Shown one piece after another: positions 1 through 64,000 of a stretch of 64,000 bases of DNA; positions within the stretch are counted from its first letter, which is position 1, and each line of letters starts with the position of its first letter. The notes under the pieces were generated by a model, which made no database searches, was not told the origin of the DNA, and worked only from the letters and a program-made list of their open reading frames with translations. The translations under genes and the position numbers were made by a program. The stretch covers positions 18,455,079-18,519,078 of the forward strand of contig CM049307.1 in assembly GCA_026874595.1 (NCBI GenBank), in the 5' to 3' direction. This DNA is from Sipunculus nudus. Its lineage: Eukaryota > Annelida > Sipuncula > Golfingiida > Sipunculidae.

Positions 1-1270
1 TGTGGGAGTTAATGTATGTATTGTGAACTTATTTATCTTTATAATTTGATAATTACAGTCTCATTAACTCTCATGACTGGTACTGTTCTTATGACATTCT
101 GCATGCTATAATTAATGTTAAATACTATTAAGTCAAACTAGAATAATAAATAAAAATATTAAACACCAGAACTTATTAAGCATTATTAACAGGGGAAAGA
201 AATGAGACTTTCTAGGTAAAAAAATATATACCTGTTAACTGGCAATAAGAACGGGGCTCAACTTGAACATTAAACTGCTTGCCAGAGGTAGGTAAATGTT
301 CCAAAAAGTGGTAGTATGGCAACTAAAAATCAGCTTCTACCTACTCAACTGTGCCAGTTGGTCAAACATAAGCTTTTACCTTAAGGCTTGCAATTGAATC
401 TGAACTACTGGTAATCTTCAGTCAGCCATTTTTTTCTTGGAAAAATGAAATTATATTGATAAAACCTATATATCTTAAATTACCTGTGCATTTATCTGAA
501 CAAATACTACAGAGATTATCTATTACTTATAATATATAAACATGTTTATTGTCTCACAATCAATGAAACATGTTCTTGGCTGAAGTAGCTGATATTTTGG
601 TTGGATAAGTAAAAGCTTTACATTAATTGCTGGACTCGGCAACTAATTTCAAAAGTTATTTTAAGTCAATTAAGCCCTGTATAACATAAAATGTGGTAGA
701 CATCTAATTGGTTTTAACAAACTAATCTGCCAGCAATCTATGGTTATCAATATAATTATAATCTGAAAAGTCTGTAACCCCCAAAAAAATGAACATCATA
801 TCCTAGCTGTTGGTAGGTAAGCAAGGTATGGTGTATGTATGGTGAGGTTTTAAAATAAATGATTTTTTTTTACTGTAGTCTGCTCCCAGCACTGCAACCC
901 AGTTAATTGTTTACGTATATATGACAGATTTATTATTATTTATTTTAATAGATTGTATAGTCTATTTGTACTTTTCTGATGGAAAAATGATATTTTTTTC
1001 ATGACTCTATAGAATATTTACATGCTTATGATGAAACTATGGTTTCTTTTCTAGAATAAATGCTAAAATTTACATAGATATAAATGACGGATCCATAATT
1101 ATTATTAAATTACCAATATTATTTTACTAGTCTGTATACTGTATTTTACAGAAATTAGATTATTTTATCGGACTACAAATGTATTAACATTAACATTAAC
1201 CATCCTTTGGTGAACCAAAAGCATTCACATTGGTTTTGACTGACCTATCTAAAAAACCCACCTGTGAATT

Positions 1271-1310
1271 AAGACCACTTGTGGCCAGTCCCACAGGTGG
1301 TCTCATAACA
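1271..1310. repeat. Palindromic repeat copy (partner near 38490-38530)
   Basis: Contains AAGACCACTTGTGGCCAGTC and CCACAGGTGGTCTCATAACA, nearly the same as the partner 37 kb away. Confidence 0.6.
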
Positions 1311-3847
1311 CAGGATACACAGAACATGATCAAACTATGATTGACACTATGAAACTATGACAGCTATAATTATTTTACTTAAATGTAAGACTTTTGTTAC
1401 ATGAATATGATGAAATTATGGTTATTTAACTGAAATGTGTGCTGCATCTGCACATATATATAAGACTTAATTTATATAATTTAACTGATTTGCTTTATTT
1501 GTCTTCAAAGTTACAGTGATGGTAATGGACAGTTCCTCCACCAAGCTACTATTGATAAATCAGTCCAGTTAAAGGGCAGAGCAATAAATCCATTCTAGGA
1601 AGAATATGGTTAAAGTTAACGATACAGACTGGTTTGATTTCACCTTTATTGAAAAAATAAACCACCACAGATCAGCTGGATGAATCAGAGATCAAAGGAG
1701 GTCCAAGGCATCAGAACAGCAGATTCCCCATCACCAGTTAAAGCCCTGCAACCTCAGCCATCCTGAAGTCATCCTCATCCCTACGACATTCCTGACAATT
1801 ACTTATAGTCCACAAAACTGCCTAGATATTGGCGCTCTGTCTATTTTCATTTTAAATGTGTCCATAAGAAAATCTTGTAATAACAAAAACATCAGGAAGA
1901 CAATTCCACAAAAAGTTAATAAGTCTGGCCCTGATTAGTAGTGGTAAAACTCAATTTAATAAGCGTCATATGTTTTTCCCCATTTAATTATTTATCATGA
2001 AATAATACATTTTTTATTCTGCAGAATGTCAAGCGAAAGTCAGGTGATTGGTATGTGACCAATCAGGATTCTTCAGGATAGCTAGTGTATGTAAAGCTCA
2101 GAGAGTTACTTATACATATTCATGAATCTGCACTACATACTCCTCGTTTCATCAATTCCAGGGATCTTCAAGAGCTGACACTGCCGTCCAACAAAATCCT
2201 TATGGCACCTGTTAGACAAGCATTATTGGATACAACAATAAACTACGAGAATGAGTGACTGCCTGGTAGAAGCAGCTGACCCAAGCAGGGCTGAAAGTGT
2301 CCAAGATGGACAGAGTTCTTGTTAAAGTTACAATTTGTTAGAAACAAAACTTTATCATCAATACGTTGCGGATAAGGTTAAATACTGGTTACCATAATAA
2401 GGTTAGGAAATACCCCTTTAATACAAAAACTGAGGATTATAAACATATTTTGAGGATAAAAATTAACATACTGACAAACAGCAGACTGTATCAAATTATG
2501 GATTTTGAGAGGAAAAAAAAAATCCATAATTTGATTTGTTTAATGTAACTTTCATTTTCTTCAATGTATAAAATTGATGGCCATTCTCAATACATCAGTA
2601 CACCAGCATAATTTGACCTTGGTTACCATGGAAACTACACCCGTTTTTAAGAAAGCTGTCATCCTCCAATAGAATCAAACCTGTAAACTAGTAAAAAAAA
2701 AGTTGGTATTTACTGCTCATGCTTTTAATACCAATTTTGTGTCTTCCATTACTATACAAAAAACTATATTTTTAAGCTTGTTAAGGTGGTGCCATTTTAA
2801 AAGTATTTTAAACATGGTCCATCATAACTCAAGCTTCAGGAAGGCTATCAGTATTAATGCATATTTTCTGGTACATTTTCATTAGCTCTCCTTTAGCAAT
2901 ATTGTTTTATATGACACAAATATAAATAAAAAAATGTAATATTTATATGAAAATTTCACAAGAAATGTTGAAAACTATAAAAAAAACTAATGACTTCAGT
3001 ATTTGCATTTCAGGGAAGTCTAGCAATGCCAATTTATATTTTATTTTATTATGTTTAAGTGATCAAATTTAAACTCCTCAGTGAAACATAGTGTCAGACT
3101 GCTAAAGGATCAATGTTTTGCAGACGATAATACCCTCCACAAATGCTGTATGGTGTAACAGAATGGTACATTGTATCTTATTCAAATTTAAATTGACTCT
3201 TAATCTAGGAAGCATAACTACATAACTACAGGACCTTTTAAAGGGTCCTCAATACGCCTCTCAATGTTAAGCTGAAACTTCACCATGTTAAATCCTACAC
3301 CTATGTCTTGATATCAGATAAATGTGAGTTAAGAGGGTTTGCACTAATTTTAAGGTGGCCAGTTACAGTTTATATAACCAGCTCATGATTACTATAAGCA
3401 TACTGTAGTGTATGAAGAATGTTAATAATTATTGTTGTTTTGCTAATTATTCCTATTGAATAAGTGCAATATCATCATACAGATAAACTGAATGATTCAA
3501 GTTAAGTTTACAATGGAATTAAGTATATTTTATCTAATAAACCTGTGATGCATAAACTTTAAATTTAAAATATCACATACACTAATGATAAATTATATAT
3601 ATAGTGAAAAGATATTTTCTACAATATTAAAAAAATTTCTTTTTGGGAAAATGGTGACAAACATTCCATTTAAAGGCCATCATAGAATATGTGGCTTGTG
3701 GGACAATTCCAAATCATTTATTTGGATATGTCACAGAAGGTCCAAATGTAAAATATTTAAGCAGCACAGTGGAGATAATAATAAAAATATATCAAAGAAG
3801 GCTGTTTAAATTTTTAACTGATAACTGGAAGTAACTTGACAAGACAA

Positions 3848-4022
3848 TGTTATGGAATGGAACACTCGAGTGATGGGATAAAATACTTGACGTTACATGA
3901 TGAAATACTTGACTTAATGGAATGAATAACGTGACATTTCGTGATGAAATACTTTATGTTACAGGATGAAATACTTGACATTATGGTAGGAAATACTTAA
4001 TGTTACATGATGAAATACTTGC
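3848..4022. repeat. Minisatellite of about 22 bp abutting the EGF exon donor
   Basis: About eight diverged units of 21-23 bp can be read on the minus strand. Most contain AAGTATTTCAT followed by a GTAAC-like or ATAATG-like segment. The first unit starts at the splice donor itself (GCAAGTATTTCATC), so the intron's 5' end is part of the array. Units differ at the two bases before AAGT: GC in the donor unit, TC, AT or CA in the others. Confidence 0.75.
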
Positions 4023-4161
4023 CGGCAGAATCTCTCCCCGAGAGAAGCAGAGTACAAACAGTCCCCATTGTTGTAACAGAAGTTCTTCATCTCTGGCTCA
4101 CAAAGCACATACTTGACATGGGGAGAATGAGTGGTTTGAGAATGGCTGACAGTTGTATTAC
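4023..4161 (-). CDS. NRG-like: EGF domain first-half exon of the neuregulin-like gene
   Basis: This 139-nt exon has a TTTTTTTAG acceptor (4164-4162) and enters in phase 1. The first 19 residues are a Ser/Thr/His-rich linker with one sequon (NTT). Four EGF cysteines follow with spacing C-X7-C-X5-C-X10-C: CEPEMKNFC, YNNGDC, and GERFC. The C-X7-C-X5-C spacing and the NNGDC motif match the neuregulin EGF domain. The exon ends in phase 2 inside the Arg codon after the fourth cysteine, so the next exon must begin with the last base of that codon followed by Cys5. That keeps the invariant C-X-C spacing only if the donor is GCAAGT at 4022-4017, a GC-AG intron. The alternative GT four bases further in transcript order (4018-4017) would insert an extra Gln. 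The partner exon with Cys5 and Cys6 was not found in the window. Confidence 0.88.
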
Positions 4162-4502
4162 CTAAAAAAACAAAAAGGAAACATTACATAACAAAGCATC
4201 AACAACACAGACACAATCTGATAATATGTGACATTAGGACCCTGACTGGTTCAGAATTTGACTTTATATATAAACTGTCCTAATAATTATAATTTATAAA
4301 AACATTTGTTTTCAAATCAAATATCTTAGTGGATATGATATAGATGGCTCGGCTTGATGTGTATGAACACATTACAAAAGATTAAACAGTGGAATAATTA
4401 AATGAACAATACACTGGTAAACTGTTTCAAATTTATCGTGACTGATTCTAAAAGCAGAATTATATACTAATTACCAAATATCTAATGATAAACATGTCTT
4501 AC
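4162..4502 (-). other. Short intron between microexon and EGF exon
   Basis: A 341-bp AT-rich intron with GTAAGA donor and TTTTTTTAG acceptor. It is much shorter than the other introns of the gene. No repeat or further exon was noticed. Confidence 0.6.
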
Positions 4503-4532
4503 CATGTGATAATGAAACTGGAACTTCCTGAA
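4503..4532 (-). CDS. NRG-like: 30-nt phase 1-1 microexon of the neuregulin-like gene
   Basis: A 30-nt interval is bounded by a strong acceptor (TTTTGTCATTTCAG) and a strong donor (CATG followed by GTAAGA at 4502-4497). It starts with two bases and ends with one base of a codon, so it inserts cleanly between the phase-1 spacer exon and the phase-1 EGF exon and adds ten residues (about VQEVPVSLSH plus a Gly shared with the next exon) without changing frame. It sits 341 bp upstream, in transcript order, of the EGF exon. Because it is 3n and symmetric it could be skipped, giving a shorter spacer. Support comes only from splice signals and phase, so this could be a chance pairing, but both sites are unusually good. 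Confidence 0.62.
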
Positions 4533-6725
4533 CTGAAATGACAAAAGCAAATTATTATTTTTTTTTTATTCTAAACAGAAATACTAATATAATCACTGAT
4601 ACCATATTCCTTTGCTTGTACAGCAACTTTTCATGGCTATTTTTGCTTGTCTCTATTGGCTCCTGTCTTAGCAAAAACACTCAAAGTAGCTAATCAATTA
4701 TTCTGGCTTCTGGGTCAAGAGGTATAGCAAAGAACACTTAGTCGGGAGAACTTGATTTAAAATCTCAACCAAGATTTTCACAAGCAGCATTCAGGTGCAC
4801 TGCCGGCTTAATGGAAGGGCTGTACTCCACAGTTGTAATTCAATCACAACTGAGTGTGCCTTGTTGGACTTCCTCATTGGTAATACCCAGCAATGGGAAT
4901 GATTACACACCCAGGGCCTGCAGGTGCAGTAATCACCAGGCCTGGTTAACACAAGGAAAAAAATGAATGGTACCCCATATTTGATTTCTAATCACTTTTT
5001 TAAGTCTCTATATTTTAGATTTATAATTTTTATTATTTAAAAAAGACCTAACATAAATATTTTTATTTTCTTTTTATCAATTTAACCAATTCTATGATAA
5101 CTGGCAAAAATATCTTGCTCTTCTTGACCATATATAATTCTCTTTCATTTTACTAACATAATCATATTTTTTGGTAACATTATGCAACCTTCATAAATAT
5201 CTTGCTTTTATAATCAAAAGAGCTAGATTTTGCTTTCATTATTTGCAGATGACCTGACATAAATATTTTACCAGATACCTGACCCAGGTCAAACTTTTAT
5301 TATTTTCCTAATACCTTACATTCACAGCTTTAACTTTCCCTTCCATGCGCCTTGACACCATCATCACAATTATTCTTTCCTTTTACTTACTTCATAACCA
5401 CTTCATCTTAAACCTTCCTCTTTCTAAAAATATACAAAGAACTTAACAAGAGATCTCTGAACAATATATAAAATGAGGACTTGATCTTATATCTGACTTC
5501 ATGAGAGATAAAGAGGGAAATCCAATATCTGTTATTTAACAGACATACATTTCTAACTTATTCGCTCTCAGTTGCCGACACTTCTAACAGAATGACAGGA
5601 ATAATGGAGGCATTGATAATAATGTTATTATATTCCTAAATTTTCTCTGTCCTCAGTTTCTCAGCAGCTGTCAGAGATGGTTGTAAATTTACAAGTGCTT
5701 TTACCAGCTAATAAAACTATGTGACAGCTAAGTTATAAGTATGCAGCATCCCTCTTGTTTGTTTAGAACTTTAAAACTTAAAGTTTTCATCATCTGCCAT
5801 CAAACAATTGAAAGTGGATTAGTGTGCAAGACCTTCACCAGATGGCCCCACATACCTTCGATCTTCTTCATGCTAAGATCCATCATTGAACTGAAGGGTG
5901 GGAAACCAGCACATATATGACAGAATGTTATGAAGTGTTTGATCAGGGAACCTCAGGGTCAGAGGTGTATAAACATCTCTTATGGTAGCCCTGGTTCAGA
6001 CTAAGGAAACCACCCAGACTATTATACCTACAAATGTAATAAAAAACCCAGGCAGACTTTTTACAATGCCCAGTAAATTGCCTATTCCACATGAGGCTAC
6101 AAATCTGTCCAATATATTTTTGTTTGATGTATGTGGCCCTGATGCTGCGGCCTAATGCTGCTCCTCTTCTGCTATGGCTCCTGGGGGTGTCATCTCAAAC
6201 AGTGAGCATCCCAGGCCACCCTGCTGTGTTCAATAAAAAGCTTCACCATTATCGGTGCCAAATTTGGCTCACCAGCTACAAACCCTGGACGATGTTGTGA
6301 TATGGCCAAACTCAAGACAAAACTATCAATATTTATGGTACGATGACAACATTTAAGGCCCTGGTTTGTTTCACTTGTATTGCTTCTCCATTGCTCCAAG
6401 GCTCTAAGACAGTTGAACCATGCAGGCTGTCAACCTCAAAATCTAAACACAAGGAAGTCATACAAATATTGAAACAGTCAAGGACCAATCCACAATGTAT
6501 CATGTGAATACGTGCCCTCCAGCCACGGCTGGATGAAGACCAGAAGTCTGAGCATCAGATTCCTGAGTTAATGCAGGGAATCAACATTTTAGACTCGTAT
6601 CTATATATCTATCATATTATAAATATACATATACCACTAAATCTGCACTGTCAGTTTGTCTCCTCAAACCAGCAGAAACAAGCCATGACACTGGGACAGT
6701 TTTGGCTTCAGTGTACTAACTAAGA

Positions 6726-7363
6726 TGACCTACAGGATGCATTCCATTTTGGGCCTTCAACTTGACAGAGTCATGGACAGCACACTGACTTACAGGATGC
6801 ACACCAATTTTGGCCTTCAACTTGACAGAGTCATGTACAGCACACTGACTTACAGGATGCACACCAATTTGGGCCTTCAACTTGACAGAGTCATGTACAG
6901 CACACTGACTTACAGGATGCATACCAATTTGGGCCTTCAACTTGACAGAGTCATGTACAGCACACTGACTTACAGGATGCACACCAATTTTGGCCTTCAA
7001 CTTGACAGTTTTGTACAGCAACTGACCTACAGGATGCATTCCATTTTGGGCCTTCAACTTGACAGAGTCATGTACAGCACACTGACTTACAGGATGCATT
7101 CCATTTTGGGCCTTCAACTTGACAGAGTCATGGACAGCACACTGACCTACAGGATGCACACCAATTTGGGCCTTCAACTTGACAGAGTCATGTACAGCAC
7201 ACTGACTTACAGGATGCATTCCATTTTGGGCCTTCAACTTGACAGAGTCATGGACAGCACACTGACCTACAGGATGCATACCAAATTGGGCCTTCAACTT
7301 GACAGAGTCATGGACAGCACACTGACCTACAGGGTGCATACCAATTTTGGCCTTCACCATGAC
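6726..7363. repeat. 60-bp minisatellite, about 10.6 copies
   Basis: The unit contains CTTACAGGATGCA, CCAATTT, GGCCTTCAACTTGACAG and TCATGTACAGCACA. Units are 60 bp except one of about 57 bp near 7000-7025. Because 60 is a multiple of three and the unit lacks stops in two frames, frames of more than 210 codons are open on both strands; the encoded 20-residue repeats are a by-product. The main unit variants differ at CACACCAATTT versus CATTCCATTTT. Confidence 0.93.
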
Positions 7364-8120
7364 AATAACTGTATATTGCCAGATCTTAGATAAAGGGTAT
7401 GGTTTTTCTTCACTTCTGTCTGCATGTCTCCCTGTTTGTTTCTTTGTCTGTTTACAAGATATCTTAAAATATTATTAAATGATTTTTTAAGCAATGTTTC
7501 ATACAGATGGGTTATGAGGTCAAGAAGTATATTAGATTTTAGAAGAAACCAAAATCATTGTCTTTTTGTATTTTGTCTTGTTGGAATAAACCATCACTGG
7601 TGGTGACATCAAGTGTAGAAATCTGGTACTATTCCGAAGTCACAATAACTCTCCATAGCTCAGGCCATGGTGTTTGTAGCTCACACACTGGATCACTTCA
7701 CATTTAGTTTATAAATCAGAATTTTTATGCTGTTAATGAACTATCTATCCTGTGAGTGCTTTCTGTCAGTTTTCTTTCAGATCCACACAATACAGCTGAC
7801 GCTCCCTGTGCTGGATTCAGTCCTGCTCTGCGACCTTGTGTACTCCTCTATAAGAGAACATCATTTTCATCCATCACTCCCTAATGGCCCTCTGGTGGGG
7901 CTGATGTACCCAGTGGTCAATACTGAGTCTCCAGCTCTCTCAGATGCTGCCCCAGCCTGCTTTATCACTTGATCCAGGTGATGCTACAGCCCTGGATGAG
8001 GCTGTTATCTACAGCCCTGTGATGGCTGCAACACAGCACAGTTCTGAGGGAGACAGGAGCTGAAGAAGCCGGCAACCATGATAAAACAGACATCTGAATA
8101 TACAGGTCAAAAGGCTGTGT

Positions 8121-8255
8121 GTGTGGCAAAGTTAGCAGCATTCCTAGAACAGCATGACCACAAAGTCTGAAAGCTCACACTGACAATGGGCAAAGTTTGC
8201 TGCATTCCTGGAACAGCACCACCACAGAGTCTGAAAGCTCCACTGACAAGGTGGC
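8121..8255. repeat. Two-copy tandem duplication of about 65 bp
   Basis: Two adjacent stretches share GGCAAAGTT, GCATTCCT, GAACAGCA, GTCTGAAAGCTC and ACTGACAA at matching spacing, with scattered substitutions. Confidence 0.6.
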
Positions 8256-9027
8256 CGGGATTCATATCTAAACAAGCTTCAAGTATATCTCTCTACCACA
8301 CCATGTTTACACTGTTAACGACTATCTTAATGTTACTGACACTGGCACTTATCACCTCTTCACCTTAGTTGACCCCTAAGACCAGGTATACACTTATTAA
8401 ACAGAATAAGTGGAACTGACCTAAAGTGTTCAAGGGAATTTCTTGGTTTCGTTCAAGAAAATCAGACATATTCCAACACAGCAAATCACTGTCCCTCATT
8501 CCAAATCATAATTTGAAATAACTGTGGACATAATTGTAAACCTAACTACTGGTAGCTGGGAAGAAATCTGAATGGCTGCAGCTGGGATAATCAGTTAAAA
8601 TTAGGGCAGCCAAAACATAATTACATTTTGGACTGAAATACATTCTTTATGCTGTGGTCTTAATACATTCCTTCTACTTAACAATTTCATTCAATCAAAG
8701 TTTCTGCTCACATGAGGAGTATTTGTCACAAACTGCCACCATGTGCTGGCACAGGGCCAAGATTTTTAAGCCATTGGATTTTACCAATCAATGGACACCA
8801 CTTCCGGGCGTTGGTGAAGTTTGAATGATTGACATGGTGCAAGTAACACACTGCTCCCCTTGTGGCAGTCTAAAGCAAATCAGATTTAGTGGAAATTTCA
8901 AGCATTTGCAGTAATAGGTTTGACATTCTATTTATAGTTTGCTGTGAATCTTAACATATGGATCATTTGTTCATAGTGTAATAACTGGATAAAACTCTAA
9001 ATATAGTCTGTTTTTATTCACAACATG

Positions 9028-10440
9028 TTTTTTTAGCTCATCACACTGACAGGCAACTGACGTATAGGAAAGGCACTTTGTCTGCATTCGTCTGACCGTC
9101 CATTAGCAGGGCACAAATCTTAACTGCTGGACCTAAAAACTTCGTAGAAATCCAGGGAAGTCAACTCCTTGGAAACAACCTGAAATAAGTTCAGTGAAAC
9201 CTATAACCTCCAAGCTATGGGGCTTGTAAATACCCCCCAGAATAAATAAAATTTGACACAAATCTTCCAGTATCTTAATAATTAATGCATGGATTGCCAC
9301 GAATCTTGCCTTTAATATTGACCATGATTAGTTTCTTCAGTTCCTAAAAACTGGTGGTGCCACCTTTTTCTATTTTTTACGATTATTTTTCTGTTTTTGA
9401 GACGGTCAAATAGCAGCAATAATGTCCGTTTCTCAGCCATGGTTTAATCCAATATCCTGAGACCATGGTGTTTTTTGATTATGATTTGTTTTTTACAGTT
9501 CCTGAAGATTAGGAGCACCACCTGCATTTCTTTTATTTTTTATACATTTTTCCTTTATTTTGAGACTGCCAATTGATATTGATACTATCAGATTCACAAC
9601 TGTGGTTTCATCTGTGTCCTGATTTCTTGCGTTGTTTATTAGGGCCCCGTTTGAATAAGCGGATGCTTATAATAAATTACCCTGTCTGTCTGTTCGTCTT
9701 TCTGTTTGTCCATCAAATTTGTTCCTGAAGATAACTCCAATTGAGACTGAATTTCAAACTAGACTTACATATGACCCATCTCTAACGCAAGAACTCTATT
9801 GATATTGGGGTTGTGAGGTCAAAGGTCAAGGTCACAGGACCCACATATAGAAAAATTGTGGATGTATTTCAAGCCAAACTTTTCATCCCCAACCTTCCTT
9901 CTTGCTCATATAGCTGACCTGCCAATAGGAGAAGAACCTGACTGATTTTGTGGTCACAAGTCAAAGTTCAAGGTCACAGGGGAACATTTGTCAGCAAATT
10001 AGTTTCCAGATAAGAACTCCAATTTGGATTGACATAACTACTGGTTTCAAACTTGACTTATATATGACCCACAATTAATTTAACAACCCTTTCGATTTTA
10101 CGGTCATGAGGTCAAAGGTCAAGGTCACAGGACTAACTTCTTTAACAAGATTGTGGATGTATTTTAAGCCCAACTTTTCATCCCAAACCTTCCGTCTTCC
10201 ACATAGCGCACCTGCCAATATAGGAAGGTTCCTTTAGATTTTTGGGTCATTAGGTCAGAGGGTCAAGGGCACAGGGCCCATCCATTCACAAATTAGCTTA
10301 TGGATGATAACTCCAGTTTGGGAAGAGAATTTAGCTTCAAACTGATCACAGGACCAATATTTTGAAAGAGCTCATAAACCTATGCTTTAAGACAAATTAA
10401 ATTTAGCTGAGCGTTGAGACCCATGGTTCCCTAGTTTTAA
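9028..10440. repeat. Modular interspersed repeat with AGGTCA half sites
   Basis: Related modules of a few hundred bases repeat phrases such as AGGTCAAAGGTCAAGGTCAC, GTGGATGTATTT, AAGCC-AACTTTTCATCCC and ACCTGCCAATA. Two modules (9816-9834 and 10109-10127) carry three consecutive AGGTCA half sites; two more (near 9956 and 10251) are decayed. The flanks have TTAGCTCA/AGCTGAG-type ends similar to other repeats in the window. It looks like a composite of old non-autonomous elements; I cannot name the family. Confidence 0.65.
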
Positions 10441-12019
10441 TATATGATTCTATTTTGACACATTACATTATTTGCCCCAGGCATTTGTTCTGAAAACCCT
10501 TTGAAGTTACAGACATTGGGATATGTCTAAGAAATCTTCAATTATTGATTGATTTATAGGATGGAGCCTCAATGCTCAGATGTATGAACAGTTACAGGGA
10601 ACAGGACAAAAGTTCAATCAAGTCTGCATGCCTGGGGCACATCTGTCACCTTGAGACTGATGGCTTAAGGACATCCAGCAGTTGAATATTGAATTACTCA
10701 GTATTTATGTCCAAAAAGCTTTACAAATAATCATATTAGCAACAATTTGCTTACACTTCAAATTCAGAGAAATTTTTGTGCACAATTTAATAATAACCAT
10801 TTATCAAATTTTCAAAGGGCAATTCAGATCATAAATTGACTATTTCATTTATCGTCATAATAATCCCAAGACAGGTTGCATATACATGAATATTTTCCAG
10901 ATAAAGTCTAGTCTTTTGGTTGATTTCCCTCTCTTCTGGAGCCAGACAGATATTCCTCACATGAGCATCTCCTGATCAATATTTTAAAATCCCATTTTAG
11001 GGTCGTAAGTTGAGCCATATCAGCTCCACTAAGACTGTACTTGTTTGTATGCCATTGTCATCAATCCAAATGTGACCAGCATTTTTATCTCCAGATAATG
11101 GATTTTTAAACATAAAACTTCCATACTATACGAAATGATGTTATCAAGAGGGCCTTCATTTAAAACAAAGGACTGGGCCACACACAAAAAAATTTGTTCT
11201 AAGGAATCAGGGCTCTTATTTTTTTGCAGCTGAAAGATTTGTGCTTGTATGTGCACAAAGCTCTAGGTTATGTATTGATTGTGCATTGTTTGTTGATCCT
11301 GCTCAATTGAAGTAAACAAAAAGGTACAATGGAAAATCGACAAAACTTTGTATTGGTAATAAAAACTTTTAATGAATTTCAGCATGCATATTTTTTTTTC
11401 TTCCAGAATACTGGCAAAAGTTTTGATTTGACAGGTTAATTACCTTTGAATTCTAAAATTTGATTTTTAAAAAGTATTCCTGCATTATCCAGGGATCTGC
11501 AAAATTATTTTTTCATGCAGCCTTATCACTGTAGAAACACTCCCTCACTGCTGAGGCATCAGATTTGAAAGAACTCTCTCCAATTAAGACAATTTGTCTC
11601 TCTAGACAAAGCATTTAGCAGCCTTAAAATAAAGCTTACTGATAATACCCCCATGGCTTCCTTATATACCTATCAATTTACAAAGCACAGCACATAACTT
11701 TTGATGAACCTTGAAATATTTTTGTTTCGTGGCTGCTGACTGCATGAAGATTCATAAACTTTTTTGTCCTGTATATAATACAAAAGTGTTAATTATAAGA
11801 ATATACGTGCTAATACAGGTAAGACATTTAAAATAGGGAATTAGGGTTCATTAAAGTATTTTATACCTGAAGCATTAAATAAAACAACCGTCAACAGTCC
11901 AGTAATATATTGAGATATTTGAATACTACTAGCCACATATGTCTAGTACAAATAAGAAAAGTGTCACACAGTTACATTTAACAAATATTAAGCTTCCATT
12001 TGTATTTCAGATGACATAG

Positions 12020-12600
12020 TGCTTGCAGCCTTTGTTCCTCTGTGTTTGCTCTTGTTTTGTCTATGGCAGCTACAGCAGTGTCTTCACTCCCTTCCATCTG
12101 TGTCTGCTCCAGAGGTGTCAGGTCAAACCAATATTCACTGAAATCAGCTGTTTATAGATCAAAACTATCTCTTTCCCATCTATGTCTTGTCCCTGCAAAC
12201 TATATTATCTGATTCTGACCTAGCAGTTTCAAGTCCACTGCCACCTGCATTTACCTGTGTATGTCCAGCTGTATCTGGAGCCACCTGCATCTGTAGGTGT
12301 GTGCTCCAGCCCTGTCAGGCACCACCAGTGTCTGTCTGTGTGTGCTAAGGCTCTAAGACACTGTGCATGTCTTTGTGTCTTTCACTGTGTGCACAGTTGT
12401 GGAAGGTGCAACCAGTGTATGTCTGTATGTGTTCCAGCTGAATCAGGCACCTCATGTGTATCTCTTTAAGTAATGAACCTGTGTCAGGCACCACTTGTGT
12501 CTGTCTGTGTCTGCTCCAGCTGTGTCAGATGATACCTGTGTCTATGTCTTCTCTAACTATATCAGGTGACACCTGAGTCTCTGTTCCAGCTGATCAGATC
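12020..12600. repeat. Degenerate GT/CAGC-rich minisatellite
   Basis: Irregular repetition of TGTCTGCTCCAGCTG, TGTCAGGCACCAC and GTGTCTGTCTGTGT, with a unit of roughly 55-80 bp and heavy divergence. It opens a short cysteine-rich frame that has no other sign of coding. Confidence 0.6.
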
Positions 12601-13260
12601 CAAACCATTCCATTGTTCATACACCGTAAATGGAATCAAGAATTTTGATTTGCATCTCTGTATTGTATGGTAATGACTACCAGGAATAAACCTTGGGTTT
12701 TTTAGGGTAATTTGAGAGGTGACAGGCTTTGACTTAGCAGCACAGACTCCCTGTGACTAGAGAACCTTTCACAAAAGCACTGCCAGTTTGCCACCCTTAC
12801 AAATTCTGGCTGGTGCCCTAGTAAAGACGCAGGATATAAATTTAGAAGTACAAAATTGATCTGCCTGATCTGTAATCCACTCATCCCCTTTGGCTGGCTG
12901 CTGGCTTGATTCGATTCTGGCACTCTCGGTGTGCAGTGCTGCTAAATATTTCAACACAAACATTGACAACATCTATGTCAGCAGATCAAACAGAAGCAAC
13001 AGTTACAACCACATATAATGTCTGACTGTGACTTGTATTGTTTGTTCAGGAATATTGAACTTCTGGTCATCTAAAAGCTTCAGACCCTGTTGATGCATTA
13101 TATCTTCAAAGCAAAATATTGATATGTTAAAAAAAAAAGATTATGTGACAGTAGTGATTCACATGTGCAGTGAAAAAATTAGTATATCAAATTATGTCTA
13201 ACCTAATTTACACTAATTTAACACACCATGTAGTGGAACATAAAACCACATGCACTGTGC

Positions 13261-15783
13261 TGTGGTCAGCCTCAGTTACTACAAGTTAAGCAACACTAAA
13301 TATAACCCTGCACCATTTCAGTTTCAATTCTCAGTTTCAGTTCTGGTTTTGTAATTTCTGAAAAAAGGTCAATCTATGGCAGCTATAGCAGTGTCAATTC
13401 TCAATTCCAGAACTTCCCAGATTCAAACATCATATTAGTGTGGTCAGCCTCAGTTACTACTAAAGTAACACTTAATATATCCTGCACTGTTTCAGTTTCA
13501 ATTCTCATTTCAAGGAGTTCCCAGATTCCAACATCATATTAGTGTGGTCAGCCTCAGTTACTACATATGTAACACTAAATATAACCCTGCACTGTTTCAG
13601 TTTCAATTCCCATTTCTAGGAGTTCCCAGATTCCAACATCATATTAGTGTGGTCAGCCTCAGTTACTACATATGTAACACTAAATATAACCCTGCACTGT
13701 TTCAGTTTCAATTCCCATTTCTAGGAGTTCCCAGATTCCAACATCATATTAGTGTGGTCAGCCTCAGTTACTACTTAAGTACCACAAAATATAACCCTGC
13801 ACTGTTTCAGTTTCAATTCTCATTTCTAGGAGTTCCCGGATTAATACATCATATTAGTGTGGTCAGCCTCAGTTACTACTTAAGTACCACAAAATATAAC
13901 CCTGCACTGTTTCAGTTTCAATTCTCATTTCTAGGAGTTCCCGGATTAACACATCATATTAGTGTGGTCACCCTCAGTTAATACATATGTAACACTAAAT
14001 ATAACCCTGCACTGTTTCAGTTTCAATTCTCATTTCTAGGAGTTCCCGGATTAACACATCATATTAGTGTGGTCAGCCTCAGTTACTACTAAAATAACAC
14101 TTAATATAATCCTGCACTGTTTCAGTTTCAATTCCCATTTCTAGGAGTTCCCAGATTCCAACATCATATTAGTGTGGTCAGCCTCAGTTACTACATACGT
14201 AACAGTAAATATAACCCTGCACTGTTTCAGTTTCAATTCTCAGTTTCAGTTCTGGTTTTGTACTTTCTGAAAAAAAGTCAATCTATGGCAGCTATAGCAG
14301 TGTCAATTCTCAATTCCAGAACTTCCCAGATTCAAACATCATATTAGTGTGGTCAGCCTCAGTTACTACTAAAGTAACACTTAATATAATCCTGCACTGT
14401 TTCAGTTTCAATTCTCATTTCTAGGAGTTCCCAGATTCCAACATCATATTAGTGTGGTCAGCCTCAGTTACTACATATGTAACACTAAATATAACCCTGC
14501 ACCATTTCAGTTTCAATTCTCAGTTTCAGTTCTGGTTTTGTAATTTCTGAAAAAAGGTCAATCTATGGCAGCTATAGCAGTGTCAATTCTCAATTCCAGA
14601 ACTTCCCAGATTCAAACATCATATTAGTGTGGTCAGCCTCAGTTACTACTAAAGTAACACTTAATATAATCCTGCACTGTTTCAGTTTCAATTCTCATTT
14701 CTAGGAGTTCCCAGATTCCAACATCATATTAGTGTGGTCAGCCTCAGTTACTACATATGTAACACTAAATATAACCCTGCACTGTTTCAGTTTCAATTCC
14801 CATTTCTAGGAGTTCCCAGATTCCAACATCATATTAGTGTGGTCAGCCTCAGTTACTACATATGTAACACTAAATGTAACCCTGCACTGTTTCAGTTTCA
14901 ATTCCCATTTCTAGGAGTTCCCAGATTCCAACATCATATTAGTGTGGTCAGCCTCAGTTACTACTTAAGTACCACAAAATATAACCCTGCACTGTTTCAG
15001 TTTCAATTCTCATTTCTAGGAGTTCCCGGATTAACACATCATATTAGTGTGGTCAGCCTCAGTTACTACTTAAGTACCACAAAATATAACCCTGCACTGT
15101 TTCAGTTTCAATTCTCATTTCTAGGAGTTCCCGGATTAACACATCATATTAGTGTGGTCAGCCTCAGTTACTACTTAAGTACCACAAAATATAACCCTGC
15201 ACTGTTTCAGTTTCAATTCTCATTTCTAGGAGTTCCCGGATTAACACATCATATTAGTGTGGTCAGCCTCAGTTAATACATATGTAACACAAAATATAAC
15301 CCTGCACTGTTCCAGTTTCAATTCTCATTTCTAGGAGTTCCCGGATTAACACATCATATTAGTGTGGTCAGCCTCAGTTACTACTAAAATAACACTTAAT
15401 ATAATCCTGCACTGTTTCAGTTTCAATTCCCATTTCTAGGAGTTCCCAGATTCCAACATCATATTAGTGTGGTCAGCCTCAGTTACTACATATGTAACAG
15501 TAAATATAACCCTGCACTGTTTCAGTTTCAATTCTCATTTCTAGGAGTTCCCAGATTCAAACATCATATTAGTGTGGTCAGCCTCAGTTACTACTTAAGT
15601 AACACTTGATATAATCCTGCACTGTTTCAGTTTCAATTCCCATTTCTAGGAGTTCCCAGATTCCAACATCATATTAGTGTGGTCAGCCTCAGTTACTACA
15701 TATGTAACACTAAATATAACCCTGCACTGTTTCAGTTTCAATTCCCATTTCTAGGAGTTCCCGGATTAACACATCATATTAGT
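13261..15783. repeat. 105-bp satellite array with higher-order structure
   Basis: About 22 units contain GTGTGGTCAGCCTCAGTTAC, TATAACCCTGCACTGTTTC and TTCTAGGAGTTCCC. Unit starts at 13542, 13647, 13752, 13857, 13962, 14067 and 14172 are exactly 105 bp apart. Three long units of 175-178 bp (starting near 13261, 14172 and 14452) carry an extra segment containing TCTATGGCAGCTATAGCAG. Subtypes recur in the same order about 1.19 kb apart. The 105-bp period keeps a plus-strand frame open (145 and 180 codons), but this is repeat-driven. Confidence 0.95.
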
Positions 15784-18027
15784 CATCATTTCTGCAACCT
15801 TGTATACCACAGCAAGCATCAATTCTAGGAATTTCTGGAACAGTATCTTGTACAGCAATAATAAACAGCATTAATATACCATTTCAACCTTCAGGAAAAT
15901 TTTGTGCAGCATTAATATACCACTTGCCTAAGTAGATTATAACCTTATATCATCCCCCAGTATACAATAGAAGCTTAATAAACATAAACATAGTGATACA
16001 TCAGTATGCGATTCATGCTGTTCCTTGGACTTTCTTTTGTTTTCTTCATTCACATTGTCAGGGTTATTAACTATAGAAAAGCAGCACATGTAGGATGTTT
16101 ATGGATGCCTTGGGCTCACAGCCAGGGCAGTAAAATCGGGAGCATTAAGTACGCAGACATGTTCTATGAAGTACAACTTGATTTACCTAAGTGTTTGTGT
16201 CAGTCCCACCAGCTTCTTGCCACTGTAGCTGCAGTTATACATCAATTTGTATCAACCAACAAAGTAAAAAGAACTGATTTCTTTTCAAATGTTGTCACAT
16301 TTACACCCATTACTTACGGGAAGCAGCTAGGAATATCTGTATGTTGTCATGACAACAAGTGCGAATATTTATCAATTAAAGAGAACATTAGGCTAAAGAA
16401 TGTGTGACATCATTTACCACATATGGATGATGTAAATCTCTTGTGTCATGGTTGAATTTGCTGTAATCCAGAATATCTGAGAGCTCAAGATTCTGACAAA
16501 AACACTTTAAAATTCCCTTGTCAGTGCTTTTAAGAAATTAGTGAATTATGAGTTAAAGAGTGATCTTTGTATTACACTTACAAAACAGTTTACGTACAAT
16601 ACTAAAAGCAAACAGACTTGCACAGAATTGTTTATTACAAACCTATAACATATTTTATGGTAAATGCCTTAGTTCATAGATCTGTGCCTCCTATGATGTA
16701 TAATCCTCAAGATCAAAAGCTAAGAATGATGTTGCTTTTAGGGAAATCTTTTTAGTATAAAGACCAAAAAGACTGCAGTAGGATACACTGTCAATAACAG
16801 GAAAACGTCAGTAATTCCAGTCAATGGACTCCCCAGAATTGGGTTCACCAGCATAGGAGTTTATAAAATGTTATCTATACTATGATTAACTAGGACCATA
16901 ATAGAGTTGATCATAGCCAGGTGGTCATATGACCACAAATCGGTTGCATTTTTATGGTGGTCATCTAGCGAGGTCTGGTATAAAGAGTAAAAAAAAAAAA
17001 GAATTGGGACCATGAAAATGTGGTCATCATTTTGAGGTGGTTGCTAAATGAAGGTGGTCGTTAAGCTGGTTTTATTGCATTGGATATATTGACATGACTC
17101 CTTTCTCTTTGAAATAGTACTGTGTTGCTTTATGTAAAAATTCAAACCAGGTGCATCTGCATTTATTGAAATTTTAATGTATCTCCACATAATTTAATCA
17201 AAACATCAGTATTTGCATTCAAATGAACTTATACATGTATTTGAACCAAACTCAGCTAGCACATGGATAAAGGATAATTGCCACTTGTCTGTACATCTGT
17301 TTTTCCTAATTAAGTAAATGCTAAAGTCACTGCCATCTAGTGGAAGTATTTGTAGTAAAGAAGATTCCCAAGGCAAGAAAACATAATCCTGTGAGATGAC
17401 CATGATAAATTCAGATTTTCAGCTCTTTGTGAGGATCAGCTAATCATTATGATGAAATATTAGGAATTAAAGTAAGAATAACAACTCGGCTGTCCTGCCG
17501 CTTCTCTGTAATCTATAATGCATCATCTGTCAAGTCATCTGTCAACCGAAACACTATGGGAGATTTTCATCCTATGATAGATCACACTGGATGCACTGAT
17601 GCATCCAGCTACACAAAATATGCTCTTAGTGGCAATTTAAAGTAAAATAGGCTGGAACCACGAGGTTTAAAAGGATCAGATAGGCCACACCATAAAATTT
17701 GTACTTTCAAAAAAATGCTCCTATATTTCATGGAACCTCTTTCGAGAATGAGAGTAAAATCCTCTATTTTATATACTATTAATTTTTTTATGTTGCCGGT
17801 ATCCCTTCAAATTAATAATAATTAACAATATAATAATATATATAACTAGATGTGGTCTGACTATTGTCCTCAGAGGGCCCCGCATTTCTGCTAGTGCTGG
17901 ACTAGTTTACATATGGTTGAAAAAATTAAGTTAAATTTGAAAAATATGACAAACAGAAACAGGTTTTTATCCATATCCATAAGGGAAAAAATCCTACTGG
18001 ATCAAATAATATTTAAGAAGATATGTG

Positions 18028-18367
18028 GAACGTGTTGGCGTAATGGTTAGGGCGCTGGACCTGTGACTGAAGGGTTTAGATCGCCGTCTTTGCTAAGACT
18101 CCTGGCCAAAGTCTTTACCATAAGGGTGATCTCTCTCGACCCAGGAGTGAATGGGTACTGGTCATGGGTGGCAGGCAAATGTAGAACAAATAACCTTCTA
18201 GCACCTGTAATGGCTGCTTGGGTTGTATGCTCCCCGGGGAGCCGAGAAAAGCAACAAGACTGAACAGGCCCAAAAGACCAGGAAGGCAAAGTGTTAAAGT
18301 CGCCTGAGACTGCGACTACAGTGGTAATAGAAGACTATAAACCCCGTACCTTTACCTTTACCTTTAT
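18028..18367 (+). mobile_element. tRNA-derived SINE
   Basis: The head contains a pol III A-box-like segment (TGGCGTAATGGTTAG, 18035-18049) and a decayed B-box-like segment (GGGTTTAGATCGCC, about 18073-18086), as in a tRNA. A central region carries CTCTCTCGACCCAGGAGTGA and ATGGGTACTGG, a motif I associate with conserved SINE cores of invertebrates. The 3' end is a short tail of TACCTTT repeats, typical of LINE-mobilised SINEs. Length is about 340 bp. Target-site duplications are not clear. Pol III sets the plus orientation, opposite to the host gene. Confidence 0.85.
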
Positions 18368-18433
18368 ATGTCTGAAATAATGTGTGCAATAGAATATAAC
18401 CAAATGTTGTCTGTTAGCCACATTTGATTTTGA

Positions 18434-18800
18434 GCAAGTCTGTAATTCAATAGGTCTGGAGCCCTCATAGGTACCAACCATCCCTGTGATTTAGGGAAAG
18501 CTGCAGTAGGTTGTTGTTGAGTTATTGCATACAAAAGAAAATCAACGATCAGGCAGTGGTGGCCATATTGGAATTCAAACATGTCTGTTATTCAATAAGT
18601 CTTGAGCCCTCATAGGTACCAACCATCCCTGTGAATTAGGGAAAGCTGCAGTAGGTTGTTGATGAGTTTTTGCATGCGAAAGAAAATTAGCGATTGGGCT
18701 GTAGCGGCCATACTGGACTTCTGACAAGTCTTTAATTCAATAGGTCTGTAGCCCTTATAGGTACCAATCATCCCTGTGAAAGTTAAATGTATGACTGAAA
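18434..18800. repeat. 145-bp tandem repeat, 2.5 copies
   Basis: The phrase AAGTCTGTAATTCAATAGGT recurs with changes at 18436, 18581 and 18726 (145-bp period), each followed by AGCCCTCATAGGTACCAA and CATCCCTGTGA. It starts about 70 bp past the SINE tail. Short minus-strand frames here are repeat by-products. Confidence 0.88.
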
Positions 18801-19808
18801 GTTGACTAAACTCCGTAACTTTCATGTGAAGCATTTACAGAACTGTAGTATATCTCTGTGGCCTTCCTACATGATGGCATATATGAACATACTGTTATCT
18901 TGTCCAAATTTATGTTTTAAAAAACTTTGCTCTGGTCTCAGGCAATTTTTCCCCGATTCTGTAGAAATACTCATTTCATGTGGCCTTGTATATGTATGAG
19001 GGGACTGTTTCCATGGAGACCAAAAAATTTAGAGAAATTGAAAGGCTGAAGGAAATGCTATATAGTATAAAGGTAGAAAAATGTTTCAAAATTTTTTTGG
19101 GTAAAATATGCATGAAAGAAACACTACCATGTTTTTATTCATGTCCTGTTACTAAAGCTAGAGTTAACTGTTTAGTGCGCGCTATCATGGAGACACTTGA
19201 TTCAGGTATTTTGATGATATTTATGAGGGGTTCACTTGTGTACTATGGCAATAACACCTGCCAAGCTGACAGGTATATACCTCATATACAACAATTAAAT
19301 ACTACACGATCAATGATAGTACACACAGTGGGTAGAACGTGGATAAACCTTGTTTACTACATGGTGTACATTACTATATATGGAACAAAAGGTGCGAGGT
19401 CATGTAGTAGCTAGACCACCTAGTGAGAGTCTACGTGCCTCCTGTCTTTTACACAATGTACAGGTATGTCTTTGTGCACAACATGTTTGTTTGACACCCT
19501 GGTGTAAGAGGCCAATTGGGATGAAAAACATACAGACCCAGAAAATTCAAGTGAATAAGGACAAAGGCCTCAATATTTTGTAGCTATATATCACTGTAGC
19601 ATCAAGATTTGATAATACCATCCCTCCTGTGCTCCAGATGGCCCAGTCTGCCACTGCTTGGTGTTTACTTGAATACAGGATGATGTTTATTTAATGAAAT
19701 TACCTGAAGATTGAATAAATTATCACTGCCTTGGTTTGATATAAAACCTTTGGGAAAAAGGCATGCATTTTGCCTCCTTCACACCTTTTGTAAATTTTGT
19801 CTGTCTCA

Positions 19809-20175
19809 AATGGCATTTTTTCTGTGGACATTATGTCCTGTGGCATTTTTTCTGTGGACATTATGTCCTGTGGCATTTTTTCTGTGGACATTATGTCCTG
19901 TGGCATTTTTTCTGTGGTTATTATGTCCTGTGGTATTTTGTCTGTGGATATTATGTCCTGTGGCTTTTGTTGGTGGACATTATGTCCTGTGACATTTTTT
20001 CTGTGGACATTATGTCCTGTGGCGTTTTGTCTGTGGATATTATGTCTTGCGGCATTTTGTCTGTGGATATTATGTCTTGTGGCATTTTGTCTTTGGACAT
20101 TATGTCCTGTCCATTTTTGTCTTTGGACAATAGGTTCTGTCCCATTTTGTCTGTGGACATTATGTCTTGTGGCAT
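19809..20175. repeat. 30-bp minisatellite, about 12 copies
   Basis: The unit reads approximately TGGCATTTTTTCTGTGGACA then TTATGTCCTG. The first three copies are identical and later ones vary (TTTTGTC, GGATATT, TTGGACA). The 30-bp period leaves several frames open on both strands, giving 10-residue repeats such as MPQDIMSTEK on minus. A decayed relative may lie at 54282-54440. Confidence 0.93.
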
Positions 20176-20559
20176 ACAGTAAATTTACATCTTCTCCAAG
20201 CTTCAATAAGACTTCCTGTTCTGTTGGTTCAAGTCTTTCAGCCCAAGAACAGGAAATATCAGAGGTCTCATCTGTAAAGTTAATGTAAGGTTTAATCTCT
20301 ATAGAGCCATCCTCCTATATATCAAGTAATAACTAGAATATCAGCAAAAGCTGACAAAAACCCTAAGCCACAAGAACAGTGTTTAAAGGTGGTAACAGTA
20401 ACAAGTACGAAATATTTGTTCTCAAATGGATGTATATCAGTACATGTCTCAGTTATATATTTAAACTGGAGAGGTATGTACCATGTTTCATAACAATCCA
20501 CCAAATATTGCTTCCTGAGTAATAAGCTCCTTAGTCTTACTCTATTCTAAGCTCTGTAA

Positions 20560-21145
20560 CCTTTAGAGTAGGTCAAGGTCACCCATCTTTGAACATGACA
20601 TAGATTTTGTAAATATGCATCAGCACTGAAGAAATAATATTCCTACGGTGAATCCCATCTTCGAACTTGGCCGAATTTTTGTAGATATACATCTTCACCG
20701 AAAAAGGATTCCAACAGTGTGTCCTTGAAGAGATATCCCGTTTACAGCGCCAAAGTTGAAAAATCTGAGAAAAATTCATAAAAAATCAGAAATTGTAGGT
20801 GGCGCCCCCTAACTTGTGTAGCAGGTACAGACCATCAGTCTCAATGATCATACTAAGTTTTGTGAAAATCCAGCCAATGGTTCCTGAGAAATAAGCTTCC
20901 AAGTGTTTTTTTATAATCAGCTGTAAAACATAGAAAAATAGGTCAAGGTCACCCATCTTCGTACTTGACCGAGATTTTGTCGACATACATTTTCACCAAT
21001 GAAAAACAATTCCTACGGTAAAATCCTTTTAGAGATATCCTGCTCACAAGGTAAAAGTTAACGGACGCCCAACAGATGGAAGGACGAATGGACAGCTTGG
21101 GTTATGACAATAGCCCATCAGCTTAAAGGCTGAGGGCTAAAACCT
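20560..21145. repeat. Modular interspersed repeat
   Basis: Two modules start with GGTCAAGGTCACCCATCTT (20572 and 20942) and continue with TTGACCGAGATTTTGT-like and TTCCTACGGT phrases. The 3' end has GGACGCCCAACAGATGGAAG followed by a short palindromic CATCAGCTTAAAGGCTGA tail. The same style of end appears at 29140-29226. Confidence 0.6.
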
Positions 21146-22006
21146 ACTGGTACTTCCTTGCTACTGGCTAGTGTTACGAAAATGTTAATAAATATCATTA
21201 TTGCATCAGTAGGTTACAACTAAAAATGCAATAATCCTATATATCAAAAGCTTGACATTTTTCTATTACCGTAACTAAGGCTGAATCTTAAAAAAAGAAA
21301 TAAAGCAAACTGAAATGATTAAAATCAAAAACAGAGAGGTATTTAAACTGAGTGGTTAATGATTAAAATAAAGATTTCTTTGATACATGTTAGATCTGAA
21401 TCTCAAGGACAACTGAAATATTTCCAGTACCTGTTTTCAGAATCAAAATGTTCTTTCACATCATGAACTACACACATGCTTCAAATCCAGTTCCTCAAGT
21501 ATTCACTTTTATAAACTGTTATTAATTGACACCAGTGAGAAAGAGAGTTGTACCACTATCATGACCTGATATCAGGTTTATCTGGAGTGGCATCAATTTA
21601 TCAACAATGGAATGTGTTATACCTGTACGTTAGGACATTTATATGTACAGTGATACACACAGATTTGATCATATGAAGTATCTTTCCATACAGATGCTTT
21701 AAGAGAGCTCTACACTTTTTCAGAATGCTTGCTACCTTGTGAATATTTTAGGGGACCAGCTTGTATTTTGTTTTCTAGGGCGGCTGGGTTTTTTTCATCT
21801 TAAACAGACAAGTATTACATAATATCCATCATTTATTAAAGAATAAGTAATTCTATACTGATGTTTTATTCACTGGCATTTGTTACAGGTAAATATTAAC
21901 CATCACTGATAAACAAACATAAAAATGTAATGTTTTAAAGGGATCAGCCCTTGTACGTATATATATCACATGTTGACTCCTGAGGATAATAAAAACCTTG
22001 ACATAC

Positions 22007-22135
22007 CTGTGGCTGAGACATTTCCTGAGTCTAGTGTAATATTGGCAGGTGATTCAGTGGTAAAGTAAGTATAGTTCTGTATAAATTCAAGAGTGTCATT
22101 CAACTGTATCCATCCTGTAGTATTGTTTTCATTCC
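22007..22135 (-). CDS. NRG-like: N-glycosylated spacer exon of the neuregulin-like gene
   Basis: This 129-nt exon is phase 1 at both ends. Its acceptor reads CATACCTTCAG and its donor GTATGT (22006-22001). It encodes about 43 residues between the Ig and EGF domains with little predicted fold: many Asn, Thr and Ser, and six N-X-S/T sequons (NNT, NTT, NDT, NYT, NIT, NVS). Vertebrate neuregulins have a comparable Ser/Thr-rich glycosylated linker at this place. The open frame continues upstream of the chosen acceptor, so the exact 5' edge rests on the phase match and on the pyrimidine-rich acceptor. A second AG lies 21 nt into the exon and another 11 nt beyond that, so the start could shift by a few codons. 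It is the least family-specific of the exons, but phase and content fit. Confidence 0.7.
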
Positions 22136-24149
22136 CTGAAGGTATGTAAAGACTGATTTCTCTTTCCGGAGCCATTGTTGGTAGTGTAATCCACAGCAAC
22201 GGTGTACACGTGGACTATGGAAATCCATTAGTGCTTGGTACAGGGCATGTACAAAGTCTGTTTGACCACATGACTGGCCATCCCTATCAATATTCAGTAT
22301 TAAGGACCTGAGTAAATTTGTTACACTCAGTGAGGGGGTTGATACCACTTCCGTGTTGTTGACCCAACTCTCCGGTCAGCTGAACATACAGTCTCTGCAG
22401 CTATAAGATTTTTGTGATTTCACTGAAGATGCTGATATGATCAAGTATGTAAATGCTGGCAGTGATTTATAATAATCCAGAGCAGACCAGGTATCAATAC
22501 AATCAACTGTGAGCTTGTTATATACACCAGGAGTCCAATCAATGAATATAATAACTACCACTACTACTTTATACCTGAATCAAGGTGTCTACATTATTCA
22601 AGAATCGACATGTCACAGTGTCACAGTATCACACACCCTTAATAAGTGATTTCTACTGATGCCTATATTTCAAGCTATCTTATAACAGCATAAAGTAACT
22701 TTGAATCAAAAGTATATGGATCACCTTCAAAATATATTATGAAACTGTTTCTTGGTGGTGCCTTCCTGTAGTAGTACAAAATTCCTCCAACAGATGTCAC
22801 CACAAGAAGCAGGTTTTTGTAACTGCACAGAAGTAGAAACTGATGAAAACAACCCTGAATCAACTTCTGAATCCAGATCAACTTAAAACTTAATTTACTT
22901 GTCCTCCTCAAGATAGAACTTTCTGAAAAAGTCTACTTAAATCTATCAAGATCATTTTGTGATATCTTGTATCAAGACAAACAAAACAGACATACAAACC
23001 TATAGACAGATATTGGTAACAGTACCACCTTGGTGACCCCTGTCTTGAGGCAATGAAGCCACCACTGTGTGCTGACATCTTAATTATGATGATCAGACAA
23101 AGAAATTCAAGAACCTCCTGACCTTGAGAGCATGAACATGAGGATCCTTGTCTTGCAAGGAATCGTTGGGGATTTTTAATTCTCCTGTGAACTTAAAGAG
23201 TAAAGATTTTTGTTGACATCAAAGTTCTTTTATTGACATTCGTCTTTAAGCATGGTCCCTATGAGGATCATCAGAGAAAACCAAGTGCCCTGAAGATTTC
23301 CTCAGCGGCCTCTGATATACAGGCAAAGGTCGGACTTGTTTTAGTAAGTTCTCTTAAAGTCAAAGTGTGTTCAGTCATACTGGCTTATATATCTGAGACC
23401 TCGTCTGAGGTCAGCTACAGGTCTGTGACCTCAGTTAAATACACAGCCGGGTAAAACATAGTGCATCATGGGATATGTCAGTCATACATTCAGCAAGGTC
23501 GTTATGAGCTTTATCAGGTGTTCACGGCCATACAGCTGTGTTAATGGTACCTATTCTAAAGCTCCTCTGTCTTCTGGTAACCAATAGAAAAAAAAGAAAC
23601 AAATTATATAAAAAAATAACCTCGATTGTAATTTGCCCTAAGTCATGTTAGGAATCACCCGAAGTGATTTTACATTCCTAAGTAATACCATTATCCACCT
23701 ATACAAGCCATACACAGGAGTGGAAGTATTAAAATACACACTGTATATCAGTGTTTGCCCTTATAATGTTGCCAGTTTTTCCCATGTTCCATTGTCAATT
23801 TAACCTTGGTCATTGTGGGCTTATGTTCAGCTACTGCTGTTATTTTTCTAAACCATATGAGGGGATCATGATCTCTCATTTTGAAAAAGCATTGAAATAC
23901 CTTGTATAAATGACTACATATATGTATACTACATTAGTTGCACTAAACATAAAATATAATGTAATAAGAAAGATAGAAAAAAGATTTTAAAGATAAAAAT
24001 CTAAAAGCAAAATGTCATTTTGCTGTAATGATCTTGTCACATAATCAAAAGTTCAGAAATTACCAAAATCTCTTAGAAAAATAACAAAAGAATATGGAAA
24101 AATATAGTATCATAGTTACAGATACATCAACAGATGCACAAGAAAGAAG

Positions 24150-24173
24150 CCCCCCCCCCCCCCCCCCCCCCCC
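24150..24173. repeat. Poly-C tract of 24 bases
   Basis: An uninterrupted run of 24 C followed by GG and five more C. True length is uncertain, as such runs are error-prone in assembly. The minus strand, which is the transcribed strand sense of the host gene, is poly-G. Confidence 0.9.
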
Positions 24174-24431
24174 GGCCCCCTGATTAGCTGTAGCATATTT
24201 TATTTTATCTATTATTTGCCAGTTATTTGTAATCAATTTTAATTTTTTTTAATATCATTTTATACCCAATCAATTAAATTATTATGTTAAGAAACCCCCT
24301 CCCATACCCTCCCCATGGACAATTAATTAATTTTACAAAAAAAACCCTGGCTCTAGATTTCATTCTTATAGGTAAAATAAAAAAAATAAATTTTTCATTG
24401 ACTTATAATACATTCCATTGTAATAATAATT

Positions 24432-24433
<2 letters not shown>

Positions 24434-24464
<31 letters not shown>
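24434..24464. repeat. AT dinucleotide microsatellite
   Basis: About 15 AT repeats in an AT-rich intron. Confidence 0.9.
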
Positions 24465-24467
<3 letters not shown>

Positions 24468-24655
24468 GGTAATATTACATAAATAATTCATTATTTAGGG
24501 ACATATAAATATATAAATACAAAACAAAAATGATATACACAATTTAAGAACTTATATTTTCTTAATACCCATTCACTACTAACTGAGTATTAGAGCCCCC
24601 GTGTTCTAGAATTTCTGGATCTGCAGCGTGAAGCACATGTCAATGCTGCATTAGT

Positions 24656-24842
24656 CTTATTTAAGTACTATAAATGTTGTAAAGAACATTAAAAGCTCCT
24701 AATTCTACTGAAATACAATATATCATCTGGCAGTGCTTTGGTTTTGAACTCTTATTTAAGTACTATAAATGTTGTAAAGAACATTAAAAGCTCCTAATTC
24801 TACTGAAATACAATATATCATCTGGCAGTGCTTTGGTTTTGA
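24656..24842. repeat. 95-bp tandem duplication
   Basis: Two copies starting CTTATTTAAGTACTATAAAT at 24656 and 24751 are almost identical over more than 90 bp, which points to a recent duplication. Confidence 0.93.
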
Positions 24843-25229
24843 CCTAAGTAAAGTTCCTTCAACAAATATAACTCAAACTAAGATGTTTATAAACATTTCA
24901 TTAAAAAGGAAACAACCAACCTGACATTATGCAGAAGTTTTCAAAAGTAATTTGCAATCTGGGTTATTCATTTTAGATTTCTGAGCATATATAAAATGGG
25001 TATAAATATAAACATACACCTTGATGTTGGTTATGGGTCATGCACATGAAGTTCACTCCTTCCATACAAAACATTAACACACTTTTATTAGGTAATTAAC
25101 TTACTATACAGTGTCATGTGACATACCACACTTATTTGGTATTACATTTCATTCTGTTACCGTTATCCTAGTATACAAGTTCCATACTCAGTGAGTTCAG
25201 AAAGCTTATCATGGTTTGTCCTTGATTTT

Positions 25230-25640
25230 TAGTAGGAACTGCCAGTAATCAAGCAGGAGCCAGTGATAGAATTTTATCACTAGAGAACTGGGGTGAGCAC
25301 TGAAACTCCCATGGATCATTATTGAACAGACTGGAGTCAGCACTGAATATACAGGAAGCATGATTAAGTGGCCTGAAGTAATCACAGTATCTGCAGACAG
25401 TACTGTCAGCTAACTAAAACAAAGTTACATTCCCTGGAAGGACTGGTCAGCTGGAGTCAAAATCTGAATCTGCAGGAAATATTAAAAGAAAACTGGAATC
25501 AGAATTTTATGTTGAGGAATCATTAGTTAGATGGAGTCAGCCCTGTATCTGCTGAGCTAACAGGGGTTTTGTGAACTAACAGGAGTAAAAACTCAAATCT
25601 GCAAGAAGCATTAAATTGGTAATTAAGATCACTGGAATAA
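25230..25640. repeat. Degenerate minisatellite of about 60 bp
   Basis: Recurring ACTGGAGTCAGCACTGAAT, TCTGCAGGAA and GCATTAA-like phrases at irregular spacing, heavily diverged. Confidence 0.5.
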
Positions 25641-26454
25641 AATCAAAATGAAATAGCATACAGCATTGGTGAGCTTATAGGGTATTTGTGATATCTAAAC
25701 ATTCAGCAGTGAATATGCTTAAAGTTACATAAACATTTGAAATACTGTGTATTAACTCGCCCTGTTATTTAATTTGACTGAATGCAAAAGTTTCACAGCA
25801 AAACCCGCCCAATACACAGACTTACAAACTCAATTAAGTTCACCTGTTTTGTACTTAATTATGATTCCCTGCAATAGTAAACAAAGTTCACATGTGTCTG
25901 TTTACAATAACAAGACTGAATGACCAGATAAGTAAAAAACAAATCCCAAACAAGGACCTGATGCAAAAAAAAGAAGCACTGGTAGAAAGCTTGAAAAATA
26001 TTGATTTGTGAAGTTGTGCAGTTCAGCCACAAGGTGGCATGTGTGCTATGTTTATCCTTTGCTCTACTGACAACATCTAGTGCAAGTTTATTTAAGAGTA
26101 AGTAAGAATATGCAAACAGTTTCAAAAATGAAATATTAGCAAATTCCAAAATATCTGAAAGGGCCAAATCACCTATTAACCTTTATAAACTAAAGGTAAT
26201 CTCTTGGAGCTTTTTATCTCACCTCTGCTTGTTTAGTTTATATCAAGAGTTTATAATATGTAGGGGTCCTGTGGTTACTATTTGTGCCCTGCTAACAGAC
26301 GACTGGACATACCGATGGCTGCACAGAAAACAGACAAAGTGTCATACCTATTCCTCAGTTGACTTTCAGTCAGCTGAGCTAATAACAAGTGACCCATGGG
26401 TCATGACGCTCAGCCCACTGACATGTTGACAATATGTCCTTGCACAGGAAACTA

Positions 26455-27635
26455 CCGTTTCCCCCCGTGGATAATCCGCTACCGTAGATAATCCACACCC
26501 CCATTTAGAGCAACAATTTCTGAGGAAAAACACATAACCCTGTGTATAATACGCAGCCTGCTTCTAGCCAAAATCTTGAATGCTACAATTTGTATTTGCC
26601 GTAGTCATCAAATGTTCACTGACTCCATGGGGGTAAACTTTGCCAGTCAGACCGACAAGTCTCTTAGAAGAAGATAGTTACACTTAAAATAGCAAAAAGG
26701 TTATTCTCCTTTAGCTGTCGAGTGTAAAAAAAGGTGCTGTCAAATGTGCAATACTGACTAGTACCTGTTTTAAGTAAGATATAATTTACTGGACAACCAC
26801 CTGTAAAATGCGAGCAAATTACGCCCACTTTATATTATATCAGTCCCTTTCCAAACTCCTTTATATTATCAATATATAAATGCTGTGAAAAACGACCACC
26901 TGGCTATTACAGATTACGAGTTTTTTTTCTTACCAAATTGTTATATTACTATTAAATTGACCTGCCTAATACCGGCACTTGTGCTTATCAAGCGCTGACC
27001 CGGTTGATTGCCCATGGGTGAAGTTGCGATCACCTGTATGGGCTCACCGTTTGTTCGATTGCACGTAAGTGGAGGTGCCCCTGATGTACAGCTGATCAAT
27101 CTGACCATGACGATGTACACAATAGGGTAACTAATTAACAAAGAAAACCACTAGGCAATAATTCCTCCCTTGGCTCAAGTTGTTTAGAAAGTAATTAAGT
27201 GTATCACAGATAATTTCCTAAGAGAATAAATGACCCGGCATAAAAACCCCAGTGTTGGTGCCAACTGCGCCATCTACCAACTGACAATGACATTAAATGA
27301 GATCAGCCAGACCATGCATCGTCATGCATATTTCAGTTCACAAATCATCAATGTTCTTCGGCTGTAACTACATTAATGGTATATTTAAGTATTTGAAATT
27401 ATGACAGTAAATAAAACCTATTATTATGTTTTTTTAAGCCTAATTTGATAAAGTTCAGTGTGTACACACTTCATTTGCATAAAATCCTTATTATCACTCA
27501 CCGTCTGCCCACTAAATGATGTCCAATGTGATGGGGAAAATAGTTTGGAATTATGCTTCCATGTATAATACGCACCTATGTTTTTTATTTCTATTTAATG
27601 GAGAAAAAGTGCGGTTTATCCACAGGGGAAAATGG
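26455..27635. mobile_element. Terminal-inverted-repeat DNA element with TA target duplication
   Basis: The left end CCGTTTCCCCCCGTGGATAA and the reverse complement of the right end CCATTTTCCCCTGTGGATAA match at 21 of 25 positions including the following CCGC. TA flanks both sides (26453-26454 and 27636-27637), as for Tc1/mariner/pogo elements. The 1.18-kb interior shows no transposase, so it is non-autonomous. Short TATAATACGC motifs recur inside both ends. Confidence 0.8.
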
Positions 27636-27649
27636 TAATTACAATAAAT

Positions 27650-29226
27650 TAGGTGGCATCATCATTCATGCATATTAGCTTAAGTTCATCAAGATCCATT
27701 AGCACACCAAATTTGACGACAATCCAACCAGCCTTTCCTGAGGAACCTGGCAATTTGTGTGTATTTTTCATTAATTCTGGAATGTTCAAACATACCCAAA
27801 AACTCTGAGAATATAGGTCTGTGACCCAATTTCAGGTTTTGAGGGGAGAACTTTAGAGGAACTCTCAGGATGCCAAGTGAGAAGATTCTGGGTCCAATGG
27901 TTATGATTTGTGCCCCACTTTGGTATCAAATTTTAAAATATTCTGTAATGTGCTTATAAGCCCCATTGCTCATAGAATATGGGTAAAAGAGACCTAATTT
28001 CAGGTTTCCAAGGAGACTTTTCATGGACCTCCCTGGATTTTAAGTTAGAAGATTTTAGGTCCAATGGTAATAATTTGTGCCCAATTTGGTATCAAATTTT
28101 CAATTATGCTAGGGGTGCTTATAAGCCCCATAGCTCAGAGAATATGGGTAACAGAGACCTTTTTTCAGGTTTCCAAGGATATTTTTCATTGACCTCCCTG
28201 CCCTGTCAATAAACGACCGCATCTTTGAAGGCCTCAAAAATAGAGAGAAAATGCATAAAAATTGGGAAAAATCCAGGTGGCGCCACCAGCTTGCAATAAC
28301 TGATGAAACACTCCATGATGAACATGCATGCAAAGAATTATGGCAATCAATGCACAATTTGTTAAAATACTAGAGCTTTTGTATCAAATGTTAAGTTATT
28401 CTTGGGGGTCTACTGAGCCCCATAGCTCAAAGAATATGGGTAACAGAGACCTAATTTCAGGTTTCCATGGAGATTAAAGGTCTCAAAAATAGAGAAAAAA
28501 ATCATTAAAAAATTGAAAAAATACAGGTGGCACCACCAGTCAGCTAGAACTGATGAAACACCCCATGATGAATATGCATGCATAGAATCAAGGTGATCAA
28601 TGAACTATTTGTTGAGATACCAGAGCTTTTGTATCAAATTTTAAGTTGTTCTTGGTGGTACTTCAAAGCCCTATAGCTCAGAGGTTATGGGTAACAGAGA
28701 CCTAATTCCAGGTTTTCAAGGAGACTTTTAATGGGCCTCCCTGCATGTCAGGATAGAAGATTCTAAGTCCAGTGGTTAAGATTTGTGCCCTGTTAAAATA
28801 TAACCGCATCTTTTAAGGTCACAAAAATAGAGAAAAAAATCGAAAAATATACAAATGGGGTCAACAGTCTACAGAAACTGATGGAACACTCCATAACCAA
28901 TATCCATGCAAAAATCATGGTGATCTATGCATTAGTTGTTCTGATACTTGAGCTTTTGTATCAAATTTTCCAGAATTCCGGGGGGGGGGGGGGGGGGGTA
29001 CTTCAGAGCCCCATAGCTCAAAGAATATGGGTAACAGAGACCAAATTCCAGGTTTTCAATGAGAATTTTCATGGACCCCCCTGGATTTAAGTTAGAAGAT
29101 TCCAGGTCCAGCAGTTACTATTTGTGCACTGTTAAAGGACAGACCGCCAGATGGTTGGATGGCCGGATGGACAACGGACAAAGGGCGATTGCTATAGCTC
29201 AGATGACTTACAGTCAGCTGAGCTAA
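27650..29226. repeat. Modular interspersed repeat with poly-G run
   Basis: Repeated modules contain AGCCCCATAGCTCAGAGAAT, ATGGGTAACAGAGACC, TTTCAGGTTTCCAAGGAGA and AGGTGGCGCCACCAG (near 27965, 28125, 28420, 28670 and 29010), at uneven spacing. A run of 19 G sits at 28980-28998. The right end reads GGGCGATTGCTATAGCTCAG and finishes TCAGCTGAGCTAATAA. It begins just past the right end of the TIR element. Confidence 0.7.
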
Positions 29227-29290
29227 TAATGAACCAGACTGTATCATATCTTAATACTGCCACAAGAATATCTATAACCTAAAAGCTTAC

Positions 29291-29406
29291 CTGCAATGGA
29301 AATTTCTTTTTCAACTGTTCCTAACACATTCTCTGCTATGCATTTGTAAAATCCCGAGTGGTTGGAGTTGAAATTCTTAATCTGTAGTCGAGAACCTTTT
29401 CTATAT
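29291..29406 (-). CDS. NRG-like: Ig domain exon B of the neuregulin-like gene
   Basis: This 116-nt exon has a pyrimidine-rich acceptor (CTGTCTTTTAG, ending at 29407) and a GTAAGC donor at 29290-29285. It enters in phase 2, completing a Gln codon with exon A, and leaves in phase 1. Its 38 codons form the second half of the Ig domain: the E-strand SRLQIKNF, then HSGFYKC with the F-strand Tyr-X-Cys signature, then IAENVLGT and the G-strand. The usual Asp of the D-X-G-X-Y-X-C motif is His here. The cysteine pairs with Cys23 of exon A, giving one complete domain of about 90 residues, normal for an I-set fold. Splitting one Ig domain over two exons with a phase-2 junction and phase-1 outer borders is common for Ig domains. 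Confidence 0.87.
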
Positions 29407-31891
29407 CTAAAAGACAGATAAATACAAGTATATCAGTAAGAGTCAGTCAAAGAAAACCCCATCTAAAAGCTAAACCAAAAATAATATTCACATAACTAGC
29501 TGTCTCTTTAATGACAACATAACAATTCCAACTGGTCATATAGATATCTGCCATCATGTGTTAGCAGATTTCTGGAAAGAGCTAACCCATAAAACATATA
29601 ATTTTATATAACATTCTCATATAATTAAGAATTACAACATGATATGGAAAATCAGATGGAATTTAGGAAAACAAATAAGAAAAACAATGAGGACATGATA
29701 TATTATAATATGGAATCTTCTAGTAATATGGAATCTTCAAGGAATATTGAATATTCAAGGAATTCTCAAAATAAACACTCACTCTCTTATGAAAAAAAAA
29801 ACCAGTTATGTTTAACAGAAATATATTATGCGGAGGATAAGGTTAGCAGTTCAACTGTGAGACTGACATATAATTTCATATTATGATTAGAAAGTCTAGC
29901 TGAATAAAGACTCTCTGGTATAACAGAAGAAAAAAATACCATCATGTCGCCAAAGGAATCGATCTGCAAAGAAAACAGAAGACGAAGCAGAAAATACAAT
30001 CTCTGCATGGCTGGAAAGTCTTCAAGTATTTCTGATTGTGACTGGCTAAAGATCAATGTCATCTATAAGAGGAGGCCAAAATCAGATCACAGGGGTCCTA
30101 AAGCAAACAACAACAGACTAACGACAGCAGACTATACAGGCCCCAGGCTGAATGCTATACTTTTATCCTGCAAGCAGAGATTGGGGATACTCCTCTCTTC
30201 AAGCAGCATGCATTAATAAGTATCAGAATGAAAGCTGCCCGTTAACAATGTGATTAATGATCTTCCTGTAAGCAATACATCTATCTGGCTGTCTCAGTTG
30301 CTGTCCCAGCCACAGTCAACACCAGGAAACAGCCAATAGCCAGGACAACGTTAATTAATGTCTCTTAAAAGGGCAAAAGATAATCATTCTCCATACCGGG
30401 TGCTCATATTTTTACTGAGCAGAAACCAAAGGTCTTTATGATCAAATTTGACAAGCATGGCTGTGCAAATATTATCAGACTTATTGTCCAAATTTGATAT
30501 AAATAAAAAAATTGCTTATATTTCTTTTGAAAACTAGTAACACTCATCATACCAGCCTGTTATGAATATTTTGTGAATGATTACATCATGATCAATTAAA
30601 GGTTTTCCTGTTAGGATTATTCCATTAAGATCATATTTTCCTCCAGTATAGATTATTTAACATCAAGTCTATTTTCCTTAAATTGATGTCACATCAGGCT
30701 TAACGACCAGTGATTTACCTCCATTAGTTATGGGGGTTACATCAATCTCATCCATGTCTGTTTATTATTCTTTCGGTCTCTTTAATTGCATGTCTCATCA
30801 AGGCACTTACATAAAAATGTGCAAGGAACAAATTGCTTGCTTAGACCTCATCAAGGCCTACAACCTCGTTAACTATTCACATGTGTGTCTTGAACCTTGT
30901 ATAGACTTTTCACAAGCCTATTTTTGCCCTTGTAAAGACTTTTCTTATAGACACATATACTGTGGTTGGCCTCATATTCTCGAGGCTGAAATTTTGCAAT
31001 TTCTTCATTTTGAACGTTTGTGAGGGTTTCATTTTTGCCACTGCACCATAATCTGTATTTGCATTTATTATAAAAATAAATATAAATCCCACAATACCTC
31101 ACTCAATACTGTATAGTCATTGTATTATGATCAGTGTCATATTTTGACCTGTTGATGTTTTGACAATTATTATTGCATGTATTGAAGGTTGTGATACCAT
31201 CTACATATTATGTTGTTGATTAACAAACCATATTTCCAGAGGTGTGAAAATTAATCCATTAGTGCAGATGCATCATACTCTCTTGTTCATCATAGAAAAA
31301 AGTGCAGCTTATTCCCAAGGGATTAATTTTTCGTGATTTCTTCCCATTTGCGAATATGATTAAATTAGAACCCTCGTGACACAAAGGCAACCACAGTATA
31401 CATATCCAGAGAAAGATCAAATGACTTCTTGAAAACATGGTGAAATGTATGTGTGACATCATGCTCTTCATCACAGTTGTGTGAATTAGTAATACCCATG
31501 CTATGCATGGTTTGGGGCAAACACATCAATCCGTACTGTGGTATCATGTTCCACCGGAAATCCGGAGATATGGAAAATCGCACAAATTGCAATACGCTAA
31601 TAATATATAAATCGATTATATATATGGTGTTATGCATAAACATACTGATTTCAATACATTGGACGGAGAATTTTTCGGATAAGTTGATATGATAAATGAA
31701 ATAATTTTTTAAATGAAAATATATACATAAATGTATTATGTTGAACATCGCTATTTAAAGTTGCTCTCCGATTTTTCTTGCAACAAAATGGCACTGTGTA
31801 AAAAGCTGGTGACACATCCCAACTTTTATTTGCTACCCATCAATGCATCCGTTTATTGCATTAATGTAAAAATATTGGAAACTATATTTTC

Positions 31892-33345
31892 AACTAGAAT
31901 ATGGGTAGTCAACAAGCGACTACGAGTATCCGCCAAAATCAGAGTGGAACATGTGAAGCATGGATTGAGTGGCAAAGGGAAATAGTGTGAGGTGTGTTGC
32001 ATATTAGCAGCGGAAATGTGTATGTAGGTTGCGCCACCTACTACAAATCCAGAAAGCTGTCAGAGCTGTATTAATATGCAAAATTTTAGGCAGAAAAGTC
32101 AAACCACTACATGTATACGAGTGATTTTATCCCACAGCAGAAAAACAGAAAGACTTGTGCAAAAATGGTGGCAGGTAGCACCACGAATTTTGTTTATGAT
32201 TAAGAGCTATGTGAGATCTATACACATGCAAAATTTCAGGGGGATATGTCAAACCATTCCTGAGATATAAACCTGAATGTCTGCAGTTTTAACAAATGTA
32301 GGTGGCGTGACCTGCCAAAAAAATTGAGAAAGCTATCTAAGATGTATAAACACACACAATTTCTAGGCAGATAAGTCAAATCACTACAGAGATATGAGTG
32401 ATTTTAGCCCACAGCAGACAAACAGACAGATGCTGTGCAAAAACGGTTGCAGGTGGCCCCTCCAGTATTGTGTATAATAAAGAGCTATGTGATATCTATA
32501 CACATGCAAAATTTTGGCCCAATTGGTCAAACGGTTCCCAATGTTATGAGCTTGAATGTCGGCAGTGTAAACTAGATTGTAGGTGGTGCCACCTGTCATA
32601 AAATCAAGAAAGCTGTCCAGGATGTATAAACCTGCAAAATTTTAGGCAGTTATGTCAAACCACTACAGAGATATGAGTGATATTAGCCCACAGCAGACAA
32701 ACAGACAGATGCTGTGCAAAAATGGTTGCAGGTGGTCCCTCCAGTATTGTGTATGATAAAGAGCTATGAGAGATCTATATACATGCAAAATTTTGGCCCA
32801 ATCGGTCAAAAGGTTCCCGAGATATGAGCTTGGATGTCTGCAGCATAAACTAGAATGTAGGTGGCGCCACCTGTCATAAAATCAAGAAAGCTGTCCAGGA
32901 TGTATAAAACTGCAAAATTTTAGGCAGATATGTCAATTAAACCACTGCTGAAATATGAATGATATAATCCCACTGCAGACAAACAGACTGACGCTGTGCA
33001 AACATGGTTGCAGGTGGTGCCACCATTTTTTTTGGTATTTTATATAGCTATCCAACAGCTACATTTGTACAAAAAACTTTCCTGATCAGTCAATAGTTCC
33101 CGAGAAATGTGGGTTTATGTATGGAAACAGACGCACAAATGGACGCTGGGCAGAGAGGAAAGGTCAGAGGTCAATACAAATTGGTTAGGCACCAGTTAAC
33201 ATGTGAACTGATAATTGGTGTAAGTTTTGGAAAAATCTGTCCAGTAGTCTCAGAGGAGTTCTCTGGAAACAAACACTGCGGCGGTGGCGGCAGCGGAACC
33301 CGGTCAAAAACATAGTATCCGCAAAACTTCATTTTGGCGGATACA
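31892..33345. repeat. Modular repeat copy 1 (about 278-bp units, inverted ends)
   Basis: Four modules start at GTAGGT-GGCGCCACC-like phrases (about 32024, 32298, 32579 and 32857), each with CATAAAATCAAGAAAGCTGT, ATGCAAAATTTTAGGCAG, GTCAAACCACTACAGAGATA and CACAGCAGACAAACAGACAG. TATCCGCCAAAAT at 31927-31939 is the exact inverse of ATTTTGGCGGATA at 33331-33343. A second copy lies at 54865-56033 in the same orientation. No transposase is seen. Confidence 0.85.
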
Positions 33346-36300
33346 ATTACACATGACACATACCTCTGGCAAAGATTATCAGCTGCAATCAACGCATGCA
33401 TGCGTTTATCGCAGACTTTGAGTCCTGCTCAATTTTTGCAATTAACGCACCCGTTAAACGCACAAGACGTGAAATCAGGGAATCCCTCACTTCCATTACC
33501 AATATATTAATATTAAAGTTCATTGAAGGGGAATAACTGTAGGGAAGCATCATCATGTCTATAACACTCAACATGAATCTAATTGTGTATCACTGAAAAA
33601 TAGCAACAATGCTTTTGATGCAATAAAACTTGACATTTAAAGTGGAAGCAAAAGAAAGCCTTATAAGCACGGGCGCCAGGACAATTATTTTTGTGAGGGG
33701 GATGGAGTCCTATCCCATATTAATTTAATTAAAACATAATTATTCGTTATATTTTACTGAAAAATTGAAATTACTCTCTTTTCTATTTAGAGTATTACCT
33801 AAATTGTTTATCAATGTCATATCTAGTGATCATATGTTAAACAATTCTTCATTGGGAATGTTACCTGTAAACATCAAATATGTGCCAAAATCACACTGCC
33901 TTTTATGCTTGAAAAAATCTCTTGTGTGACTTTGCCACAGAAACGTCTATGGTTATTAAATGTTATTTTTGAACTCTTTATGTGTAAGAAATGTAAAGTG
34001 ATTTCTTCATGTATAAATGGATCTAGTCCATGAGATTAAGGATATGTCTCCTGGATTACAGGCACTTCCTGTTTATTTCATGAAGGTAACCATGGAGCTC
34101 CTGCAGCTCAAAGACAAAACACATTTACACATTCCTTGTTATGCAAATCATGTTATGTAGCAAAATACCTCAAATTTACCTAGAGCTTTATGTTTCAATT
34201 TCAACAGTTAAATACTTACTTATAAAACACGTTACTCAGTATTTCAGTCAGAATATATATCTTCAGGGTTTAGGTAAAATAAACAACTTTGCTTTCAGTT
34301 AAAGGCATTTTATTGCTTATCACAGAGCAAGTCATATTTTTCTTTTACTATAGAAGAATTTTAACAAAATTATTTATTATTATGAAAGATTGATAAATTT
34401 TTCACAAATTACATATGAAAAACAATTATTGTCTGGAGTACATAGTTAAAATATTTATATTATATGACAAATATTATCAAAATATTTAAAACAAGATTTC
34501 TGGTTTCAAAATATACAGCAACTGGATTGTATTTAACAAAAAGAGTACTTAAAGCATGCAAGAATTGAAGACAGAAGAGCATTTCAAAAGTTAACATTGC
34601 ACCCTAAAGAATCAATAATAACATCACACTGTGTTCTGAAAATGTATGTTTCATCTGGATATTTGTGGGACAAGAACTAGCTAGGTACCACTTTCAGTGG
34701 TCCTCTGTATGGAAGCAATGAATAATTTATGTTTGGCCAAAGTATTCCTGTAGACTAGTTTGGAATGCCTCGTTAAACACACCCTTTGTGTACTGGATAC
34801 TAGGATTCAGATTCCCTTGGGGGTATCCCAGAAGCCCCAGCATATTTAACAGTAATTAACCTCCATCAATACTTGACATCTCTACCTGCAGGTCATCTTG
34901 GTGCTGCAGTGGGACTGTACATTCCTCAGTCTAATACCACTAAACATGTCTGTCTTCAGGCAGTTTGTCTGGTCACAGACACAAAAAACTTGGTTACCAT
35001 GAGTGTACGTAGCAGGAATCAATAGAGGCAACATGGGCAGCTAACTAAACGCTGGCTACGATCTTATTCACAAGCCGGAGGAAAGAAAATTGTTATCTGA
35101 TTAAAGCACGGACCTTGTGGCTCTTGCTAGCTGCCTGGACTGCTAATTATAACAGTCTACTTCATCGATTCATCAGCTCTGTTTCCTGATAGTTCTGCGT
35201 GATCAACAAGTTCTGCCCCCCCCCCCAACAAGCAAGCTTCCAGCTACTGTTACTCTGCCAATCAGCACAGCATGAACAGCTGTTGACAAGACAGTTCTAT
35301 TTCCTGTCAATGCTGTTGACATACTGAGACTGAGGGTCTGCCAGCACCATGGTCAGAGGCTGTTATTGCTGAAGTGAAAGTGTGCAGGACACTCAAGGCT
35401 AAGCCAGGGACTGTGAAAGACACAATTCAGTAATTGCTGCGGTCAACATTAATTTCACTACCAAACACGAAATGACATATTAATGACCCCAGTGGCTCTT
35501 ACCATGGGTTAATTAACTCCATGGGTGTTAATAGCTCATGGGCAAAAACAGCTTGTACTGAGCAAAACAACTGTATCCAGTTCAATGTTATAGCTTAGAC
35601 ATACATATGTTTAACTTATAGGTCATTGTAAGTGATCCTAGAGTTATGCCATTTCTACCAGCCGTTCTAATAAAAAAAAGTGTCCGCCAGAGTTTTTTTT
35701 AAATTCAGTGTGAGCTGAGTATTAGTTTATCAAGAGAAGATCAAGATCACATGTCGGACTTGTGACAAATACAGCATTAATATTCACTGACAGTAAAGTA
35801 GACAAATTGCCGACCAGAAGGGTTGAAGGAAAAAACTACATGTGAAAGGTGATAAACTCTGTTGCACACTTCATGTGCAAATTGTATGTTGCTTAATGCA
35901 GACCAAAAAGTTCAATGATATCAGAGAAGGACCATGAAATTAACAGGTTATATTTGAGCTCTCTCTTTGTCTCCCCATTGTTACTCATTATAATACCACA
36001 CAGTTCAGTTAGAGCTCTTCCTCTTGGTATATACTGGTATACTCAGTAATTTCAGATGATCTGTCTTTTCTATAACTGAACACCTTCTGCAGGCACCATT
36101 TCTCCCGCTACCTACTCTTGACACTTCTGACGTTCGCTCTGCATGTCTACAGACCTACTGACTCTGTCCTCTTGATATTCAGCCAATGTTTTGGCTGATC
36201 TAGCTGTTTATGCTGATATTCAGTGAGGCTGATTTTAGGAGCTGCATCTGTGGTATTATTCCTGCTGGTTTGCCTCATGTGAAGCTGCAGGAATCAAATT

Positions 36301-38469
36301 GATTATTCCATGGTCAAATATGACTTTAACCCTGGTGGAATCGTTCCAACAGTGAAGGCTGAACAGTCAGACCAACACCTCTCCAGGGACCATCCCTGGT
36401 TTGTCCTCATTTTAGCCCTGCTTCCTGCCTCCTCCCTATACTGCAGCAGCAGAGTCCGGACATTTATCAGTGCTGTCATTTCTCCTCACCAGCAAGCTAG
36501 ACGTTATACCCATAACAACATCATCTTTTTTGCTAGTTACACTGAATCAAGTACTTCAGGAAACAAACATTACTATGGCAAATGATTATCTAAATTTTCT
36601 TTACAGAAGATATCATTGCAGAAAAAGCTAATTGTTCATCTTTCCTTTTTTAATCAAATAAAACAAATTAATAGTAAAATTAGTCACACAAACAATTTTG
36701 ACTAGGTTGCCCTTTTCTGGGTAAAGACCAGACTGAAACTAGTCAATGTACCTTGAAAAACTGAATATACATAGGCATTTTATGTCTTACAATGTCCTTC
36801 ATTTTATAATGATTAAATTTATTATAAAAAAAATTAAATTACCCCCTGCTATTTTAAGCCTGTCTCATTTTATATACAATTAATATAAATTATAAAATAC
36901 TATATAAATTGTACTTTAAATTTGTCTATAATGAATGGCTATTCATGGCTTAATCTTTTTTCTGTTACATTCCTCTGTTTGTCATTTCTGACTATGAAAT
37001 TATATTCAAAACATGTAGATTACGTACGACTTGGATTAAACTTAAATTAATTTGTACAGATATTTGCCATAACGTGTGGGGACAGTGAGAAAAAATGCAT
37101 AACATACTAAATAAATCAATGTATGATGGCATTATGCATTATTTTTCATTCATTATAATTGTGTATAAATGTGTATATAGAAATATTCCACTCCTCAGAA
37201 TCAAGTATGTGTAAGGAAAAAGAGGAAACCTCATGAGTATGTGAGAGACAAGTCCTTGACTACTACAAATTGGACAGTGTGTGCACACTTCCTGTGAGGG
37301 ATCACATTCTTGTAACTCCCCCATATATGTCAAGACCGCCATTAAATTATCATAGAGCATTACTCAAATATCAGGCACAATAGATAAATACGTAGGAGTA
37401 TATGAGTGGGTGGAGGTACACTTCCCCAATTATTAAGACCAGTCCATTTTATACATGGAAGTCAACTTATCTTCCGCTGGCCTCTTATTGACTATTGGCT
37501 CTAGGCACACCCAGAATGTACTGAGTAGTTATCAGTTTACCTTGGTTATCTCAACACAGATCAAAATAACCCTTGTGTTAAAGTGCACCTTTTATAAGAT
37601 CAGTAGTTTGTAACTGCAATATATATGTTTATTCAATACTGGTATGTTTAATTTTTCTATCACTTGGCATAATAATTATATTTACCGGTATCCTTAATAT
37701 AAATCTAATCCACCTCATTCATTGCTTCCTGTACATTTTACTTTAAATCTGAATAACTGTATTTTTTCTAAAAGTATTCAAATATCATACACAGAGACCA
37801 TAAAAAGACTTTGAAACATTCTAAATGTCCACAGGCCTTATTTAAAGTCACATGCCAAAGTTACATTTAAAATTGCATTTTAATTTACAGATGATTAGAA
37901 CAGCCCCAAAAGACCATTATAGCCATATTCTATCTGATATGTCACTTGCATACAAAAAGAAACTTAATTTCTCTGACTTGATAAACAATGCAAATAGACA
38001 TTCATGCTATATTCACCTTCTTTCAGCCTGAGCTACATAGAACTTAACCTCCTGTTTACCATATCAGCCCTGAGATACAAGTATTTATGAGGTGTTAACA
38101 AATACAGGAGCTCTGTTTATGACAGTGTGTGTGAGCAGTCAACATAAAACAATAGCACATGTAATCTCAGGTATGCCAGTGTTCCCTCTGCTGTTCATAA
38201 TTTTGCAGTCTTTACATTCTTGGCACCTGGTATGCATTTTAGATTTTGTGTCCTTGATCAATTACTGTCATTCTAAACGCTTTACAAAATAGTCCACTGA
38301 AATACATTGTTCATGTATACAATACAAATGTATGTATACAATAAAGCTTTACTTATTTGACAAATGTGGTATTTATGGGGCATGGTCATTCTAAACATAA
38401 AGTAAACCTGTCTTACTAGACCTCCTGTCTAAAAGCATTCACAATGGATCTTATAAATGACCTGTTTAA

Positions 38470-38540
38470 TAAGACCATCTGCAAATTCAGACCACTTTTG
38501 GCCAGTCCCACAGGTGGTCTCATAAGTCATAACACGGGTT
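38470..38540. repeat. Palindromic repeat copy (second copy near 1271-1310)
   Basis: GACCACTT-TGGCCAGTCCCACAGGTGGTCTCATAA is shared with 1271-1310. Each copy can fold on itself through AGACCAC and GTGGTCT, suggesting the tip of a MITE. Confidence 0.6.
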
Positions 38541-38814
38541 TCACTGTATATTAGACACATCATTGATTGATATATAGAAAGATTTCTGGTTTATCATCAA
38601 CTGCTAATTAAAGATGATATATAGTGATTTACAATTTTATCACTGTTAGTTATTTGGTTAGTTTGTTTGGTAACACCTTGACCTTAAAAGTTACAATCAG
38701 ACTTTGTTTAAATTCTTTGGACAATTAAGTGATAAAGAAAGAGCAGTATATTATTTGTGGAGTTTACTGGATTAACATGTTATGTTTTTTAACTTAAATG
38801 TTGCCACTGTAATC

Positions 38815-38990
38815 TAGGTCAATTTGTTTACATCAAATTTTGATGAAGGCCACTTTAGTTCTGGTGGGAAGAGCTGACATGTGATGTAACCATTAAGCTG
38901 GTGAACTGTGAAACATGTGATCTCAGCTTGCATTAATTGACTTACATACCATACCCCAGAGTATGATCAAGAGTCCACTAATATTCTGTT
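38815..38990. repeat. Dispersed repeat pair, member 1
   Basis: The phrases TTCTGGTGGGAAGAGCTGAC, TGTGATGTAACCA, AACATGTGATCTCAGCTT and TGATCAAGA-TCC-TAATATTC line up with the stretch at about 48225-48395. An old interspersed repeat of unknown family. Confidence 0.55.
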
Positions 38991-41238
38991 GAGTCTCTAG
39001 GTGTTCTCTAGTTATCAAAGTATTTCCTTATGTTTTACAAAAGTATAAAATTATTCAACTGAATAAATGCAGGGGTTAGAATTAAATTTTCAATATTTGA
39101 TCATCAATGTCATGTGCTTTGTAATGATAATCAGGGTTAATTCTTCTTGACACTGTATGTCTGAGCCCTCTATGACAGATTTGGGACTCTATTTTATGTG
39201 CTTTATATAATAAACATCTGATTGACCGTTTAGTTTTAAGAGTGCTGGTAAGCAGAGAATCTGAGCAGCATAAATTGTCTATGCTTGGAATAATACAACC
39301 CTGATTGGCTGTCTGGGTTTTGAAGTGCAGCAACGTAGAAAAACACATACGTTATCACTGTCCAGGGTGTGTGGATAGTTTAGCAAAGTCTAGCAAATAT
39401 TTCATGTCATAATTTTTTACAGTCCTCTGCGGCACAGAACAGCTCAGTTTTTGAGCTGGCCAGATTTAAATCAACTTCATTTCATGAAGTTGCCCTGTTT
39501 TCAGATATATATTTGTGCATTTTCTTATCTATATTCCAAATTGTCCAAAATGTTTTTAAACTATTCTTTGTGTGAAAGGGATGCATACTACAAGGAGATA
39601 GTATGCATGGCTGTGTGTTTTTTATTTGTATTTTGACAGTAATACTGACAATAGCATGTAACTTATAAACTTTACATCAGTTTTCAATGAGTACTTGTGA
39701 ATTCCTTAAATACTAATGTTATTTGAGAAAGTTCACTCAATATTTAGCTGCATCCAGCAATATGTGAAAGGCCAGATGCAATTTTTTACACTCAATACAC
39801 GTTTTGACATGTAGCTTTAAACAATGAAACAGCCAGGCATAAAAAATCACAAATAATTATGACTCTTATTTTCTACTTGAAAAGTGCCTCTACAGCATCT
39901 GGAAACTGATGACCATGGCATTTTCACCAGAATAATAAATTGTCTAGACTGAGATAGCTGTAGACAACAAACCCTTAGCTGTTATTTTGCTGACATTTGA
40001 AAGCTACACAAATGGAAAAAAAATGAACTAATCTTCTGAGGCCTTTTCACTGTTATTATGTGAAATATGAATTGATAACCTGGGCTACAGTATTATCATT
40101 TCACTGTGACTCTAAAACTTTGTTTCATGTAAATGAAGATCAGGATGCATAAATATGCCTTGTAATGTTATGTTTCTATAAATATGTTAGATTTACTGAC
40201 AGTAAACCTTTGACATGCCTCGTGATAATGCATGGATATGTGTAGAGGATTTGATGATATATGTAAGCTGCTCTTGCTGACCAGTCATTTAACTGGAAAG
40301 TGGTCACTTTTGCTATCTGCAAATCACCTCTCGGCAGTCCATTTTGGTTGATGCACATGTCGAGGACATGGGTATGTACATAGGGACACAGTTCACCAGA
40401 TCACACAGTTCATACTATAATAGAAGTTACATTTTTCTCCATGATGGACTATGAATGAAAACCAGATTGGTGGATATACATGGAAACACAGCTTTAAGCT
40501 TCTAAAGCAGTCGTGATGAAATGCTAATTACTCTTTCCATTCTGTAGCACTGACTGACCAATATTCAGCCGAGCTAAAAATATATTATGGCCATTTCAAG
40601 GAAAGATATTTATATCAAGATCTGTTCGTGATCAAAGGAAGATCCAAGAAGAAAAAAGACATAATGGCCATTTCAAAGAAAAATATTTTATATAAAGATA
40701 TGTTACAGAAGCTAGACAGCAAAGAAAAAAGACAGAATGGCTATTTAAAAAAACAGATATTTTTTAATCAATTTATGTTACAAATAAGTACTTTACAGAT
40801 GCTGAATATCACTGTGACATTGACCAAGTCATGAACAACTGTAAAAAATTAAAACTACACATGTCTAAGCGAAACAGTCAGACATAAATTTTAAAAACTA
40901 AAATTACAGTTTGCTACACATGAAAGAATGCCCTGACAATTTATTGAGAATCCAAATATAGTTCACACATTATAGGTGCATAGTGGCTGGTCCTAATACT
41001 AAAGAGTTGTGCAAATTATTTTGGATGCAAATAATTTTAAATACAAACTCCTTATTTTTTTAATTATAAATTTTATACTTATTAGTCAATGATACATGCA
41101 CTTAGAAGTATACTGTTTTTTTTTCTGATTAAAGCTCCAAGCAGGTATAAAATATAATGTAACATTAAATAAACTAAAATGAAAGGGTTATGGACCATGT
41201 AGGTCATACAATATGTTAGTAGAAAATGCAGAACTTAC

Positions 41239-41395
41239 TGTTTGACCCTCATTCCTGGCTGTCTCCTGAACTCTTTATTTCGGAAGAACCATTTTATATT
41301 AGGCTGAGGAGACCCTTTCACGATACACTTCAATACTATTTTATTCCCATGCTCCTGTTTACCATCAACCTTCAATTGCACTGTTGGTTTTGATG
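41239..41395 (-). CDS. NRG-like: Ig domain exon A of the neuregulin-like gene
   Basis: This 157-nt exon enters in phase 1 after an acceptor ending TTACAG (41396-41398 read as CAG) and leaves in phase 2 at a GTAAGT donor (41238-41233). It encodes 51 whole codons, forming the N-terminal half of an I-set immunoglobulin domain. Visible landmarks are the B-strand cysteine in IVLKC at residue 23, the proline-containing B-C loop GSPQPN, and the C-strand tryptophan in IKWFF at residue 35. The phrase NKIVLKC...KWF closely parallels the same stretch of neuregulin Ig domains. The partner cysteine is supplied by the next exon at 29291-29406. No ATG start is assigned because the exon is internal. In neuregulins the Ig domain binds heparan sulfate; the exon here is rich in Lys and Arg, which would fit, but that is inference. 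Confidence 0.85.
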
Positions 41396-42734
41396 CTGTA
41401 ACATAAAAATATATGCATTAATAAATATAAACATATGTAGTTCTATATACATTTATATTTTTATGACAATTGTGTATATTTTTCCTTAGGCTTTGGTGTA
41501 TACCTACAAGATGAAGACTAAAACAAGCACAAAATTTCTAATATTTTACCCAATCTGAAACTTCATGTTAAACTTTGCATAAAGTTTATTATGGGGAGAC
41601 AAGACAGCCGAAACTGTGGTTTATTACAGTGATGTTGAGCTTAAGTCCTAATCTGGAATTGTGTATGGACTTGAGTTGACATACTCAGGGATTCAGACCT
41701 GGACTTAACAGCACTGGACTCAGTTTCAGACTTCAGATAAAAGTTTTAAACTTAGATAGGGTTTTAACCCTACATATTTAGGTGTCAAGGTTTAAACCTA
41801 CATGAGAAATGGCTTGAAACTATCAACATGTTTATTTAGTTACTGCAACCCTTCAGTCTAGAATATCTAATGGTTTTATAAACAATTCTGTCCCAGTACA
41901 CCAGCCCAGGTTGACCCTGGACAGTCCAGGTGCCTGCACAGCCAATAAGTACAGCACTGTAATATTTATTAATGTCCCCTGGCACTGGATTGTTTCTCAG
42001 CTCTCACAGCGGCTGACAGCCAGTCATGTCTGGAGGGGCTGCTCCAGTCATGCAATGTAACCTGCACGTCAGCCACAGTGTTGCTGAAATTAGTTTTTCT
42101 TATTTTTCTCTAAAATGTGTTATTTAGAAACATGAATTTCACAGGTTTATTTCTTGGCATGCTGAGTTTATATTCATGTTCATCTACAACCTGTAAGCAG
42201 ATCTTGTGATTATGAACTTAGTACGCCCCAAGTATTGCTCATACATATAATGATCAAATATGTCCATGGCAGTAAAACAGTCAGGTAACTGGACTCCTAT
42301 CTGCCAGGCTGTGGTTAATGCCAGCTGGCGAACAATGCTCCATTACTGAATTCTTTGGGGGCATACTCGGTTGAAAGTGAAACGGCACAAGGAGGACCAT
42401 GAAGAATTTTATATTTTGACCGGATATGTTATACATGTATATCTGTGTAGAAAAAATTGTACACACTATTTTTCTGTTGTAATTTGTATTTTTTTTCTTT
42501 CACTTTGAATAAAGTAATACAATTTGTACACAGTTTTGAAATTTTTTTTTTAATGTGGCTACCCTTAGCAAAATGAAAAGTTTGCCGCTGCTTTGCTGCA
42601 ACCTTGCTGCAAAGCAGCAGAAACCAAAATAGGCTGCAAGAAGAGTGTGCAGGAAGGCTGCAGCTAGCTGCATGCTTCCCGCTGCCTGGCAAAGGCTGCA
42701 GGAAAGTGTGCAGCAAATCTGAATTGTGTGCTGG

Positions 42735-43018
42735 AAGGTTGCGGGAGGGTCGCGGCTAGCCGCAGTCCTATGGAGTATTTTAATACTGTGTGCAGGAAGG
42801 CTGCGGGAGGGTTGCGGCTAGCCGCAGTCTCACAGAGTTAACTGGATGCTGTGCGCAGGAAGGCTGCGGGAGGATTGCAGCTAGCCGCAGTCTCATAGAG
42901 TTAACTGGATGCTGTGCGCAGGAAGGCTGCGGGAGGGTTGCGGCTAGCCGCAGTCTCAAAGAGTCAACTGGATGTTGTGCGCAGGAAGGCTGCGGGAGGG
43001 TTGCGGCTAGCCGCAGTC
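42735..43018. repeat. 63-bp GC-rich minisatellite, about 4.5 copies
   Basis: The unit contains GCAGGAAGGCTGCGGGAGGG, TTGCGGCTAGCCGCAGTCTC and AGAGTTAACTGGATGCTGTG. The palindrome GCGGCTAGCCGC occurs in most units. It lies in the left part of the TIR element. Confidence 0.93.
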
Positions 43019-44134
43019 TTTTACAGTTTTATTTGCCCTACTTTTCCTGTCTTACCCGTCTGTGATTGGCTAAACTGATTTTGGAGGGAAAGGCAGCCAT
43101 TTTTGCCAAATTAGGAAAAGACAGTGCTTTGTTAGCTCTTCTAAAAATATGAAGATCTGTGCCAAATAGCTCAGGTAAGAGTAACATTCAACAGATCCAG
43201 CATGTTCAGAGGACTTATTGGATTAATTAGAACATACAATCAGTTGATGGGAGGAACAAAGAGAGGGTGTTATGTTACTACCACCAGTAAGTTTGAACTA
43301 CATATTTGTACCCTAAGGGCTGCCGCAGCAAGCATTGATAAAGGGCTGCCCAGCACTGATAAGATTGATTTTTACTCAAGTAATTTTATACAAAGAAAGT
43401 GTAGTATTAAATTTAATTTTGTGTAAAAGTAAAAACTAAGATTAATGGTGGGATTGAAAGATGTATTCAAGCTGGAAGGCAGAAATATCATTGGCAGCAT
43501 GAATAAAATTCTGTGGTTAACGTGTATATCATGCATTTATTGAACTCCAATGCGTTTTGAGTTTTATTGATTTGATATTAAACAGTAACTTTAAATAAGG
43601 TTTTGTTTTCATCTTCACACAAATTTTAAAATACTTAGGCTAAGCTTCATTTAAAGTTGATTTGCTAAATTCTGTTTGACGTATGTCTATAGATGTCACC
43701 CTAAGTAAATGGGAAATTCCTAACAATATTGAAGTAACCCAATGTCACTTTGTGGTTCATGTTTCTAGTCCTTGGCCTGACAATAAACTCACCCAGAACT
43801 TTTATTCAGCTATGTAGCTACACAACTTCATGCAGGATTCGTGTGACTGTGTAGTGTGTACTCTGATTCATATTCATCAAGGTGTAATTTCTAACAAAGC
43901 TTGATTAAGTTTGGTTTATATTTAAAAGCCATTATGGATTAAGGTTTAATTGTATGTGCAAATTAAATGGAGTTTCATGAGAGCTTGTTCTGTTGAGTAC
44001 CTGCATTTATATTTGGAGCAGAGACAGTCACCAACTAATGACATGGCATGTCTGCTTGTAAACAATAAGTGAGCCCACGTGATATTGTTTATACATATCA
44101 TGGCTAGCTGCTATCTAATTGGCCCCTGCTACGG

Positions 44135-44720
44135 GAAAGTGTGCGAGAAGCTGCGGGAAAGTGTGCGAGAAGCTGCAGGAAGTGTGCAAGGCTGCAGGAA
44201 GTGTTCGAGAAGGCTGCAGGAAAGTGTGCGAGAAGGCTGCGGGAAAGTGTGCAAGGCTGCAGGAAGTGTAAAAGAAGGCTGCGGGAAAGTGTGCGAGAAG
44301 GCTGCGGGAAAGTGTGCGAGAAGCTGCAGGAAGTGTGCAAGGCTTCAGGAAGTGTGCGAGAAGGCTGCGGGAAAGTGTGCGAGAAGGCTGCGGGAAAGTG
44401 TGCGAGAAGCTGCAGGAAGTGTGCAAGGCTGCAGGAAGTGTGCGGGAAGGCTGCGGGAAAGTGTGAAAGAAGGCTGCAGGAAAGTGTGCGAGAAGCTGCA
44501 GGAAGTGTGTGAGGCTGCGGGAAGTGTGCGAGAAGGCTGCGGGAAAGTGTGCGAGAAGGCTGCAGGAAAAGGGCTGCGGGAAAAGGGCTGCAGGAAGTGT
44601 GCGAGAAAGGCTGAGGGAAGTGTGCGAGAAAGGCTGCGGGAAGTGTGCGAGAAAGGCTGCGGAAAGGCTGCAGGAAAAGGGCTGCGGGAAGGCTGCAGGA
44701 AAAGGGCTGCGGGAACACTG
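44135..44720. repeat. Minisatellite of about 22 bp (GCTGCGGGAAAGTGTGCGAGAA)
   Basis: About 26 units, mostly GTGTGCGAGAAGGCTGCGGG with AA, GCTGCAGG and truncated variants. No TAA/TAG/TGA in several frames, so long frames (256 and 238 codons) are open on both strands; these are repeat by-products. It lies in the right part of the TIR element. Confidence 0.93.
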
Positions 44721-45200
44721 GTTGCAGCAAGCCTGCAGCAAGGTTGCCGCAAACTAATTTGCATGGCAATTTGTGACCTTGCTGCAAGGTTGCTGCAAAG
44801 CTGCAGCAAGTTTGCAGCAACTATGCGCGGCAAGCTCGTTTTTTGCTAAGGGTAGTTTGAAGACGAGCATTATAAATGCATGGCCCGATTTAAGCTTCCC
44901 TTCCCATCCCATTTAGACCCTCGATCAACCGCCACCCTCACTTACCGCCAAAAATTTGCCCGGTTCCAAGGTGGGCGAATGAAAGAGGTTAGACTGTATT
45001 AAACCATTGGACTAGCTCCTATGCTGAATGGTAATTTTATTTGATAAAGATTGCCAACATTTAGAAATTTTAGGAAAGCTAAACTGATTAGACATGCAAA
45101 GAGACTTCATCCATGGTGGCAAAGACTTACAAGTTATGATATTTGAGTGGCTCAATCTGCAAGGGGACCAGTGTGATTTTTTATGGTTCTGACAAGGATA

Positions 45201-45202
45201 AA

Positions 45203-45235
<33 letters not shown>

Positions 45236-45236
45236 G
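45201..45236. repeat. AT dinucleotide microsatellite
   Basis: About 17 TA repeats with one C interruption. Confidence 0.88.
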
Positions 45237-48224
45237 AGAAATAAATTAAAATACATAAAAACTGAAAAAAAAACGAACAAATGCTCCATTTATATACAAT
45301 CAATTTCACAGAGTAACAGTATAACAAAGATTGTGACATGTCAACCAAGATACTCTAAGACACATTTATACCTACAGCTTAAACATCTACTACAGCTAAA
45401 CTTCTCAAGACGATGCAAAACTTTTTCTAATACCCCTAAACTGCAGCCTTGTTGTGGCAAGTCATTATCTAAACAAATTTAAAAAGGTTATTTTCTCACA
45501 AAATTTGTAAAATTTAATCAAGGATTTTCTGATGATAATTATGATCTATATTTCTTTGGATATAAGCCAGAATCAATTCGACTTAATATTAATTGACAAA
45601 TTCATTTAATAAACAATATTAACCACTTTCCAACAGTCCGCCCCATATTTCTCTGTCCACTGACATTTTTATAAGCAATACAGCTTTGTACAGAGGAGAG
45701 GTAATTATTATCAGGCAAGAAGTCAGTTCACTCTTTAACAACATCATGGTCTGTTCTTACGAGGCACTGTAGCTTCAGCAGAATGAAAATACAATCCAGC
45801 AAAAACTTAGCAATTCCAGGGACGCTTCATTCAAACAGCTAGACTAATTAATGGTAACTTTCTTCTAGGAATATTTCATTTTTTAGTGGAATGAGACTGC
45901 TAAATGTTTACAAGATGTCAGAAACAGTTGCCCACTAAAGCCACAAAGCTGATCACATTTCAAAATATTTACTGTTTTCCCAGCATGAATTTGTAATTTG
46001 AACAGGGAATTGGCCACAGATCAAAGACATATAAGCAGGTTTCAGGGCATATAAATAAAGACTGTTATCTTAACGGTTTACTTCTTATGTGGTAACCTGT
46101 TCCCAGCAATTGCTGGTTAAGAAAAAAAAAAACAAGAAAAGCAGCCATTTAAATCTCATGAAGAGCAAACTAGTTCCTAGTTTCTTCCTACTTGAAACAA
46201 ATTCTGGTGTCTTAAGACGTGATAATTTTGCCAGGCAGAGAACATCTGGTTCCACAAGTCTCTTGTTACATGATTTAAATTGATACCAAATTTAACTCCA
46301 TTGTTGTGTTTACAGACTAAGGCTCTCATTTCTGGCAAAAATATGTAAATTTATATAAAAGAGACACTTGATCTTAATTGAAATTGTTATTGTGGTATTA
46401 GATTTTCAAAAAATTTAAAACAATGTTTTGTAATGCTTTGTAATTATGTCTTGTTAACATTATCATAAAACTAATTATATTTCAGAAATTAAAATTCCTT
46501 GAATCCATCTATTATATCACGTTAATATCAACACAAAAAGACTCGATCTGTCAACTGGTTGCCTGAGAATCGATTAATCAGAATCTTATGTGAACACTTA
46601 TTGGAAGCACATAAACAAGACAATAATAGGAAATATTCTGGTTTTGTTAATTTGAATACAAATGAAAAGATTACATGATCAGTTTATTAACAAAAGATTT
46701 GTGCAGAAGTTATATTTTATTTTCTTCTTTGTTAGTGGACACTGTTGTGAACAAAAAAAAATAAAGAGTGAATGGCAGATTAAATCTCTTGGAAAGCTAG
46801 ACTTCAAGGAAATACAGGTTGTTGAACTTTTGGAGATGATCTGCAGCTCTGCATGTGCTGATCAATAAAAAAAACTTGGTTTCCTGTACATCTCATTTGA
46901 AAGAACTGCCATGGATACTGAAATCTTGTGGTGAAATTTACAACCATTTTGTAGGATTATGGATTAAGGTGATCCATATACATATTATAATTAATTATTA
47001 CAAACTTAAAGCCATCTATTCACCTAGTACCTTTTTTTGTAGAATTAATTTATGTGGTTTCTGGCTAAGTCTGTACACAAAGTAATGAGCTGTAGGTTAT
47101 TTCTGTCAAGAAATGTTTGGATTATTTTGGATTATTCATATGTCTGAATTATTTTGGCAGCCCTCCACATGTTATAAACACCTTGATATAAACAAACACA
47201 AACAGCCTGTGTGTGATGGGATTGACATTTTCTGGCACATTTTTCTTAAATGGTTCAGGGGTTTATCTTTAGCTAACTGACATCAAATATTGGAATAGGC
47301 TCCTTGAAGATGTTGGAAGTGATGTGTTTACTGCAATTGCTCTCTAGTTTCTTCAATTTTCAGTACCCAGAGAATCATGGAAAATAAAAAAAGACAATAT
47401 TCCCATGAAGATCAACATATCCCAAATAATATTTATAACCCATAATGACTTCAAACATATCTATACCCTGCAGGTCTGGGCAGGGCTGTTATACTACGCT
47501 GTTGGCTGAGCTCATCATTCTTGCTAGATAAACCAGTCAGTCTCTGGTACATATCATATCATTACATGCATCATAACAAGACTAGAGTCATCTTGATATA
47601 ATGAAACCTTGTTTTATGGAGAGACAATCTGTCAGTGTCAAGTGTCCATGAAATGATGATCAACCCACAATAACTGTTTACTGGGAGAGATTGGTAGTAA
47701 TTTATGTGTCAAAGCATCACTTGTGCATACAGAACCTTTACTTAAAATACTGTGGCTGCAGCAGGCCCCTGGTCTGATTAAATATACATTAAACATAGCT
47801 GGAGCACCCATACCTCACAGCAGTAAAATTAATATTCAAGTATTTTCATCTGATATTCTGCTCTTTTGAGCTTCTAATAGAGAAAAACTGACCCCTGCAA
47901 TTTTAAATCTTTAAAAGGATATCCAACAGGGAACATTTGTTACCAAGTCATGCTCTTCTGGCATTATCATTATACAGTCAGCATGTTATTATAATGAGCC
48001 TCTTCCTTAAACTCATGACAAGGAATATTCATTTTCTATTGTTCATTTTCCACCATTCTTTATCAAATCAAATTTAACTGGGTTTTGTTGTTACATCTGA
48101 TTTTTATGAGATTGGGTAGTTAATTAAATGTTTGAGTTACTCATTATATGCTTTTTAAAAGGCTTCTTTAATATTGTGAGAAAGAAAAATCTGTTTATCC
48201 TAAGGTGAGACCTAATTGTCATTA

Positions 48225-48395
48225 CCTGATTATAGGGCTTACCTTTGCTCTGGTAGGCAGAACTAACCTGTGATGCAACCACTGAAGTAGTCAACCATGA
48301 CACATGTTCTCAGCTTAGATTCATATGTTAATTTCATCTGTTTATATCACACATCAAAGTGATCAAGATCCTGGTAATATTCCACATCAGGTGAT
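48225..48395. repeat. Dispersed repeat pair, member 2
   Basis: Matches 38815-38990 over roughly 150 bp with many substitutions, including CTCTGGTAGGCAGAACTAAC and ACACATGTTCTCAGCTTAGA. Confidence 0.55.
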
Positions 48396-48465
48396 TCAGA
48401 ATCTTGATGGAGCAATATGTGCAGTCTCTGACAGCTTTCTAGTTTAATGCTGGCATGACTTATGG

Positions 48466-48838
48466 TGGCATTCCATATATATGCGTATGCAGAACGTATG
48501 CATTACGTATGCATATGTAGCTAGGAATCAGACATAATATTCTCTTTGAGGCATTCCATATATGCATATGCAGCATGTATGCATCATGCGTATGCAGCAT
48601 GTTTCGATCGCTCACTGTAGCATGTTAACGAACGGGGAAATTCCAAACTTACAAGTCAGTGACAGGGAATTCCTTTGGCAGATGACTTCTCTACCCCTGC
48701 AGCTCTATACTGTAGGCCCAATTTTTGCTGCATATGTACCGCATATGCAAACGTATGAAAGGAATCATAGACGTCCATTTTCTAGCTGCATACCCATACG
48801 TATCGTATATGTACTTCAAATGCACATATGGAATGCCA
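48466..48838. mobile_element. MITE-like element with 13-bp terminal inverted repeats
   Basis: TGGCATTCCATAT at 48466-48478 is the exact inverse of ATATGGAATGCCA at 48826-48838. The 373-bp interior is dense in ATGCATATGC and CGTATGCA motifs, and an internal copy of GGCATTCCATATATGCATAT occurs near 48552. No coding capacity and no clear target duplication. Confidence 0.75.
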
Positions 48839-51489
48839 GTTTTAAACATTAATCACACCTATGCCTAACAAGACTACTAACATTTTACTTGTTCTTAGAT
48901 TTAGGTGCCTTATATATGATAAAACCTCATGCCAAAATTGTCAAAGTCAGATAATTTATATATATATATATAGGAATTAAGTTCAACATAACTGGTTTAT
49001 GTGTTTTAGTTTGACTATATTTTGCATTGGCTTATAAGGAAATGGTGGAACAGTTGTGCTTGTATATTATCTCATAAAAATATATGATACACAGTCAGGA
49101 AGGTCACATGACAATACACACCCTTGACTGATGAAAGAAGTGGTCAATATGAGACTTTACACAGCACATTATGAGGTGGCCATGAAGATGGACAGGATCC
49201 ACGACCATTAAAAGGCATTGTGACCAACAGACAGTCTGAATATTTATTAATGTGTACTTGGACCAGTGGCCAACTCCAAACATAAGAAACCATCATCTGT
49301 TAATTAAGTCTGCCATTAAATGGACCCTGGTGACTGCTGGGCTGCAGAGAGGCTGGGTCAGTCAGTACAAGAGGGGGAGATTTCCATGGCCTTGTGCTTA
49401 TTCTTCAAGGAAAAAAATTGAGATGTCAACCTTTTAAAATCAGATTTTTTTTTCTTTACTCAATGCAGTTGGAAAAATCAGTATTTTGGATTTGTACTGA
49501 CCAATTACGTGAAACTTTACTAGGTTTACCCCGGTACTCAACTATTGTTTTCGCACAACACATGAGACTCATGACAAAACAGGTTTTTTGACAAAACATT
49601 TTGCTATCACAAAACATCAGATAAAGGAAACAGCTTTAAGACACGCATGATGATGGGCTGAGCAGGGAGTATAGATATCCTGATGTTTAATGTCTGACAC
49701 CATTTTAAACTAACCCACTCTGAGGTAATCTATGGGGGAAAAAAAGTGACCTCATACTTTTGATGTCATTTTACAGTCACATAATCTAAGTTCAGGTGAG
49801 ATATTTAATATTGGATGGACATCTTCAATTAATTTTTGAATGACTAGAATAAAATGATATTTTACTTCATTTTATATATTAACAAGGGAATATAATTAAG
49901 CTTTAAGCTCATCCTATTTTACCTAGAGTATCATAAATCAAATGTTACATGTCATTTATAATCTTATAGCTAAGAGATTCTTGTGGGTATACAAGAGTCA
50001 GGACACTGGTTTCCATGGAAACTGTTTCACCTCTAGGTCTCCTGTATCCACAATATCACTTATCCATCATTGCTGGGATATTTCTAACACCCCAACCAAA
50101 GACTGGAGATTCATGACCCCTCTGTTCTATAGCGCTGTTAATACTTATGCCTGAATGTAACTTCACAGTTGCATGGCAATGTCACCTTGTCGCACTTGGA
50201 CAAAAGTTGTCCTTAAGTTATTGATTGCTGTTGCTGTTAGAACAATTCTTGGTCCAATCTGAACCCAGACAAACAGCCATTTTCTGTTATCTTCCAATGT
50301 ATAAACCTTAAAGGTGTGTAGACATATTCAATAAATGTCTGATTTTAATCAAGCGTGCTGTGAAACATACAAACAAATTCTATATACATATAGCTGAAGA
50401 TGTCTCTAGATCATAATGCCTGTATACATAACCAACTGAAAAAAAAATTTACCAGTAATCTCAGCCAATATTAGACATTTGTCCAAACCCTCAAAACCCT
50501 GATCAGGTTTCAGTCTTGCAGAAACCCTGATTGAGATCTAGGCAATACCAGAATACTGATTAACACTTCACCTAGCTATGTCACTAAATTATGGAAAGTT
50601 TTACCATGCAAGGTCAGACGAGTTCTGACAACTCATATCTAAAACAATTTCACCAATTAATGAAGAATCATTTTCAACCACTAACAGCTGCAGATATATA
50701 CACAGACACACACAGTTAATTCTAGTGAAAACAAGCTGTACTAAGCAAACAAGTGAAATGGGAAGAGCATGTAAGAATATTTTGACGAATCATAATTTAA
50801 GCTCAGCGAATGTTAGAAAAATGCTGAGCATATGTGACAGTGTTTTGGGTTTGTAACATATTGGTGGTCATTATGAAGGGTTTTGCTTATATACATATAT
50901 GACTTGAATATATATGACATGTTTAACAGCTCTCATTTGTATAATTCTGTGAGCTGATTTCTATTTAACCTTGAATGTAATGCTGCATTATCATTTCAGT
51001 ACAAAGTCCTTTTTCCACATAGCTTCCAGACATGCAACTGTATATATAGGAAAGTTCACTACTGCTCAGCTTTATATTTTACACCCATCCACTACTTTTA
51101 TTTCTTATCTGACCAAAGTAGATCACTACTTGTGTAATCATGTGACTATAGATCATCAACAGTGACTCAATGATAATGTCTGATCATATGGTAATCACTC
51201 AAATTTATCATCATAACCAATGTGATTACAAGTCATTCATGCAACCACTCAACCATGTATACAGAGAAATTCATATTTGAGGATGAGAGATCACAGGAAC
51301 ATAAAATATGTCTCAATTACAATGAAATATGACGTTCTAATGTCAGATAACATAAAGTAAAACCTCACTGTGTAAAATGGACTGACAAAATCTTTCAGAC
51401 ACATCCAAGGTCCAATACATGTAGGCCTTACACCTGCTAATAATTTAGCTGTATCCAGGCACCCACTTTTACTCTTCATACACAGTTAA

Positions 51490-52230
51490 ATATACTGGTA
51501 GGTCGAAACTCCAGTCTAGACGCTCCCGAGGCAGCGGAAATCTTAAGCTTCTGATTTTCACGCTGCCAGCTTTGACCGTTTATGATATATTTAGACACCA
51601 GATGGCGGTTCGTTGTCCGCTGAAAAAAACGTGCGCAAGATGTGAGAAGCAGCTATAGCCAACCAGATGGTGATAACAAATACTTGACAGGCATCCTAGC
51701 TCTGCCCATAGCTGCACTTCAAGCGCCGCTTGATGAGAGTTAACGGTTGAGTTTTAATTGCTCCCTCTGTATTCTGGCATCATCGACCAATTCGATTATG
51801 ACATTATGACTGTGTTAGCATAGCCATGTATCTGTTGTCTGCAGAACTGAAACCAGCCAGCGAGGTGTGCATGCAGCCTTTGTTGTTACGTTTCGTTTGA
51901 ATTACAACTCACCGGCTGGGCATCCTATACATAGCCCAAGGCCCAAAGCAAACCACGTCTGGGGCAATTCTCTTTGAGCCTGTGGCCTGTTCAGACAGTT
52001 ACGGGGGCGATGTGCTGTCACTCAAAATGAACATGACTGGCTCTGTGTATTCCTCGCTTGGCCGTGTCTTCCAGCACAAGGTCTCATCTGATTAGACAAA
52101 AATACAGTGCTCCCTTCTGGTGTAGCAATTCAGGATACGAGGTCATAACAAACAGCGCTTACGATATAGGGAGTAGGCCTATAGTTAAAGCGCTGTGTAA
52201 AGAGCGTATCCAGTCTGACGTAAATTTTAT
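51490..52230. promoter_or_regulatory. CpG-rich patch, candidate promoter or 5' exon region
   Basis: The local base composition changes: CpG dinucleotides become frequent against a CpG-poor, AT-rich background. AGATGGCGG (51600-51608) matches the core of the YY1 motif often found near transcription starts. On the minus strand a strong donor (CAGCCG then GTGAGT at 51912-51907) closes a possible exon. Its frame ends in phase 2 if started at a nearby ATG, so it cannot splice directly to the phase-1 Ig exon A; a further exon would be needed, or the exon is untranslated. Neither the promoter role nor the link to the gene is shown. Confidence 0.35.
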
Positions 52231-53597
52231 TTTAATAAATAGTAAAAAAAATAATAAGGTGGAGGAAGCAGTGCTCTTGAAAGCAAAACAGTTTGTAGTT
52301 AAATCAGCAAGGGCACTGCTGACTGACAAACTTATCGAAACTCAAATAATATAATGTTTGAAACATACACTGATGCCTGAATTGGCAGGTAAGGGCTATA
52401 TATAACCAGCCCCATGCAAGTGTAAGTGCTAATAATTAAAGCACTGTATAAAGCACAAGAACACATGCAGGCACAGGCAGCCACAGTATGTGTCAAAATA
52501 AAGGAAATGTGTTAGAGCAGGAAGGAGGACTGGACGGATGGAAATTTCCAAATCTTGTCTTACTGGTTCCAAAGGTATAAAAGAACAAAAATAACAAAAT
52601 GACAAGTGAAACAGCTAGAATGAAGAGCTGCTGGGGTGATGGAATATTAAAGCAACAGCAGTAGTCTTGAACAGAAGAGGAATATGAATGCTAGAATATG
52701 ATTGGTTGAAGGTTTTCAGGGGATTTCTGACATTCCTGTGAACACCCGATTCTGCAATGAGTGGACTCATTGAATATGTATTACAAGTTTTCCAAATGGA
52801 AGAGGTGACAGGGTCAATTTATTTAAAAAATGGATGCCAGTGTGATGGATGAGAAGTTACATAAAGCTGCCTTGTTCAGCAAAATAAATGGTGAGTTATG
52901 CAGAGGTTGATATTAAATATCAGTAAATCCCGTCTCATTTTAGTCCCCAATGCTTTTAAAAGATATCTAATGTACCAACTGTCTGGCTCTAGTTTCACAT
53001 GGATTCCACATGATCCGGGTAGAACTTTAATCATTTTAAGTGCCATACACATGAAAGTGCTAAGTAATCCATCTACGAGGCCATGTATATCTCATTTATG
53101 CAACCCATTTATGATCAAAGAGATAAAATTCTAAGTGGCATAAGTGGAGTTTATTGAGGCATTAGAGTATATGAGCAGCTGATATATCACATGATAACTG
53201 ATGTAGAAACATGCCTGCATGAGCCAAGACTCACTCCATCAGTTAGTATAACCAATCTAGTGTATTTTTGTATTTTAATTACCATTTTTAGATCACTTGA
53301 AAGCACTTGTACATTACATGAGGTCAAAATGAACAAGTCAAGGACTGAACCAGAATCTGAGCAAAAAAAATCAAGGCATACCTTGATAGTTAAAGTGATA
53401 AGAACAACAGATATTACATGGCATTCTTATCTCCTACATGTTAAATGTTTCAGCTGAATTTTTGGACAGATCATGTTTACATTTCAAACATTTGTTGTTG
53501 GTACATACCTCAGGTATTTCAAGCATGTTGTAATACTTGTCAATGACATTACATTAGACATATGTATTTGTAATATCATATATGATGAACAAATGGA

Positions 53598-53600
<3 letters not shown>

Positions 53601-53640
<40 letters not shown>

Positions 53641-53805
53641 CTCTCTCTCCCACACATAAATTCTCTGCAATTTCTATGTCTTGTTCTCTCTCTCTTTCCC
53701 CCTCTCTCTCGTTTTTTCTCTCTCTTATTCTTTTTCTCATCGTGTCTCACTCTCTCTCTGTCATACTGTCTCTCACTCTCTTTTTCACTCTTAACTCTTC
53801 CTCTT

Positions 53806-53853
<48 letters not shown>

Positions 53854-53865
53854 ACCCATCCTTTG
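53601..53865. repeat. CT-rich microsatellite tract
   Basis: Two long pure TC blocks (about 53601-53650 and 53808-53852) with an interrupted CT-rich stretch between. Ser-Leu and Arg-Glu frames across it are by-products. Confidence 0.95.
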
Positions 53866-54281
53866 CAGCCTATTCATATCTTGAGATTCCATGTTTTCAA
53901 GTGTATCTTCAAGTATCCCCTGTCAGTATCCAGAGGGTATTGTCCATAGGGTTGATCGAGGAACCTTAACATTTAGATCAACAGCCAGGGAAAGTATAAC
54001 TGACGGACCAGCTGATAGAAACCACATGAAGCTGAGAGGAGAAGGCTCGGCATGATGGGAACCGTTAAGTCTTAGACTCACCTGAAAGGATATCATACCT
54101 ACAGTAAATAAACATATACCCCCACAGCAGGTACACAGGGCTCAGGGAACATACAGAGCTGGTCAAGTAGTAAAGTGGCCCCCAGGTAAGTACACCCTAT
54201 AACGTACAAAGAACACACAAAGAACCCAAACCAGGCTCTGCTTAGTGGTCACATATGATGGAATCTTGAGTAAAATATCCA

Positions 54282-54440
54282 TGGACATTTTGTCCGGTGG
54301 TATTTTGTTCAGAATGTAACATGCCATGGTATTTTGTCAAAGATATAACAACCTTTTCATTTTGTCAATTTGTCTGGGACATTTCATTTCCTTTGATATT
54401 TCATTATTGGACATATTTTGTGGTACTTTGAAGGATGTTA
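54282..54440. repeat. Decayed relative of the 30-bp minisatellite
   Basis: Phrases GGACATTTTGTCCGGTGGTA, GGTATTTTGTC and GGACATATTTTGTGG recall the unit at 19809-20175, but the period is lost. Confidence 0.35.
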
Positions 54441-54864
54441 ATCTGTGGATGTCATGTGACTTAAATAGTTCCCACACTATTTAAGTGTTTTGTACACTAG
54501 ACAAAACACTGAACAAATTAAGGGAGTGACTGTTGACTACATCATCCGTATGATAAGAGTTGATAAATTATATCACTCCTCCCTGTACACTACATTAAAA
54601 CGTCATGATGTAATTATGTACATCAGTAGAGTAATATACCTGTATCTGATACACTCCATGACCCTTATGATAAGTGATAGATACTTCTCTGTGCCATTAC
54701 TATCATCATAAGATTCAAAATACAGCTTTAAATGTCTGGGATGTCAGGCACGAAAATATGGCTTCATATGTGTCCAAATCTTAGGTGACTGTGTTAAATT
54801 TGAAAGGCTGTGTACAGTTGAATTTTTCTTTCATTTTAAGTCATTTTTGTATCATTATATGATT

Positions 54865-56033
54865 AACTAGAATACAGGTAGTCGACTAGCTGCAACTACA
54901 TGTATCGACCAAAATCAGAGTGGAACACATGAAGTCAGGCATGGATTGAGTGGCAAGGCGAAAGAGAATGAGGTGTGTTGCATATTAGCATGGATGTCTG
55001 CAGCTGAAATGTGTATGTAGGTTGTGCCACCTACAATAAAATCCAGTAAGCTGTTTAAGTTGTATACATGTGCAAAATTTAAGGCTGATAAGTCAAACCA
55101 CTGCCGAGATATGAGTGATTTTATCCCACGGCAGACAAACAGATGGATGCTGTGCAAAAATGATTGCAGTGGCCCCTCCAGTTCTGTATATGATAAAGAG
55201 CTATGTGAGATCTATACACATGCAAAATTTTGGCCTCATTGGTCAAACGGTTCCTGAGATATGAGGGTTGATGTCTGCAGCATAAACTAGAATGTAGGTG
55301 GCTCCACCTGTCATAAAATCAAGAAAGCTGTCCAAGTTATATTCATATGCAAAATTTAAGGCTGATTAGTCAAACCACTACATGTATATGAGTGATTTTA
55401 TCCCACAGCAGACAGACAGGACTTGTGCAAAAATGGTGGCAGGTGGCCCCGACAATTTTGTGTATGATTAAGAACTATGTGAGATCTATACACATGCAAA
55501 ATTTCAGGGGGATATGTCAAACTAGTCCAGAGATAAAAGCATGGATGTCTACAGCGTGAACGTGAATGTAGGGGGCACCACCTGTCATAAAATCAAAGAA
55601 GCTATCCAGGATGTATATGCGTGCCAAATTTCAGGTGAATTAGTCACACCACTGCAGAGATATGAGTCATTTAACCCAACACAGATGAATAGATGGTCAC
55701 TGTGCAAACAAGGCGCCACCATTTTTTGTGTGTTTTAAAGCTATCCAAGGGCTACATTTTTACAAAATCTTTTTCCTGATCGGTCAAATGGTTCCTGAGA
55801 TGTGGGTTTATGTGTGGAAACAGACGCACAAATGGACACTGGGCAGAGATGAAAGGTCAGAGGTCAATGCCAATTGGTTAGGCACCAGTTCACATGTGAC
55901 CCGATAATTAGTGTAAGTTTTGGAAAAATCAATCCAGTAGTCTGAGAGGAGTTCTCCGGAAACAAATGCCGCAGCTGCGGCGGAACCCAGTCAAAAACAT
56001 AGTATCCGCAAAACTTCATTTTGGCGGATACAA
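54865..56033. repeat. Modular repeat copy 2 (about 278-bp units)
   Basis: Same element as 31892-33345 in the same orientation, with three modules (about 55016, 55294 and 55568). It has the same 3' end: GGAACCCAGTCAAAAACATA, GTATCCGCAAAACTTCATTT and TGGCGGATACAA. The left inverted motif is mutated (TATCGACCAAAAT). Confidence 0.85.
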
Positions 56034-59000
56034 ATATTGGGTCACTATATGCTTTTATATTTGATTAGAGTGAAACCTAAGATTAGGTGTTAGCACAGAG
56101 TCTACAAAACTGGCTCCTTTTTGAAGCAGTCAGCACATGGTCAGTCACTGCTGCAAAAGCTAACTTTAATCCTCTTGGTCCAACTTTAAGAAATTTCACG
56201 TCCTGTCAGATGCTTAGGTCCTCAGAACCAAGCGTCCAAGTGAGATTTCAGGCATCATAGATGCTTATCAGCCCCATTTTCCTGAAAGCTCTCTTCTACA
56301 TCCTAATGATATAATTTGTCTATACACTGTGATAACTATATCCTCAAATACATCCTACTATTATACATAATTTACCATTATCTTATTTCATGGTTGACAC
56401 TTGTTCCGCCTTGCTTATTTGCTTTATATGGACATATTTTACAGCACTTTGCTATGGTGGATACAAGGTAAACATATGCATAAAGATTACACCCTAAAAC
56501 CATAGACAATAACCCGTCAAAAGGCACGGCAGACATTACCAGAGCCTCACTGGGGCCAAATGAAGTGCTGCATGCAATAGGGACATGAATATCCTAACAT
56601 ACAATATAGCTTGTAATTGAACCGTCCTCCAGTCAAGCATGTATAAACTTGAATTGATCAGACACAGTAAAAGGCCACTATACCAAGCTATAAATTCTCA
56701 CTGGCTCATCCCCTAGCTGTACAGAGGAAGGCAGGCTGGTGTCCCTAAGTAACTCCTTATATAGTTGTTTTCATATATTCCTGTCATCTAATATTAAGAG
56801 TACTCAGTCTTAGGTGATCTTTCAATATTCCTTAAAATACCTTAATTAGTTTACCGATAAAATGAGGGCAATATGTTGTTGAGGATATTTTTAATGTGAT
56901 GGATATTACATTAGAATTAATCTTAACATAACATAATAGCTTTTTACTTCGTAGAAAGTAATTGGAAATGTATATGGATGATATCAACTTTATGACAAAA
57001 TGGTAAGTTATTATTCAACAATAAAAGTCAAATATTTCACAATTATTATTTTAATTACTGGTAATGATATGTCACTATTCTGCAATGATATGTCACTATT
57101 CAGCTATAACATGTTAATACTAGGCAAATGGTTGATATAGATGCTAACATTAAGCCTAATATACTATCTGCATTGAGCAAGGAATTCATAACAAGTTTTA
57201 TTTATTCAAAGTTTATTGTCAATCCTCAAATTTATTTGTTATGGCTTTGTCCTTTGCCTAAAAAACCCTGCTTCAAATAATGGGTCTGGATATCAAGTGT
57301 CTACCAACACTTCAATCACAGGGCCTAATGTCAGCTTACTATGTTATCAATGTGATCATGTATTTGCACGACCAGAGCATGTAAAAACAGGCCTGCATTA
57401 TTACACAGGTGTGTTTTTTACCACACAACCTGTCTCATTACATGAAGAAGGTGTACTAGATAACAGCCTGATGAAAGTACAATAGTGTACAATATGGAGA
57501 TATGTCTGTGCAATAATTGTGTGCCATGTGTTGTAAACTGCATGCTGGTGGGGCTAACTGCTCATCTCTTCCTTCATATTTATGGCTGAGATTAAATAGC
57601 ACTCGATCAATCAGACTTCCAATACAATTCCGACCAGTTTTACATAATCAAGTAGTCAAGGAGGTAAAGCTTGGCAGTTATTACAACAAGAAACCGTTTA
57701 ATCAATGGGGAGTTGTGGCTGTTCCCTGTACATAGATACTTGCCAATGTGGCTACCATACCAACCAGCTTATGAGCCGGCTGTATCAGTCGAAGGGAGCC
57801 CTGTAGGACTGTGGAGACTCAACGACCAATATCACTGCCCAGCAGGGTTGATACCCAAACCAAACACTTAAATTTACTGACCTTGATTTGAACTCATGTT
57901 GACTTAGTATCCAAGCTTATTGACGTACTGTCCTGTTTGGTTGTGTGGTATACACTTGTGGTTGTGAATAGTTGCCGATCACATGGAGAGAAGACTCCCG
58001 CTATCTCTGATTGGTTAATATGGCAGTACTTTAATGAATGAGGGATAGGAACACACAGATCCTATTCACTACTGTGGTGCAGACCTAAGACATGTCACAG
58101 AGTAGGTGCCAAGTCAGAGTGTATGCTACAATGTTCCCCTTGGTCAGCGATGCATGGCAGCAGCATGAACCTAAACTATGTACACAATATTCTTGTGATG
58201 AATCAGTCCACCAAGTGTGATGAAATAACAGACTCAGGGGATGTTGATTGCACATATTGATGGCAGTTATGGTAATATGATCACCGGAATAGGTATGAAA
58301 GGGAAAGTACTTAAGACACTTAACTTTCTGCTTAATTAAGGCAAGCTTTAACCATCAATAAACAGTCTACAAAACAAAATCCTTCTTTCTAGGAAGAGTA
58401 GAAGTGCCTACGTCATCACAAATTCTGTTTATTTCTTTCTAACAAAGCCATCCTTTCTGTTACAATCTCTAAAGAAGACAACTTGTGCTGATAACGATTC
58501 AGTTAAGTGTAATATATTAAATTGCTTGATTACCATGTATGTGTTAATAAATGAAAACACGAGAAAATGGTGTTTTAAAGAAAGGTATTCACTGAAACAA
58601 ATTATGTTAAAGAGGCTTTATTAGGCAAGCAAGTTAACTACTCTTCAAAACATAAGATTCTGACTATGACAGTTTGTTAGAATTTTAATTCATGAAATAT
58701 GAGAAGTAGTTGGCAATCAAAGAAAAGTATTCAGTGAATAAATGCCTTGTTTCAATATCAGGTAATTTACTGGCTCTTCAGACAAGACAGACCCCTGACA
58801 GTTAATTACAATTCTACAATTCAGAAACAGCCCAAGCTTCCACTAACTATTACCTGTTAATATAGCATAATATCTGTTCCTGCATTGGAACAGGTCAATG
58901 GGACTTTGGCCAGGTTTGTTTGAGACAGCTAGGTTTTCCATTAGCCAAGTTGGTGATTTAGCCCTGTCACAAAAATTAAGTCAAATTCCTTATTAATTAT

Positions 59001-60834
59001 GAGCAAATATTGAGAACAACCATGTTAGAATATTCTTGGCAAAATTCCTGACATCTCACAACCTTAAACCACCACACAGTTGCATGTCAGTGGTTGAGGT
59101 CCAACGCCATGCAATTATAATAAAGATTACAGCAGCATGATCAGCCACAGAGTACTAAATTTGATGTGAATCTGATGAAAGATAAGACCAATCAGATATG
59201 CCATCTTCATTAGAAGAATATCCAATTAACATTTTTTTAACTTACATTGCATACAGAATACTAGTCAAGCTTAAATTCTTAAAAAAAATTAAAAAGGTTT
59301 AAATAAAAAATAAGCATGATCAGAGATCTTCAGACCCTCATCAGACTTATAAAACATGTTTGCCAGTTTAATTAGAAGTGGTTTTAGTGATATCAGACCA
59401 GGCTGGGATCATCTACACAAGGATCAACCACCTCATAAATTACTCCTAGATATTCATATGTCTGGTTAAAATGCATCTGCTGGTAACATTACATTATATG
59501 AAACCATCCTTCAAATACAGTGAACATCTTTACCTAGTATTACCAACAGATTACTGAGCAGAAAAATACCCCTGCTCTGCTTCATGCTGGGTTAATAATG
59601 CACACAGACTTTATGAAAAATTGAACCAGACAAGTGACTTAAGACTGCACCAAATATTGATCAGAATTCATAAGCAGAATGGCAGTGCTGTATATATTTA
59701 TATTACAGCTCTCTGTCATGGATGATTTACATTCAGAGACCCCTGACTTTGGAGATTAACATCTTATGGCTGGCTGATCCTTCCTGTGACAGGGCTGGAC
59801 CAGCCCTCCTCATCCTCCCCATCAGATGAGGATATCTGACAGACCCAGCATCTTAAACTACCTTATCTCACTTACATGCATATTGCTTATCTAGTCTGAT
59901 GTTACATTTATTTTCTTATCTAGGCCTATATACGTATATCTTATCACAGGGAAACATCCAGGTCTCATATTCAAATCATTTTTGTTTTGGAACTGATGAC
60001 TGCTTGGAATGAATAAGAATAAATATATATAGGCCAAGTATAAAATATTTAAGGTATAAAGTCCAATTGTCAGATTTGTACTGTTGGTTTTAGTGGTTTG
60101 AAGAGTATCTGGACTATAACAAAAGATAGAATTTAAGCTCCCTGTATCACCTACTGCCAAGTCTAATAGGATAATGCATAAAAAGCTTCATCTTTATACT
60201 GCCATACTTTCCAGTTTTAATTGTTCAAGTTCCCTGACTGGTGTGTCTTTTCATCATGCATCACTAGTTTCAGTATGTCTGGCATGAGATCCAAACCATC
60301 TGAGCAGTTTCCTTTATTACCACCAGGGGGCATACACTGCATTACTAATTTCCCTGAGCATGCCATTCTGTCAGTGCAACTATTCTGATATTATTCTAAA
60401 AACTGGATCTTACATAACTGACATGAATATAAATCTAACAAGTTCATACCTAGGTACTCAGAAAATTTATGATCACCTTAAAGTTTCAATTAATCAACAA
60501 AATTAACTTGTAAGACTGGTACAGCAGCATGGTAATTATGTAAATTAAATGAATTATTATATCACAACCATTCTGTGCATGAGCTTTTAACTCTTTAAAT
60601 TACTAAAAATAGGTCTTTATCTTAAATCATTTTTTAGAGTGTTGTATTCCTATCCATATTACCCAGCCAGCACTACATGAGCAGCAGGCCTGTAACCAAT
60701 TCTACCCCATATCACAACCATCCCTCTTATGGTTCATATTATTAGGGAATGTATTATTGTACCATAATAATATATTCTTACTGCAATGTAAAAAGCTTAT
60801 TAAGTAATGACTGGGTAGGGAGGTTTGGTAGGAG

Positions 60835-63800
60835 TGAGTGTGGAGCAGTATGCCACGGAATTAACAGAGAGGTGTGGGAGGAGCAGTATGACACAGGTAT
60901 GAAGAGAGAGGTGAGGGTGGAGCAGTATGACACAGGTATTAACAGAAAGGTTAGGATGGACCAGTATGAACACAGTATTTACAGAGAGGTGAGGGTGCAG
61001 TATGACACAGGTATTGACAGAGAGGTGAAGGTGGAGCAGTATGACACAGGTATGAACAGAGAGGTGAAGGTGGAGCAGTATGACACAGGTATTAACAGAA
61101 AGGTTAGGATGGACCAGTATGAACACAGTATTTACAGAGAGGTGAGGGTGCAGTACGACACAGGTATTGACAGAGAGGTGAAGGTGGAGCAGTATGACAC
61201 AGGTATGAACAGAGAGGTGAGGGTGGAGCAGTATGACACAGGTATTAACAGAAAGGTTAGGATGGACCAGTATGAACACAGTATTAACAGAGAGGTGTGA
61301 GTGGAGCAGTATGACACAGGTATTAACAGAAAGGTTAGGATGGACCAGTATGAACACAGTATTTACAGAGAGGTGAGGGTGCAGTATGACACAGGTATTG
61401 ACAGAGAGGTGAAGGTGGAGCAGTATGACACAGGTATGAACAGAGAGGTGAAGGTGGAGCAGTATGACACGGGTATTAACAGAAAGGTTAGGATGGACCA
61501 GTATGAACACAGTATTTACAGAGAGGTGAGGGTGCAGTATGACACAGGTATTGACAGAGAGGTGAAGGTGGAGCAGTATGACACAGGTATGAACAAAGAG
61601 GTGAGGGTGGAGCAGTATGACACAGGTATTAACAGAAAGGTTAGGATGGACCAGTATGAACACAGTATTAACAGAGAGGTGTGAGTGGAGCAGTATGACA
61701 CAGGTATTAACAGAGGGGTGTGAGTGGAGCAGTATGACACAGGAGTCAACACAGAGGTGTGAGTGGAGCAGTATGACATAGGTGTTAAGAGAGGTGAGGG
61801 TGGAGCAGTATGACAAAGGTGTTTAGAGAGGTGAGGGTGGAGTGGTATGTCACAGGACTATAATTAGAGAGGTGTGGGAGGACCAGTATGACAAATGTAT
61901 AAACAGAGAGGTGAAGGTTGAGCAGTATGACACAGGTATTAACAGAGAGGTGAAGGTGGAGCAGTATGAACACAGTATTTACAGAGAGGTGAGGGTGCAG
62001 TATGACACAGGTTTTAACAGACTGGTGAGGGTGGAGCAGTATGACACAGGTATTGACAGACTGGTGAAGGTGGAGAAGTATGACACAGGTATGAACAGAG
62101 AGGCGAGGGTGGAGCAGTATGACACAGGTATTAACAGAAAGGTTAGGATGGACCAGTATGAACACAGTATTTACAGAGAGGTGAGGGTGCAGTATGACAC
62201 AGGTACTGACAGAGAGGTGAAGGTGGAGCAGTATGACACAGGTATGAACAGAGAGGTGAAGGTGGAGCAGTATGACACAGGTATTAACAGAAAGGTTAGG
62301 ATGGACCAGTATGAACACAGTATTTACAGAGAGGTGAGGGTGCAGTATGACACAGGTACTGATAGAGAGGTGAAGGTGGAGCAGTATGACACAGGTATGA
62401 ACAGAGAGGTGAGGGTGGAGCAGTATGACACAGGTATTAACAGAAAGGTTAGGATGGACCAGTATGAACACAGTATTTACAGAGAGGTGAGGGTGCAGTA
62501 TGACACAGGTATTGACACAGAGGTGAAGGTGGAGCAGTATGACACAGGTATGAACAGAGAGGTGTGGGAGGAGCAGTATGCCACGGTGGAGCAGTATGAC
62601 ACAGGTATTAACAGAAAGGTTAGGATGGACCAGTATGAACACAGTATTTACAGAGAGGTGGGGGTGCAGTATGACACAGGTATTGACAGAGAGGTGAAGG
62701 TGGAGCAGTATGCCACGGTATTAACAGAGAGGTGTGGGAGGAGCAGTATGACACAGTATTAACAGAGAGGTGTGAGTGGAGCAGTATGACACAGGTATTA
62801 ACAAAGGGTGAGGGTGGAGCAGTATGACACAGGAGTCAACACAGAGGTGAGAGTGGGGCAGTATGACATAGGTGTTAAGAGAGGTGAGGGTGGAACAGTA
62901 TGACAAAAGTGTTTAGAGAGGTGAGGGTGGAGTGGTATGTCACAGGACTATAATTAGAGAGGTGTGGGAGGACCAGTATGACAAATGTATAAACAGAGAG
63001 GTGAAGGTTGAGCAGTAGGACACAGGTATTAACAGAAAGGTTAGGATGGACCAGTATGAACACAGTATTTACAGAGAGGTGAGGGTGCAGTATGACACAG
63101 GTATTGACAGAGATGTGAAGGTTGAGCAGTATGACACAGGTATGAACAGAGAGGTGAAGGTGGAGCAGTATGAACACAGGTATTAACAGACTGGTGAGGG
63201 TGGAGCAGTATGACACAGGTATTAACAGAGAGGTGTGGGAGGAGCAGTATGACACAGGTATAAACAGAGAGGTGTGGGAGGAGCAGTATGACACAGGTAT
63301 AAACAGAGAGGTGAGGGTGGAGCAGTATGACACAGGTATTAACAGACTGGTGCTGTGTGGAGCAGTATGACACAGGTATTAACAGAGATGTGTGGGAGGA
63401 GCAGTATGACACAGGTATTAACAGACTGGTGCTGTGTAGAGCAGTATGACACAGGTTTTAACAGACCGGTGAGGGTGGAGCAGTATGACACAGGTATTGA
63501 CAGACTGGTGAGGGTGGAGCAGTATGACACAGGTATGAACAGAGAGGTGAGGGTGGAGCAGTATGACACAGGTATTAACAGACTGGTGAGGGTGGAGCAG
63601 TATGACACAGGTGTAAAGAGAGGTGAAGGTGGAGCAGTATGACACAGGTATTAACAGACTGGTGAGGGTGGAGCAGTATGACACAGGTATTAACAGAGAG
63701 GTGTGGGAGGAGCAGTATGAAACAGGTATAAACAGACTGGTGAGGGTGGAGCAGTATGACACAGGTATTAACAGACTGGTGAGGGTGGAGCAGTATGACA

Positions 63801-64000
63801 CAGGTATTAACAGACTGGTGAGAATGGAGCAGTATGACACAGGTATTAACAGAGAGGTGTGGGAGGAGCAGTTTGACACAGGTATAAACAGAAAGGTGTG
63901 GGAGGAGCAGTATGATACAGGTATAAACAGAGAGGTGAAGGTGGAGCAGTATGACACAGGTATTAACAGACTGGTGCTGTGTGGAGCAGTATGACACAGG
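60835..64000. repeat. 39-bp minisatellite array, running off the window edge
   Basis: About 80 units, typically GAGGTGAGGGTGGAGCAGTA with TGACACAGGTATTAACAGA; 36-bp variants occur. Several units combine into a 153-bp higher-order repeat (39+36+39+39), and a larger block recurs at 1,090-bp spacing (61851 and 62941). The 13-residue period leaves frames of about 300 codons open on both strands (NREVRVEQYDTGI on plus). Nothing but the repeat supports coding. Confidence 0.95.

What the first reader, a model, noticed from the sequence alone, without database searches (positions are those of the whole stretch)
4023..41395. A neuregulin/Vein-like ErbB ligand gene hidden in five tiny exons over 37 kb
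The exons (157, 116, 129, 30 and 139 nt) are all too short to appear as notable ORFs, yet all four junctions agree in phase and the joined protein reads Ig, glycosylated spacer, EGF. The EGF half has the neuregulin cysteine spacing C-X7-C-X5-C. If confirmed, it is a protostome ErbB ligand with the vertebrate-like Ig-spacer-EGF order and possibly the same intron position inside the EGF domain.
Basis: partly seen in the sequence, partly recalled or inferred. Interest (0 to 1): 0.75.

Follow-up and report, generated by a model that had tools for sequence, protein, structure and literature searches.

The report
Complete neuregulin gene in a lophotrochozoan
The five tiny exons are real and belong to a ten-exon neuregulin gene, a cell-surface growth signal already known in many animals, which here seems to carry a second, alternative end for its receptor-binding domain much like the one mammals use.

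Summary
Confirmed, and larger than reported. The five minus-strand exons (157, 116, 129, 30, 139 nt) exist at the stated borders with agreeing phases. They are internal exons of a ten-exon, 126-kb gene that runs off both sides of the window. Outside it I found a first exon (signal-like start plus Pfam NRG2_N, 7.6e-8; the only over-cut-off match returned for the 1.43-Gb genome), the second EGF half, a transmembrane exon of 103 nt (same length as the mouse Nrg1 TM exon), a basic juxtamembrane exon and a terminal cytoplasmic exon. The model is a 713-aa type I membrane protein: NRG2_N, Ig, glycosylation-rich spacer, one EGF, TM, tail. It meets a published ErbB-ligand signature; it is a membrane neuregulin, not a secreted Vein. 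Such ligands are in print for many bilaterians, oyster included: a new member of a known kind. The least expected point is in the window at 2208-2141: a second, phase-compatible 68-nt exon for EGF cysteines 5-6, as in mammalian alpha/beta exons, lacking the Arg before cysteine 6. Splicing is inferred; no RNA was available. The vertebrate intracellular neuregulin domain was not detected.

The parts
41239..41395 (-). Exon E1, 157 nt, phase 1 to 2: first half of the Ig domain. Preceded by exon E0 outside the window (G000:C2:18571358-18570932, minus, 427 nt: start codon, signal-like peptide, NRG2_N domain).
   Evidence: E0
29291..29406 (-). Exon E2, 116 nt, phase 2 to 1: second half of the Ig domain (HSGFYKC)
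   Evidence: I-set 6e-16 with E1
22007..22135 (-). Exon E3, 129 nt, phase 1 to 1: spacer rich in N-X-S/T sequons
4503..4532 (-). Exon E4, 30-nt microexon, phase 1 to 1: spacer
   Evidence: best of 59 candidates by splice score
4023..4161 (-). Exon E5, 139 nt, phase 1 to 2, GC donor: end of spacer and EGF cysteines 1-4
2141..2208 (-). Candidate exon E6a, 68 nt, phase 2 to 1: alternative EGF cysteines 5-6, (R)CHKDFVGRQCQLLKIPGIDETR. Its counterpart E6b (71 nt) and exons E7 (TM, 103 nt), E8 (145 nt) and E9 (825 nt to the stop) lie left of the window at G000:C2:18454710-18454640, 18453309-18453207, 18449225-18449081 and 18445829-18445005.
   Evidence: E6a; E6b-E9
2013..2018 (-). AATAAA downstream of the in-frame stop (TAG 2135-2133) that follows E6a if its donor is not used; possible poly(A) signal of a secreted form
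   Evidence: read in the sequence; not tested

Best explanation
This is a neuregulin gene of a lophotrochozoan; no second copy was found. It encodes a type I membrane protein: signal-like peptide, NRG2_N domain, one I-set Ig domain, a spacer with seven N-X-S/T sequons, one ErbB-ligand-type EGF module, a TM helix, and a cytoplasmic part of about 320 residues that begins basic and ends acidic and Ser-rich. Most likely the precursor sits in the membrane, is cut in the short stalk between EGF and TM (as known for vertebrate neuregulins; inferred), and the EGF module binds an ErbB-type receptor of the species. Splicing most likely chooses between exons E6a and E6b for the C-terminal third of the EGF module and stalk, so that ligand strength or receptor choice is set by splicing; E6a, with Gln instead of Arg before cysteine 6, should be the weaker binder. 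Shown here: gene anatomy, domains, phases, receptor-type exons. Inferred: splicing, cleavage, binding, isoform strength.
For: Pfam NRG2_N on E0 at 32.9 bits (cut-off 27); of 3 NRG2_N matches returned for the genome (5 candidates scored) the only one over the cut-off is E0, upstream of E1 on the same strand and in the right phase. I-set 6e-16. EGF part (104-aa query with TM): best PDB matches are epiregulin 6.8e-6, NRG1 9.2e-6, EGF 4.6e-5. ErbB-ligand signature of Stein and Staros (PMC1618406, passages): splice site between Cys4 and Cys5, EGF near TM, Arg before Cys6: met with E6b. E7 is 103 nt, as is the mouse TM exon E103; 139 and 68/71 match E130 and E68/E59 modulo 3 (PMC3176322, passages). 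tblastn of recalled NRG1 over 134 kb, both strands: best two hits are E7 and E5. Collinear BLAST with recalled NRG2 5e-29 and NRG1 1e-20. GC 45.4% in E1-E9, 35.6% over their span. ErbB-type receptor exons at two places on C16, one tested against PDB. E6a: the strict exon pattern fits only E6a and E6b in 134 kb, both strands; adding E6a to E5 moves the NRG1 match from 0.38 to 1.1e-4.
Against: No RNA evidence for any junction. Pfam EGF models barely see the module (EGF_2 0.26; none up to E = 1 in the full protein). E1 and E2 were not among the 14 tblastn rows printed for NRG1, and the Ig alone hits titin and neurofascin best. The tail has no Pfam match, PF02158 included, and the recalled NRG1 tail hit E9 only at 0.048. 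Splice sites of E6a, E6b and E8 are weak. The E6a test used thresholds set after seeing E6a; a stricter first test recovered neither E6a nor E6b. The best non-ligand is an ant venom peptide at 5.3e-5.
Confidence: 0.93

Rival explanations
1. A secreted Vein-type ligand: Ig and EGF without membrane anchor, as in Drosophila.
For: Same Ig-EGF order; read-through of E6a or E6b meets a stop within two codons of the exon end, and an AATAAA follows E6a, so a soluble form is possible.
Against: A TM exon, a basic juxtamembrane exon and a long open terminal exon follow in phase; TM plus juxtamembrane resembles recalled NRG1 above shuffles (37.0 bits, maximum of 200 shuffles 21.2).
Confidence: 0.04
2. An Ig-EGF adhesion or matrix protein that is not an ErbB ligand.
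For: Ig domain alone matches cell-adhesion proteins best; Pfam EGF scores are weak.
Against: NRG2_N on E0, ErbB-ligand EGF matches, splice site between Cys4 and Cys5 next to the TM, single EGF.
Confidence: 0.03
3. E6a is a decayed duplicate of E6b, or a chance stretch, that is never spliced in.
For: It lacks the Arg before Cys6 and its splice sites are weak.
Against: Open frame, both cysteines, F-x-G core, exact entry and exit phases and length class; it completes the EGF match nearly as well as E6b.
Confidence: 0.3
4. E6a is used as a 3' terminal exon, giving a soluble Ig-neuregulin, rather than as an internal alternative exon.
For: TAG starting at the sixth base of the intron and AATAAA 115 bases further; soluble '3'-stalk forms are known in mammals (PMC3176322, passage).
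Against: A GTATGT donor in the phase that E7 needs; AATAAA is common in DNA this AT-rich.
Confidence: 0.2

Closest known systems
Vertebrate neuregulin 2 and neuregulin 1 (type II, GGF, from memory)
   Same: NRG2_N domain, one I-set Ig, spacer, EGF with C2-X5-C3, intron between Cys4 and Cys5, TM exon of 103 nt, basic juxtamembrane stretch, two candidate exons for Cys5-Cys6
   Different: No match to the intracellular Neuregulin domain PF02158; no separate 24-nt stalk exon found; E6a lacks the Arg before Cys6; vertebrates have four genes, here one was found
Spiralian NRG-type ligands (Crassostrea gigas NRG-like, Schmidtea Smed-nrg-1; Barberan et al. 2016, PMC4914847)
   Same: Ig I-set, EGF and TM architecture
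   Different: Exon anatomy, NRG2_N and alternative EGF exons are not in the passages and the one section I saw; no sequence could be compared here
Drosophila Vein
   Same: Ig then EGF; splice site between Cys4 and Cys5 (PMC1618406, passage)
   Different: Vein is secreted; this gene has TM and tail exons

Membership tests
NRG-type EGF ligands (definition of PMC4914847) | Immunoglobulin I-set domain | tested here: met
   6e-16
NRG-type EGF ligands (definition of PMC4914847) | A single EGF domain | tested here: met
   Six cysteines X7-X5-X10-X1-X8; ErbB ligands best in PDB; Pfam EGF models below cut-off
NRG-type EGF ligands (definition of PMC4914847) | Transmembrane region | tested here: met
   Exon E7, 103 nt, read by eye
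ErbB ligands (signature of PMC1618406) | Splice site between cysteines 4 and 5 of the EGF module | tested here: met
   E5/E6 border
ErbB ligands (signature of PMC1618406) | EGF module close to the TM segment | tested here: met
   25 residues
ErbB ligands (signature of PMC1618406) | Arg directly before cysteine 6 | tested here: inconclusive
   met with E6b (GPRC), not met with E6a (GRQC)
ErbB ligands (signature of PMC1618406) | Binds and activates an ErbB receptor | not testable with these tools
   receptor-type exons found at two places
Vertebrate NRG1/NRG2 subfamily | NRG2 N-terminal domain (NRG2 and, from memory, type II NRG1) | tested here: met
   PF25518 7.6e-8, above cut-off
Vertebrate NRG1/NRG2 subfamily | Intracellular Neuregulin domain (PF02158) | tested here: not met
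   no match of E9 or the full protein or genome-wide (its control rang nowhere, so weak); hence not filed in this subfamily
Vein (secreted) | No TM segment | tested here: not met
   E7

The most novel reading that the evidence does not exclude
A lophotrochozoan neuregulin makes two receptor-binding EGF forms by choosing between two C5-C6 exons, the design of the mammalian NRG1 alpha/beta exons; one form lacks the receptor-contact arginine and may be a weak or blocking ligand. If the exon pair is old, alternative EGF ends were already part of the neuregulin of the bilaterian ancestor.
Probability: 0.5. Interest if true: 0.65.

Novelty: new member of a known kind. Interest (0 to 1): 0.42.

Why it matters
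The gene suggests that the domain set of NRG2/GGF, and the intron phases through EGF and TM, are shared by a lophotrochozoan and vertebrates, so the plan would predate their split. The second C5-C6 exon makes it testable whether alternative EGF ends, a control point of neuregulin signalling in mammals, are ancestral or arose twice. It is also a caution: a gene of tiny exons spread over 126 kb is easily missed, which may be why surveys miss members in some species (Barberan et al. list none for the limpet Lottia; my inference).

Tried and rejected
Vein reading: rejected because TM and tail exons follow. A tail-like exon at C2:18427929 looked like the NRG1 C-terminus from memory, but it lies beyond the stop of E9; assigned to an unidentified neighbour. 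First-exon searches over 52 kb upstream gave only tandem-repeat candidates (4) or nothing convincing by eye (9 donors); fetching 50 kb more gave E0 as the top of 9 candidates. Whole-genome search for paralogues with the E5-E8 peptide: 18 matches of 19 candidates; 4 are this locus (E <= 6.4e-9), next C7:30747745 at 2.8e-4. I looked at the next three only (C7 twice, C11): they show several EGF-like stretches and no E7-like TM in the 1.2-2.1 kb fetched; the other 11 were not looked at. Alpha/beta class test: after Cys6 E6a scores closer to alpha and E6b to beta, but contrast P = 0.37 in 5000 shuffles (single tests 0.65 and 0.44), so no claim of one-to-one homology. First chance test for E6a with donor score >= 3 found neither E6a nor E6b; repeated with thresholds at E6a's own scores: in the real 134 kb, both strands, the strict pattern fits E6a and E6b only, and one plus-strand site fits the loosest pattern; in 60 second-order Markov sequences of 134 kb the strict pattern fits 0 times, C-X8-C 0.117 per 134 kb (0.005 in the E5-E7 gap). 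PF02158 search: nothing, control silent. Haemocyanin marker: nothing, control silent. A source for vertebrate Ig-exon lengths was not found. Papers on alternative EGF exons in invertebrates or on mollusc neuregulin: searches listed none that I recognised as describing it; lists were capped (15 of 54, 12 of 349), so this is weak. Rfam and tRNA scans of the window: 0 and 0. No structure prediction or fold search was run.

Full report
What was checked. The window is G000:C2:18455079-18519078 of a 1.43-Gb assembly. The five minus-strand exons of the finding were rebuilt from the sequence. E1 and E5 were read directly. E2 and E3 were picked from all open AG-to-GT/GC stretches of the stated length and phase: one of 20 reads as an Ig second half and one of 15 as a sequon-rich spacer. 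The 30-nt E4 is first of 59 by splice score, 11.8 against 4.0 for the next. Joined, they give 189 aa with all phases agreeing and an I-set match of 6e-16.

The gene continues on both sides. To the left, E6b (71 nt, EGF cysteines 5-6) and E7 (103 nt, TM) follow in phase. E8 (145 nt, KRRKEFYRKRQRKL...) was the best of 15 phase-2-to-0 candidates in its gap; its splice sites are weak. E9 is an 825-nt open terminal exon with its stop ending at 18445005; the recalled NRG1 tail hit it at only E = 0.048. To the right, no convincing first exon was found within 52 kb, but 50 kb more gave E0 at 18571358-18570932, top of 9 candidates. E0 has an ATG, a hydrophobic leader, donor GTAAGG and exit phase 1. Pfam names it NRG2_N at 7.6e-8, 32.9 bits against a cut-off of 27 (4.5e-7, 30.5 bits within the full protein). 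A genome-wide NRG2_N search scored 5 candidates and returned 3 matches; only E0 is over the cut-off. From E0 to the stop the model spans 126 kb and ten exons and codes for 713 residues, or 712 with E6a in place of E6b (whose printed 714 and 713 count the stop). Untranslated ends and any further exon between E0 and E1 are unknown.

What kind of protein. Order: leader, NRG2_N, Ig, spacer with seven N-X-S/T sequons by reading, EGF, TM, basic stretch, acidic Ser-rich tail with a PPSY motif by reading. The EGF part matches ErbB ligands best among solved structures: epiregulin 6.8e-6, NRG1 9.2e-6, EGF 4.6e-5; an ant venom peptide at 5.3e-5 and Notch at 0.0012 follow. Spacing between cysteines 2 and 3 is five, as in the NRG1 alignment and unlike the epiregulin alignments of that output. 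Against recalled human sequences BLAST is collinear: NRG2 105 bits, 5e-29, NRG1 79 bits, 1e-20. Piecewise against NRG1 the real bits and shuffle maxima are Ig 28.1/25.0, EGF 38.1/22.7, TM plus juxtamembrane 37.0/21.2 (200 shuffles each); the Ig is nearer to NRG2 (55.1 bits) than to NRG1 (28.1), and E0 against NRG2 gives 28.5 with a maximum of 20.4 in 150 shuffles. A tblastn of recalled NRG1 over 134 kb of both strands put E7 first and E5 second, E6b fifth; E1 and E2 were not among the 14 rows printed. Pfam EGF models see the module poorly (EGF_2 0.26; none up to 1 in the full protein), and the Ig alone hits titin and other adhesion proteins best in PDB.

Published criteria. Stein and Staros 2006 (PMC1618406, passages seen) define ErbB ligands by a splice site between cysteines 4 and 5 and an EGF module near the TM, and note an Arg before cysteine 6 in verified ligands other than tomoregulins. 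The E6b form meets these. Barberan et al. 2016 (PMC4914847, passages, Table 2 in part and one section) define NRG-type ligands by Ig I-set, EGF and TM, found them only in bilaterians, one in Crassostrea gigas and none in Lottia gigantea. So the kind is known. The vertebrate intracellular Neuregulin domain was not detected, so I do not file the gene in the vertebrate NRG1/NRG2 subfamily. Nrg1 exon lengths (PMC3176322, passages): core EGF 130, EGF alpha/beta 68/59, stalk 24, TM 103. Here: 139, 68/71, none found, 103; the four comparable exons agree modulo 3. Vertebrate Ig-exon and juxtamembrane lengths that I recall would agree too, but I found no source.

A second EGF end. Between E5 and E7 a further candidate exon, E6a (window 2208-2141, 68 nt), fits entry and exit phases and encodes (R)CHKDFVGRQCQLLKIPGIDETR. 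With a pattern of acceptor, C-X3-[FYW]-X-G-X2-C and a phase-1 donor, at thresholds set to E6a's own splice scores, only E6a and E6b fit in 134 kb of both strands; 60 second-order Markov sequences of that length gave none. An earlier, stricter run found neither. E5 alone matches NRG1 at 0.38 and epiregulin at 0.05; E5+E6a at 1.1e-4 and 3.4e-5. This is the layout of the mammalian alpha and beta exons. Whether E6a equals alpha and E6b beta could not be shown (P = 0.37). E6a has Gln where verified ligands have Arg; Arg to His at that place in EGF lowers binding (PMC1618406, passage). Read-through of E6a meets TAG at 2135-2133, with AATAAA at 2018-2013, so a soluble form is a rival use.

How it most likely works. 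A membrane-held precursor, cut in the stalk, whose EGF module binds an ErbB receptor; splicing of E6a or E6b sets its strength or target. Receptor-type exons (GF_recep_IV) lie at two places on C16; three of seven matches are over the cut-off (its control rang below the cut-off in one bacterium). The exon at C16:21667351 is closest to Drosophila EGFR (4.9e-14), then ErbB4 and ErbB3; the other place was judged by eye only. Cleavage, binding and splicing are inferred from the known family.

What animal. A homeobox search with a recalled Lox5 sequence gave 14 matches at E <= 1e-12, 9 of them on C12 between 56.4 and 58.3 Mb; of the six loci read, one carries a KLTGP parapeptide, a lophotrochozoan Lox5 mark from memory. 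C1q is abundant (141 matches of 150 scored, 203 candidates). This fits a bivalve-like mollusc but does not prove it.

Verdict. The gene is a new member of a known kind; the alternative EGF end is the part worth following.

Noticed in passing
G000 contigs C60, C61, C62, C66, C72, C74, C75, C89 (two places), C123: The assembly holds bacterial contigs: nine places with nearly equal scores for a 577-578-aa open frame of cytochrome oxidase subunit I, and a different one on C123. The C60 protein is at most 58% identical to any of the 80 GTDB loci kept, so the associates look unnamed and may come in several strains.
   Followed up: partly
G000:C2 about 18428040-18427790 and about 18426270-18426110, minus: Coding-like exons downstream of the neuregulin stop (DIHEEGPRSKKTLDF..., EPRKKKPRQEAVVENGDDDFEITPPPSP...), an unidentified neighbour gene.
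   Followed up: partly
G000:C2 about 18593180-18591000, minus: LRR-like and TIR-like open frames in several pieces upstream of E0, possibly a broken Toll-like receptor copy; judged by eye from an ORF list.
   Followed up: no
G000:C2 about 18529000-18526300, minus (intron 1): Pieces resembling LTR-retroelement gag, reverse transcriptase and integrase inside the 74-kb first intron; seen in the ORF list only.
   Followed up: no
window 6726-7364, 13389-15783, 19811-20175, 32022-33017, 44128-44666, 60834-64000: Long tandem arrays (units 60, 105, 30, 278, 23/86 and 39/153 bp); they underlie many of the long open frames of the window. A similar-looking 274-bp unit recurs at 54987-55672.
   Followed up: no
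G000:C14:50430013 and C14:50409812: Two weak, below-cut-off NRG2_N-like matches (E 0.2 and 0.26) on opposite strands 20 kb apart.
   Followed up: no
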